Position numbers and translations under genes: made by a program
Notes under the pieces: generated by a model
What the model saw: the letters and a program-made list of their open reading frames with translations, nothing else
The model's database searches: none
What the model was told of the DNA's origin: nothing
NCBI GenBank assembly: GCA_903813345.2
Contig: CAIIXF020000002.1
Location: 844,001-908,000 of the forward strand
Direction of reading: 5' to 3'
Length of the DNA stretch: 64,000 nucleotides
DNA from: Owenia fusiformis
Lineage: Eukaryota; Annelida; Polychaeta; Sabellida; Oweniidae
Part shown: in pieces, positions 1-64,000 of the stretch
Numbering within the stretch: position 1 is the stretch's first letter
Layout of the letters: every line of letters starts with the position of its first letter

Positions 1-264
1 AAATTGCTTTGTCTTGGCCGTTTTAATTTGGCAGATGAATATAAACCACCAAATTAAGTCTAATTTAAAAAAAAAGAAATTTCTGGGGATTTTCGTCCAG
101 TGCCTTTTTTCTTGACTGAATCATGGATAAAATGTCAATTTTAAACTATTTCTGAAGACCTACGGGGTCCCTACTGGTTAAGATAAAACAATCTGATACC
201 AGGAGACATAAAGTTGTGTTTATCAGTGGTGAGCTGTGAAGTGAGTTATACCATTGATGATGAT

Positions 265-1182
265 TAATCTGCCAAATTAAATAGCAGACAAAATTTCAAT
301 TTACCCAATCTGCAAAATTAAATAGTGCCAAATTGAAGCAATTTATAATATTGGCCAGATTTAAGATTCATGCTCACCTAAATTGTTCAAATGTAGGTAG
401 CAGTACTCTGAAGAATAAAAAAAAAACTACTCCTGAGAAAGTTCACCCTATTTCATGAAAAATGCCATGCAAGTGCTCTCAGATCTTTGACTGTGAAAAA
501 CTCTTCTCCGCAGAAAAGATGCCCTTGCACAAAAATAGATAACTGATTGCTGAATTTAAAAACTTGACTTGTGAATTAAGGGGTCATTAACAGAACTTTC
601 ACAAAGTTACGAATTTGTGACTTCATGAAATTCGTAAATATTTAAAATGTTACAAATGACTTACGAATTCGTAAAGTAACGAATCGGCCATTAACAGAAC
701 ACTTTCGTAAGTCATTCGTAACTTTTATCGTTCGTAAACGAGTTTCAAATTGTGATGTCATCTTAAATCATTATTTAGCACAAATAAAAATATGATGTTA
801 TTTATTATCATTGCGCGCTGTGATTAAACCTGTCTCCTTGATCTCAAAGATTCCCAGCTCAGGAACATATTTGCTAATTGTGTAAGAATTAGTGGAAATG
901 TTAGCTTGAAACTTTGCATGCATATAAAAAAACTATTTACCTTACATAAGAAATGAATCAGAAATATGGGTCTGGGGTGCTATTAAAGTTACGAACGAAA
1001 GCATATGTGACGTCATTTACCAAATTTGTAAAATTAACAATTGACTTGCGAATTCGTAACTTTACGAAAGTTCTGTTAATGACCCCCTGGCTAATACTGT
1101 AAATTGTTTTAATTTGTGCTATTTAATTTGGTGGATTGGGCAAATTTGGAAATTTTGGTTGCCACTTTATTTGGCGGATTGA
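265..1182. mobile_element. Nested inverted-repeat elements
   Basis: An outer imperfect inverted repeat pairs about 265-348 with about 1100-1182; both arms are rich in CCAAATTAAATAG-like words. Inside it lies a second element, 580-1086, whose ends read GGGGTCATTAACAGAAC and its reverse complement. Within that, the palindromic word TTACGAATTCGTAA recurs in degenerate form. No transposase frame is present, so these look like non-autonomous DNA transposons, one inserted in another. No clear target-site duplication was found. Bases 1-264 and 1183-1490 show only A+T-rich non-coding DNA with scattered CCAAATTAA words. Confidence 0.6.
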
Positions 1183-1490
1183 CCCATCAGAAAAATATAG
1201 AGGGTTAGCTATGAAGTTTGTGGCCAGGTTACTCTTGGGTGACACAGGGAGGTTTTACCTTCATAAATGTATATGAGCTTCAAAGGTTACAAATCAAAAT
1301 ATTGAACAAATTCTCAATGAGACTTAACAGGTTATAAGATCCCAGGGATTTTTTCAAAAAATTGGTGGAGACATAATTTGGCATTTTTTATCAATCCGCC
1401 AAATTAAAACAGCCATCAAATGAAAGCAATTTACAGAACGCCAAGCTTCTTCTGTGCACTAAAAGATGAAAAGGTATATTCATCTTGAGA

Positions 1491-2673
1491 TCATTTATTT
1501 CCAATGTATATAATAGCATCAATCACACTGTCTGTCGACCTGAGAGCCGATACAGCTTCGTTTCTGGTCACGTGTAACTGTTTCATAATAACATCAATGT
1601 CTCCTACACTAAGACCAGTTTCATCCTCAGCCTGTTCGCCAATAGCTTGGAAAACAGTCTTATTATGAGCAATATCTTTAATATTATCAACTGTAACCAT
1701 TTTGCCTTTGTGGATTAACTTAATTTTGTCAATTGGTATTCTCAGTTCAGAACAGATTATTTTGTACAAGTCTTGGCCACTCAAATGGTTTTGAAGCATA
1801 ATCGGATGTTTTGTCTTATTGTACCGTATTTGGATCGTAAATGTTTCTCGAATTTCATCAAGCTTTGGCGTATCAGATCGAATATTGTCTCCATCAATAT
1901 ATGTTTTCAAAATTTCTCCAGCCTTTTCGTCATCAGTGTCTGTGAGCTCTTTAGATTTTTCACGATTTTTTTTGAAAGCATCTTGAAAATTAATGTTACT
2001 TCCCCGAATCAATCCCTTGGGTTGATTCTTCACATTTTCTGTATGTGATAAGTCAGGCACATTTAGACTTGGTTTGCATTTATCGTTTGTTTCAGATACT
2101 CTAGCCTGTGTTTTAGATAGATTTGTTTGTTCATTCTGTATATCTATACGTCCGGGTGTAACATTAGTTTCAATCCCATGTATCATTACTTGATTATCTT
2201 GCTGGTTGTTTTGTTCTCCACCTATAACTTCTTCCGTATTTCCGTATTGTATTCCACTGTTTACTTGTTGTACTTCTTGGTTTACTTGTTGTACTTCTTG
2301 CTTTACTTGTTGTACTTCTTGGTTTACTTGTTGTATTCCATGGTTTACTTGTTGTACTTCTTGGTTTACTTGTTGTATTCCATTGTTTACTTGTTGTACT
2401 TCTTGGTTTACTTGTTGTATTCCATTGTTTACTTGTTGTTCTTCTTGGTTTACTTGTTGTATTCCATGGTTTACTTGTTGTACTTCTTGGTTTACTTGTT
2501 GTATTCCATGCTTTACTTGTTGTACTTCTTGGTTTACTTGTTGTATTCCATGGTTTACTTGTTGTACTTCTTGGTTTACTTGTTGTATTCCATTGTTTAC
2601 TTGTTGTAGTTGCAGGTTTGAGTTACAAGTTACTTTGTGTCTTGCCCAATCAGTAATTTGACAATCTCGTCCA
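1491..2673 (-). CDS. MYND finger / heptad coiled coil / ubiquitin-like / UBA-like protein, last exon
   Basis: This is the terminal exon of a minus-strand gene and I do not recognise an orthologue. Reading from the acceptor (CTGATTCCAG, exon from 2673) gives GRDCQITDWARHKVTC, the C-terminal half of a MYND zinc finger (RDCQ..DW..HK..C). Next come about 16 glutamine-rich heptads (VNQEVQQ / VNHGIQQ), a polar linker, a ubiquitin-like domain (ETFTIQIRYNKTKHP to NKTVFQAIGEQ), and a C-terminal helix set (VGDIDVIMKQLHVTRNEAV) resembling the HYPK/NAC-type UBA. The frame is open throughout, but the first in-frame ATG is only at 2186, so an ATG-based ORF call misses the first 160 or so residues. The exon begins in phase 2: its first base completes a codon. 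The first half of the MYND finger must lie upstream; I could not locate it. The combination suggests a role in ubiquitin- or chaperone-linked quality control, by inference only. Confidence 0.72.
2262..2610 (-). repeat. Coding 21/42-bp tandem repeat (heptads)
   Basis: About 16 copies of a 21-bp unit alternate between two versions, giving a 42-bp higher-order unit. On the minus strand they encode VNQEVQQ and VNHGIQQ. The unit length is a multiple of three, so frame is preserved. Hydrophobic V/I residues fall at spacing 4-3-4-3, as in a coiled coil. Plus-strand frames are also open, giving cysteine-rich shadow ORFs without other support. Confidence 0.85.
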
Positions 2674-4405
2674 CTGGAATCAGAAAAATGTCACCATATT
2701 ACCATATCAATCATGTTCACATCTTATCGATGTGCCACACCCACCCTAAGGTGTGGAAGAGGAGAACTCCAGTGCACAGATCAATTCTAACATTCATCTC
2801 CTATCTTATGTCACAAAAGCATTGGAAACCTCAAATTGCACATGTATAAGTATTTTACTTTTGTCTGAATTCCATTTTATATTAAATAATCAACATGTAT
2901 GCAAATAATCATGTTTTTATTTTTGAAATATTTCTCAAATCATACATGAAAAGTACAAAATAAGATTTTTCTTGGATGGAATGTGTACAGGAAGCATTTT
3001 TTCTCCCATTTTGAAAACCAAGGGCAATACTTGAAAAATAAACCCCACATTTATGGGGGTAGAGCTAATGAGGTGAGAATAGGGAAATAAAACAGGTAAC
3101 TTTTTTTGCATTCCTGTTTCCGATCCTGGTAAAATTATATGGCAGTAAGTTTCGAAAGAAACATTGACTCATGGTTGACTCAAGTCCATGATTTGGACCA
3201 AGACGATCACGCTTATTGTGGGATGGTTGACAAACTATTAGACATCAGGTGTTGATACAAGCTCCAGAGAGGTATGGGACATGGATACCAATAACACCAT
3301 TGATAAAACCATGGGCTTTCATATTGAAAGCCCATGATAAAACAAGTCACAGTGTACAGTGGGGAACATAAAGAATTACTATAGCTATGAAAATTACATG
3401 CTGTCGCACATGTAATAAATTCTTACCTCAGTGTATTCAGTGCTCTATTTTCTATGTCCTAGTAAGTCCAAATATAGTGGAATTTGTGTCCATAATGACA
3501 AATAAGAACTTAAAAAGTTGAAGTGGATATTCACATGTGGGTGGTGACAGTATTATTACAGTGGTGCAAAATTAAATAAAAAAAGTGCCTTAAAAAAATC
3601 AATACAATTCCTGAAACAACTTATATAGTATATTAACATAAAATCACATCAATGTACACTTAACTTGCTTTATGGTTTTATTTTCACATGTTCAATAGTA
3701 TAAACAGAACAAGTGTTGTAAACATCTGCTAAACATAGGACATTACAAACAGTAACAGAGTAAAGTTGCACCATTACCGTTTCAAGCTCTCAGTAGTCAG
3801 ATAAGCAGTCAGATAATCTCAAAGACTATAAAGCGTCCTGCCATGTATTCCATGACCAACAATTACAAAAATAATCATAAACATGTTTTATCACCTGTAT
3901 TTAAAATATTTCCTCCCGGGAATTATTCATGGACTTGGAAGAGTACGATCGCACTGAACGAACTGTTGAAAAAGATTCATTTCCGGTCAAAATTAAGAAT
4001 CAAAACAAAGATCGTTTCTAGTGTTTTTTTGCTTATATTTATTGATTGAAAGTAGATTAGAATCAAAAGAATAAACAAGGTAAGTATTCGGCATGAAAGT
4101 AGAATCGGGAATACTAATTTGACTACATATTTCAGCCTAAAAGAAGAAGAAAATATTTTTCGCTATATCTTGATGTCAGGGTAGACTCTAGTCTAAGTCT
4201 AATGCGTGGCGCTGTTAATTTATGGGTGGTGCGAGATAATTCAGGGTGGCGCAGCCAAAATTCGCGTAAGCGCCACGCATTTTCCAGTCAGGGAGAACAC
4301 AGTACCGCTTGGGAGAGTTTGAGACACGAAACTTAGAATTTAGCTCATTGTGACAACTTTTGATGGTTGAGGTTTAGTTATGTCATAATGTCCTCCACAT
4401 GCATA
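2674..4405. other. Intron / 5' flank of the MYND gene
   Basis: Mostly A+T-rich sequence without recognisable coding. A perfect-looking plus-strand donor (AACAAG|GTAAGTATT) sits near 4081. An AATAAA lies just before it, and the small frame 3929-4021 precedes both. Upstream exons of the minus-strand MYND gene should be here or just beyond but were not identified. Confidence 0.4.
3929..4021 (+). CDS. Possible 30-residue small ORF
   Basis: ATG to TAG, 30 residues, highly charged (starts MDLEEYDRTERTVEK). Its codon choice looks less A+T-biased than the surroundings. It is followed about 60 bases later by a strong donor consensus, so it could be an upstream ORF in a 5' leader exon, or chance. No family recognised. 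Confidence 0.2.
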   Translation: MDLEEYDRTERTVEKDSFPVKIKNQNKDRF

Positions 4406-5027
4406 GGGGAAGTCGTCCTATCATCGCACGGGTACTCAGGGAAACTACTGACGATTTCAAATATGATAACTTCAACTTACTTTGAGAATATGAGATGAAA
4501 GATCAACCTTTCCTCTAAAATCTAAGTAGTGTTTGACATTTCTCAATCTCCGGACGCTAACACTTTAAGACCCCTTAAACTCGCATGTGCGGTGGTCCTA
4601 ATTATCGCACAGTCGTCCTAATTATCGCACAGTTATGTTTCAGATGTCATTTCACGATACTGTATACATTTCTCTGTTTATAACAGATACATACATATGC
4701 TGTAATCATTTTTCTATCAGTTTTAGTGTAAAATATCAACAAAATATACATTATACACATACTTTTCTGTCTTTATTTGGAGGGGGTCAAAATTTGTCAG
4801 ACGAATTTCACTTCTTGCGCAAAAGCATTTATGACAATGGCGGAAGTAAACAATTCTTAAAAAATGAAGAGATATTTCTAAATATATGAATAAATCGTGA
4901 AGATGGGGATTAATGGTGTTGAACTGTTTTTCGTAACACTGGTTTAAAAGATGGTGGGTGCATATTTTAGCTATTTAGGACAATCGTGCGATAATTAGGA
5001 CCGTGCGATAATTAGGACCACTTCCCC
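4406..5027. mobile_element. Non-autonomous TIR transposon, hAT-like
   Basis: Ends GGGGAAGTCGTCCTA and TTAGGACCACTTCCCC are inverted repeats. They are flanked by near-identical 8-bp direct repeats (CATGCATA / TATGCATA), as expected for hAT-type integration. The motif GTCCTAATTATCGCAC recurs subterminally at both ends, in opposite orientations. There is no transposase. The 84-codon frame at 4635 lies inside and has no protein-like features. Confidence 0.7.
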
Positions 5028-5054
5028 TATGCATAACCTTCCACTCCCAGTGTA

Positions 5055-5291
5055 CAGTTGGGGACATAAATAAATGACAGGTGGATTTGCTGAAGTGAGG
5101 ATTTCCCATGTTAGAAATAAGAGAATTTACAAGAGGCCATACATCAGTGGATGAGATTATACAAAATGTAAAATATACAAATTTCAAGGGATATTTATCT
5201 AGACAATATTGGAAATTATGGGCTTTCAGACCACCATAATTAGGAAATGGTGATCGAAAATCGACCTGTCATTTATTTTTGTCCCCAACTG
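5055..5291. mobile_element. Mariner-like MITE, TA-flanked
   Basis: Inverted repeats CAGTTGGGGACATAAATAAA and its complement near 5265-5291 enclose about 240 bp and are flanked by TA. A related end occurs near 3356-3375 (ACAGTGGGGAACATAAA), so it is probably a dispersed family. Confidence 0.65.
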
Positions 5292-5892
5292 TATAAACAT
5301 TCCCAATAAACAACATGGTGATGAGAGGGATATTATGACTGTTTTATAAAATTACAAACACAATGTGGTTAAATGAATTTATATTTACCAGTAATATACG
5401 AGCCTACAACGAGTGCAAATCTTCATAGCATTTTTGAATTTTTCACATTTCGCACAAACCGGAAGTGGCTCCATTCTTGGGAATCATTTTGTATACTAAT
5501 GTAAAAATAATAATATAACAATACTTGAGTTTTCCTAAAGAAATATTATAAATAATTGATATATAATTTCAATCTGTTTCTATTGTTTATTTTACGATAT
5601 AATTTTTTATCTATTACATGAGTTGCTGTGGCAAATAGGTATTTGACAAAAATTACAGAATGATCGATGTATATCGCGACTATGTAAACAAACGCCAGTA
5701 ATATTTATAATATTTGGCATCTCATCAACAAGTTCTTTAGACTAAACATATCGTGTTCTTACGCTAATGTTTTATTGTTTTGAGACAAAATGTTCAATTA
5801 AATATAGCTTTCATACAAAAAGTACCTGACATTGAAGTATTTTTTGAACTGAGGTGTACTTACATAGTCAGAATCTTACAGGTGCTCTGAAA

Positions 5893-6199
5893 ATGGCGGA
5901 TGAAATTGAAACCGAATCTGCGTCTTTTTTGTCTACTTTTGCGTCGGAACTGTTTGGCAGCCCCCTTAATTTGTGCTTATTAGCAATATGCCTGTTTCTT
6001 CTATACAAGATATTCGCTGGCAGACGAAATGCGACTCAGTTCGAGCCAAGACCACCGGCTTTAGCAAAATTGAAAAAACAGGATTTTACACTCGAGCAAC
6101 TGCGGGAATATGATGGGAAAGCCAAAGATGGACGCATATTGATGAGTGTAAATGGCAAAGTTTTCGATGTCACAAGAGGAAAAAGATTCTACGGTCCAG
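5893..6199 (+). CDS. PGRMC: PGRMC coding exon 1
   Basis: Encodes the N-terminus, the membrane segment and the start of the cyt-b5 fold, ending FYGP plus one base of the next codon. Donor CCAG|GTAATA. The frame runs on only to a stop shortly after the donor. Confidence 0.95.
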
Positions 6200-9100
6200 G
6201 TAATATTTTGAATGTGATATAAGATGACAGAGAGGTGAGAAGGCTAAGCTTGCTTAGACTACCTCTAATATGTAAGATAAGATAATATTTATTTTACGTT
6301 GGTTATAGTGTACAAGAAACATAAGCTCAAGCGCTATTCTCCGACTAGCAGAGATCACGATAATTGAAAAAACTTGTTAGCCATTGTGGCTAAATCTTCC
6401 AAAATATTTTTAGCCAACCAAAATATGAATTAGCAATTTTGAAAAACCGTAAAAAAGGGAATTCACAATAGAGGTGTCACGGTCCAAGAAAATTTCGGTA
6501 CGGTACGGAACGGTACAAATGGTCTCAACACGTTACTTTCGGGACGGGACGGGACAGAACATTAAAAATGATGAAATGTCTGATGATGACAGTTTCACTT
6601 TCAGTTTCACTTTTCAAAATCATATTCAGGAATAAAAAAACATCCATTAAAATTGAATGTAAAGCATCTGCCGCGAATGTGATCGGCATTTCACATAGTC
6701 TGCACGGTGTAATATTACCAATTCGTTTACCTTAATTTCTTTCCTACATCCGGCATAATGCACTAGATTTGCGAACGACGATGAAGAAATTTACGAACAA
6801 GCATTACCATCTACCTGAAATCGCGAGTCCGTTAATAACACTTTTCAATGCAAAGAAGTGTAATCTAGGTACGAGGTAAGTGAAAATATTTCAGAACGAA
6901 ATCGGAGGTGTTCCTCGCTATTTATACACGTTTTTATGCTTTTTAGTGAAGGAATCTATGTACCGATATTAACCCTTTCTGTCCCATGTCCCGAACTGAA
7001 GCATCTGGACCGAAATTCGGTCCAATATTGGGAAACCGTGACACCTCTAATTCGCCATAACTGCGAAATACCTTTACATATTTTTCGCCACCTCTTTCGA
7101 AAATTCGCAATTGGCGAATGGCGAACGTCTACCGTGATCTCTGCGACTAGGATGGTTCTACTTTGAATTTTGACATATGGGTAACTTTGTCATAGGGCAG
7201 TTTTGATATCTATGCAGTGCCATGTAAAATTTTAAAATGAATCGAAATCTCCAATGGGCGAGATCTAATCCAAAATGGCCGAACCTAGAAATTTAAATTA
7301 TCGGCAAAAAGTGTCGGCTTTTGAAAATGATGTCTTGAAGTCACACCAGTTTTTCCCTACCTAAATTTTGGACCAAGGTGTTCACAATTTGAAGGAAGAT
7401 GTTCAACATTCGTAAGTCACTCATTAGATGTTCCCAAGATGACAGGCCGGATGCCTGATAAATTACTCGAAATTACTAAGGCCTAGCATCATCACTGAAG
7501 CAGTAAGCGCTTAACCCACCTTGTCAAGGGATGTCATTGCCTTATTTGGTCGATGGGACGGAGCAGGTCGTTATTACAATTTCAAGATTTTCACCCAATA
7601 TATTTTTTAACTAAAAAGCTACTTATTCACAAAGAAAATGAACCAGCACATGCAATGACAATGCCAAATGTGCTTCTGCACGAAATTCGTTGGAAGTCTT
7701 TTATGATCTTATTCAAAGTTACTAAAAAAGGCGCAAACATCCTTACAGATGTCGTAGACATCCCATGCTTGTAGTAGATAATTCAATTAAGATTATTTTG
7801 TGATTAAAGTGGCTTTAGATAACTTTCAGGAAACAATATTTCATTGCTGTCTTTCATTCAATGTAACAATAAAACATCCTAAAATGTTGCTCAAAAATTA
7901 CAAAATCCTAAAATGTTACATAGAAAGTCATAAAAGTATAAATATTCCAAAATGTGGATAAATAAGGGTTATGTACTAGGAGGTTTTGAATATGTTTTTT
8001 TTTAATTTTTCAAAATTGTTTTTCCAAAACAGGAAGATGTGCCCTGGAGCGGGAGATATGGTGGGAGATATGGAGGTTCTGGAAATTGTAACCTCAAAAT
8101 CAGGATACGGGATATATCTTACCAACTTATTTCCCTAAAACTCTACTTGGCATAACATATCTGTATACCATGATCCAATATTTAGCTTACATCTATTGTT
8201 GAATGTACCTTTTTCAACCTATAAAATGTCCTTTCTCGGAAATATTAATCAATATGCCATTTTCATTATACTATTACTATAGTAGCAATAGAAGATGAGT
8301 TGTTACCACTGAGTTGTTGCTTCCTTATTGGCTATTAGACTACAAACACAATGTCAATATGCCCTAGGCCCTCAAATATATCTATATCATAAATCTGGTT
8401 ACGTTGTATTTCAGTCAAATGTTGCCCCCTTTGTCTTGCAATATTTTAATTTCTCATAGATTTTAATTATCTCTGAAAGTATTCAAATATTCAATTCAAT
8501 TCTGTAGAATCATTCAATGAAGGGCATAAGAACTACATGAATCAAGAGTATTTAAGCGTTAAATAAACATTTTTTGGCATGTCTTGGGTCACAATGTTTT
8601 TAAAGTGCAGATGTACCTTGCTACTGTGCTGTAAGTACCTTGTATACACATACTATATTAGTATCAGAAATAGATATACAGTAAAACTTGTTATATCTGA
8701 GCACCTCTCAATGTGAACACTTTTAGTCTCATTTTTATGTCACTGAGCTATAAGTCTCCAGTTTTTTTGTGGATGGTGTTTGGCAGTCGGCATCTGTTAT
8801 AAATGGTAGGTGGTGACATTTTGCATGTTAATCTGCCATAGATTGCAGTGCTCTTTCCACATTGAAATATCTGAGGAGCAACACCTCCATATAAGTCTCC
8901 AGCTTTTTTTGTGGATATTTTTCGGCATTCAGCGTCAGTAATAAATGGCAGGTAGTGACATTTTGCATGTTAACGCCTCTGCCATAGATTAACATTGATA
9001 TGTGAACACCTGCCAAGTAAGTTTATTTTCTAAATCTCAATTGAATGATGGGATGATCTCTGTTGACGATACAAGAATTGCCTTTGATGAATAAATCATA

Positions 9101-12100
9101 AATGAGCTCACCATTTATAGATACATCATTAATCTATTCTTTTGACATAATGTAGCATATGCCTTCAATACCCTTGCATAAAACCATATTGTTCTACCAG
9201 TATATTGCATGATTTTATGGATGCCTTAATATAGATTCATTAATAATGTTAAAATGTGATTGTGATGGTGTTATGTAAACTTCTCAGTAAATAATGAAAT
9301 TCATTTTTTCGACTGAGAAATTCCACTAAACAAAATGTTCAATCCAATTACACGAAATGAAATAATAAAGAGCGATTTGCATGATTTGAAAATATTCACG
9401 AGAAAATTAACATGAAATAAACATTCCAGAGAGAAATGTTTTGAAAGGAATTTTATGAAATGAAATATTCAAGATGAAATGAAGATAGAGTAAAATAGAG
9501 TAAAAAATCTGCGAGATTAGTAGCCTAATGAAGTAATGAAGAGAATATTATTTTCAAGCGTAGAACATTTTCTACTTAAAGATATATCCCATCAACCGAT
9601 TATTACTTAGCTGAAAATAATTACATTGTGAAGTCGGCTGCAAGGTAAAACCCTTTGGAAAAGATAGACTTCATTTATACTCTTTGAATTAGATGTAATT
9701 CTTTAATTATACTAATACAGTCAAAGAAATCGGGATGAAAATCAGGGGTGCAAATTTCTGAAAAATCAGGAGAAAAATCTGGGTTACAAAAACTACATTG
9801 ACAATTTGAAAAAAATTGGGAAAATTAATTGGTAGACAAATCCAGGCTTACAAAATTGATTTCATAAATAGGGGAGTTTGACAGGTGAGTATTAACTAAT
9901 TAGAGCCTGCCATCCCTCTTATAAGGTAACCATGTTGCATTCTCAGGTTGACCAACTGAGACTAGTACTTTACTTGCCAGTGAACCCAGGGTAGTCTCTT
10001 AAATCCCAATATAATAATATAATATAATTTGCTGCATATTGAATCTAGATCTAATGATCAGCCTGAAAATGTTACTATAGAAACCTGGCCCCTATGTAAA
10101 GGCAAATGAAATCGTTAGCTCAATCAGCTGGAACCATTTGTGAAAATTTCATATTGTCAAGTTATAGGGGGTACTCTGATATGATATGATACTTAGATGA
10201 GGTAAGATAAAGCTGCTATATCAGTATATCAGTACATGTAGGAATGTTTTCCAAATGATGGAAAATTATAAAGTATTGAGGAAATAGCATGCCAACATGC
10301 TTTGTAGATACCTTAGTTTGATTAGTTCAAGTTTATTTGGCCAGATTCATTTTGGTTTGTAAACCCTCAGCTGAAACAAGAAGGGAAGTTTGAATTTTAA
10401 CTTCGTTATTTCTATTGCATATATTGGATGAAGCCCAAATTACATATTTTGTAAATGCCTATCTTACACTAGTACAGTAATGTTACAGATTTGGGTTTTC
10501 AACTGGTCATCTTCCAATTCCCAGTTGTAATCCTATGCAATTAAACATAACTGCATTAACTACAACTTATAAATAAAGGTCCCTGTCCTCATGCAGTGAA
10601 TTCTAAATAAACATACTCTCTGATATATTACACAACTCAATGTGTGACCTTTTGATGTCAAGACTGCCATTCAATTTATTGATGCCTATTTGATCCCATC
10701 ACTCGGAAAGTGTTTGCCAGTGCAGTATAATTTTTACAGGATTGAATGAAGACTTGATGATTAAACATGTGGAGCCCCGTTTGATCAAGATCAAGTAAAG
10801 GTCATTGTTAAAAATTTGGCAATAGATTGAATAAGATATAAAGAATGTTTGAATTGTATTTTGCATACCCTGATTGACCTTAAAGAGTGTACATATTACA
10901 GTATAATATTATGGGAGACTAGTTTGAAGCATGGGCACTCTACTATACCTTGCATTAGGTGTTCATGAGCAACCCATTTGGCTTATTAGTAATGATTATG
11001 TATTTGTTTTTATTTGTCTGTTCCTTATGAATGGTTTATCAGATGATGTTAGATGTTAATAAGGTACTTTCAAAAATATACTAAACAATACAATTGGATA
11101 AAGAGTATCTTCTGCATTTCTAGGGGTTAGGTATAGGAGAGTGATGTGATGATAAGGACTCCAACAGTAAACCAACACTGTCATGCATTATTGTTTTTAG
11201 GGCTCAGCCAGTACATTCGGTTCTAAACTGTTTGGTTCAGTTTTTAACAGTACATTAATTCAGAAAAATATTGCCATATGCTGAAGTGAAGTATGGCATC
11301 CGATGGAGAAAAGAACTTGGCATTTTGTACATGTGAAGTTTTTGAAGTATGATATTTTCTCAAGCATTCATTATTCTCATATTCTGTTTGTGTGTTTCTA
11401 GGGGGTCCATACGGTGTGTTCGCTGGACGTGATGCTTCAAGGGGTCTTGCCACATTCTCTCTCAATGAGCAAACAATACAAGATGAGTATGATGATCTTA
11501 GTGATCTGAACAGCACACAGATGGAAAGTGTACGAGAATGGGAGGAACAGTTTATGGGTAAGTCATTGGTGTGTATGGGTAAGTCATTGGTGTGTATGGG
11601 CCAGTTATTGGAGTGTATGGGTAAGTTATTGGTGTGTATGAATAATTCATTTTAATGTATTGGTAAGTCATTGGTGTGTATTGGTAAGTTATTGGTGTGT
11701 ATTAGTAAGTTATTGGTGTGTATGTGTTAGTTATTGGTGTGTATGGGCAGGTTATTGATGTGTTATGTGTTAGTTATTGTGTATTGGGAAGTCATTGGTG
11801 TGTATGGATAAATTATTGGTGTGAATGTGTTAGTTATTGGTGTGTACGGGCAAGTTATTGGTGTGTATATGTTAGTTATTGTGTTTGGGGAAGTCATTGT
11901 TGAGTAAGTGAGTAAGTTATTGGTGTTTGTGTGTTAGTTAATGGTGTTTATGAGTAACTTATTGGTGTGTATGTGTAAGTTATTGGTCTATATGGGTAAG
12001 TCATTGATGTGTATGGGGAAGTTATTGGAGTGTATGGAGAAGTCATTGGTATGTATGGAGAATTTTTTAGTACATATGGGTAGATCATTGGTTTGTATTG

Positions 12101-13313
12101 GTAAGTTATTGGTGTGTATGAAAAAGTCATTGGTATGTATGGGTAAGTTGGTATATACCGATAAGTAATTGGTTTGCATGGGTTAGTCATGGGTATGTAT
12201 GGGTAAGTTATTGGTGTGTATGGGTAAGTAATTGGTGTCTATGAGGAAGCTTTTGGTATGTATGGGGAAGTTATTAGTGTATATAGGTAGGTCATTGGTT
12301 TGTATTGGTAAGTCATTGGTGTGTATGGGTAAGCTATTGGTATGTATGGGGAAGTTATTAGTGTATATTGGTGGGTCATTGGTTTGTATTGGTAAGTCAT
12401 TGGTGTGTATGGGTAAGTTAGTATATATATGGATAGGTCATTGGTTTGTAAATTAGTAAGTCATTGGTGTGTATGGGGAAGCTATTGGTATGTATGGGGA
12501 AGTTAGTGTATATGGGTAGGTCATTGGTTTGTATTGGTAAGTCATGGGTGTGTATGTTTAGTAATTTGGGTTAATGGCTAAGTTCTTAGATGAGGAATTT
12601 TAATTAATGGTGAAGTTTATTTGAGTAAATTGAAGGGGTTTATAGGTAATTATGGGCACCCTTGCTTGTTTTTAGTCCTCTGAATAATGAACATCATGAA
12701 TGATAGTATATGAGTCTTTGTATATATGTTGTAGCTAACTAATGTTTTGCCTTGAAAGTTATTTCTTTGTTATGATTTGCAAGTTCAGTAATTGCTCACA
12801 CATCAGTCTCTCACCTGATACAATTATCAGTTATATGTCAGCTTGACCTGACAAACAACAGCTGAGCGACTATTACTAGTATTCAATGTTAAAGGGCCTT
12901 CTTCTGGGTACACATACTAGCTGTATTTCATTGTTAAAGGGCCTTATTCTGAGTACACCTAGCAGCTGTATTATTTAATGTTAAAGGGCCTTATTCTGAG
13001 TACATGGTTTACCAAGCCTTTTATACTGTATATTCGATTTAGTTGATGCATGGTTTTGGCAAAATATAAAAAAACACCAAGAATTCACATATTTTGTGAA
13101 AGTTTCCAAAAGATCTGTCCCGTGTATCAGGTCACTTACACTTTAGTTTTACAACTATGACATTTCAGTCCGACATTGTCCATTTTGCTGTTTTATTTTT
13201 CAGAGAAATATGACTATGTTGGAAAACTTCTTAGGCCTGGAGAAAGTCCAACTGACTACTCAGACAATGAAGAAGATTCATCGAAAGACGGAGAGAAGTC
13301 GAAAGATGATTGA
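5893..13313 (+). CDS. PGRMC: Membrane-associated progesterone receptor component (PGRMC1/2 family)
   Basis: Complete three-exon gene: 5893-6199, 11402-11557, 13204-13313, joined in frame (both introns phase 1) to 190 residues; human PGRMC1 has 195. The protein is a single-pass ER membrane haem protein of the cytochrome b5-like MAPR family. In vertebrates it binds haem, supports cytochrome P450 enzymes and affects sterol metabolism. Seen here: a short lumenal N-terminus, a membrane helix ([19 protein letters not shown]), then the cyt-b5-like domain with [34 protein letters not shown] and DEYDDLSDL. Both tyrosines equivalent to human Y107 and Y113 (haem contact) are kept. The tail [13 protein letters not shown] retains the acidic serine site. 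ATG 5893 is chosen; the longer frame from 5854 begins with GTG. Whether it is the PGRMC1 or PGRMC2 type cannot be told, as invertebrates usually have one. Confidence 0.97.
6200..11401 (+). other. PGRMC intron 1 (5.2 kb)
   Basis: No exon-like frame seen. It holds the MITE at 6469-7049, a degenerate tandem patch of AAAATGTTAC-like words near 7860-7960, a paired direct repeat near 8745-8990 (AGTCTCCAG..TTTTTTGTGGAT, two copies about 130 bp apart), and a fragment of the ACAGTAAAACCTGT family near 8677. Confidence 0.7.
6469..7049. mobile_element. hAT-like MITE in PGRMC intron 1
   Basis: Terminal inverted repeat TAGAGGTGTCACGG at both ends. The flanks ATTCACAA and ATTCGCCA agree at 6 of 8 bases, so they could be a decayed 8-bp target duplication. 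The interior has repeated GGTACGG/GGGACGG words and no transposase. Confidence 0.6.
11402..11557 (+). CDS. PGRMC: PGRMC coding exon 2
   Basis: Core of the cyt-b5-like domain, from [14 protein letters not shown] to EWEEQFM. Acceptor TTTCTAG, donor ATGG|GTAAGT. The last bases of the exon are the first bases of the minisatellite that fills the following intron. Confidence 0.95.
11554..12556 (+). repeat. Splice-donor-derived 21-bp minisatellite
   Basis: About 45 copies of a 21-bp unit (ATGGGTAAGTCATTGG plus GTGT), diverging with distance. The first copy includes the final ATGG of exon 2 and its donor GTAAGT; later copies repeat donor-like GGTAAGT again and again. Copies 1-4 stay open in the exon frame, 7 residues each (MGKSLVC type), until a TAA at about 11653. 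Shadow ORFs on both strands here come from the repeat. Confidence 0.93.
12557..13203 (+). other. Rest of PGRMC intron 2
   Basis: Contains three tandem copies of a roughly 60-bp unit (about 12888-13010) built on TTAAAGGGCCTTATTCTG, each followed by GTACA and a CTAGC-like word. No coding seen. Confidence 0.6.
13204..13313 (+). CDS. PGRMC: PGRMC coding exon 3
   Basis: Encodes [20 protein letters not shown] and the acidic/lysine-rich tail, ending TGA at 13311-13313. Acceptor TTTATTTTTCAG. Confidence 0.95.
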
Positions 13314-15847
13314 TACTGACCTTATAAGGAGATATTTACCAAATATGGATATATGTACCAGTGATGGTAGTATTTTTGCAGATGAATGATTTTAGCATTA
13401 GGCACAACAGATAATTGGAAAACCAGGGTTTGCAATAAAATTTGGAACTTAAAAGATGTGAAAAATACAGAATTAAAATTGACTTAAAATTTATGGATAC
13501 TTGTCCATTAAGTATTTATTTCAGCCCAAAACAGTCGGTTTTGTGCTTTTTGAAACACAAAACCGGGCCGTTTAATACCCAAAAAAGGACATAGTGTGAT
13601 ATTATTCATGAAATATTTTCGAAAAATTTGGGTATAAGTAAGATATGACAAATATCCCATTCTTTTTTCTGAACAGAAATATTCCAAGAGATGGACAACG
13701 TATACTGAATATAGAATGGAATATTTGTTGTTTTATTCATTGTTGTGTTTCTAACTCACATATACACCAGGGGAGAATAACCCCTTTACCAATGAGAACG
13801 TGAGAAACATTCCAATGAAAATATTATAAAACACCATAACTACAAAAACATAAAACAAAACAAAGCAAAATTCTACACTAAACAGCCTGCTTCTGGAAGA
13901 AATAGACCAGAAAATACAAAGATTGCAAAGCCACAAAATAATTCTAGGGGAAGATTTCAATGTGCCACTTAATCACCACACTGACAAAAGTGGAGCACAG
14001 GACTAAATAAAAATCGTGTAAATTTCAAAAACCTTAGGGTAATTAAAGGTTACATTAGAAAACTGCCAAATCTACAGTCCTGCATTTTGTAGAAATAAAA
14101 AAATTATTTTTCGTCATGACTAGGGAACAATATTCCATTTGTACATATCTAGATGATGCTGGGACTGCTAGTCGTTCAAACTCAAGTTTGAAACTTGAAA
14201 TATTATTTTTTTTAAAAATGACTGTATAAAGTAGAATGTTCCCCCATTGTACAGCACATTTAATGAGAAATACTGTATAAATTGACAAATGTTTTAATCG
14301 TGTATATATATAAAAGTTAACTGTCTCCGGACTGTAAAAATCTGTTCATTGTACAAAATAATGTTCTCCAAATTAGATGTATTAATTATACTATGATTAA
14401 TTTTAACTGGTATTATAATTACAGTGAAAATTGTAAAGTGGAATACCATAGGTCATTTATGTGGAACACCTCAATAAGTGGAACACTCCAGGTAGCATTT
14501 TCCCAATCATAATTGAACACCTCTCAACACTTTTGAGGTCAAGAAGTTAGAACTTAGAAACACAGTTGCCTGACTGTCAATGGTAACCACTTGGCAAAGA
14601 ACAAGGAAAAGCTAGTTGCCTATTGGGCAATGAACTAAATGCCAATATGTTAAATTGGGCAATCACTTTTCACTATTGGTAATGAATTAGGAAAAACAGG
14701 TTGCCTTTGGGCAGTGAACTAAATGCCAATGCATTTATTGTAATCATGCCTATCATGCCATGCCTTTGGGATCATTAACATTAGTTCAAAGTTGTTCCAC
14801 TTGTGCAGGTGTTCTACCATACTCTAAAACAATTCTTGCCTAACATGTACTAGTATTCTATAAATAGCATAGCTTCAATGAAATGTATCGATGGTTAACA
14901 GTGGAGTGTCATAGTTAAAGGCAGTTCTTGTTACTGTATACCAAACTGTACTTAAAACTGTAACGTATCTTGTATTATATGTTAGGTACTATAGTACTAG
15001 TATACTGTAAATAAATGAATAGATTAAATCTAATGCATGCTGGGTAATGGAAGAACGGTATTTAGCGAAAAGGAGACTCCATTGTCTTAATTCAGATCAC
15101 TAATTCTTTATTTTATTTTTTATTTTTTCTCTAAAATTTCTAAAAAATCTGCAATTGATGAATGAATTAATTGGATATACCGGATGAATCATTTTTGCTG
15201 TTTGTGAGAAAAACTCAATTACAGTGAAACCTGTATATCTGAACACCTCTCTAGTCCAAACACCTCTAAATGTGAATGCTTTTTGACAGTCCCATATTTT
15301 AATTTGCATACTGTTCATGGTCGATCATACAAATTATGTTCCCTATGCTTGCTTTACAAACTTATCTACATCGGCTGCTTTTATATGTTTACTTAAAATT
15401 CATATTGAATTCAGATTACTGTAAAATATATATTAATGGCACAGTGGCAGGCGAAATTGTAATTCATGATTTTGCAATTTCTTTTGGCATTTTGGACTTG
15501 CAATAATTCAGCTATTTCTATGCTTCTGAATGGTTTAATTCCTTATTTGTATATTTTTCGTGTTTTGGTTTTAAATCATGCAATGTGGAATTTCTGAATT
15601 TAGGGGGATTTTCTCTATGTTAAAACAATTATGATCAAGTACTACAATAGTAATATATTTTTCATTCAAGTATTTGATATCACCATTTGTGAGTGAAGCT
15701 ACGTTTTAATTGTAAATGATTCTTGAAATGTGGTATTTTCAGTCACTTTAAATGATCTTGGTGCCAAAGTTGGGGAATTAAAGTTGACTATGTTTACTTA
15801 TTTTAGAGATTATCAACAACTAAATTGAGAGAAGTAAAAATATTGAA

Positions 15848-16050
15848 TAATGAGGTGTCAAGGGGAAATAATGAGGTGACAATGGGGTGACGAGAGGGAA
15901 AATGAGGTGACGAGGAGAAACAATGAGTGGGAAAATCAGATGACGAGAGGAAACAATGGGGTGATGAGGTGAAGAATGAGGTGACGAGGGACATGAGATG
16001 ACGGATGGAAATAATGAGGTGACAAGGGGAATAATTGGGTGACAAGGGGC
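15848..16050. repeat. Degenerate GAGGTGACGAGGGGAAA array
   Basis: Irregular copies of an AATGAGGTGACGAGGGGAA-type unit of about 15-35 bp. The minus-strand frames here (Ser/His/Pro-rich) are repeat shadows. Confidence 0.65.
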
Positions 16051-16194
16051 TTATTGATTGATTGCAATTGTATATAGAAGGTGCTAATGTAATGTGTAAA
16101 TGTATCATGTAATGTATATAAAATGCCTTCATATTGATTTAATATGGTCCAAAAAAGCATTTAATGTAAGATTTGAACCAGTGTTTAGTTTGTT

Positions 16195-16280
16195 TTAGAG
16201 TGGCCTTTACTACTAGATTACCCATTGATTACTACTAGATTACCCAATGATTACTACTAGATTACCCATTGATTATTCGA
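16195..16280. repeat. Short tandem repeat, three copies
   Basis: Three copies of a 22-bp unit, TTACTACTAGATTACCCATT plus GA. Confidence 0.75.
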
Positions 16281-16344
16281 TTCATCAACAGTTTGTGTAC
16301 ATTAGAGAAACCAGTTTAATATGAACATAAATGAATGTCCAGTA

Positions 16345-16615
16345 GATGTGTTCACATTGTGATGTGTTCACATTGTGATGTGTTCACATTGTGAAGTGTT
16401 CACATTGTGATGTGTTCACATTGTGATGTGTTCACATTGTGAAGTGTTCACATTGTGATGTGTTCACATTGTGATGTGTTCACATTGTGATGTGTTCACA
16501 TTGTGAAGTGTTCACATTGTGATGTGTTCACATTGTGATGTGTTCACATTGTGATGTGTTCACATTGTGATGTGTTCACATATTGAAGTGTTCACATTGT
16601 GATGTGTTCACATAT
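16345..16615. repeat. 16-bp minisatellite inside a dispersed element
   Basis: About 16 copies of GATGTGTTCACATTGT. The outer flanks (ACCAGTTTAATATGAACAT.. and ..ATGTTCATATTAGATATGG) look like the ends of the ACAGTAAAACCTGT element family, so the array seems to have grown inside one copy of that element. Confidence 0.75.
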
Positions 16616-17914
16616 ATGTTCATATTAGATATGGAGTGACTGTAATCATAAAAACCAAGCAAAAACAATTGTTATTTAAATATCTTTCTGATGATTGATT
16701 AAAATTTCATATTACAGTGTACAACTGAATGAGCTAAAATGTTAAACTGCATGTCTAGAGATAGAGATAGACATCTACATATGAAGTGGCGTTTTCATTT
16801 TTTATGTGTTTCTCTTCCTGGTTGTACAATATTCGGGCAGATATGTAACTAACAATTCATATGATGCGTGACATTTTGTTTATTGTCCATAACAAAAAAA
16901 TAATTCATATATTTACAAAATACGCAAATCTTTTTTTGTTCCAGTTGGTAATCCTTTAAGGCCCTGTGAAATGAGTTTGACATTTTGAAATCATTTCATG
17001 GTAGCTTTAACTTTAGAACATGTAGACTGTTAGATGTACCGTAACATTATTTTACTAAACTTTTGATTTGGAATAAAATATATATGTATATGAAGAAATG
17101 ATAAACGAAATGTTTTGTGATTTCGTTCCGTAAACAGAATTGCCGCACAGGTGTCAGTGGATATATTTATCATGATATGGCGGAAAGTGCAAACAATGAT
17201 TTTCACCATATTGCTAAAACTGCTTACTGTTTACAAAACTGTTTATTTACCAAGACTAAATTTATGTTATTTGATTAAAAAGATATGGAAATAGAGAAAT
17301 TCTTAAAAATCTTAGGCCTTGACCCGTCCTACTACCGTAATCCCGTCCACACGGAATTCCCGTGGAAATAATTGGGATCCATGTGGGTTTCACAAGGATT
17401 CCACATGGATATGGATTGGCTGTGTGGTAGAAATTAAAGTGGTAACATAAGTATCTGTAAATAATGATTCACACTTTAGTCTTTGTAGTAATAAGGCCAT
17501 GGACGGAGGCAGGCCAGGCATTGCCCATATCAAAATTTCTCAAAAACTATTTGAGCAGACATTATCAATATGTGCGAAAATTATATCGAATTTACAGTAT
17601 TTTATTACCTCAACTCAAATTTTGCCTCGCCAATTATACTTTACCTCACCAAATCATTTAGATCCTTGCATATGATGACATGTTGTCATGCCAATGACAT
17701 GTTGTCATGCCAATGCCTTGTTTTCAACATTGTACAGTAACATTTCATATTTCTCACATATTTAATGTGATATCCCTTATTTGACAATTTACCATGTCTA
17801 CCTTCTGACCTTGTTTTGAACATCTACTGAGTAGGCTAACATTTCGATTTCATACTTCTCAATTTATTTATTTAACACATCTCATACCAAATTGTGCCTC
17901 ATTTTGGACATCTT

Positions 17915-18513
17915 TTACTTTTTTTGAAACATTTCAACATGAGATCTCATATGTGTCACCTTATTGGTCTCAATTACGATTTTGCTGCACACAGCACATT
18001 GTAAATCTTTAGCTAGATGATGCTGGAGGCCTCGATTGCTTTGGAACAATTTATAGCAGTCCCGACATTGGTGTGATTTCTCCCCTGTGTGCGCAGCACC
18101 GTGATTGGTCGGATCATCACCCAGTTGATCGAGTCTACGGTTGCATACGTCGCAATATTTGTTATGTACCAACTGATTGTGGTATTCCAAACAACGTTTT
18201 GAAAACATGTTTTTATAGCATAACGAGCAAGTGTAGTTATCAGATACCTCAAAAGGTGGCGGGACTGCATCGATTGTATCATATAATTGATTTGCATTTT
18301 GTAACATCATGGATGTACTATGGGCTGTGATTGTTTGATCCTGGTAGGTAGCAGGCACTGTGATTGGCTGATCCTGGTAGGCAGCAGGAGTTGTGATTGG
18401 TTGATCCTGATAAGTTTGCCGTGTATGGGATGTCTGGTAAGATTTGGATATTGCAGGTGATGGCCATTGTTCCTGTATTGTAGCGTATATATCTCCAGTC
18501 GTACAGGCAGGGC
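17915..18513 (-). CDS. Alternative terminal zinc-finger exon F
   Basis: Acceptor TAATTTCATAG at 18514-18524; begins PACTTGDIYATIQ after the split Gly codon and ends TAA. The N-terminal half carries an 11-residue repeat (YQDQPITTPAA, YQDQPITVPAT, YQDQTITAHST). The C-terminal half has fingers YTCSLC..H....H, KYCDVC..H...H, a CRDCYKLF module ending HH, and CAVC..HMRSH. An HTGEK linker precedes the third. The frame runs on upstream to an ATG at 18577 by chance, through the intron. Confidence 0.82.
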
Positions 18514-21500
18514 CTATGAAATTAGACAAACCAATAAGAAAATGACATTGCAAGTTTCTATTTCGCAAAACATGCATTTCAGTAACAGTTCATTAGTTTT
18601 CATTTCTGGTAATGACCAAAAACTTTACTATACATATCCATTACACACAGAAAGTGTATTTCATTGCTGGATGGAAAGAAGTGAAACACCCTTGAACCAA
18701 GGATGTGCTGGGTGGATTGGTACCTTTTAACATGTGTACAAATGTGGAAAAAATCTGACAAGTGGGTTTCCTGATATCTAATGACTGGACTTATATAAAT
18801 AACTTCTAAAATGGCGGCCAGGAATCAAATTTGAAAAAAACTGATGTGTGGTTTTCTTGAATAGCAATGGCAAAATGGAAAATGTCGCCACCTGCAATTT
18901 GTTACAGACACCCACCGCCGAACCCTGACCACTGAACCCTGACAGCCGAACACCATCCACAAAAAAGTTTGAGATAATATTTCACCACTTCTGTGGGTGA
19001 CATAAAAACTGATCAACATAATAGCAATAAATAAAAATAAAAAACATGAACTCTAGGAACACATGTTCTCATTATTTCTTTTAATACTAATCAATCTACA
19101 AATTACATGCTCATAAAAGCAGCTACATTATATTTTATGACTAAACTGTAACAAACCTACATGTACATCATAGTTGTGGGCATTCAGATGTAAATGGACA
19201 ATATATTGCAATTATTAACTAATTCATCACTATTTACTTTGTGGTAATTTATGAAATTAATTGTTGCTACCCTTTTAGTAAAAATCTACCAGATAGACAG
19301 GTAAGTCACAAAAGGCGACCTATACAAAAGTAAATAGCCCAGTCATTCAGCATTGGTTTTCAACTATACAGGGTGTCAAATAAGTCCCGTCCCCCCCCCC
19401 CTCTACAGCCAAAACCAAGATATATGGTACCAAGTGTGATATATCATTGGAAAGGTCTTCGAAAGTTATGTTGACTAGCATATATCCGACACATGTCAAT
19501 CAATCTCACAAATTTTTACATTGTATCAATTGAGGTGACCATAGGCCCAGAAACATTGACATAATTTAAACCTCGTTAAATGTTCCTGCATTGGTCTTTT
19601 CCCAATGGCCACAATCTTATAACTATGCTGACCGAGTGATTAACAGTTGTTTCGGTTACCTGTTTTGGCTCACCCTGTACTGGTAGTAATTAGATACAGG
19701 GGCAACAAAGCATAATTATATGTTTAACTTTTTCAAAAGTTGAGTTTCATCTTTATTCTTTGAACATGGTTGATCTCACCTTTCCAAAGAGGACAAGAAA
19801 TCAGGACAGGTTGATCAAAATGCAACTGGCCTTCGTGTCATATTAAAATTGAAAATATCAAAGGCCATGACACCTCATATACTGTAAAACCTGTCTAATC
19901 CGAATGTCAAAGGTGATCGGACTAGCAGGTGTTCACATTTCAAGTTTTTTTAACATGGCAGTCAATGGGCCATGAGAGAATTACATTTTGAGACCAAAAA
20001 ATGTTCTCATCGAGAGGTGTTCAGATTAGAGAGGTGTTCAGATATACAGGTTTTACTATATTTGAGTGTCATTGAAATATTAACAGCATCTAAACTGTAT
20101 TTTCTCGTCTTACTCAGAGTCATTGACTATACCTTTCCAATTTTTTGGCCCACTCTGTACTTGCACAATATGATTGAACTGTCCTATTGAACGTTATCAT
20201 CTAATCAAATGTTAGGAAAATATATCAGAGCAAAGGTTCAACTCCAATGACACGATCTGCTAAAAATTAAAACTTTGCCAAGTGGTGCTGCTTCATATGT
20301 GATTGCTTCATGCTTCGTTGAATCTTCTTTTTACACACAACACACAATAAGTCTAGTTTGCCATGATGGAAATAGCCACTGTGTGAGTTGAATAGCTTAT
20401 AACAATATTTGCACTGGTGTGGCTTCTCCCCTGTATGTTTAAGTCCATGCTCTTGAACGTTTGGCTCGTCATCGAGACGTAATTGGCATACATCGCAATA
20501 TAGATTGTGAACCACTGATGTATGATATTCCAAGCAGCGATCATTTGGAAAATCTTTGAAACATTTATTGCACATAGATGTCTCTTGAATGTCGATGGGT
20601 TCGGGAATTTCGCGTATGGTCATATATCGTTGTTGCTCCAGTGCTTCGCCATACACACCAGTAGTACACATTGATGGGTCAGAATTTGTTCCTTGGAGTT
20701 CTAGTTTTGGTCCGCCTGGTTGCATGGACTGATGAGGCTGATTCCCCAGTGCATATTCTTGAGATCTCCCCAGTGTGGATTCAAAGTTCTCCCCAGATAC
20801 AGGCTCATAGACGCACCCTACAGATATATAAAATCTAATAATGATATTTCTGTGAATTCTTAAGATTTCCCCAGTGTGGATTCAAAGTTCTCCCCAGATA
20901 CAGGCTCATAGACGTACCGTACGGATATATAAAATCTAATGATATTTCTATGAATTCTTAAGATCTCATCGATATGGATTCAAAGTTTTCCCTAGTTACA
21001 TTACAAATTGAAGAACGGGGAAATGGCTCATCTCAAGATCTCCAAAGTTTTGTAATAAATTCTACACATACTCCTGGACTAACCCAACTAATTAACAAAT
21101 TGATGGAAGTGCTCATGTTGAAAAATAGTTCTCTAACATACTCAGGGCTGTCAACTTGGGACCACCTAATATGAGTGACTTCAAAATGTTGGACACCTAA
21201 GTCCAAATCTGAACACTTTTGTCCAAATTTTGAACACCTTTGGCCAACTTTTAAACACCTTTGGCCAAAGTTTGAGCACCTTTGCCAAACTTTGAACACC
21301 TCAAATTTTTCGCGATCGCTACGCTCGCGTTGTCGTCAACGGGGGGGGGGGGGGGGGGGGGGGGGGGGTTTGGTACGAAAAATTTCCAATGAACATGCGT
21401 GACACATACGGGATTCGTGTGACAAATCCGAACAAATTGCGTTCGTTTTTTTCCGGCGTTCGTATTTTTACCGTATCGTAAACATATTTCGAAAAAATTT

Positions 21501-24500
21501 CTACAGAAATATTTTTTGCGTGACATTTTCTGTCACGCAAAAAAAACTGGCGTGACTTCAAATTCTTCAGCAAATGCGTGACAAATACGCAAATTGCGGG
21601 ACAGTTGACAGGCCTGCATACTGTACTCCCATTTAATTTCACGTGTTTTAATTTCGGGAATTTTGAGAAAACACAATTTCGCAGCTATTAAATCTCGCAG
21701 ATTTCACAAGATCCTGTTATTATCTAAATCTTCAAGCTCTGTAAATAAGGTTACCTCATGTACAGTAAGTACACCTACCAAATGTCATATTTTGATAACA
21801 TTTACAATTATTACTAGATCTTGGTCAATGGTATGCAGCACCTTTACCTCTATTACATCATCATTTTCAATTTATTTGATCTGATAAACCACTGTAACAG
21901 ACATTGTTGCTTAGTATCCTATTTATCGCCTAATAACACTGGACAAATTTATTGACAATTTCGCGAAGATAAATTTTCGCGATTTTACTACAATCGCGAA
22001 AAACCCGAATCTAAATCGCACGCTAAAAATACTGGGAGTACAGTAATGATTTTAGCTGCATAACCCCTCCCTCTTTTTTCAAAATAGTTCAAACACATAT
22101 CGTACTATTCAGAATTTATTATGCATACAAAATTATTCACAGAGTATTGGTCTTTGATACAAATCTTCTTTTCTGTAAATATCTAAACTAAAGGATTTCA
22201 CATCAAGTACGTGGTATGACAAATTCAAAGAAATATCAAATCTGGCCAATAAAAGATTTTTAAAGGCCTCAATGAGTGCATGATTTCAAGCATGTACGTC
22301 TTGTATCAAGATTTTCAATGAAGGTGGTAGCCTGAATTGGCTGTAATTTGATATATCATCATTTACTATGGATGAAGTCTAAATATATATCTCTGTACAG
22401 TACTTGTACATGAAGTAAATTGCTGCACAAGTCCTAAAATTTCTAAACTGAGACAGATGGACTGATAGCAGGCTGTACTAACTCTAACATTACATTCATT
22501 GGTATAATGAACAATATGTAACACTTAGTAACTGTTTGGCTGCTATTTTCATATGATACTCAATATCTAAAAAACAAATATTGTCATTTTCCAAAATAAG
22601 TATCTTCCTATTATCAGGGGTTTTATCAGCAGCATTAATTTTGCCTATTATTTTCATTCATTTAGCCTGTTGTGAGAAATTCAAGTGAAAACCCTGATTA
22701 TATCAATGGTTTCAAATGTAATTTCATGTGACGACTACGATCTCCTTTCTTGATACGTTTACTGCAAACTTGACACTGAAGCTGCTTGCTATTGTGATGG
22801 CTAAGCCCCATACCGGAGTTGAATAGTTTATAACACAAAGGACACTGAAATGGTTTGCTTCCTTTGTGCTTAAGCCCATGAGATTCAATGTTCTCTTCGC
22901 CTTCTACCCGAGCATTGCAAACATCACAGAAGAATCTGTGGACAACTTGGGTGTGATACTCCATACAGGCGAGAGTTGGGAATATCATTTTGCAGTCATG
23001 ACATGGATAATCCTCTAAAACAACACTAGGTTCAGGCACTTCAGTGATATCATTATACAATATTACGTTTCCTTGAGGGGTGGCTACGGAAGCACCATTA
23101 TCCCTTTCATTCTTATAGCTCTCAAATCCTGCGCTTTCAGTATCATGTACGATGGTATATACAGAGCCTTCTCCAGTTTGGATATTATAGTCTTGTGAGT
23201 GGTAACTTCCAGTATCAAAACCTTGTATGTTTATGTCCTTGTCCCCAGTGTGTAGGTTATGCAGGCTCCCTGATATTTCGCCAGTATGGAATTCTCTCCA
23301 GTTTCTGTCTTTATCACCAGTGTGAAACCCTGCATTGCAAAATATAAACTCCAATCAGTAACTCCATTGGTATATTTAATACACAGTTTAACTGCTGGTT
23401 TTCAATGTTTTCACTGTTAATGCTAACTTTAAATAAATAGATTTGATTGTTTAAAGTTTGAAATGCTTCTGATCATTATATTTTGAAGAGACAAGGCATT
23501 ATGTTTGCTAGGGTAAATCAATTTTTATGTTTGGTCATATCAATAAATGTTCAAATAACAATTTGTTATTATTTGTCACTTCGCCTGATTATGTATTCTA
23601 CTAGGCCTACATTGATCTTTGATCTCAAATGAATCCTTTCACAAACTATCCCCAAGAAATACTACAAAGAGTTTTCTTAAAAGTGTATTCACCAATATAC
23701 AGGTTAAATTATGAATAGTATTGGCAAACATGTAGGGAGGCAGGGACCCTCTAAGGTGGGACCAAAAAATTTAGGTAAAAAATCTGCTCCTCCCCACAAC
23801 AACAGGGTAATTTAGACAACCGGGTTATTAACATTTAGATCACCTTTTTTGGCTCACCCTGTACTAGAGCTATTACAAATGGATTAACTGAGGGCAGGGC
23901 TCTATTATGCCTAAAATGTCATACTAAGGTTCAATTGCTCATCCATGGCAGCCCCTTGTTATTTCCTATATCAAACCAAAATATCCCAATGCTTTGTCAT
24001 AACTATATAAAATAATAAAAAAACACTGGTTGTTTTCCATGATACCTGTCAAACACACTTACAAGGCTAATTTAAATTTTAAATAACATAGTAAATTTTA
24101 ATATCTCTAATGTCATTTAAGTACATAGAGAGGAGAGCCCCTCAATAAGCGCAATGCTTCTAGGAAATCCCCTTAAATAAATAAATTAAAAAACAAACAT
24201 TTCATTTGTTGGTAAAATGAACAATATGTAATGATTGGAAACTTTTAGAAGCTTACATTTTGGTACGAAACTAAATATTCAACAATGAATACGGTCATTT
24301 TCCAAAATAGGTCTTCAAATGTAATTTCAGGTGACGACTACGTTCCCCTTTCTTGATGCGTTTATTGCAGACTTTGCACTGAATCAGCTTGCTGTTGTGG
24401 TGACCAAGTCCACTGAGGGAATTGAATAGTTTATAACACAATGGACACTGAAATGGTTTGCTCTCTTTGTGTTTAAGCCCATGAGATTCAATGTTCTCTT

Positions 24501-27500
24501 CACCTTCTACTCGAGCATTGCAAACATCACAGAAGAATCTGTGGACAACCTGGGTGTGATACTCCATACAGGCGAGAGTTGGGAATATCATTTTGCAGTC
24601 ATGACATGGATAATCCTCTAAAACAACACTGGGCTCAGGCATTTCAGTGATATCATTATACAATTTTAAGTTTCCATGTGGAGTGGCTACGGAACCAACA
24701 TTTTCCCCTTCTCTCTTTTGGCTCCCAAATTCTGTGCTTTCAGTATCATATGCCATGGCATATGTTGAGCCTTCTCCAGATTGCGAGTGGTAATTTCCAA
24801 AATCAAAACCCTGTATGTCTTCGTCTCCAGTTTGTAGGCTTTGCAGGTTCCCTGATATTTCACCAGTATGGAACTCTCTCCAATTTCTGTCTTTCTCGCC
24901 AGTGTGAAACCCTGCATTGCAAAATATAAACTCCGATCAGTAACTCCATTGTTATATTTAATACACAGTTCAACTGTTGGTTGTCAATGTTTTACTATTT
25001 GTGTTGATTCTAAATAAGAGATCTGATTGCTTTAAGATTGAACTGTTTTTGATCTTATTACTCGAATATTTGAAAAGATAGGGTAGTGTGTTTGTTAGGA
25101 TAAATTGATTTTTATAAATAGGCATTTATTTTATCTATTTAATCTTATGTTTTATCAATAAATGTTCAAATAACAACTTCCCGAAAATCAATCTGAATTG
25201 CAAATTTCATTTAACTAGATTTTTTATTCTACCGGGCCAACATTTGGAGGGGGGGGGGGGCACTAAGGTGAGCCCAGAAAAAATTGGAGCCCAAAATCTG
25301 CTCCTTCCCACATAAACTTAGATAATTCAGATAACAAACTGATTAATTAACATCTGTTTGGGTTACCATTTTTGCCCCACCCTGTACTAAAGTGTTTACA
25401 AATCTCAGACAGATGATTGACAGCCGGCTGTAGTATATCCCTAACATTTCATTAATATCTGTTGGTATAATGAACAATATGTAATAATTGGCTTACATTT
25501 TGATGTGATACTTAAAATTAAAATAAGAATATTGTTTCTGTGTAAATTCATCACTCTGGTAATATATTAATAATAACTTAAGTTCATTTACTTCAGAGTA
25601 AAATGTTGAATGAATTGCAACCATTTTTAACCATTTTGAATATCTTGATTAACTCATTCGCTACGAATGACGTGATATGACGTCATAAAGCACATACGTT
25701 GACTACGAAGGACGTGATATCACGTCCAAGCACAAACCAAATGTTTATTTTGGAATCTTGTAATCATGACAACCTATAAAATGGGACTTAAAACCCTATT
25801 GATTCTGAAAAAGTATATCATATGCTTTAAAATGATATGCATATGTATGCCCATGTATATACTTTATATATTATCTCAGAGGTACCATATACAGTTTATG
25901 GCAATTTTCAAAAATTCTTCAGTATTTTAGTGCTTTTGCCCCAGTATTGAATGAGTTAAGCTAGTTGGATGATTAGCGAAACGTCGAAAATAAAACATTT
26001 TACTCTGAAGTAAAAGAATATTCTTATTTTCAAAAATAATTCTCTTTCAAATAGTCGGCTTCAAATGTATCCTCATGTGACGAGTACGATCTCCTTTCTT
26101 GATACGTCTATTGCAGACTTTACACTGAAGCAGTTTGCTATTATGGTGCCGAAGTCCCTTGCTTGAGTTGAACATTTTGTAACACAACGGACACTGAAAC
26201 AATTTGCTATTTTTGTGTTTAAGCCCATGAGATTCAACATTCTCTTCGCCTTCGATTCTAGCATTGCAAACGTCACAGAAGAACTTGTGGACAACCTGGG
26301 TGTGATACTCCATACAGGCGAGAGTTGGAAATATCCTTTTGCAGTGATTACATGGGTAATCCTCTAATACAACACTAGACTCAGGCACCTCAGTTAGATT
26401 ATTATACAATTTTAAATTTTTTAGAGGAATGGCTATGGAACCATCATTATCCTGTTCCCTCTTTTTTCTAGTAAATCCTGCGCTTTCAGTATCATATTCC
26501 ATGGCATAAACCGAGCTTTTTCCAGTTTGGATCATATAGTCTTGCGGGTGACAACTTCCAGTATGAGAATCCTCTATAGCTTTATCTCCAGGGTGTAGAC
26601 TATGCAGGTTCCCTGATATTTCACCAGTATGGAACTCTTTCCAGCTTTTGTCTTTCTCACCAGTGTGAAACCCTGCATTGCAAAATATAAACTCCACTCA
26701 GTAACTTTATTGTAAGATAACATACAGTCATAACTGACAGTTTTTAATGTTTTTACTGTTTCTGCTAAATGGTCGGGTCAGTATTTCAATGTCCGTCAAA
26801 AAAAGTAATTAATTACATTAAGGGCTAAGTAAGTAAAAGACTATTTTATAAGGCGACGGACATTGATTTTTAGATTCCTGCTGCGAGGTTGTACTTGTAC
26901 ACTACACTGCACGCATATCAACATTTGACTTGTTAACACCACATGCAGAATCGACATTTTGACTTTAGTTAGAAGGGGGATGGGAAAGACCTAACTAAAT
27001 AAATTGCGTTTTGTTGATGGACATTGAAGTATTAACCCAGCCCCTTATTCTAAATAATTAATTTGAATGATTTATGGTTATAGGGGCAACAAGGACTGTA
27101 GAGAGAAAATCAGAAAAAATTCATTTTTTCTGAGCTATCAGGTCAATATTTGGCTTAACATCTTATTTAACATACTTATTTTCTTCAAATGTATGGATCA
27201 CGTGGGATAAACTATCAATTCCAGCATTAAGAAGTGTAAATTCAGCTTCTATAAAGGGAGTCCCACTTATAGATTTTTAAGATTCACCAAGTTTCAAGAG
27301 GAATATCAGCTGAAAAAAATGTTCATCCAGGGGGTTTCTTTGGAGATAATAAAAATATATGTTAGTCTTGATGAAATATCCAAACTTAAATATGTTTTGA
27401 CACTGGTCGATGGTCATTGCACTAATTGTTGTACCTTTAAATGGAGGAACCATTTAACAATAAATATTCAAAATTAGTTTCTCAAAGCTGATTTTTTTCA

Positions 27501-30500
27501 ATAAAAATATACTTCAAATCAATTTATTTCATTTTACTACATAATTATCTAGAACAAGCAATACATACATGGTGGGACAAAAAATAGTACACTTTTATAT
27601 TTAGAACTGTTAGTGAATTAAGGCACAAATTAATTTGGTGAATTGGTAAAAATTGGAAAATTGGAAAAGATTTAATTTGGTGAATTTAGTGGAGTAGCCT
27701 AAGAAAAAATATCTGAGAAATTGGCAAATTTGACTTAGCGAGCCAACAAATTTTTGCAATTTGCCAAAATAAGCTGACTGACAGTATGTTAGCTGACTTT
27801 TCTCTTAGAGGGAGAAGATAATACATACAATAGCAAATTGGGTTTATTAGAGGGAGAAGATAATACATACAATAGCAAATTGGGTTTATTAGAGGGAGAA
27901 GATAATACAAACAATAGCAAATTGGGTTTATTAGAGGGAGAAGATAATACATACAATAGCAGATTGGGTTTATTTGGCACTCATTAAAATGTTGATGAGT
28001 CATCAGTTCTGTGTGTGATCAATGAGTGATTTTATCGTATGATCTGTAAAATGAAGCCCTCTGATTGGTCACTTCTTGTGCTGCTCTCAATCTGTATTGC
28101 TACTGAGATTGTCCCCGTTGATCATCTCCATCGCAATACAGAAAATATTGCTACGGAAGGGACACTCTCAGTAGTAATACAGAGGAGCACACAATAAAAA
28201 CGTTATAGAATGATTTGAAGTGGAATACAGGATATATTCTGTCTCCATATTATGTATTGGCACTCAACTTCGTCTCGTTCCAATACAAAATTTCTCGAAC
28301 AGAATATATCCTGTATTGCACTTCAAATCATTCAATAACTTATATTTTTTACCAAAATAATAAAAAAATATATTCTTCATTTAGAGTGAAAGTGAAAATT
28401 TGAATTGTAGGAAAAACAATTTATTGTTAAGAAATATCACCTACTAAGGAAAAGAAATGTCTTTCATCTTTTGATAAATCATCAAGATAAAAATGGTAAA
28501 TCTGGTAAATGAAGTTGTACACATGAGATATCTAGAAAATGTCTTTGCCATGGATCAACATAAAATCAAACGTCTGTGGGTTACTTTAACGTGATAACTC
28601 AAATATCAGTATCTGTCTATTTTTCAACTGCTATGGATGTATGGGTTGCTGCACGAGTATCTTGAAATTTAAATCACAAATAATTTTCTGTTTTTATATC
28701 CAAGGATTGATCATTTTTCTCTTGTTCAGTGGTAGATTTATCAACAGCCGATTCAAAGTCTTCATGTTCATTATCTGCATTACCAAGATTAGCATTATCT
28801 ATAGTATTTGATTGGTCAATGTTTGTTGGCACTTGTCCAGAATTTGATTCGTCAAAAGTTGACTCTTCAATTATTGATTGGTCAATTTTTATCCTATCAG
28901 TATGTTGATCACTATCCATTACTAAGGTGTTTGGTGGGGTTTGGTTTATACCACTGTCATACATCGAAGGTAGGTTCGATACAGGTTTTAAATGTAATTT
29001 CTCATGTGATGTGAGATTGCCTCTTTGTGCGAAGCCTTTACTGCATATGCTACATTTAAATGGTTTCTCTCCAGTATGAGTCCGCATATGGCGCCTAAGA
29101 AATGCTGGCGCTCGGAATGACTTTAAGCAAAGTTCGCAGGTATGTGGCATTGGTTTTTCCCTTTTTCTTGGCTCACGAACATTCTGGAAGATGGCTTCAT
29201 GATTTTCTTGACTGGTGGATCCAAGGAATGGGTCAGTTGGCATTCTCTGGCCATAGTCCGGCTGATACTCTTTATAATGGCTTATAACTTCTGGTAATGC
29301 ACCATAAGTTTGTTCATTTTCTGAAAATGGATAAATTCAAATATCAATAAAGGATTCGTAATTTTTCACTTTCATAGAAGCATAAACGATCAAGATGCCA
29401 GATGTACCAATAATAACAATCATGTGTAAATGTTTATTTCAGATATAACATTTTGGAATCCTTCATTGATAGGTGATTTACCTCACTTGATTTACCTCTC
29501 TTGATTTACCTCTCTTGATTTGCCTCACTTGATTTACCTCTTTTGATTTACCACTTGTGGTTTACCTCTTTTAATTTACCACTTGTGATTTGCCTCACTT
29601 GATTTACCTCTTTTAATTTACCACTTGTGGTTTACCTCTCTTGATTTGCCTCACTTGATTTACCTCTTTTGATTAACCTCTTGTGGTTTACCTCTCTTGA
29701 TTTGCCTCACTTGATTTACCTCTTTTAATTTACCATTGTGGTTTACCTCTCTTGATTTGCCTCAATTGATCTACCTCTTTTGATTTACCTCTCTTGATTT
29801 GCCTCACTTGATTTACCTCTTTTAATTTACCATTGTGGTTTACCTCTCTTGATTTGCCTCAATTGATCTACCTCTTTTGATTTACCTCTCTTGATTTGCC
29901 TTACTTGATTTACCTCTTTTGATTAACCTCTTGTGGTTTACCTATTCTAATCTACCTTTCTTGTTTTACTTCTCCTATCCTAGCTCTTGTCATCAAGTGA
30001 AACACTTGTTCAGAAAATGCAAAGAAATTCATTGAGAAGTTATTGGGATAGGTAGACCACATTAAAATTAGTAATACAGTTGTACCAAGAAAACATTGAT
30101 AATAAAGTGGCCCGAAGACCCTGATAATGGTTGCCATAGTAACACAATATATATTTGGTGAGGATGATAACAAAATCAAAGTGGTCAAATTTTGATTTGG
30201 TCATTTTGTGTTTCTATAGCAATCTGTACTACCACAGAGTTATGGCACAACGGTTTGAAAAAATACATCAACTTACAAAGGAATGGGTGACATAAGGGTT
30301 TGGACACCCTGTATATAAAATTCCATATGAGACCACAGACTAATCATAATTCCAAAATCCATCAAAACTATCACTTCTTAGTTATAACAGTATTTGAGAT
30401 CTACTACATGCATTACATTTCTGTGTAAGTTAAATTAACTATACTTAAGAATTAGGGGTCCCACGATACATTAACATTATTCATTGATTTTAGTATCTCA

Positions 30501-33500
30501 ATTTGGTATACAACTTCAAATTTTTTTAAAACTATGATTCAATTTCATCGGATGCAATCGTGGAATATTTGATTGTATACAATCATGGAATGTTTCATTG
30601 TATACAATCATTGAATATTCATTGTTTATGATCATTGAATATTTCATTTTATGCCATAGTTATCGTGATATTCATAGGATATCATGTCCAAGTAAAAACA
30701 GTACTTTTGTAATCAATGATAAAATATGACATTTTGACAAATTTTATTTTAAAATATTTCACTCTACTGAGGTGAATACCTACATGCATCTTTCACAAGT
30801 GATATTCCACGAAGCCCAGAGGGCCAGATCAATTCAGTGTTTATCAATACAGATCAATTCAGTACTTTGATGTATTATTGTCAGAACAGATTAATTCAGT
30901 ACTTCAACACTTCATGACCAAAACAGTACTTTATGTATTAGTATCAATTCAGAACTTCAATGTACCACAACCAAAACAGTACTTCGATGTATCATGATGT
31001 ATCAGAGTACTTCATGATCAACACAGTGCTGCTTCAATGTATCATGATAATTTGATGTATTATGATCAAATCAGTACTTTGATTTATTATGATCAAATTA
31101 GTACTTTGATGTTTTATGATCAAATCAGTACTTCAATGTATCGTAGGACCAATATTATATGTCTTTCTGAGCTCACCTTGATTGCTTGGCTCCTCTATGA
31201 TGTCAGAATCTTCTTCCACTTTGATCTTCTTGTCATACATTCCTCCCAGGCCACTCTGTTCTTCTAGTGCTAACTGACGTTTTCTTGAACTACCTGGAAT
31301 AATTTTTATATACACGTTTACAGATATCTTATATATAATGCTGCTCCACCTAACTTTGTCATTGAAAATATGAATTGACTCTGTGTCCCTACCAATAAAC
31401 CAATTCATATGAAACTCGTACAGTTTCAAGCAAACTAACTATCCTTTTCTGCGCTTGAAAACATCTTTATTAATTCTGTGGAATACATAAAGTTTCTTTT
31501 CATTTCACACAGACTTTGAATTGTAATATAATAGGATTTTATTTGTATTGATGCCTTTTTAGGGCAAAATGTACATCCAACAACATACAATTTGATAACA
31601 GTTAAAAAATAGCAATAAAGTAATGAAAATAGGATTACATTCTTCAAATGACATATAAAATGTTACTTTGATATAAGAATCCTGTCTCTACCAATCATAA
31701 GATAATTTATCATGTCAGCAGATTCTTTTAATATGTTCCCCTAACTCGTCAAAAGAAAAATTGTCTTTTGATGATCATTCATGTTTTTAAAATTCTCGAA
31801 ATCGTTGTTCCCTCTTCAAAAGAGAAGACGCGAAAATCTTTCCTTATAAGGGCAAAATATTTCCCATGATGCAGTTCGCGGAGGAACAAATTTATACTTC
31901 CTTATTTTCCCTCATAGGCTTAACATGGGGATTTTCACACCTATTTTTCAAACGATATATTCGTTCATATTCCCGTACGAGAGTACAGAAAAAAGTATTA
32001 GAAACGATTGATCTCTCATTAATCTAACAGCTATTTTTTTCATTGTATTAATTCATAGCGTGGTGAAAACGATGATTGAAAAGTGAGAAAATATTCCGGA
32101 AGAGAAGGTCACGTGATCAGTAGACTAGTCACCATATTGGAAAAACCAATTCCATTCGACTTTCAATACTTTCATGCCAATCTTACCACACTTCAAACTG
32201 CGACATCGATGCAACAACTGAATAAAAGTATTCATCTTCAAATTACATTATAGAGTTATGTTGAAAACCCACAAACAACTGAGCAGTAGACCAAAGAAGA
32301 CGCGTCGCTATTATCTAGGTCAATCTGTTCAGTGGTCCGAAAGCAAATCTATAGTACTCGTTTCCGAATTTTGTTGTTCATTGTACAATCTTTTATTGAT
32401 TAAACTCGGTATACTGACTATTAAAGCAATGACAAAGAAGAATACTTACGATGGTGTCATTGTTTTATTTAGTGTGCGGGTATAAAAACAAAATTGAGTA
32501 ATTAGTTTGATTTAGAACTTTCGTGTCACGCAAATAGCTATGCGAAATGCATAGTGGGAAAATATTTGACCAATCAAATTTTGTCCTTTTTGAGTGCTTT
32601 TTCAGTGCATATTTGCGAACGTTCTGATTCAAAGAGCGAACTGCGAAAAGGAGAATTGTAATTGTGATGAAACTTTATAGACACCCAGTATTTACCTGAC
32701 TCTCCAGATGAATAACCGTCTCCATAGCTATCTGGGGCAGGCTCTTGATGTCTCTGTCTCGCAGGGCTCTGTCTGGGAGCTTTAGGGGTACTGGACTTTG
32801 ATCTCTGGGGCATGAGTGTCCTTGACGGAGTAGATGACATGAGTGGAGCAGTCTGAGATTGGGTGCCACCATTATCTACAATGACAACAATGCGAAATCA
32901 TCATAAATGTATATTAGGAAGTACAATTACAGCAATATACAATTCTTTGTCTGGAAAGGAATAAACTCTGTATAGTTATAGTACAGTTCAGTATATGCGA
33001 TTTACTTATAAACATCTCTTAGTTTAACAATGTGATAAATTACCAAATGCACATGTAGAATATGCATAAATGTTACATCAACAAAAACAAAATTATTTTT
33101 AGAAGCAATTAGGACAGGTTGTGTGTATATATCAGGCCCGTAGCCAGGATTTGCCAAGGGGGGTTCAGTTTTCAAAAATTTCCAGGGGGGTTCACATTTG
33201 ACAATTTTGGCCCAAATATGGCTAAAATCACTTGAGAAGTGCTCAAAATGGTGAAAAACTGCATGATTTTGAAAAAATTTTGGCTGGGGGGGGGGGTCCC
33301 CAAACTCTGCGAACCCCCCCCCCTGGCTATGGGCCTGTATATAATAAAATATGTGCACCTTCGTAAGATGCATTGAGACTACTATCTTGCCAGGATGTTG
33401 ACGGATTATGCAATTGCTCTTCCTGGCTTGTGGGCTTCATTATCGTGCGATGCATTTTTACGACAAGCTCCTTGCTCTCGTCACCTGGGCTAATACATAT

Positions 33501-33623
33501 GATGCCATCTATCTCCAGTGAGTGGTCAAATATCATATGTTGCGTACAGAGTTTAAGAACAGAGTCTTGGATCATCTGTGTTAATACAGCCTTCTGTATG
33601 CCCATTATAATAACTTGGTGATC
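17915..33623 (-). CDS. Zinc-finger transcription factor with six alternative terminal exons
   Basis: Gene-level entry. Shared exons 33359-33623, 32696-32875 and 31177-31293 feed any one of six terminal exons: 28674-29320, 26047-26672, 24295-24911, 22698-23329, 20267-20817 or 17915-18513. Every junction is phase 1 and every terminal exon has an acceptor, an open frame and its own stop. Counted from ATG 33605, the products would be about 396, 389, 386, 391, 364 and 380 residues. The shared part has an unrecognised N-terminal module (KAVLTQMIQDSVLKLC... LEIDGIICISPGDESKELVV), a Ser/Pro/Arg-rich linker, a basic patch and a SUMO-type IKVE. The layout matches loci such as Drosophila lola, where alternative 3' exons change DNA specificity. 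Actual splicing is inferred. Confidence 0.83.
18514..20266 (-). other. Intron between terminal exons F and E
   Basis: No coding seen. Holds an element about 19368-19683, bounded by ACAGGGTGTCAAATAAG and GGCTCACCCTGTACT, and the MITE at 19880-20060. Confidence 0.6.
19880..20060. mobile_element. ACAGTAAAACCTGT-family MITE
   Basis: Palindromic ends TACTGTAAAACCTGT and ACAGGTTTTACTATA. The interior has AACATGGCAGTCAATGGG and GAGGTGTTCAGAT words shared with other copies at about 38255-38402 and 47659-47827, plus fragments near 8677, 15219 and 37551. Confidence 0.75.
20267..20817 (-). CDS. Alternative terminal zinc-finger exon E
   Basis: Acceptor ATATCTGTAG; starts with CVYEPVSGENFESTLG after the split Gly codon and ends TAG-free at a TAA-type stop in 20267-20269. 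Four finger modules: SMCNKCF..H....H, LYCDVC..H...H, HTGEKPHQCKYCYKLF..HH, and CVVC..HMKQHH. The acceptor and first part of the exon are duplicated just upstream (20850-20995) with the AG destroyed. The ATG at 20725 is internal. Confidence 0.82.
20818..22697 (-). other. Intron between terminal exons E and C
   Basis: Contains the decayed duplicates of the exon E acceptor, a run of 28 G at 21341-21368, and a repeat with GCGTGACAAATACGCAAATTGCGG words (21380-21620) also seen at about 33855-34160. GGTGTTCAAA-type words recur at 21180-21310. No exon recognised. Confidence 0.6.
20850..20995 (-). repeat. Partial duplicates of the exon E 5' end
   Basis: A near-copy of 20765-20840 (CCCCAGTGTGGATTCAAAG.. 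to ATATATAAAATCTAAT) follows directly, then a third, more decayed copy. In the second copy the acceptor reads GTACGG where exon E has GTAGGG, so it should not splice. Confidence 0.8.
22698..23329 (-). CDS. Alternative terminal zinc-finger exon C
   Basis: Acceptor TTGCAATGCAG. The N-terminal region is a clean 12-residue repeat (FHTGEKDRNWRE, FHTGEISGSLHN, LHTGDKDINIQG, FDTGSYHSQDYN, IQTGEG). The C-terminal fingers are YPCHDCKMIF..H....H, FFCDVC..H...H, FQCPLCYKLF..HH and CQVC..HMKLH. Very similar to exons D and B: a recent tandem exon duplication. Confidence 0.84.
23330..24294 (-). other. Intron between terminal exons C and D
   Basis: Its start (23330-23420) closely matches the DNA beyond exon D (24912-25000), so the duplicated segment extends into the intron. 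A GGCTCACCCTGTACTAG element end lies near 23850. No other gene seen. Confidence 0.65.
24295..24911 (-). CDS. Alternative terminal zinc-finger exon D
   Basis: Acceptor TTGCAATGCAG, frame open from FHTGEKDRNWRE through to the stop. The ATG at 24756 is only internal and would drop the 12-residue repeats. Finger part is nearly identical to exon C: YPCHDCKMIF, FFCDVC, FQCPLCYKLF..HH, CKVCNKRIKKGERSRHLKLH. Confidence 0.84.
24912..26046 (-). other. Intron between terminal exons D and B
   Basis: Duplicate intron sequence, then two nested inverted-repeat elements (25586-26016). A G-rich run lies near 25250, and a CACCCTGTACTAAAG element end near 25378. Confidence 0.6.
25586..26016. mobile_element. 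Nested TIR elements, inner one piggyBac-like
   Basis: Outer inverted repeat ACTTCAGAGTAAAATGTT near 25590 and 26000. Inside, about 25652-25958, is an element with ends TTAACTCATTCGCTACGAATG and ..TTGAATGAGTTAA. TTAA at both edges suggests a piggyBac-type target. The interior repeats GACGTGATATCACGTC-like palindromes. No transposase. Confidence 0.6.
26047..26672 (-). CDS. Alternative terminal zinc-finger exon B
   Basis: Acceptor TTGCAATGCAG. FHTGEKDKSWKE, FHTGEISGNLHS and LHPGDKAIED show the same 12-residue repeat, more decayed. Fingers: YPCNHCKRIF..H....H, FFCDVC..H...H, FQCPLCYKMF..HH, CKVCNRRIKKGDRTRHMRIH. Third member of the C/D/B tandem set. Confidence 0.84.
26673..28673 (-). other. Intron between terminal exons B and A
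   Basis: No exon seen. Contains the 42-bp array at 27800-27975. About 28210-28335 holds an inverted repeat: GAATGATTTGAAGTGGAATAC pairs with a matching reverse complement, and both arms carry GGATATATTCTG. Confidence 0.6.
27800..27978. repeat. 42-bp tandem repeat, four copies
   Basis: Near-identical units beginning TTAGAGGGAGAAGATAATAC and ending AATTGGGTTTA. The minus-strand frames here (NPICYC repeats) are repeat artefacts. Confidence 0.9.
28674..29320 (-). CDS. Alternative terminal zinc-finger exon A
   Basis: Acceptor TATCCATTTTCAG, exon starting NEQTYGALPEV after the split Glu codon. It has two classical C2H2 fingers joined by the canonical linker: HTCELCLKSFRAPAF..H...H, TGEKP, FKCSICSKGFAQRGN..H...H. 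An acidic Asn/Ser/Asp-rich tail of about 100 residues follows, ending IKTENYL (a SUMO-type IKTE). It is unrelated in finger type to exons B-F and lies closest to the shared exons, so it may be the ancestral or default 3' end. Confidence 0.85.
29466..29950. repeat. TTGATTTACCTC / TTGATTTGCCTC array
   Basis: Dozens of 12-13-bp units (TTGATTTACCTCT, TTGATTTGCCTCAC, TTGTGGTTTACC) with higher-order grouping. On the transcribed minus strand each unit reads GAGGTAAATCAAG, a donor-like word. Confidence 0.85.
30835..31145. repeat. Degenerate CAGTACTTCAATGTATCATGATCAA array
   Basis: About ten irregular copies of a 25-30-bp unit (CAGTACTTCAATGTATCATG core) run up to the last shared exon. Confidence 0.7.
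31177..31293 (-). CDS. Zinc-finger gene shared exon 3
   Basis: Acceptor ATTATTCCAG, donor CAAG|GTGAGC, 117 bases, phase 1 to phase 1. Encodes SSRKRQLALEEQ, then DKKIKVEEDSDIIEEPSNQ: a basic, NLS-like stretch and a good SUMO consensus (IKVE) beside an acidic patch. This is the donor that must pair with each alternative terminal exon. Confidence 0.85.
31294..32695 (-). other. Intron between shared exons 2 and 3
   Basis: No exon seen. Around 31790-32170 the DNA is less A+T-rich and holds GTCACGTGATC, which may mark an internal promoter or enhancer. Confidence 0.5.
32108..32118. promoter_or_regulatory. E-box / CLEAR-like site GTCACGTGATC
   Basis: It contains the palindromic E-box CACGTG within GTCACGTGAT, the core bound by TFEB/MITF and USF-type factors. 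A one-base variant (GTCACATGATC) lies just before ATP6V0C at 35735. Sequence match only. Confidence 0.35.
32696..32875 (-). CDS. Zinc-finger gene shared exon 2
   Basis: Acceptor GTCATTGTAG, donor TCAG|GTAAAT, 180 bases, phase 1 to phase 1. Encodes a low-complexity Ser/Pro/Arg/Gln linker (SKSSTPKAPRQSPARQRHQE) ending DGYSSGESG. No fold expected; likely a disordered hinge with possible phosphorylation sites. Confidence 0.82.
33133..33337. mobile_element. CAGGCCCGTAGCC-family MITE
   Basis: Ends CAGGCCCGTAGCCAGG and CCTGGCTATGGGCCTG are inverted repeats flanked by TATAT on both sides. A second intact copy lies in inverse orientation at 61560-61762, and decayed copies at about 46148-46300 and 55085-55220. 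Confidence 0.85.
33359..33623 (-). CDS. Zinc-finger gene shared exon 1 (first visible coding exon)
   Basis: Acceptor TTGTATTTCAG at 33624, donor GAAG|GTGCAC. ATG 33605 gives 82 residues: MGIQKAVLTQMIQDSVLKLC, then an acidic/hydrophobic module with LEIDGIICISPGDE, then MKPTSQEEQLHNPSTSWQD. The frame is also open from the acceptor to this ATG in phase 1, so translation might begin in an upstream exon. The module looks folded (alternating helix and strand) and is probably a conserved N-terminal domain; I cannot name it. Confidence 0.78.
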
Positions 33624-35851
33624 TGAAATACAAGAATAAAAGACCTAAATATACTACAAAAAGATTCCCCATATGTGCCAAGGATTCCCATCCATCAATG
33701 TTCATTTACCAATGAGGAGTAAGTCACGGACTCCAAATAACCTTTATAAGGCATATGAGGCATTATTTTCTATGCTTTATACATTGTAAATGTGATTGGT
33801 TACTCACATTCATAACTTTTGACACACATTTGCTGAGGCAAATGGAGCCCCGCCCATTTTTTGCGTGACAAAATATGTCACGCTAAAAATGGGCGTGACT
33901 TCAATTTCAGCAAATGTGCAACAGAAAGAAAGAAATTTGAGCAGATGCGTGACATATACGCAATTTACGTGAAATTTCCGAGCGAACTGGGTTTGTTTTT
34001 TTCAGCGTTCATTATTTTGATGTTCTCCTGAAATATTTTTGCTCGATAATTACTCAGAAAAAATGGGAAAGATTATGTCACGCAAAAAACGGGTGTGACA
34101 TCAATTTCTTCAGCAAATGTGTGACATGACAAATACTGAAATTGCGGAACAGTTGGATGGCATGTACTCTGAAAAGATTTCACTGATTTCACTGAGATAT
34201 ATGAGCTAACCAGATAAGCAAGGTTAGAAAAACTTAAAAACAAATGCATGGGTGATAATTATTGGTGAAATATCTGGATATTCGTCCGTTTACATATTTT
34301 TATGAGATGTAATAAATAACCACATTTTATTTGGCCGATTATATTTCATCGAACTAAATACAATTATTATTATTATGAGCATATACTTACCAAAATATAA
34401 CTCAAATTTGTTGAAGTGTATTTCTTTGTGCAGGTGCTCGTGACACGCCAAATAATATTTTTTTGCAAAATACAGGGTGTCCCAAACCTCACAAAACAGT
34501 GGGATATTTCACTATTTCATTAACCACAAGTAGGAGTAAAACCCGGGAAGTAAAATAAAAATATTGGGCCCTTAAACCAAAAAGTGGGCCCATTTTTTGA
34601 AATTTTGAGGCCCATTTTCTTCAAAATTGGCCTAAAATTAAAAAATAAGGCCTTAGAAGGCCCATTTATGACCAAAGGCCCACTTTTTTTGGGCCTTTAA
34701 GCTCTTTTTGGCTCAAACATTTTTTTGGGCCCAACTTTTTTTTCTGGGCCCACCAAAGGGGGGGGGGCTGGGCCCCAGATCCACCAGTGTACTACCAAGC
34801 TACGGATACTGGGAAGTTCTCCATACATAAACTGAATACTCCAGGTTTAGCATCTTGAATCAGAAAAAAACTGGCTCAATCCTGAGATGTTGTTATTCAC
34901 TGACATTACAACTGGCAATAAATTCATAATCTGTTCTATCGGAAGGTTTATACTTATATCCTGATCCCCTGTTATGTGTTTTGGATTTCTTAGTAATGGA
35001 TTAAGATCAAATCTTGCGATTTAAAATCTGAAGTGGGAAAAATATTCAAAATAGCGGCATTTGAATTTGTAATTACTACATCCTTTAGATCGATAGGTGG
35101 AGCGAGTTTTAAAGGCAATATTTCCGATTTAGTTCATTAGTTGACCGATAAAGCCAGTTTGGGGTGAGAAGAAAATTATATTTTTCCTTGAAGTGTTATT
35201 TTCATGTTTTAGGCGTGCCATGACAATCATGTAAACAAAACAAGTCAAAAATATTTTTTTAATTTCCACTATTTTTTTATTTCAAACTTCTTTCCTCACT
35301 TGTAGTGTAACCTAAAGATAACATGGGGTTTCTACCAAGCCCATGGGCCATGGTACTTCACATGGATCAAACATGTTATATGTTTTTCCGGCACAATATT
35401 TTTCTAACATTGCTTTTTAAAAGTGACATAGTTTTGTCAACAGGCCCAACAACAGAATATAATTGACAAAAAGCCATCAGATATTTAGGATTATTTCTCC
35501 ACTGTTGTATTCCCAGTTGTTCTGGGCCACCCTGTATAAATTGACTTTTAACCGATATGACACTTGAATTATAATGAAAATCAAAAAAACATCGTTTAAA
35601 ATGTTTAAAATTATTTCCTTCTTCATTTACAAATCTTGAAATAATCTAAATTCTTCGTAAATTTGTATAAGTAATTTTAAGTTATAGTTTTCGTTTTGAT
35701 AACCACGTCTTATTTTAGCCACTAATTAGGTCAAGTCACATGATCAGTTTTGTCATCGCCATTTTGATAATTTTCATAATTTGCGAATCGAGAACCCTCA
35801 CGTTTTATTAAATATTTTACACATTTATATTGTATATACTGTACAGAAATC
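33624..35851. other. Interval between the zinc-finger gene and ATP6V0C
   Basis: The two genes are head to head. Contains the GCGTGACAAATACG repeat (33855-34160), a strong minus-strand donor TTTTG|GTAAGTATA at about 34391 in a phase that would join the 33623 exon, and a probable element from about 34482 (ACAGGGTGTCCCAAA) to about 35537 (GGGCCACCCTGTA). The interior of that element has many GGCCCA words near 34560-34760. The shared promoters probably lie at 35550-35850. Confidence 0.5.
35735..35745 (+). promoter_or_regulatory. CLEAR-like E-box upstream of ATP6V0C
   Basis: GTCACATGATC lies about 115 bases before the start codon. V-ATPase genes in vertebrates carry CLEAR elements (GTCACGTGAC) for TFEB; this is a two-base-different match, so the role is inferred. 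Confidence 0.3.
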
Positions 35852-35924
35852 ATGTCTGCGGAACAACCATTATATACACCATTCTTTGGAGTGATGGGGG
35901 CAACAGCCGCTATGGTATTTAGCT
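35852..35924 (+). CDS. ATP6V0C: ATP6V0C exon 1
   Basis: Encodes [20 protein letters not shown] to VFS plus one base; donor AGCT|GTAAGT. Confidence 0.96.
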
Positions 35925-38900
35925 GTAAGTAGACTGATGAAGTCATTTTCTAAAATTTTCTGGGATTTTTTTTGCCAAATCAACTTGCCGGTGTTTTTTG
36001 TGTTTTTACATGTTCATTATGTGATCTAGATTTATATATATGCTGTCTTTGAGCAGCATCTTTCACCCACGTTGGACAATTATACGGACTGGCTGGGAAC
36101 TAAACTTGTGAAAGCAAGAAATCAGTGTGAATGAATCTAAGGGGAGGGTCTCCAGGACAAGAGATGGACTATGAAACTTCTAACTCACTTCATGTTACAA
36201 AACCTACAATCCATGTTTGAAATCAGAAAATTACTTTTGATTTCAAAAAGCCTGTCTGGAGTTCTGTTATTTTACTAATGAGCTAACGCATGTAAGCAAA
36301 ACGGATTAGACTATCGAAAGAAGTACAGGAAGTCAGGGACCACAGATAAAAATACATAGCTTGAGACAAGGGTGTGTTGACGTGAATACTTATCTCTAAT
36401 ATAGGTTATAAGGAAATGTCCGTATAGCAGATTGCTCAGACTACATACTACAAAAATGAGGATTTTAACTTCAATCTTATTTGACTATGACTCATCCAAA
36501 CATGTACAGGTGATTCATTGTCTGATGGGAAATGTTTATTTTCTTTGATTGATGCAGTATTTAGAAAAAATATTAACAAGAAGTTTTTTCTGGTGAATGA
36601 TATTGTGATATTCATGTATTCTCATATGTGTAGAGGAATTTTAAAAGTTAGAGAAATATTTAATGATAATATCGCAGGAAGAAAACTCATTTAGTGTTGT
36701 CCATGAACTTAACAGGGCTAATTATTAATTGGCAAATTGCTTGTAGTAGTGTTAATTGTGTCACCCCCCCCCAAAAAAAAACACTTTTTCCTACTGACCT
36801 TTATCAGTTCTAAAATAATCTGTGATTTCCAGAATTTTGAAGAAATTAAATTTAAAATAAATTAAATCTATTTTGGATTTTTACTTCGCATCTCTTGATT
36901 TTTGGACAAGATTGTTTACCATATATGTCCTTAAAATTTGATATTCTGATTTACTTATCATTCTTAGTTGTTTACACAGACATTGGGTAGAATGCAACTT
37001 ATCAGAACTTTTAACTCACCAGTGCATGTATAAAGTTCAGTAGTACACTTATAACTGTTCCATTCATTTATCCTCTTATTTCTCTTGTTAACTAAATTCA
37101 TAGCAATATGTTGAGGGTAGTTACATTTTATATCATATTTAAAGAATACTGTACTCCTGGTATTTTTCATGTGCGATGTAGTTTCCCACTTTTTGTGAAT
37201 TGAGGGTGTGTGATGACATCTCATTTTTTTCTAAACTAATTGTTAAGAAAATTTAGTAATGTTTCTTTTTTGAAGATTTCAGAACCTTTTGGTTCTTGGA
37301 CATGCTTGGTCCTTTTATAACTTAAGGTAAAAACAGTATGCAATGAAGCTTTTGATGATTTATCTTAAAAACATCCTACATATTTATTTAGATCTTGTTC
37401 AGAAAACCAGGATTCATTGATATGAACCTCCTAACCAGTTTGGCTGATATTCACAACCATCATGCAATGCTTAGGAAATAATCAATAACTTGATAATTCT
37501 GATTAGTTTTTTTTACCACTTGTTTAAGGTAGTCATTATTCACTTAGCTACACTGAAACCTGTATATCCAAACACCTCTCTAATCCGAACACCTCTTTCT
37601 TGATCACTCCATTATTAAAGCATCTAAGTGCCTGACTCTGAAAAAATCTGAAAATCACATGCTGCCCTACCCTGTTGAAATTTTGTCATTACCCTGCCTA
37701 AATACTGAAATATTGGGATATTTTTACCAAAACTGGTAAAATTTGAATATAACTAGAAGAAATTCTTGACAAATAGGAGAATTATGTAAAACGTAGATTA
37801 TTCTTGAGTAAATCAAACTTGATTAAAACTCTAAATATGTTTACTGAAAGATATCAATATTAATTGTTCTCCAGATTCTCTTAGAATTATTGATTAGTTA
37901 GGTCTGGCAGTGTTACTTGTATGCTACACAATAAGGAAAGACTAATCAATCAATAATTAACACCAGTGCAGACTAAATGGGATTGCATATCTTTGAAACA
38001 CTTTGAATATGAATCTTTACATATTCTTTTGAGACCTCAATTTCAAAACACACCCCATTTTGAGAAAATTTGACTTTTTATTCAATGAACCTTGATTTGC
38101 CCATAATTTCAGAAAAGTGGTCCAACTGTTCTCAAAACTTGCTGAAAGGGATTTCCAAAAATAAGCAATGTGTCCCCCCCCCCCTCCCTCACCTTTTCAA
38201 CACAGATATGCCCCTGATATATATCAGTACATGGCCACATATACTAATTAAATTTACGGTAAAACCTGTTTGATCTGAACACAGCTTTGCATATGTTCAC
38301 ATTTCATTTTAACATGGTAGTCAATGGGAGATTAGAATTTTTGACTTGGAAAAAGTGTTTACATTAAGAGGTGTTCAGATCAGAGAGGTGTTCAGATATA
38401 TTGGCATTGTTGACCTCTAAATTGTTAATATATTGCCAAAGCCTCAAGAGTCTGGACAAAATAGAATTCTCTGTTAAGGTGGAAGTTTTTATTTATTATT
38501 TATTTGCATAATTTTGTTTAACACTTTTTTAACATGCTAGGAAGGCCTAGGTGAGGATTCCATTATTGTCCCCTAAAGAGTGGATCAATGGTACTATCCA
38601 AGATTGTTCTATTTCTCATGAGACCTCAGCTATTCTTGTGTAGACATTATCTAAGATCAATATTACAAACCCTAAGCTGCCTTTACTCCTACTACAGCTC
38701 CTTTTACAGCTAAAACACCCTCCTATTTATAAAGTCAATATTGCATGACCTAGGCCTAGGGTATTCTACAGCCAGAAAATCAAAATATAATTTCTTTAAG
38801 AAAAATATGAATGCTTGTAGCGTAAACTATAATTCTAACACCGTACAAATCTTGATAAAGGATAAATATACTGTGCAAGGTATCTTGAATTATTGAAACA

Positions 38901-41900
38901 ATACTACACAATTGTCATTATTTCCATTGTCTGCCTTTTTCCACATCTGTATTTGATTTACTTTACAGGATGTTATTACCATCAGTTTTTGAACAAAAAA
39001 TTTCATTGCTTGGTTATATTTCTGTCCTTGTCTAAGGAAGTATTTCTTCTTATTAAAGGCAATCTACAGAGATATTGGACGTTGTATTGTGGGTGGATGT
39101 TAGATCAATACTTGCTCAAATATTATAATATCTGCTACTATATGTGTCTGTTAATACATGAGACTCTGCAGAATTCCTTCACATTGCACCATATGGCATA
39201 GCTAATCTTCAGAATTGAGTATTGAATCTTGAGTACTGAAATTTGAGTGTTTAAACTTGAGTGTTTTACTGATAGAAACAAAACAGGGGTTTTATTAGAA
39301 TGATTGTCAGTTTGGAATCACTTAAAGTGTAAAAATCAAGTCAATGACATTGTCAGATTCAGTCTTGCCATTTCTCCCATTTTAAACCTTATATCATACA
39401 TTTATACAATGTAGTATTTGTGTGTGTTACACTTTCAATATTGTAGATTGATCAATTGAGCCAATGTGTTAATGGTAAAATATTTATGAAATGCTAGTCA
39501 TTTCCTTGAACAAAATCTTTGTTCAAAAGCTTAAAAGGCAAAAAGAAATTTAATTTATTTTGCATTTTATTTCTGTACAAGCAGAACAAGAAGAATATCT
39601 ATAAAACTACATATCTTAGTAGAATTGTTCAAAATGTATGGACAATGTAAAATTACAAATAGTAGAACTTGTGTTTGCAGAATGATTTTCAGATTTTGTG
39701 TCTCCTCATTTAACAACTTAGCCTAGAGATGTACGCTATTTCCTTCCAGGCTCTGGCATGCATGAATAATTCAGCATTTCTTAAAACCAAATATTATTAA
39801 TGTTTTGACTGAAAAATCAGAAGCACAGGATCAGATCATTCAGCATTACTCAAAGTTTACATTTCTTAATATGTTTTCTAATCCAAAGTTCTTCTTGTAT
39901 TTTCCAGCCTTAGGTGCCGCCTATGGAACAGCTAAATCAGGAACTGGTATTGCCGCCATGGCTGTCATGCGTCCAGAGCTCATCATGAAGTCCGTCATCC
40001 CTGTTGTCATGGCTGGTATTATTGCCATATATGGGCTTGTCGTAGCAGCTTTAATCGCCAATGAAATAAAACCAGATTCATACACACTTTTCAAGTAAGT
40101 GAATATTTTTGAATTTGTGAATTACAAAAACCCAATACTAATGTCTGAAATTTAAAAAGGCGTGAAGTATATAGCCTACCCCAACCCATGACCCATTGTT
40201 GATATTTTCATATCTTTGTTGGAGGGAGAATGCGGGGAAGCAACATGGGGATCAGTATAAAACTAAAAAAATGAATTGAAAATACATTAAAACTTTTCTA
40301 ATCCAAATGCCTCCGGGACTGGCCAATTTTACACTTCAATTAAGTGAGAAACCTGATTCTTACTTGTTGGAAACAAAATATAAATTTTCAACAATATCCA
40401 TTGACTCAGATAGAACTAAAGAGCAGATTAACCTAATACATCACTTAATTGATGAAGTGTATCTGAAGAAAGCTTACAATGAAGAATTCAACATATTGGG
40501 AAACATAGAATGTAATACCATAGGGGGTAGTTACACGATGCCCATGTCAAGCAGCGTGCCTACTAGGCACGCAGTTTGAAACTCTGACAAACTGCGCGCA
40601 TATTTCAAAATGTGAGACAGGGAGGACACGACTCCCAAAAAGAGCCAAAATACGAAAAATACAAGGTTGGTCTCGTTCTAAAGATAGTACCATTCTGTGA
40701 AGATGAACTTAATTTACTCAATGTTTTTCCCGATGTAAACCTAGTTATCTCAATATAAGGGTCTTAAGTAACTTCTGTGTTCAAAATTTACAGTGTAAAG
40801 TTATATCTATGTCTTTTTATCGTCATTTGCCGTTTATTCAGCCATTGTGTCTGTGTATGCTAGAATATATAGGATCACTCCATCTGATTAAATCAGCAAA
40901 GTTTGTGTTCAAAACGATAATACGCCATAAACGTGATTTAAACATTTTTCTTGTCAAACTGCGCGCCTATATTCACAGGTATTTCCCAAACTGCGTGCCT
41001 AATATTTCTAAACTGCTTACCTATCCAAGCTTGTTTTGTATTATTAGAAAACATAAGCGCCATACAAGGCACATATGTGTCTAATAGTAGAACCCCATAA
41101 TTGAAACACTATGAGAGTCCATCCACCAAGATGGTGATCTGAAAATAAAAGTTTTTTTCGTTCCCAACTTAATTGTCACTTCTATTATACATTTTGACCT
41201 TTAATATGAAAATCTCATAAAATCTGACGATAAAGCAAAATTTCCAAAGCTACATGAAAAACACCTCCACGTGCCTCTGTAGAAATTCCAATGATAATAT
41301 GTAGTTTTAATAGTGTATGTGCACAGTTTGTAATTTCTGGCTAAAATAGGCACGCAGTTTGTGATTTATTTCTTTTTAATCTCCTGATTATCTGTTTTTT
41401 CTCGAAATATTTTGAATTATACATGATAAATGTGTAAGGAATTAAATATAAAACGAGTCGAAAGTATTTGTCATTTATGTTTAAAGTGCTAGATCGATTT
41501 ACGTATATACATTCCCGTTAAATCAGTGACGAAAATGTCATTAATCTGTTTATGTTTTAAAGCTTAGATTCATTTGCACATAGTTTTTGCTAGTACATGT
41601 ATTTGCAAGATTCGTATATTCGCCACAGTATGAACGCGTTGAACAAGAAAACAATGCAGGATAAATGTCTTTAAATTACGTTTCAAAATACAGACTCCAA
41701 CTTAAATGATGCAATGTTCTAAGGCACGCAGTTTGTGATCGAAACAAACTGCGCGCCTAAGCAGGCGCGCAGCTTGACATGGGCACCGTGAGTTATCTAC
41801 CTAGTATTATCTAGCAAAGGGTGATGTGCCCTGTTGAACATTTGGAAATAGCATGCCACCGCATTGAAAACTGTTTGCACCCTAGTGTGGACTTTCACCA

Positions 41901-43490
41901 AAACAGGGATTAGGCACATGTCCAAAAAAACATCCTGGGGAGATCAGTGAATACATGTTAATTGGATGATCCGATATACATTTAAGTGGAAATAGTCTAG
42001 CAACAAGCCCTTGTAAGTTGTGTCCCCCTCCCACTACTAGCTACACCCCATCTCTAGAGAGACCCCTAGTAGAGGGGCTCACAAAAGCTTGTAGCTAGAC
42101 TAAGTGGAAATGGCGTACATTTATTAATCATATTCTAACACCCATAATTCAAATGGGCTCAGCAGAGGTATCTTCATGTGAATGGGCTTTCACTTACAAT
42201 AGGAAATGCAAACTAATATTCTTCAAGCGTTTCAATTGAATTGATTTCCTGGTGGAATTGCTGGCTGTCTTTGATATGGAGTCAAAATTGGAATTGCTAG
42301 TGATCTTTGATACAGTCGAGTTTACCTTTTTTATTTTCTGTTTTCAATGCACGTTTAAATTATGGAAATAAGAAACCCAGCTGATTGGTGTTTAGTGTAA
42401 CTGTTGCCATGACAATGACATAGATGATATCATATAAACTGAGGTAGACTTTAACATTTTAATAGAATCATGCAAAAGTCTTTGTTTTTTAGGGTTGGGG
42501 GAATATTTCATAATTTTCATCCATATCAAGAATTAGTGCTAAATATTTTAAGATATAAAGTGAGGTAAAATAAAAAGGTGGGAATTAGAATGAGGTATAA
42601 TCTAAGAGCCTCAATATACTGCAAGGTATGGTAGTCAATATTTACCCTCGATGAGGACCCTTTAGGACCACATGTAATTCGATCACTGAGGGTCAAATTC
42701 ATTTTTTTATTATTTTTTCACAAATTCATTTTAGTCCAAGGGGCGATATGATATTTCCCAAAATATGTGTTGATTATGTATTTGTGTATATGTTTACCCA
42801 TTTTCGGCATGTTTGAGGTACACGAACCAGGTTTTTAAATAGTTGTACATTCATCATATTCTATTAACCTTTGGATAATCCCAATATCCTGAACCTCATA
42901 TAGGATAATCTCTAATATATGTGCTGGTATGGGAAAACAATAATTATGATGGAATTGTTCAATTATAGGGGTAATGTCAATTTATGGTTCATGCCATGAG
43001 ATTAATTGAATTGATGTCAGTTATTTTACAATGTAGCATTGGGGTATTTTTCAAAATCATATCTTGTATTGATACGATCCATATTGTGTGTAGTGTTAAA
43101 TATTGGTCTGTTCTGTGTCACTCATTTCTACACATGATCCATTTGTTAACTGCGATTCTCCTTGCTCAAATCAGATTTTTTTCAAATTTCATCCACAAAT
43201 TTTCTTTTAATTCATCAGACAATTGTATAAAGATATAGCATCTTAGTCACATTTAAAGCTAACCACTGTTTATTTCTATTTACAGGAGCTTCGTACATCT
43301 GGGTGCTGGACTTAGTGTAGGTCTTAGTGGTCTTGCTGCAGGCTTTGCCATTGGAATAGTAGGTGATTCAGGAGTACGAGGTACAGCCCAACAACCCAGG
43401 CTATTCGTTGGAATGATTCTTATCCTCATTTTCGCTGAAGTATTGGGTCTATACGGACTTATTGTTGCCTTGATCCTGTCAACTAAATAA
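35852..43490 (+). CDS. ATP6V0C: V-type proton ATPase 16-kDa proteolipid subunit c
   Basis: Complete three-exon gene: 35852-35924, 39908-40094, 43286-43490, joined to 154 residues (human 155). It is the rotor-ring subunit of the V-ATPase membrane sector and carries protons across endosome, lysosome and other acidic membranes. Four membrane helices are visible: [65 protein letters not shown], and [20 protein letters not shown], the last with the essential carboxylate Glu in [16 protein letters not shown] and [10 protein letters not shown] are family hallmarks. Introns are phase 1 and phase 2. The first ATG is used; [12 protein letters not shown] matches the usual short N-terminus. Confidence 0.98.
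35925..39907 (+). other. ATP6V0C intron 1 (4.0 kb)
   Basis: No coding seen. Contains ACAGTAAAACCTGT-family sequences at about 37551-37600 (partial) and 38255-38402 (whole, with GAGGTGTTCAGAT words). Confidence 0.65.
38255..38402. mobile_element. ACAGTAAAACCTGT-family MITE
   Basis: Starts TACGGTAAAACCTGTTTG and ends in GAGGTGTTCAGATATATTGG. Shares AACATGGTAGTCAATGGGA with the copy at 19880-20060. Confidence 0.7.
39908..40094 (+). CDS. ATP6V0C: ATP6V0C exon 2
   Basis: Acceptor TTGTATTTTCCAG, donor TTCAA|GTAAGT. Encodes [17 protein letters not shown] through helix 2 to PDSYTLFK. Confidence 0.97.
40095..43285 (+). other. ATP6V0C intron 2 (3.2 kb)
   Basis: No coding seen. Holds the 1.3-kb inverted-repeat element at about 40526-41803. 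Confidence 0.65.
40526..41803. mobile_element. 1.3-kb TIR element with internal CAAACTGCGYGCC motifs
   Basis: Imperfect terminal inverted repeats: left GGTAGTTACACGATGCCCAT, then GTCAAGCAGCGTGCC. The right end is the reverse complement of a matching GGTAGATAACTCACGGTGCC block. TA (or TAG) flanks both sides. The word CAAACTGCGYGCCTA or its complement recurs about ten times inside, in both orientations. There is no transposase, so it is non-autonomous. Exact borders uncertain by a few bases. Confidence 0.72.
43286..43490 (+). CDS. ATP6V0C: ATP6V0C exon 3
   Basis: Acceptor TTTATTTACAG. Encodes [12 protein letters not shown] through the Glu-bearing fourth helix to LILSTK and TAA. Confidence 0.97.
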
Positions 43491-45375
43491 TAAAACAGAC
43501 TACAAAACACTTAGACTGTTATAGAGAATGTTATATAATTATGTAATTATTACAATTGTATTGTATAGAAGGGGTCTTAATTCTTTAAAAGCATCATGGG
43601 TAATTTTGTACTGATTCGAATTGAATGAACACATTCCGAAATGTAATTTCCAGAGACCTTTTAGATTTTGAGACTTTTATGAAGTAACTTGTGATGCTTA
43701 TTTTGGATTAAGATTATTACAGTTGTAGCGAATTGTCTTGTGTGAAATTCTCTTCCATTAAAATGGACTGTGTAAAGTTGGAATTGGCAGACGGATACAA
43801 TCTAAATGGTGGAATCATACGAAAAGAAATTGATAATAAAGAAAATGAATTCTAGAACAGTCTTGCCATATTTGGCATAATGATCACTGAATATACTGAC
43901 AACAAACATACAGCATTCCATTTCTCGAATACTGAGGGAGGGGGGATTGAGGGAGGAAGGAAAGGTTAACTTATTGAACAAAAGGCTGTGCCATTTCTGT
44001 GTGTTTTACGATATGAGGTGATAAACTATGAAAGTAGCAAATTAGCAGTGACGAATAAACTGAAAATATTCAGTAATCAAGACCTATATTTTTGTCGTTG
44101 TTAAGTGGGCAAAGTGCAATAACATTTGATAACCTTATGCTCATAATTGAAATCAAAGGGAGAGCAATTTTTCTAAAAAAAATTGTTCCCAATTCTATCT
44201 CGTAAAAAATGTATGGTAAAATGCACAGGAATGTTCCAGTCTTTGTTTTGTAAAATGTTTAAGAAAGGCTGTGTGATAATGTCCATTATATGCATATAAA
44301 ACTAGATAAATACCAATATTAGTTGATATTATATAGAAATTATTAGCCATGTGATAGTGTACACTTCCTCTTATCAAGTTTGAATTTTAGACATATCCAT
44401 GATTATCTAAAGTGAAAACTGATACGTGGAAAGAAATTACAAAATGTAGAAAAATGTCTCAATTTTGACTGGATTTAGATTATGGTCACTAAAATTCACC
44501 ATGCTACATAAAAATACATCGATATATTGTTGTTAAGATAGTCATAAGTATTATGTCATTGACCAGTAGAGTCATGAATTGACTGACGTGTTATGACTAG
44601 GACATGTAATGACTAAAAATGTAGAATGTAGAAGAACCGATGTTTAGTTCTGTAATTAGCTGTACAGTATAAATTCTTTATAAATTGTTATTTTTGTCTT
44701 AGCAAAAATGTAGATTTAACTCATTTCATTTCGCATCAAGAGCTTTGTATATAAATATAAAGTGGCAACTTTGTTTCATACGGCTTTATATCAGAAAATT
44801 GAACAATATAAAAATGCTCAGTTTTGTCGAACTCTTGATTTCTTAGATTACACCATGTTATATAGCAAATAACACAGATCCTTTGTTCTTTTCTGTATTT
44901 CCTAACTTAGTTTTGTTCTAACTTAACTTAGTTCTATTCTAACTTTAAGTAGAGCCATTCTGACATACAGTGCCATTCTAACCTATACAGTGGTATTCTG
45001 GTCTGTATAGTGCTACTTTTCTAACCTTTATAGTGCTATTCTAGCCTATATAGTGTAGCCTATGTAGTGCTCTCTCAGCCTGCATAGCGCTCTTCTTACC
45101 TGTAAAATATAGCCTGTATAGTGTTATTCTAGCCTATACAGTGCTCTCACTAACCTAAATAGTGTAGCCTATATAGTGCTATTTTGGGCTGTATAGTGCT
45201 GTTCTAGCCTATATAGTGCTATTTTGGGCTATATAGTGCTATTTTGGGCTATATAGTGCTGTTCTAGCCTATATAGTGCTATACCAAGTTGTATAATGCT
45301 GTACATCAGTATGCTCTTTATGTTGTATTTGTGCTGTAATAATGCGGAAATAAACTCTGTATTTGTACCAATGTT
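43491..45375 (+). other. ATP6V0C 3' UTR, two candidate ends
   Basis: AATAAA at 43835-43840 would give a short 3' UTR; AATAAA at 45349-45354 would give about 1.9 kb. The long form would include the TATATAGTGCTATT repeat. No coding seen. Confidence 0.5.
44950..45305 (+). repeat. TATATAGTGCTATT tandem repeat in 3' UTR
   Basis: About 16 irregular copies of a 17-24-bp unit (CTATATAGTGCTATTNTAGC type), most regular toward the 3' end. Confidence 0.8.
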
Positions 45376-47866
45376 AAACAAATGCCTTTATTTTGTTTAT
45401 TTTAGTGTATTTGTAATTAAATTATGTGATACAGTAACATTCATGTCCATATTTTAACAATTTGTTTAGAAAGTGTGAGTTTGTAGTTTCTTATTCCTTT
45501 AACTGGTCCATAACTTCTCTCAATCTGTCTCGAGAATTACTTGAATACCAGTGCACCAATTAACTTCCTAATATTGGTGTTAACAGTTAACACATGCCTT
45601 ATTCTTTTCAAAATTGCCACCACTTCAACATGGCAGATATTATTTTTTCATGTCAAACATAAGTAATTGATATTATGAAAGGTAGAATTAAAAGGTATCT
45701 TGTTGATAGATATTCTGGGTTTTTAAGTCGAGTGTACAAATACTGAGAATGCAGGATTTCCAGTTAATTTTGAGATCTCAAAAACATGGCTTCATGCATC
45801 AGAAATTAATCGAATGTCAGCTGTCATTTGCAATTATCATCTCTCTAACTAGCCCCCCTCCCGATTGTTGATGATTGGACACCATCCATAACCTCTACAT
45901 TTCAACACTACAACACAGTACAATACAATAGCCTATATCTATCTATAAGAGTAAAGGAGGTGGATCACATTTGATAAAGTATTCACACAGTAATCATAAA
46001 GTTTTCAAACTGAGACAATAGCCCTTATGAAGTACCATAATGTATTGTTACATATCAGAGGTACATGTTGTGACCTTGCCACTACCACTTTAGAGATAGC
46101 ACATATCTGTTAACCATTTAAACGTGGCATAACTCAAAGCAGGTCATAGCCATCTTTTGCCAAGAGGTGGAGGTGGTTCCATTTTTTTTAAAATCTAGGG
46201 GTTTCCAAGTTGACAATTTTTGCTCAAAATCACTAAAAAGTGCTCAGAATGGTGAAAACTGCATGATTTTGAAAATTGAAAAATTTTGGGCCAGGAGTTC
46301 ACTTGCTGCAGGAGGCCTGCAGGTCAGGTAGCTCTACCCTTTGAAGAAGTGATCAACCTGGTCTTGATGTACCCTGAATTTGCAATAAATCTCTCATCAT
46401 ATTATCATATTTGCTATATATGGGCATATAATCAAGCACCTCAGAGACCTCAAAAATACCCCCCCCCCCATTTCAACAATTGCAAAACATGATTTGTCAA
46501 GTTTCATGAAGTTCACTATATAACAAGATGAAATCTATTACAAAAGAAACTTTGAACACAATTGTAAAGGTCCTGGTCAATGTCATATGTTGAACCATTT
46601 CTCTCTTAGTATTACGGGAGTAGAGTGGGGGAGGGGGATTGATTAGTGTTGTCATCAAAGGGTTAAGAAATTCCCACATCTTTTAATTCTTTATCTTTTA
46701 AAACAATTATCAATGGGTCTAGTGAGGGCTAAAAAATGGATCAATTTTAGATCATTTCTAAAATCTATCCAAAGGCAATTTCTGTATTTTAAGGTCTTGG
46801 GACTTTTGAAATATGTGAACACTCAACATGAATTCTGGCATCTCTGTCAAAAACAAGAACTTTACAAGAACAATAATTTAGACTCAACTTTGAAGACTTT
46901 GTTGGATGGTTAAAGTGACATACGGTATCTGATTCTATCTACAAATCTACTAGTCTTCATCTTTAGTTTTCACATGGGACTATGTATTTCATTGTGTTTG
47001 GGTGAAGTTAACTAAAACAACATATGTCAAATGTGGCCAAGTCTATTCAGCATACTAGTATAGTGATATTCTTAAGCCTGTAGTATAAACGAATTGTTCC
47101 ATGGTCCTGTGATTTTGGATTGTCATAATGATTCCTTTGAATCAATGGGGAATTTTAGATGCCTTTACCCATATCTATCATGTAACAATAACATAAATTG
47201 GATTTGTTTTTCATTTTATTTTTTATAATTCACAGTACTATTACATTCACAATGTACACTGTATCTACAAAATGATTGGTATAATGGCATAGATAAAATC
47301 CCAACTTCACTTTGACTAATATGGCCTTCGAGCACAACATATAATTCATAATTTTATAAAACTTGATACTTTTTATCTTTGAGTTTTCTACAACAATATG
47401 AATAGTAAACAGTTGGTGGTACATCAATCATTATAAGTCAAATATCCACTGTGTGTTTATTATAATTTGATTAATTGCAAACTTGCAGAGAGTCCATGTG
47501 TCAAACAACCCCATTTACTTTTTATTGAAGCATGCACAAATCTAAGAGACTAAGACTCAATGAGAGGGCTCACCAAGTGATCCAAAAACCAGTGATGGTT
47601 GAATACACTAGTATGACACTTTAAATATTGGATACAAGACTAAATATTGTAGTACAGTTACTGTAAAACTAGTCTCATTTAAACACTGCTGGGGCTTGCC
47701 AAAATTGGGTTCGCATTTCAAGGTACATGTAATTTATGGCAATTTAAAAAGTATGGGACAAGAAAACAGTTCATACTGAGAGGTGTTTAGTTTAGAGAGG
47801 AGTTCAGATATACAGGTTTAACTGTATTACACTGCATCTTTTCACATTCTGCTATAGTATTTCATA
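45376..47866. other. Convergent intergenic region and TRAP1 3' UTR
   Basis: A decayed CAGGCCCGTAGCC-family element lies at about 46148-46300 and a whole ACAGTAAAACCTGT-family element at 47659-47827. Minus-strand AATAAA signals for TRAP1 occur near 47456 and 47216. Small frames here show no protein features. Confidence 0.55.
47659..47827. mobile_element. ACAGTAAAACCTGT-family MITE in TRAP1 3' UTR
   Basis: Ends TACTGTAAAACTAGTC and ATACAGGTTTAACTGTA; lies only about 40 bases beyond the TRAP1 stop codon, so probably transcribed. Confidence 0.7.
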
Positions 47867-47968
47867 TCAATGCTTTTCCAAGGCCTTAGAGAGAAGGTCA
47901 TTCAAGCGTCCTACAATTGTTCTTGGGTCCATAATCAGCCCAGCAGATATCATAGCATTGTCGTAGAT
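47867..47968 (-). CDS. TRAP1: TRAP1 visible exon 15 (last)
   Basis: Acceptor [30 protein letters not shown] to the C-terminus EKH and TGA. Phase 0 start. Confidence 0.96.
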
Positions 47969-50900
47969 CTGGAAATAAATGGGAAAAACACTCAGAATTC
48001 ATCATCTTAAAAGTCAAACAAACAAATTGTTTGAATTATAACGTTTTGCAATGAACACTGCATCTGACCAATTAAATAAATTACAGAGATCAACTGACCA
48101 TGAGCATTATGGGAAGGCATAGCCTTGTGTGGAATTCCACCAATCAGATTGCTTTTAAAGCTATGAACATCTAAATGGAGATTGTTCATCTTATCCTTAA
48201 TTTGGGGGACATTAAACTTATTGAGAAATCACTGTAAAATGCATCAATTAAACAAATCCTCGACAATTTATAAATTTTCATAGCCTTATAAGGAGGAAAA
48301 CATGTACACGATACAAGAATATGTCACCTCAAATCATGAGTGAGATGTGTGATCAAATTGTAAGACTGATAAAGACTACTCGGCCTTTAACACAATTAAT
48401 TTATGATCTTATGAAAAACAAGGAAATAAACAAATATTTTAATCTATGATATCAGAAAAAACTTAATTTGTTCAAAATCTGAAAATCGAAAATAGGGAAG
48501 TCAGAGAAAACAGAATGAATTTTGCCTTTATTATAAAACTATATATTTTACATATACATGTACAAGAGTGGAGATGAGAAAACATGATATTTTTGAACTG
48601 GGTTCAGATAAGTTAGATAAGGAATTAAGTTAAAACAATATATTTAAAGAGATAACAAAGAACAGAGATGAGTTAAATGGTAACCTTTTGAAATTTTTTT
48701 TTACCTGGGGTTCACAACTAAAGCAAAAGACATGTCATTGCCACAGTATTTCCCCAATTTGACATATTGGCATTCAGATTGCCCAATTTAAGCATCCAGT
48801 TTTTCCAAGTGCATTGCCCAATTTAAGCATCCAGTTTTTCAAGTCCATTGCCCAATTTAAGGAACCAGTTTTTCAAGTCCATTGCCCAATTTAAGCATCC
48901 AGTTTTTCAAGTCCATTGCCCAATTTAAGCCTCCAGTTTTTCAAGTCCATTGCCCAATTTAAGAAACCAGTTTTTCAAGTCCATTGCCCAATTTAAGCCT
49001 CCAGTTTTTCAAGTCCATTGCCCAATTTAAGAAACCAGTTTTTCAAATCCATTGCCAAATTTAAGAGACCAGTTTTTCAAGTCCATTGCCCAATTTAAGC
49101 ACCAAGTTTTTCCAAGTCCATTGCCCAATTTAAGAAACCAGTTTTTCAAGTCCATTGCCCAATTTAAGCCTCCAGTTTTTCAAGTCCATTGCCCAATTTA
49201 AGGAACCAGTTTTTCAAATCCATTGCCAAATTTAAGAAACCAGTTTTTCAAGTCCATTGCCCAATTTAAGCACCAAGTTTTTCCAAGTCCATGGCCGTGA
49301 GTGAAAAGTGATTGCCATTGTCAGTCAGGCAAATGGGAGTGTCAAACCTGTTTTTGGCTCAAACCATTTCTTGTCATATCTTAGATCTTTTTAAATATTT
49401 AATTTGAAATTCTGATCATTGTTTTAAAAGACACCTTCCTAAATTTTGTAAATTTCCTTCTTTGTTGCCCCTTTAAGGTACTCTAGTGACACTGTGTCTT
49501 AAGGTCACATTCTTCTCATAAGTTCTCACACATTGTTTTATAAGTGTACAATTGTAATGCATTTAAAATAGCCTCACAGTGTCATGTAAAGTCTGTAATC
49601 AGGCACTTTTCTCATATCTTAATAAACATTTTAGTAAAACATATATTTTTCTACATAACGATTCATAATGGTTGTGTGAATAGATTTTGCTTCCAGAAGA
49701 CACATTTTATTCTTACTTTAATTAGGTATTTCTTAAATAGAATATACTGGGGGATTAAATCCAAGTGCTTGAAGGAAGCCTAAAACACCACTCACCTGTT
49801 CTGCTACTAGTTTGGCCAACTGTGGATTGCTGTCTCTGATACTGTTAAGTTTCACAACAATTGGGTGACTGCAAAACATCAATTTTGTATTTTTCATTCA
49901 TTTTATTGTTAAAACTTCAGGCAAATCATGCTAGTTTTCGGTGGCTAAGCTATTTACATTGTAAGCAGTTAATGAATCAGAATCACACATCCCTGCAGGG
50001 TGGAAAAAATTAAAATTAAAAGGGATCAATAGAGGGAAGACTTGTGTTGTGTCATTGTGTGATACATAAGGTTTCTATTGATGAAATTCTAAACATTAGA
50101 TAAAGCCCTAGAAGGAAACAATACAAAAATACAGATATCACATATTTGTTTATTGTTTATATCATGTTATTACTTTTTTTGTTTACCACAAAAACTTGAA
50201 TAAACCAAGTCATCTTAGATCATCATCTTTTCATGTTACTTTACAAGATGAAACTTAAATTCAAAGTAAATCAATCCTGGTAAGACTGAATTCTTAAATA
50301 TGTCAAACATACGTATACATATATATAACAAATACAGACTTATATAAACAGTAAACCAATGACACTCATAGTTGTATTGCATTGAGATAAGTAGTGATTT
50401 GTTTCGAAAGAGTCATGTGAACAGATATGAAAAACACTTCAGATAACAATGGATCTTATCACTGCCAATAGGTGGCAGTGTTGTTTGGCATAAACAAATG
50501 GCAAACTCATGTGAAAAGAAAACACTAAATTAATTTGATTAATGATTAATCAATATTTACTGTAGCAGATAGAGTTAAAGTATTAACAGACTGCTAGTCC
50601 GTGTTATTGATATTCTATTTAAGAGCTTTTATGTGGATATTGGGAATCATTGATTTTTACGATGAAACACTGTATTGGTATGGGCTATGAATATAGAACC
50701 ATCATAATGTACTAATGTAGCCGGGATGCTCATATAGATATATGTATTGATTGATTTTCAACATGCATTTGGGATATGGAAATTAAATACTAATGTGCTA
50801 TCAATCGTCAGGTTTAGGGTAATTAAAATTGATTTAAGTGTCAGAACAAAGGATTTACTCCCTCCATATGTATCAAACGAGTAAGTTTTCCAAAATGTTT

Positions 50901-53900
50901 TGTTCAGGTTAACTTTAGGAACAAATCCCCAATTTCAGAAAATGAAATAAATAGATTTTACAGTTCATGTGAAAATTTACAGACTGCCACTTTAATACTA
51001 TTTATGAAACCATCTTCTAAAATTGTCTTCAAATGAAAAATCTTAATATTAAACATAAGCACTTAAAATAATGCATTCTGTTTATATTGAACATATCAAG
51101 TTAACTAATTTTACACTAAAACAGCATACCAAATAAAACAATTTCATGCGGTTCAAAAATTTGTGAATTTGATTTTTTATAGATGACATATTTTTCTCAA
51201 GTTTTCTTCTTGTAAAGAGTAATCATACCTTGGGTTAATTTCCAATGTTGGGTTTAAAACTCGATATTTCTCCTCGTCACTTTTATCATGAAGCTGAGTA
51301 CGCAAGAAGTGACGCATCATACCTAGTTCTTGTACCGTCACTATACAGGGGGTCGATGTCAAGGCATTGGTCACCTGGAATATTTAAAGAGCGGCAATCG
51401 TTAATTCAATATTTTGAATCATGAAACTTTCAACCTGTAAAATATATTTTTTATTTAAGTTCCAGCAAAATATCAATTTTTTCATTAAATCAACTAATCA
51501 ACAGATCCTAATTTGGCAATCAGTACAAGTACAATAGATAAGGAGGATAATGTATCCCAGCATACCTTGACCTTGTTGACCCGTGTACCCAGTGTCAGCT
51601 TCAACCAAGCACCCAATGAGTCTGCATCAGTCTGGGATATTGAGCCCTCATCTGAAAAATAATTGTGTAATTCAGACAATAATATCAATAGTCCATGGAA
51701 GCTAATTGTTTAGAAATGTATTTTGGTAGTTAATTTCATGTAAATTATCATAAAGAAATTTGGAAACAAATGAAATAGGTTGCCACATCTGCATTATTAT
51801 GTAGACAAGAATCCCAGAGAGACAGTAAAATCTGGTTCTATAGCTTTGTTTTCATATGAAGCATCATTTTCAACAGATTTTACCCATAATGCAATCTGGC
51901 AATTATATAAACAGACGACACCAGCTTAAACTTTGCTACATTAACTTAGTTTTTAGATGTAGCGTAATTTTCAACAGATCTTACCCATAATGCAATTCAG
52001 CAAGTTGCAGACGACACTTACCAGATTCATCAACTTTGGCATCTTCTTGTGCTTCTGCTACGACTTCATTCTCAACTGATCGGATATTTTTCTTGGCATA
52101 CTGCGATAAATTCATAAGCACCATTTCATCGTAAGGCTCAAAACAGAACAAAACCTCAATGTCTTTCTTTTTCAGCGCTTCCATATATGGAGATGCCTCT
52201 GCCAGTGCTCGGCTAAAATATAAAGGTACGAAATCAATAGAAGGATACTGTAACAGATTCCAAATATCCACCCACATCCAATGGTTTTTTTTAAGAAATA
52301 TAGACCAAAAAGCTGGGGTTATGCAATCTGGCAATTTTATAAGCAGATGACACTTACCAACTTAAAATCTGCTACATTAACTTAAGTTTTCAGATGGAGC
52401 GTAATTTTCAACAGATCTTACCCATAATGCAATTTAGCAAGTTGCAGACGACACTTACCAGATTCAATAGAATAAGGATACTGTAACAGATTCCAAATAT
52501 CCACCCACATCCAATGTTTCTCTTTGAAATATAGACCCACTTCAATTCTTTCAAAAAAAGACCAAGTTCTACGGATTTTTCAGTTAAAAAGTGACCCACT
52601 TTAGGTGCAAGTCCCATGCAGCCAATAAATGGGAGTTAATAGCTTTAAGTATTTTCTTATGTAATTGTACCTTGGCGCATGGAGGTAGAAAATGTTCCTG
52701 CCTCCAGCCTCCATTCTCTCAATGTAGTCATCAAAGCTGGTACGTTCATTAGATGGCATCTTAGAAGACTCAAATCTCAATAGTTTGGCAATTTCCTCCT
52801 GTAAGAAAACATGTCTCAATATGAGTTTGAATGCAAGAAAAGTTTAAATCAAGAAATGGTTTCAACTCACTTATGAAAATCAATTCTATATAAAGTGACC
52901 ACTAAGAAAGTCAACTCAATATGAAAATAAACTCAATATAGAACAGCCACTGAGACTATAAATTCAATATAAAGCGACCATTGATAATATCAACTCAATA
53001 ACTTACTCTGGCTGATTGTTCAGGTTCAGACACAATCCCCTCTCTAAAGTAGAGACCATAGTCCTCATAGAACTCTAGGTAGCTGGCAGGATCCTTTTTA
53101 CTTTTTTCCAGGAAGAAGCGAATAAGTCTGGATGTCAATACATTCCGTAACTTCCTGAAAGTGATTCATTTTTATTACATCTTATCTGGAATCTCAGCAT
53201 TCTGATTGGTTGATGTAGTAACATGTGATCAAGAATACAACAATATATCACACATCCTTCAATTTTTGAATTTATACCTGCTTGTCAATTCTGATGCGAT
53301 TAGGCGAAAATGCATTAATGTAATAAAACATAAAATAACACAAGGCAAACATGCAAAATGTCAACATCTGCCATTTGTAAAATTTGCCTCTAAAGAGCAA
53401 TGGACACCACAAAGCATGAGTTTAACTTCTAAAGACCTTACCTAATAAGATAACTTTAAAAGGTCCTTAGCAAATAAGATAACTTATAAAGGTCTTCCCT
53501 AATAAGAACACTTTAAAAGGCCTTCCCTAATAAGAACATTTTAAAAGGCCTTACCTAATAAGAACATTTTAAAAGGCCTTACCTGATAAGAACACTTTAA
53601 ACGGCCTTACCTAATAAGAACACATTAAAAGGCCTTACCTAATAAGATAACTTTAAAAGGCCTTACCTAATAAGATAACTTTTAAGGCCTTCCCTAATAA
53701 GAACACTTTAAAAGGCCTTCCCTAATAAGAACACTTTAAAAGATCTTACCTAATAAGATAACTTTAAAAGGCTTTACCTAATAAGAACACTTTATAAAAA
53801 GGCCATACCTAATAAGATAACTTTAAAAGGCCTTACCTCATAAGAACACTTTAAAAGGCCTTCCCTAATAAGATAACTTTAAAAGGCCTTACCTAATAAG

Positions 53901-56900
53901 AACACATTAAAAGACATTACCTAATAAGATAACTTCTAAAGGCCTTACCTAATAAGAACACTTTAAAAGGCCTTACCTAATAAGAACACTTTAAAAGGCC
54001 TTACCTAATAAGAACACTTTAAAAGGCCTTACCTAATAAGATGGCTGTCCTGTAGAAGTTCTCTACTCAAGTTCAATGGGATATCTTCACTGTCAACAAC
54101 ACCTGTAATTACAACAAAGAATCAAGCATTAGAGCACCTGAGAAAGATTTTCACTTGCCAAACCAAATGAGCCTCAAAAAGTTTCGTTTAACAGTACAGG
54201 GTGGGCCATATAAATGTTTCCAATCTGAGCTGGCAAAAAGATTATAAGGGTAACATTTTAGCCCAACCTGTACAATCCATCAGATTTAATTATTCAAAAT
54301 ACAGGAAATATTGATACAGAGTTAAATAAACACTTATAATTATGTGATAAAAATAGGATTTTCTTGCAATAACCAATCAAATACAGGGTGGGCATTAAGT
54401 CATATACAGGGTGACCACTTACCTTTGACAAACCTCAGCCATGCAGGTAGAATGCGACTTGATTTGTTCATAATCATAACTTTGCGAGAATACAGGGTGA
54501 CTCCAGATTCTCTGTCCTGACTCATGTCAAACAAAGCTACAATGAAAAATGCACAATGTAAGGTCTTGGAATAAAACTGTACTGAAAGAAAGAGCATTAA
54601 ATGTTCTATAGCAATTCAAATAACATTTTAAATTCCAAAAATGTTGCCAATCAGACTAAAACACATAAGTAATTTCAAAACACTAAAATTACTTGACATT
54701 AAAAATATTTGAAAAAATCATACTTTAACATAAACAATTCAATGTCCTTACTTGGTTTATACTGGGGCACATAAAAGAGGGCTCTGATGTTCAATGGGGC
54801 ATCAGTTTTGTAATGTAACGTATATCGTGGCTTATCATAAGCATTTGAGATGAATCTGAAAAACTCTTCATGCATGTCTTCAGTGACATCTTTAGGTTCT
54901 AAAGTCCACAAGGCTTGGATAACATTTGCTTTCTTTCCATTTACGTAAATTGGAACTCCGACAAAATTGCTGTATTTCTTGATGATATCTGGAAGGTAAA
55001 AGAAACAACATTTGAAATATTATGATTGTGATGAAATGCCTATTTTAAATATGCATTGTCATTGAGTGGGGACATACCTCCTAACATATTTACACTGGGA
55101 GACAGACCCAATGGGGGAAGGGTTCAGTTTATTTAAATTATTCCAGGGGGTTTAAATTTTACAATTTTTGCAAAAGATCACTAGAAATGCTGGAAATGGT
55201 GAAAACTGCATGTTTTTGCAAATACACAGACGTATTGAGCTTAGGGAACTTTATACACGTTGCTTATATTGTATCGTTCACGCACGTCTGTCATGGTGAA
55301 CGGAGTTGATTTGTGTTTGTGCTCATCCTCCATTTTTTCGTCTGCGCAGTGATGATGCGCAGACGTTTCCAAGGGTAATAGAAGTTGCAATTGTGACGTC
55401 AGCGGGCAATAGTTCAAATAAATATTCCCGCTGACGTCACATTTGAGGAAATATAACTTTCCAAGGGAAATAGTAAATCTATTTCGGAACACGTGACTAG
55501 GTATTGACCAATCATGATTAGTGTTACATATTGGGTATATAATAATATCACATATTTACATAACATATTCAGGAGACCCACTAGAACATGAAAGAACAGG
55601 AAAAATTATTGAAACTATATTGTTACCATGGAAACAGTGGCAAATTTTTTCAAAACCAATAGGCGATTTGGTAAAACCAACCAATGAAATGCCTGTTGCC
55701 TGCTGCTAAACAAAACCTCTGATTATCTATTGAAACTTCTGATCTAAGAAGTCAAATGTTGTACCTTTAATGACATCCTCCTTGGCAAAGTCGTAGCTGT
55801 CTCCTTTCAGATGTACCACGATCTTTGTTCCTCTTTGTACACCCTCTGCTTCTGATATCTCATATGTACCAGTCCTAAATACAAACAAGACATAAATGTA
55901 TAGATATCACACTTTTTACTTAAAAATCCACCTAATCAGGTCTTGGCACAACAAATTCTCTTAGTTCAATAATTGAAATAGTTTTAAAAGAGAGTATCAC
56001 ATACCACATATCATGTACTATTACATTGTTTTGTAAAAGAGGGGGCGCAATTATTTTTGACACCCTGTATATTTAAGAATACCCTCTGATATGGTGCCGT
56101 TTGTTTCTCGTTATGCTGTATATTTTTACTTACCCATCAGATGTCCATTTATGGGCAGGTTCATTAGCATCATGTGACTGAGAGTACACATCGACCTTTT
56201 CCCCGACCATAAATGTTGAGTAAAAGCCGACTCCAAACTGACCAATCAGATTGCTGGAAACATCTGGTTTATCTTTCAATTCTTCAAGAAACTCCTGGAA
56301 AAATGAAACAGTTCCATGAAATATATAATGTCACCTGAAATGTCTGTAACTAAATTTTCTCATTAAAACATTTTGTTAGCTACTAACAAAACATTGAAAT
56401 ATTGTAACATTTGCTCACAAAACAATGTAATAGTGTACCTTTGATTACAAAACATTGAAATATTGTACCTTTGATTACAAAACATTGAAATATTGTACCT
56501 TTGATTACAAAACATTGAACCATTGTACCTTTGATTACAAAACATTGAAATATTGTACCTTTGATTACAAAACATTGAAATATTGTACCTTTGATTACAA
56601 AACATTGAAATATTGTACCTTTGATTACAAAACATTGAAATATTGTACCTTTGATTACAAAACATTGAAATATTGTACCTTTGATTACAAAACATTGAAA
56701 TATTGTACCTTTGCTCTCAAAACATTGAAATATTGTACCTTTGATTACAAAACATTGAAATATTGTACCTTTGATTACAAAACATTGAACTATTGTACCT
56801 TTGATTACAAAACATTGAAATATTGTACCTTTGATTACAAAACATTGAAATATTGTACCTTTGATTACAAAACATTGAAATATTGTACCTTTGATTACAA

Positions 56901-58698
56901 AACATTGAACTATTGTACCTTTGATTACAAAACATTGAAATATTGTACCTTTGATTACAAAACATTGAAATATTGTACCTTTGATTACAAAACATTGAAA
57001 TATTGTACCTTTGCTCTCAAAACATTGAAATATTGTACCTTTGCTCACAAAACATAGACATATTGTAATTTGCACAAAAAAGCATTGTAACATTGTACCT
57101 TTGATCCTGACTTGGCAATTATTCCAAGGTTTGCCAACATTTCTGTTTTGTTCATCCCTATGCCAGTATCCTGGAACACAAGACAAAAGAAGGAGATAGT
57201 ACATAATCAGGGTGAAGAGTTTAAGGCTTTTTTTAAATAATAAACACTATTTCAGTTGTTGCTTAAAGACATGTTCGGATAATAATATTTAGGTATCTTA
57301 CTTAAAATAAAAAGTTAAATTTAAATGGCCACTTCATTAAAATTCAATACTTTACCATGTTTCTCTTTCAAAAATGCTCAACGCGACACCTTTCTTTTCA
57401 TGCGTGAATATCAAAAGTGAATTCTCAAATGCATTTTTTGATTATTTATGACATAACCATGTTCTTGTTATGTTTGTTTTAAAATCATATCATGTTTTTA
57501 AGATATTTTAAATTTAGACATATATCTCATAGTATGTCGAAAGTTAAAAAAAAAATTTTTAAATCTCAAACTTGCCCACACACCTGAATTGTAAAGGTTT
57601 TCTTGCTGTCATCAACTCCAATGTGAATCTCAAGTGGAACGTCCTTATCAGCTACATCTGGAGTCGTCATAGCCTGGTAGCGTAACTTCTCCAAGGCATC
57701 GCTACAGTTGGAGATCAGTTCTCTGATAAACACCTGGAGAATAAAGAACATGGAAATAAACACCTGGAGAGTAAAGAACATGGAAATAAACACCTGGAGA
57801 GTAAATAACATAGAAATAAACACCTGGAGAGTAAAGAACATGGAAATAATCACAGAGAGAGTAGATAAAATCATCTGGAAAATGAACATAAGACTTATAA
57901 TCTTCCTACCTCAAACAGCACTATGCAGCGCTGTTAATGAAACAGTGCTGTGTAAAGTTGTAACCAAAAAGCACTGTACTATAATGTTTAAAACAACGGT
58001 GTAAAGCATCAACACTAAACAATGTGATGCACAAACTGCACTGTTCAGTACTCACCCTATGCAGACAGAGCCTGTGGGAAATATTGGGTGTGGCGCAAAT
58101 GAGCGGAGGGTGCGGTACGTTTATGGAGCTCCTCCGCACCCAATATTTAGAGGGGGCTCATATTTGAAAAACATTTCCGAATTTTTATAAAATCACACAG
58201 ATACTGCCTGGCTTCCAAGATGCAAAAATAATTTGTATAGATAGTGTACCTTGAACACCATTTTTTATGAATGCTGGGGACTCAGTATTAAAAGGATAAT
58301 TTCAAAATATATAGGTCTGGGAAAGGTTTAAGGCACACTGCGTCGCTATAGAATGAATTGCGCTACTATTTTCACAATTGTATTGATATTTGGTGTCAAA
58401 TACACATATCTTGGTATATTTGAAGTCCCAAAACGGCTTAGTTTAATTCAGAAATATCCCAAATTTAAATTCAAAAATGACCGTTAGCTCCGCACCCTCC
58501 GCTCATTTGCTCCGCACCCAATATTTCCCACAGGCTCTGTCTGCATAGGGTGGTACTGTTTATAGCAATGTATATTACAGTGCAGATGATGTTGCAAATT
58601 GGGGGTGTTACTGACCTCTTTCTCTGAGTAGAGCGACTTTGCTACAATGTCCAAGAGTTTCCTCGTCTCTGCTTGGAATTCTTGTTTCTCAGCAGCAC
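47867..58698 (-). CDS. TRAP1: Mitochondrial Hsp90 chaperone TRAP1 (lacks N-terminal exon)
   Basis: Fifteen exons join without a frame break into 622 residues plus stop, matching human TRAP1 from about residue 83 to 704. TRAP1 is the matrix Hsp90, an ATP-driven dimer that folds client proteins and tunes respiration. Visible: the N-terminal ATPase with [29 protein letters not shown] (catalytic Glu and Mg-binding Asn), DTGIGM and GQFGVGFYS; the middle domain with [17 protein letters not shown] and LNLSRELLQ (catalytic-loop Arg); the C-terminal dimer domain with TLEINP and [16 protein letters not shown]. There is no MEEVD tail, as expected for TRAP1. The mitochondrial presequence exon(s) must lie upstream, beyond 58698, and were not found in the window. 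Confidence 0.97.
47969..49795 (-). other. TRAP1 intron with 33-bp minisatellite
   Basis: No coding seen. The array at 48780-49290 lies inside sequence resembling the dispersed element at about 14440-14830 (shared words such as TTGCCCAATTTAAG and GTGATTGCC). Confidence 0.65.
48780..49290. repeat. 33-bp minisatellite (TTGCCCAATTTAAG)
   Basis: About 15 copies of CATTGCCCAATTTAAGCCTC followed by CAGTTTTTCAAGTC. Not adjacent to a splice site. Confidence 0.9.
49796..49868 (-). CDS. TRAP1: TRAP1 visible exon 14
   Basis: Acceptor TGTTTTGCAG, donor [29 protein letters not shown] to VAEQ. The split codon reads Ser where human has Arg (NPR). Confidence 0.94.
49869..51228 (-). other. TRAP1 intron, nothing recognised
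   Basis: A+T-rich; no array, element end or exon was recognised. Confidence 0.6.
51229..51374 (-). CDS. TRAP1: TRAP1 visible exon 13
   Basis: Acceptor ATATTCCAG, donor CCAAG|GTATGA. Encodes [20 protein letters not shown] and ends at TLEINP. Confidence 0.95.
51566..51651 (-). CDS. TRAP1: TRAP1 visible exon 12
   Basis: Acceptor TATTTTTCAG, donor CAAG|GTATGC. Encodes [17 protein letters not shown]. Confidence 0.94.
51860..52475 (-). repeat. Scattered duplicates of the exon 11 donor region
   Basis: The block carrying the exon 11 donor (plus strand: GCAGACGACACTTACCAGAT) is copied near 51885-51935, 52320-52365 and 52411-52465. The copy at 52435-52465 keeps GAATCTG|GTAAGTGTCG exactly. A second pair, 52240-52310 and 52470-52545 (ATACTGTAACAGATTCCAAA), shows that flanking intron was duplicated too. 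It looks like an exon 11 tandem duplication whose exon body was later lost. Confidence 0.72.
52022..52212 (-). CDS. TRAP1: TRAP1 visible exon 11
   Basis: Acceptor TATATTTTAG, donor TCTG|GTAAGT. Encodes [20 protein letters not shown], then [10 protein letters not shown] and an acidic stretch. Confidence 0.95.
52671..52798 (-). CDS. TRAP1: TRAP1 visible exon 10
   Basis: Acceptor TTTTCTTACAG, donor CCAAG|GTACAA. Encodes [16 protein letters not shown] to RNIFYLHAP. Confidence 0.95.
53007..53154 (-). CDS. TRAP1: TRAP1 visible exon 9
   Basis: Acceptor CACTTTCAG, donor AGA|GTAAGT. Encodes [33 protein letters not shown]. Confidence 0.95.
53432..54040 (-). repeat. Splice-donor-derived 28-bp minisatellite (TRAP1 exon 8)
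   Basis: About 21 copies of a 28-bp unit; on the transcribed strand CTTATTAGGTAAGGCC then TTTTAAAGTGTT. The copy nearest the exon is the real junction, CTTATTAG|GTAAGG of exon 8. Copies alternate AACACTTTA and ATAACTTTA variants. Most retain ATTAGGTAAGG, an intact-looking donor. Confidence 0.93.
54033..54102 (-). CDS. TRAP1: TRAP1 visible exon 8
   Basis: Acceptor GTAATTACAG, donor ATTAG|GTAAGG. Encodes [20 protein letters not shown]; the Arg of LSRELLQ is the conserved catalytic-loop residue. Confidence 0.96.
54195..54275. mobile_element. Short ACAGGGTG palindromic element
   Basis: Ends ACAGGGTGGGCCATA and GCCCAACCTGTAC, about 80 bp. Similar ends occur in this window at 19368, 34482, 35537, 54384 and 56058. 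Confidence 0.5.
54423..54536 (-). CDS. TRAP1: TRAP1 visible exon 7
   Basis: Acceptor TTTCATTGTAG, donor AAAG|GTAAGT. Encodes [19 protein letters not shown] to LPAWLRFVK. Confidence 0.95.
54752..54988 (-). CDS. TRAP1: TRAP1 visible exon 6
   Basis: Acceptor TTACCTTCCAG, donor CCAA|GTAAGG. Encodes [19 protein letters not shown] through [20 protein letters not shown]. Confidence 0.96.
54989..55764 (-). other. TRAP1 intron with perfect palindromes
   Basis: Holds a decayed CAGGCCCGTAGCC-family copy (55085-55220) and two perfect inverted repeats listed as a regulatory candidate. Confidence 0.55.
55340..55440. promoter_or_regulatory. Paired palindromes with CRE and NRF1-like words
   Basis: CGTCTGCGCA and TGCGCAGACG form a 10-bp perfect inverted repeat (55340-55366). 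GTGACGTCAGCGGG and its complement form another (55393-55440). TGACGTCA is the CREB/ATF site and TGCGCA resembles half of the NRF1 site. Could be an enhancer, an internal promoter or transposon remnants. Confidence 0.3.
55765..55874 (-). CDS. TRAP1: TRAP1 visible exon 5
   Basis: Acceptor TTTGTATTTAG, donor AAAG|GTACAA. Encodes [20 protein letters not shown] to EDVIK. Confidence 0.95.
56134..56294 (-). CDS. TRAP1: TRAP1 visible exon 4
   Basis: Acceptor CATTTTTCCAG, donor GATGG|GTAAGT. Encodes [20 protein letters not shown], the Hsp90 GQFGVGFYS lid-hinge motif. Confidence 0.97.
56374..57105 (-). repeat. Splice-donor-derived 30-bp minisatellite (TRAP1 exon 3)
   Basis: About 24 nearly identical 30-bp units; on the transcribed strand AATCAAAGGTACAATATTTC then AATGTTTTGT. 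The copy nearest the exon is the real junction GATCAAAG|GTACAATGTT. Units are so alike that expansion must be recent or homogenised. Long frames on both strands ([10 protein letters not shown] and [10 protein letters not shown] decapeptides) are artefacts of a 30-bp period. Confidence 0.95.
57099..57170 (-). CDS. TRAP1: TRAP1 visible exon 3
   Basis: Acceptor TTGTGTTCCAG, donor AAAG|GTACAA. Exactly 24 codons: [16 protein letters not shown] to SGSK. Contains the DTGIGM nucleotide-binding motif. Confidence 0.97.
57584..57733 (-). CDS. TRAP1: TRAP1 visible exon 2
   Basis: Acceptor TATTCTCCAG, donor CAG|GTGTGT. Exactly 50 codons, phase 0: [20 protein letters not shown] to KKTFTIQ. Human has Ala where this has Cys in SNCSDA. 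Confidence 0.97.
57725..57870 (-). repeat. Splice-acceptor-derived 30-bp repeat (TRAP1 exon 2)
   Basis: Four to five copies of a 30-bp unit. On the transcribed strand each has TTTACTCTCCAG|GTGTTTAT: polypyrimidine tract, AG and the first eight bases of the exon. Only the copy nearest the exon continues into coding sequence. Confidence 0.93.
58053..58552. mobile_element. 500-bp TIR transposon with 5-bp target duplication
   Basis: Ends CACCCTATGCAGACAGAGCC and the exact complement continue as an inverted repeat of about 60 bp (through GGGAAATATTGGGTG and GCTCATTTGC words). Flanked by GTACT at 58048-58052 and 58553-58557. No transposase. It sits in the TRAP1 intron between visible exons 1 and 2. 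Confidence 0.88.
58616..58698 (-). CDS. TRAP1: TRAP1 visible exon 1
   Basis: Acceptor TTTTACTTGCAG, donor GAG|GTCAGT. Encodes [20 protein letters not shown] to YSEKE. Phase 1 start means at least one more coding exon lies upstream. Confidence 0.95.
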
Positions 58699-61600
58699 CT
58701 GCAAGTAAAAGCAAGACATGCAGCGGCAAATATCATACTTTGAACGAGGAAAATGGCCACAAGTGTTTTACCCAGCATGCCCAAAACCAAATAAGACTTT
58801 GGCACAAGTCTGCTCTTGCATCAGCAAAAACTTCAAGTTGAAGAGATGAGTGGTTTTCCTGAACTGCAGTTGCCCTGACTATCTTGTTATTCAAGGTTAG
58901 TAAAGAGGAATCCTCAGTTAAAACAATGAACAACCTGCATTGTTCGAATTCATTACATAATTTTATGCTTGGATTGCGGGATCAATATTGTACCACCATT
59001 CCACAGTCAGACTGTACTCAAGCCAATTCAGAAAAATGTGATGATGGTAAAATAGTTGAATCCCAATAATGAATTAGAAACCAGGATTGTTGTCTAATTC
59101 TGAATTTGTATGATTCATCTGAATTTGTAGTTCATAAATATTGATGGATCTGACTGATAAATAATGAATGTTTTTTACATCAATCTATTTCCAACAGTGA
59201 TGTATCACCAAATTATAACCCAATAAGCATAATATATACCCAAAATGTTACACAATATCAAAATCCACTAAACAAAATAACTCGTTGCAGATCTTACGTA
59301 ATTACCTCTATAATATTCAACTTAGAAATCGCAAAATGTATTATGATTTACGATTTCATTTTCTCATATTACGTGTGTCCTATTTTAGATTACGTCAACT
59401 GCTCTGCTCTGTTAATTTACATAGCTCTAGAAAGTGTCGATTTATGTCCCTATTACCCTCAGTTCAGTAAAAGTGCACGGAGAAATATTGTTTACGACGT
59501 TAATTCTGACAAGGGAGATATTAACGATGATTGTGTCGCTAAATATGCACCAGTTCACTATCTCTCTCGATAATAATTTGTAGCGCTCATCATTACAAAG
59601 TCTATAAAATAAGGACTCACGATAAGATCAGTGGTAATAAAATGATCCACATTCTACAGTACGAGTCAAAAAGTTAGAAAATGTTTACAGAGTAAATATA
59701 ATAGCTATTATAAGGGTCTTTCACTTTTCATTAACAGGGGCTTCCATAATATGGAAAATCTTGTGTATCACATACAGAAACATGATAAATAATGAAAAAT
59801 AATCGACAAAATAATTTGTTTTACAGTGTTACCGTATGTGCTTTTGAAATTGAAATTCTCATTGTAACCCATTACAAAGAACACACATATATGAGAGAAG
59901 TCAAAAATCCCTGGGAATTTCATGTATAGGAATTTTTCTTGCCAAAAATGCCGTATTTGCAAGGAAAGTAACAGCCTATTTTTACAATAATGATATGTAT
60001 TGTTATTGGAGAGAATACGGTAAAGATTGCTAAAATAAAGCAAGAATCGAACTATATTGACAAATTTGACAGTGATTGAAGAACTCCCCTACAGAGCTGG
60101 TAAAGGAATTGTTTTCTGCGATTATCTTCAATATTTCCACTTTAGACTGTTTCTTTTTTAATTTGATGACAGATCATAATTTTTCGTGTAAAACTCATGT
60201 AATAAAGTCGAGAAATCTTAGAAAGAAACAAGAAAGTTCACGACCTTGATGATCGCTAAATTAGTAAAAATTTCGAAATAAAACTCTGAAACGTGATAAT
60301 TTCCTTCATTCATTATGGACTATTTTGAGATAATATTAGCTTAGTATGATGTGGGAAGCACCTACTGATAGATATTTATCAGGGGGATGCATCGATTTTC
60401 AAAATGTGTCAATGTAGTGCTCAAATGTTTTCTGCATTTTAGTGTAAGTACTCTTTTATCGCCCACTATATTTCTTAGGAAATTTAATTTTTCTGATATA
60501 TTTGTTAATACTTGGTCTTTCTTGAACTCTGTAGAGCGGCTGGGCGCTTATTAGGGGTGGGCCCTTAATACAGTGATTACAGTAATTGTTGTATTTGGTG
60601 ATCTAAAAATCTAAACATTTTGTTTTTAAAATGGTGGGTAATTTAAATATTTGAAAATCATTTTTTTCAAAAGATCTGTAAACAATTTCAAGTTGAAATA
60701 TATGGATGTTGCGGTGGTTATGGAGAGGACTACCCCGTCTCGTATCCACCTGTATGTCTCTAGCAACACATGCGATTATAATGTACCACTCTCGAGAGTA
60801 ACACTTGTCAGAGCTGCGTTAATATGGTATTTAACACAAATCCATTTGTTAACCTAGTTCAGAATAGTGACCCTGTTTTTCAAATGATGTTTACTATAAT
60901 ATCTGCTCATAAAAACAAAAGATAACAAAGATAGAATATTGATGTCCTGTTTGGACAAAATTGACCTCTAACTTCTTTACACAAAATGGAATTATCAATA
61001 CTGTAGACGAATCTAGTAAAGGGGAGTAAATCAGGTCATCTATATTGCACATTCTTAGTTTCAAGGAAAAGTCAAATTATGTTGATTATTATGCAGGAGA
61101 CCATTTTTGGTATGTTCAATGAACAATTAAAAATAGGACAGTTCCAAAAATGGACCCTAGCGTAACTACAAACTTGTACACATGTTGAAAGAAGTCTGGA
61201 GTAATTTACGGCATAATATTGCAACTGATGTTTCCAAGATAGCAATGCAATAGCATGTCTATGTACACTTTGCACCCATTCAGGAAATACAATTGATCAG
61301 AAAAATTAAACTTTTAGGGTTGATGTCCAATTATCAACACTGAGTTAGTTTCATTAGGGGGAGGGGGGAATGATTACTTCCTGAGTTGAGAGTGCTGATT
61401 TTGTATTTTTCTGAACAAGACACACATGATGAAAATCTCACTCTTTTTGGACACACAAACACAAAACACACACCCAGCAGCACAAGATGATGACAATATA
61501 GGACCAATAAAAATATGCCCACAAACCATAGAACAGTTATTTTAAAATGCTAGACTATGCAGGCCCGTAGCCAGGGGGGTTCGCAGGGTCCGGGTGAACC

Positions 61601-64000
61601 CCCCCTGGCCAAAATCTCTTTCAAAATCATGCAGTTTTTCACCATTTTGAGCACTTCTCAAGTGATTTTAGCCATATTTGGGCCAACATTGTCAAATGTG
61701 AACCCCCCCCTGGAAATTTTGGAAAACTGAACCCCCCTTGGCAAATCCTGGCTACGGGCCTGCTATAGAAGGCTATCTTAGAATCTCGAACAAACTGTAT
61801 TTAATCACCCCAAGTCCCCATGGAAAAGTCCTTCAACTGAAAGGCACTATAACACAGACTGACACGCCATTAGAACTCTCAGATTGCTTTAATATCGTTC
61901 TTTAGTTAACGATTTTAATGGTGATGATCAGTATATGTTTTTAAGCTGACAGTAAACCGACAATCCCATTGTGAAATTGATTTGCTAATGTAGCTAAATA
62001 ATTATACAAAATATCAATCACGAAGTCTAATAATAGAAGTAGATTTTACACTAATCATACTCTAAGCATAATAATTCGAACAATTTCTCACTAAATGGAT
62101 AGAAAGTAATTCCGTGGATTGTTATGACACAATGCATTACCCAGTTTGTAAGTAGTTAGTTACAAGTTTCACCACCAGGTGGCTAACTAGGAAAGACATA
62201 CATACACTGTATTTTTGTATGCCCATGTTGCATAATGTTTTAATGAGGTTTATCCCCAGGTATCACTAAAAAGAACATAAAGCCCTGCCATGCTCATTGC
62301 ATGCTTATGTGATTTCAACAACAAAAAGCTCATTCAAGCGCACTTACTCAAATAATTCTTTTGAAAGACATCACGGTTTATTGCAATTGAACTCCGGAGG
62401 GGTCATTCATCAAGCTATCGCAAGCACGTTGCAAGCCTGCGATGTCGCAAGGGCCCTTTTTAGCGATTAGGTCCTATTCATCAATCTCGTGCGACTGTGA
62501 TCAGTAGAAAATCCTGCGACGTCGCAGTGAAATACCCCTAAAATGGCCCAAATTTAAGCGACCAGTGGTACCCAGTCGCAGTGATTTGAGTTCAAGAAAA
62601 ATGTCTTAAATTAATTGAATTTTTTTATGAAATAATATAGATATTCTAGGACGTACAGTTCGATATTCGATCCATGATATATTAAAATTGCACAACATAT
62701 GCATTGTGTTTAACATGTTTGTCATGCTATCAAAAACAGCTAGTTTTCGGCTTGTATTTTTACATACTTCACCGTGCGACCAGTCGCAGTGATTGTGCAT
62801 TACACGTGGTTTGAACCCATGTGGCTGGACCCACTCAGTATCCATATTGTCGAATTATAGAGCGCTTGGTATCAGCCATGTTCTATAGGCTACATGTACA
62901 AGGTCTTTTGGAAGCGTTTTCGTTTCCCCAAAAGAAAACATATATCTATATTTATTTTATGCACTACCTTAGCAACAATAGATAGATACTGTAGCTACAA
63001 TGTACCAGAATAGTGTCATCTTCTTTAAGTGAAACTTACAGGTTTCGTTCTATCAAAATGTGTTCCATTAATACGGTCTCGACCAGGAAATATGTCACCT
63101 AGTGGCCTGTTCCATTAGTGTGCAAAGATCTATTATGAAAGCATACGGATAATAAATAATGGATCATAGCTTTAAGCAGAAAGCTTCCAAAACCCATTGG
63201 ACATTATTCAATTATTCAATTTAACATAATAATCTCATGGAGAATTCCTATGCAATCTCTCTATTGTATACAGTAAGTGATCTCCACAGGATTTTTTCTT
63301 AAGTGGGTGCAAATTTCTCATTTCCAAAATTCAGACCAAAATTGGTCAAAATATTCCCTTTTTTCATGATTTTTCTCATTTTCAAACGGGTGCAAATGGA
63401 TTCTCAGGTGGGTGCAAGTAGTATTTTCAAAATCTCAGGTGGGTGCTGCGCCCACTTGCTTTAATGCTGGGGAGATGACTAATACTATATAACCTAAATA
63501 TTGAAATATTGTTACAATATATATTGTTAGTACCTCAGTGTAAATACTCGCATCTGATTGGTCAATTAGCGGTCAACATTTTTGCCTGTACCTCACTTGT
63601 GCATCATGGGATATCATATTATTGACCGCGTATGTTACTGTACTACACTTGTGAATTATGGGAAATATGACGTCACAATGTTTACATTACAAAAAACATG
63701 GTAGTCCGACATTTTGTACACGTTGATGAAAGTGATATTTTGACTTTTCTACACGACGAGTATAGCAACAATACAAATAGAAACGCAAAATTAACATTAA
63801 TTTACTAGTGAGTACGCAGTTATGTGCCGAAAACAGAGAGTTTAGCTTCCACTGTCTTCAGATTTTCTTAAAAATTATTGCTGGCGTGGTTCGTAGAAAA
63901 GATTGTGAAATGAAGCCATGATTGATGACTGTCGTATATATGAGTATTATTAGTTTCTTCTGACTAACAAAACAATTGTAGACCTCTCCATTCGGTCAAC
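58699..64000. other. TRAP1 upstream region / first intron
   Basis: No convincing presequence exon. It holds the CAGGCCCGTAGCC-family MITE at 61560-61762, a region rich in CAGTCGCAGTGATT and GCGATGTCGCAAG words (62390-62800), and an element-like block with GTGGGTGCAAATTTCTCA and GGTGGGTGCTGCGCCCAC words (63270-63475). The 60650-60857 frame is less A+T-rich but has no recognisable domain. Confidence 0.5.
61560..61762. mobile_element. CAGGCCCGTAGCC-family MITE, inverted copy
   Basis: Same family as 33133-33337 in opposite orientation. Inner words GGGGTTCAGTTTTC, GAGAAGTGCTCAAAATGG and AACTGCATGATTTTG match in reverse complement. Confidence 0.85.

Follow-up and report, generated by a model that had tools for sequence, protein, structure and literature searches.

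Minisatellites spanning splice junctions in a 64-kb window of Owenia fusiformis look like a dense case of mirage repeats

Genes and splice junctions in the window

Why do several tandem arrays in a single stretch of the Owenia fusiformis genome begin at the edges of exons? The question concerns the window, i.e., the whole 64-kb stretch of DNA analysed here, in which three genes with homology support were read exon by exon. They are a PGRMC-like gene with three coding exons (5893 to 13313, plus strand; PGRMC1 structure 4x8y, E = 5e-48), a three-exon gene for V-ATPase subunit c (35852 to 43487, plus strand; 6vq6, E = 1.5e-72), and TRAP1, the mitochondrial Hsp90 (47870 to 58698, minus strand), with 15 exons read within this span and a joined product whose residues 3–622 align to the TRAP1 structure 6d14 (E = 6.5e-248). 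Their annotated splice junctions number 37 (18 donors and 19 acceptors), and GT is present at all 18 donors. Joined at the outermost sites, the exons give stop-free reading frames for PGRMC, V-ATPase c, and TRAP1. The alignment to the solved TRAP1 structure is ungapped at all three array-bearing joins of that gene, as is the alignment of the PGRMC product to PGRMC1 at its one such join. A low-scoring donor, AAG/GTACAA, is common to three of the 14 TRAP1 donors (57099, 55765, and 52671, minus strand), the first of which sits in a 30-bp array. Searches of the window found no tRNA genes and no match to an Rfam family at gathering scores.

Between 17918 and 29324 on the minus strand lie six C2H2 zinc-finger blocks, with one phase common to all of their probable acceptors. 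From this arrangement in the sequence, the blocks resemble alternative 3' exons of a single gene, for which Drosophila lola is a comparison case.

Arrays that span splice junctions

The 45 rows returned by the repeat finder were reduced to 31 arrays by keeping one row per array and removing a poly-G run; 29 of the 31 are not wholly coding. Four of the arrays span splice junctions, at four of the 37 homology-supported sites, with both exonic bases and the splice site contained in the repeat unit. One is a 21-bp minisatellite (11553 to 12556, plus strand) at the PGRMC-like donor 11557, which ends exon 2 (11402–11557). It includes five exonic bases, TATGG, followed by GTAAGT, and occupies 61% of the 1,646-bp intron 2. 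The other three are in TRAP1, on the minus strand. A 30-bp minisatellite (56386 to 57105) at donor 57099 of exon 57170–57099 overlaps the exon by seven bases, ATCAAAG, followed by GTACAA, and fills 89% of an 804-bp intron, and a 28-bp minisatellite (53431 to 54041) at donor 54033 of exon 54102–54033 overlaps it by nine bases, followed by GTAAGG, and fills 69% of an 878-bp intron. The remaining case is at an acceptor, 57733, of exon 57733–57584, where a 30-bp array of four to five copies (57726 to 57868) carries CTCTCCAG and then eight exonic bases, GTGTTTAT; it takes up 15% of an 882-bp intron. The V-ATPase subunit c gene has no junction-spanning array.

A fifth site is probable. A 101-bp duplication of 2.5 copies (20755 to 21000, minus strand) spans a C2H2 zinc-finger acceptor at 20817, with an exonic overlap of 63 bases and with AG replaced by AC in its upstream copy. 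This acceptor is probably real, judging by the open frame and the phase common to the neighbouring zinc-finger exons. The original prediction, that arrays start at exon edges, thus stands for four junctions fixed by homology and frame and probably for a fifth, and is not established for an array at 29474–29974, beside which no exon could be placed (see below). Its estimate of 4–8 exonic bases is close to the 5, 7, 9, and 8 bases found at the four sites; the overlap at the fifth is not narrow. Expressed as a share of unit length, the overlaps do not differ from a uniform distribution when all five cases are taken (KS P = 0.14) and depart mildly from it in the four short-unit cases (KS P = 0.02), so that narrowness of overlap is weak evidence.

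Candidates not counted as junction arrays

The array at 29474 to 29974 (minus strand) has a 14-bp unit and repeats a donor-like AGAGAGGTAAATC motif, AGAGAG/GTAAATC. The open frame beside it has a coding score of +4.6 over its last 60 bp, which is borderline, since 5.3% of 3,000 stop-free noncoding segments match it. With TRAP1 excluded from training, the scores of its 15 exons ranged from −2.3 to 17.2, one of them below 0; the four known-exon control scores of an earlier coding test came from the training set. Among the acceptors listed in the roughly 260 bp upstream of the first candidate donors, the highest score is −0.6; the 19 known ones, every one of them part of the training set, score 6.3 to 15.6. 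Furthermore, the candidate donors leave zero or two spare bases in the open frame, and the zinc-finger exons need one. The borderline coding signal, the lack of an acceptor-like site in reach, and the phase mismatch together lean against a junction array here.

Two arrays in TRAP1 were also set aside. The degenerate 31/48-bp array at 52862 to 53000 (minus strand) begins at the seventh intron base after donor 53007 and leaves that junction uncovered, and the array at 48778–49296 lies within the last TRAP1 intron, away from both donor 49796 and acceptor 47968.

Elsewhere in the window, minisatellites at 2247–2608 (42-bp unit) and 18325–18409 (33-bp unit) have units divisible by three and lie inside long open frames, the first of which shows, towards its end, a weak UBA-like match below the Pfam cut-off. 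Short tandem repeats at 4595–4633 and 4985–5019 are, by eye, near reverse complements of each other, and the pair resembles the termini of a small inverted-repeat element.

Units are mostly unrelated and unequally diverged

Mean column variation is 15% in the PGRMC array and 7%, 4%, and 2.5% in the TRAP1 arrays at 54033, 57099, and 57733, respectively. Of the ten pairs that can be formed from the five units, nine are no more similar than shuffled sequence. The exception is a weak match between the units of TRAP1 57099 (56386–57105) and 57733 (57726–57868), which have TATTTC(A/C)ATGTT in common. The score of this match was reached by 3 of 2,000 shuffles, with ten pairs tested, and by 47 of 2,000 random intronic 30-mers, a draw that included the same introns; by sequence, these two units may not be wholly independent. 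The differing divergence and the mostly unrelated units indicate that the arrays arose separately and at different times, in agreement with the repeated, independent origin that had been proposed.

Inner copies duplicate the splice site but cannot buffer it at two of four junctions

Donors were scored with a weight matrix built from the other 17 donors. Inner GT sites that score at least as high as the used donor number 7 in the PGRMC array, 12 at TRAP1 54033, and 20 at TRAP1 57099, so the copies do duplicate the splice site; at the TRAP1 acceptor 57733, three inner acceptor AGs are retained. Such redundancy raises the possibility that the arrays are kept by selection, with extra copies buffering or regulating the splice site, including through in-frame alternative splicing. 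The units of PGRMC (21 bp) and of the TRAP1 acceptor (30 bp) are divisible by three, and their nearest copies lie in open frame and would add 7-residue and 10-residue units, respectively, which, along with the many high-scoring copies, speaks for this reading. The reading frames argue otherwise. Beyond TRAP1 donor 54033, a stop follows immediately, before any intact later donor copy, and beyond donor 57099 it comes after 17 codons, again before the first intact later copy. Later copies therefore cannot buffer the site at these two junctions, and use of the outermost site is what yields protein. In PGRMC, the intron frame is open until 11653, and among the equal or better-scoring copies only those at +21 and +63 fall within it.

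Nor are the decoy GT dinucleotides especially conserved. Some have been lost in array copies, and their T ranks with the more variable columns in two arrays (0.29 and 0.24) and is unchanged in the third; inspected by eye, the column values give no clear signal of either purging or keeping of decoy GT. The buffering proposed in the original prediction is thus mostly unsupported, and we regard maintenance by selection as very improbable.

Chance, and whether junctions are hotspots

The arrays might be striking only through the post hoc choice of a window in an array-rich region. Arrays take up 10% of noncoding bases, and the fraction of junctions spanned (4/37) is no higher (P = 0.51). This coverage-based null is biased by array length, since growth inside an intron cannot engulf a junction, and we set it aside as the main null in favour of one in which each array is represented by a single, randomly placed founding unit. 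Across the whole window, with 29 arrays, 0.54 junction-spanning units are expected versus four seen (P = 0.0018). Within the 18 introns, with ten arrays after two overlapping TRAP1 rows were merged, 0.43 are expected versus the same four (P = 0.0005). Adding the six probable zinc-finger acceptors, one of which is spanned, gives 5 of 43 junctions against 0.63 expected (P = 0.0003); the positions used for two of the six were wrong by 2 and 9 bases, which leaves the count unaffected. Subsets of large arrays gave still smaller values (P = 4e-5 and 2e-6 for the whole window, 1.5e-5 for introns), but their 140-bp cut was set post hoc and they are not relied on. A comparison of junction 20-mers with random intronic 20-mers gave no junction value below 0.07, a null outcome that follows from random intronic points often falling inside arrays. 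The window was chosen for its odd look, so the P values overstate the surprise, and a genome-wide excess is not established. The founding-unit null and the recurrence of the same anatomy in several lancelet genes, as described in published accounts (PMC3087553, PMC3902484), both count against chance alone, which we consider a possible but doubtful account.

The gap between about 0.5 expected and four seen indicates that something may raise the birth or survival of arrays at junctions. One proposal is that junctions are hotspots of minisatellite birth linked to transcription or splicing, through R-loops or stalling at U1-bound sites. It would accommodate an excess of about seven to nine times the founding-unit expectation, the involvement of donors and acceptors alike in two or three genes, and a PGRMC unit with eight G and no C on the coding strand. 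However, G-skew is strong only in that unit (1.00); the remaining three units have weak skew or skew of the opposite sign (0.33, 0.14, and −0.27), so an R-loop cause, as originally suggested, is not supported in general. The 63-base exonic overlap at 20817 and the derivation of the excess from a single window, selected for its unusual look, also tell against this proposal, which we rate as quite unlikely.

A model for arrays at splice junctions

We favour, with fair confidence, the reading that these are mirage-type minisatellites, i.e., that duplications which straddled a junction by chance were tolerated through splicing at the outermost copy and then grew within the intron. A short tandem duplication, with a founding unit of 21–101 bp, would by chance straddle an exon–intron boundary, and both founding copies would carry a few bases from the end or the start of the exon together with the splice site, an anatomy that is observed in the arrays. 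The intact homologous reading frames suggest that splicing takes place at the copy outermost on the exon side, which would leave the remaining copies intronic and the protein unchanged. Slippage or unequal exchange would subsequently lengthen the array within the intron, where its copies would diverge. Under this model, a founding duplication that spanned the junction accounts for an array edge at the exon, and the overlap consists of just those exonic bases that the founding unit contained, so that the position of the edge calls for no mechanism directed at splice sites. Outermost-site use, slippage as the mode of growth, and neutrality are inferences from genomic sequence.

The density of junction arrays in the window is notable, and the loci amount to natural experiments on how splice sites are chosen, in which the correct donor stands ahead of the equal or better-scoring copies counted above and, at TRAP1 donors 54033 and 57099, later copies would introduce a stop codon. 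If such arrays were enriched genome-wide and outside lancelets, they would offer a testable way for introns to grow and splice sites to turn over. A bolder version, in which junctions here are true hotspots of minisatellite birth or survival outside lancelets, donor-anchored arrays are a main route of intron lengthening, and the spliceosome picks the outermost among up to 21 near-identical donors, seems unlikely on present evidence.

Comparison with known systems

Tandem duplications that affect exon–intron structure have been reported in several settings. In a potato RdRp gene, a short duplication with splice signals crosses an intron–exon boundary, in the context of intron gain from AGGT sequences (PMC4974935). 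The arrays described here likewise involve short duplications with splice signals, and one may ask whether their introns arose when AGGT-containing exon sequence was duplicated in tandem (the Rogers model) or when an introner inserted. In favour of such an origin, AG/GT bounds three of the four units, and in three introns the array makes up 61–89% of the length. However, the arrays (15–89% across the four introns) never extend from donor to acceptor but end before the opposite splice site, so the introns look lengthened, not created. Units from different introns are mostly unrelated, and a search for introner-type elements in this window found no related sequence across introns beyond the one weak match in ten pairs. 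Intron creation is therefore extremely improbable. In human segmental duplications, internal tandem repeat expansion can alter exon–intron structure (PMC2812944); those repeats change exons or form introns, whereas here the coding sequence read from the outermost sites is intact.

The chance-straddling model instead finds its closest parallel in lancelets, as the original prediction had noted. Boundary-spanning tandem repeats in Adh3 and the globin genes BflGb6 and BflGb9 are called mirages there, with units of 10–72 bp in Adh3 and 150–160 bp in the globins; they are unstable in length, and splicing is said to stay undisturbed (PMC3087553). Troponin C was later added to the mirage genes, and 60- and 108-bp repeats of PGBD5 were likened to them (PMC3902484). 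Among the matches listed in a search of open-access literature, we found no report of mirages outside lancelets, which is a weak negative. The present arrays differ from lancelet mirages in their crowding: a single gene, TRAP1, has three of the four to five cases found within 64 kb. Base composition differs as well, with a GC content of about 34% in the window and a higher one, roughly 41%, in Branchiostoma. Like mirages, the arrays span boundaries at either donors or acceptors and carry AG/GT signals in many units, a likeness drawn from the genomic sequence of one haplotype. Their unit lengths of 21, 28, 30, and 30 bp fall inside the Adh3 mirage range, and the 101-bp unit at 20817 lies between the Adh3 and globin ranges, near the 108-bp repeat of PGBD5. 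The arrays thus look like a new and dense example of an oddity already on record, the mirage, and not like a new kind of element.
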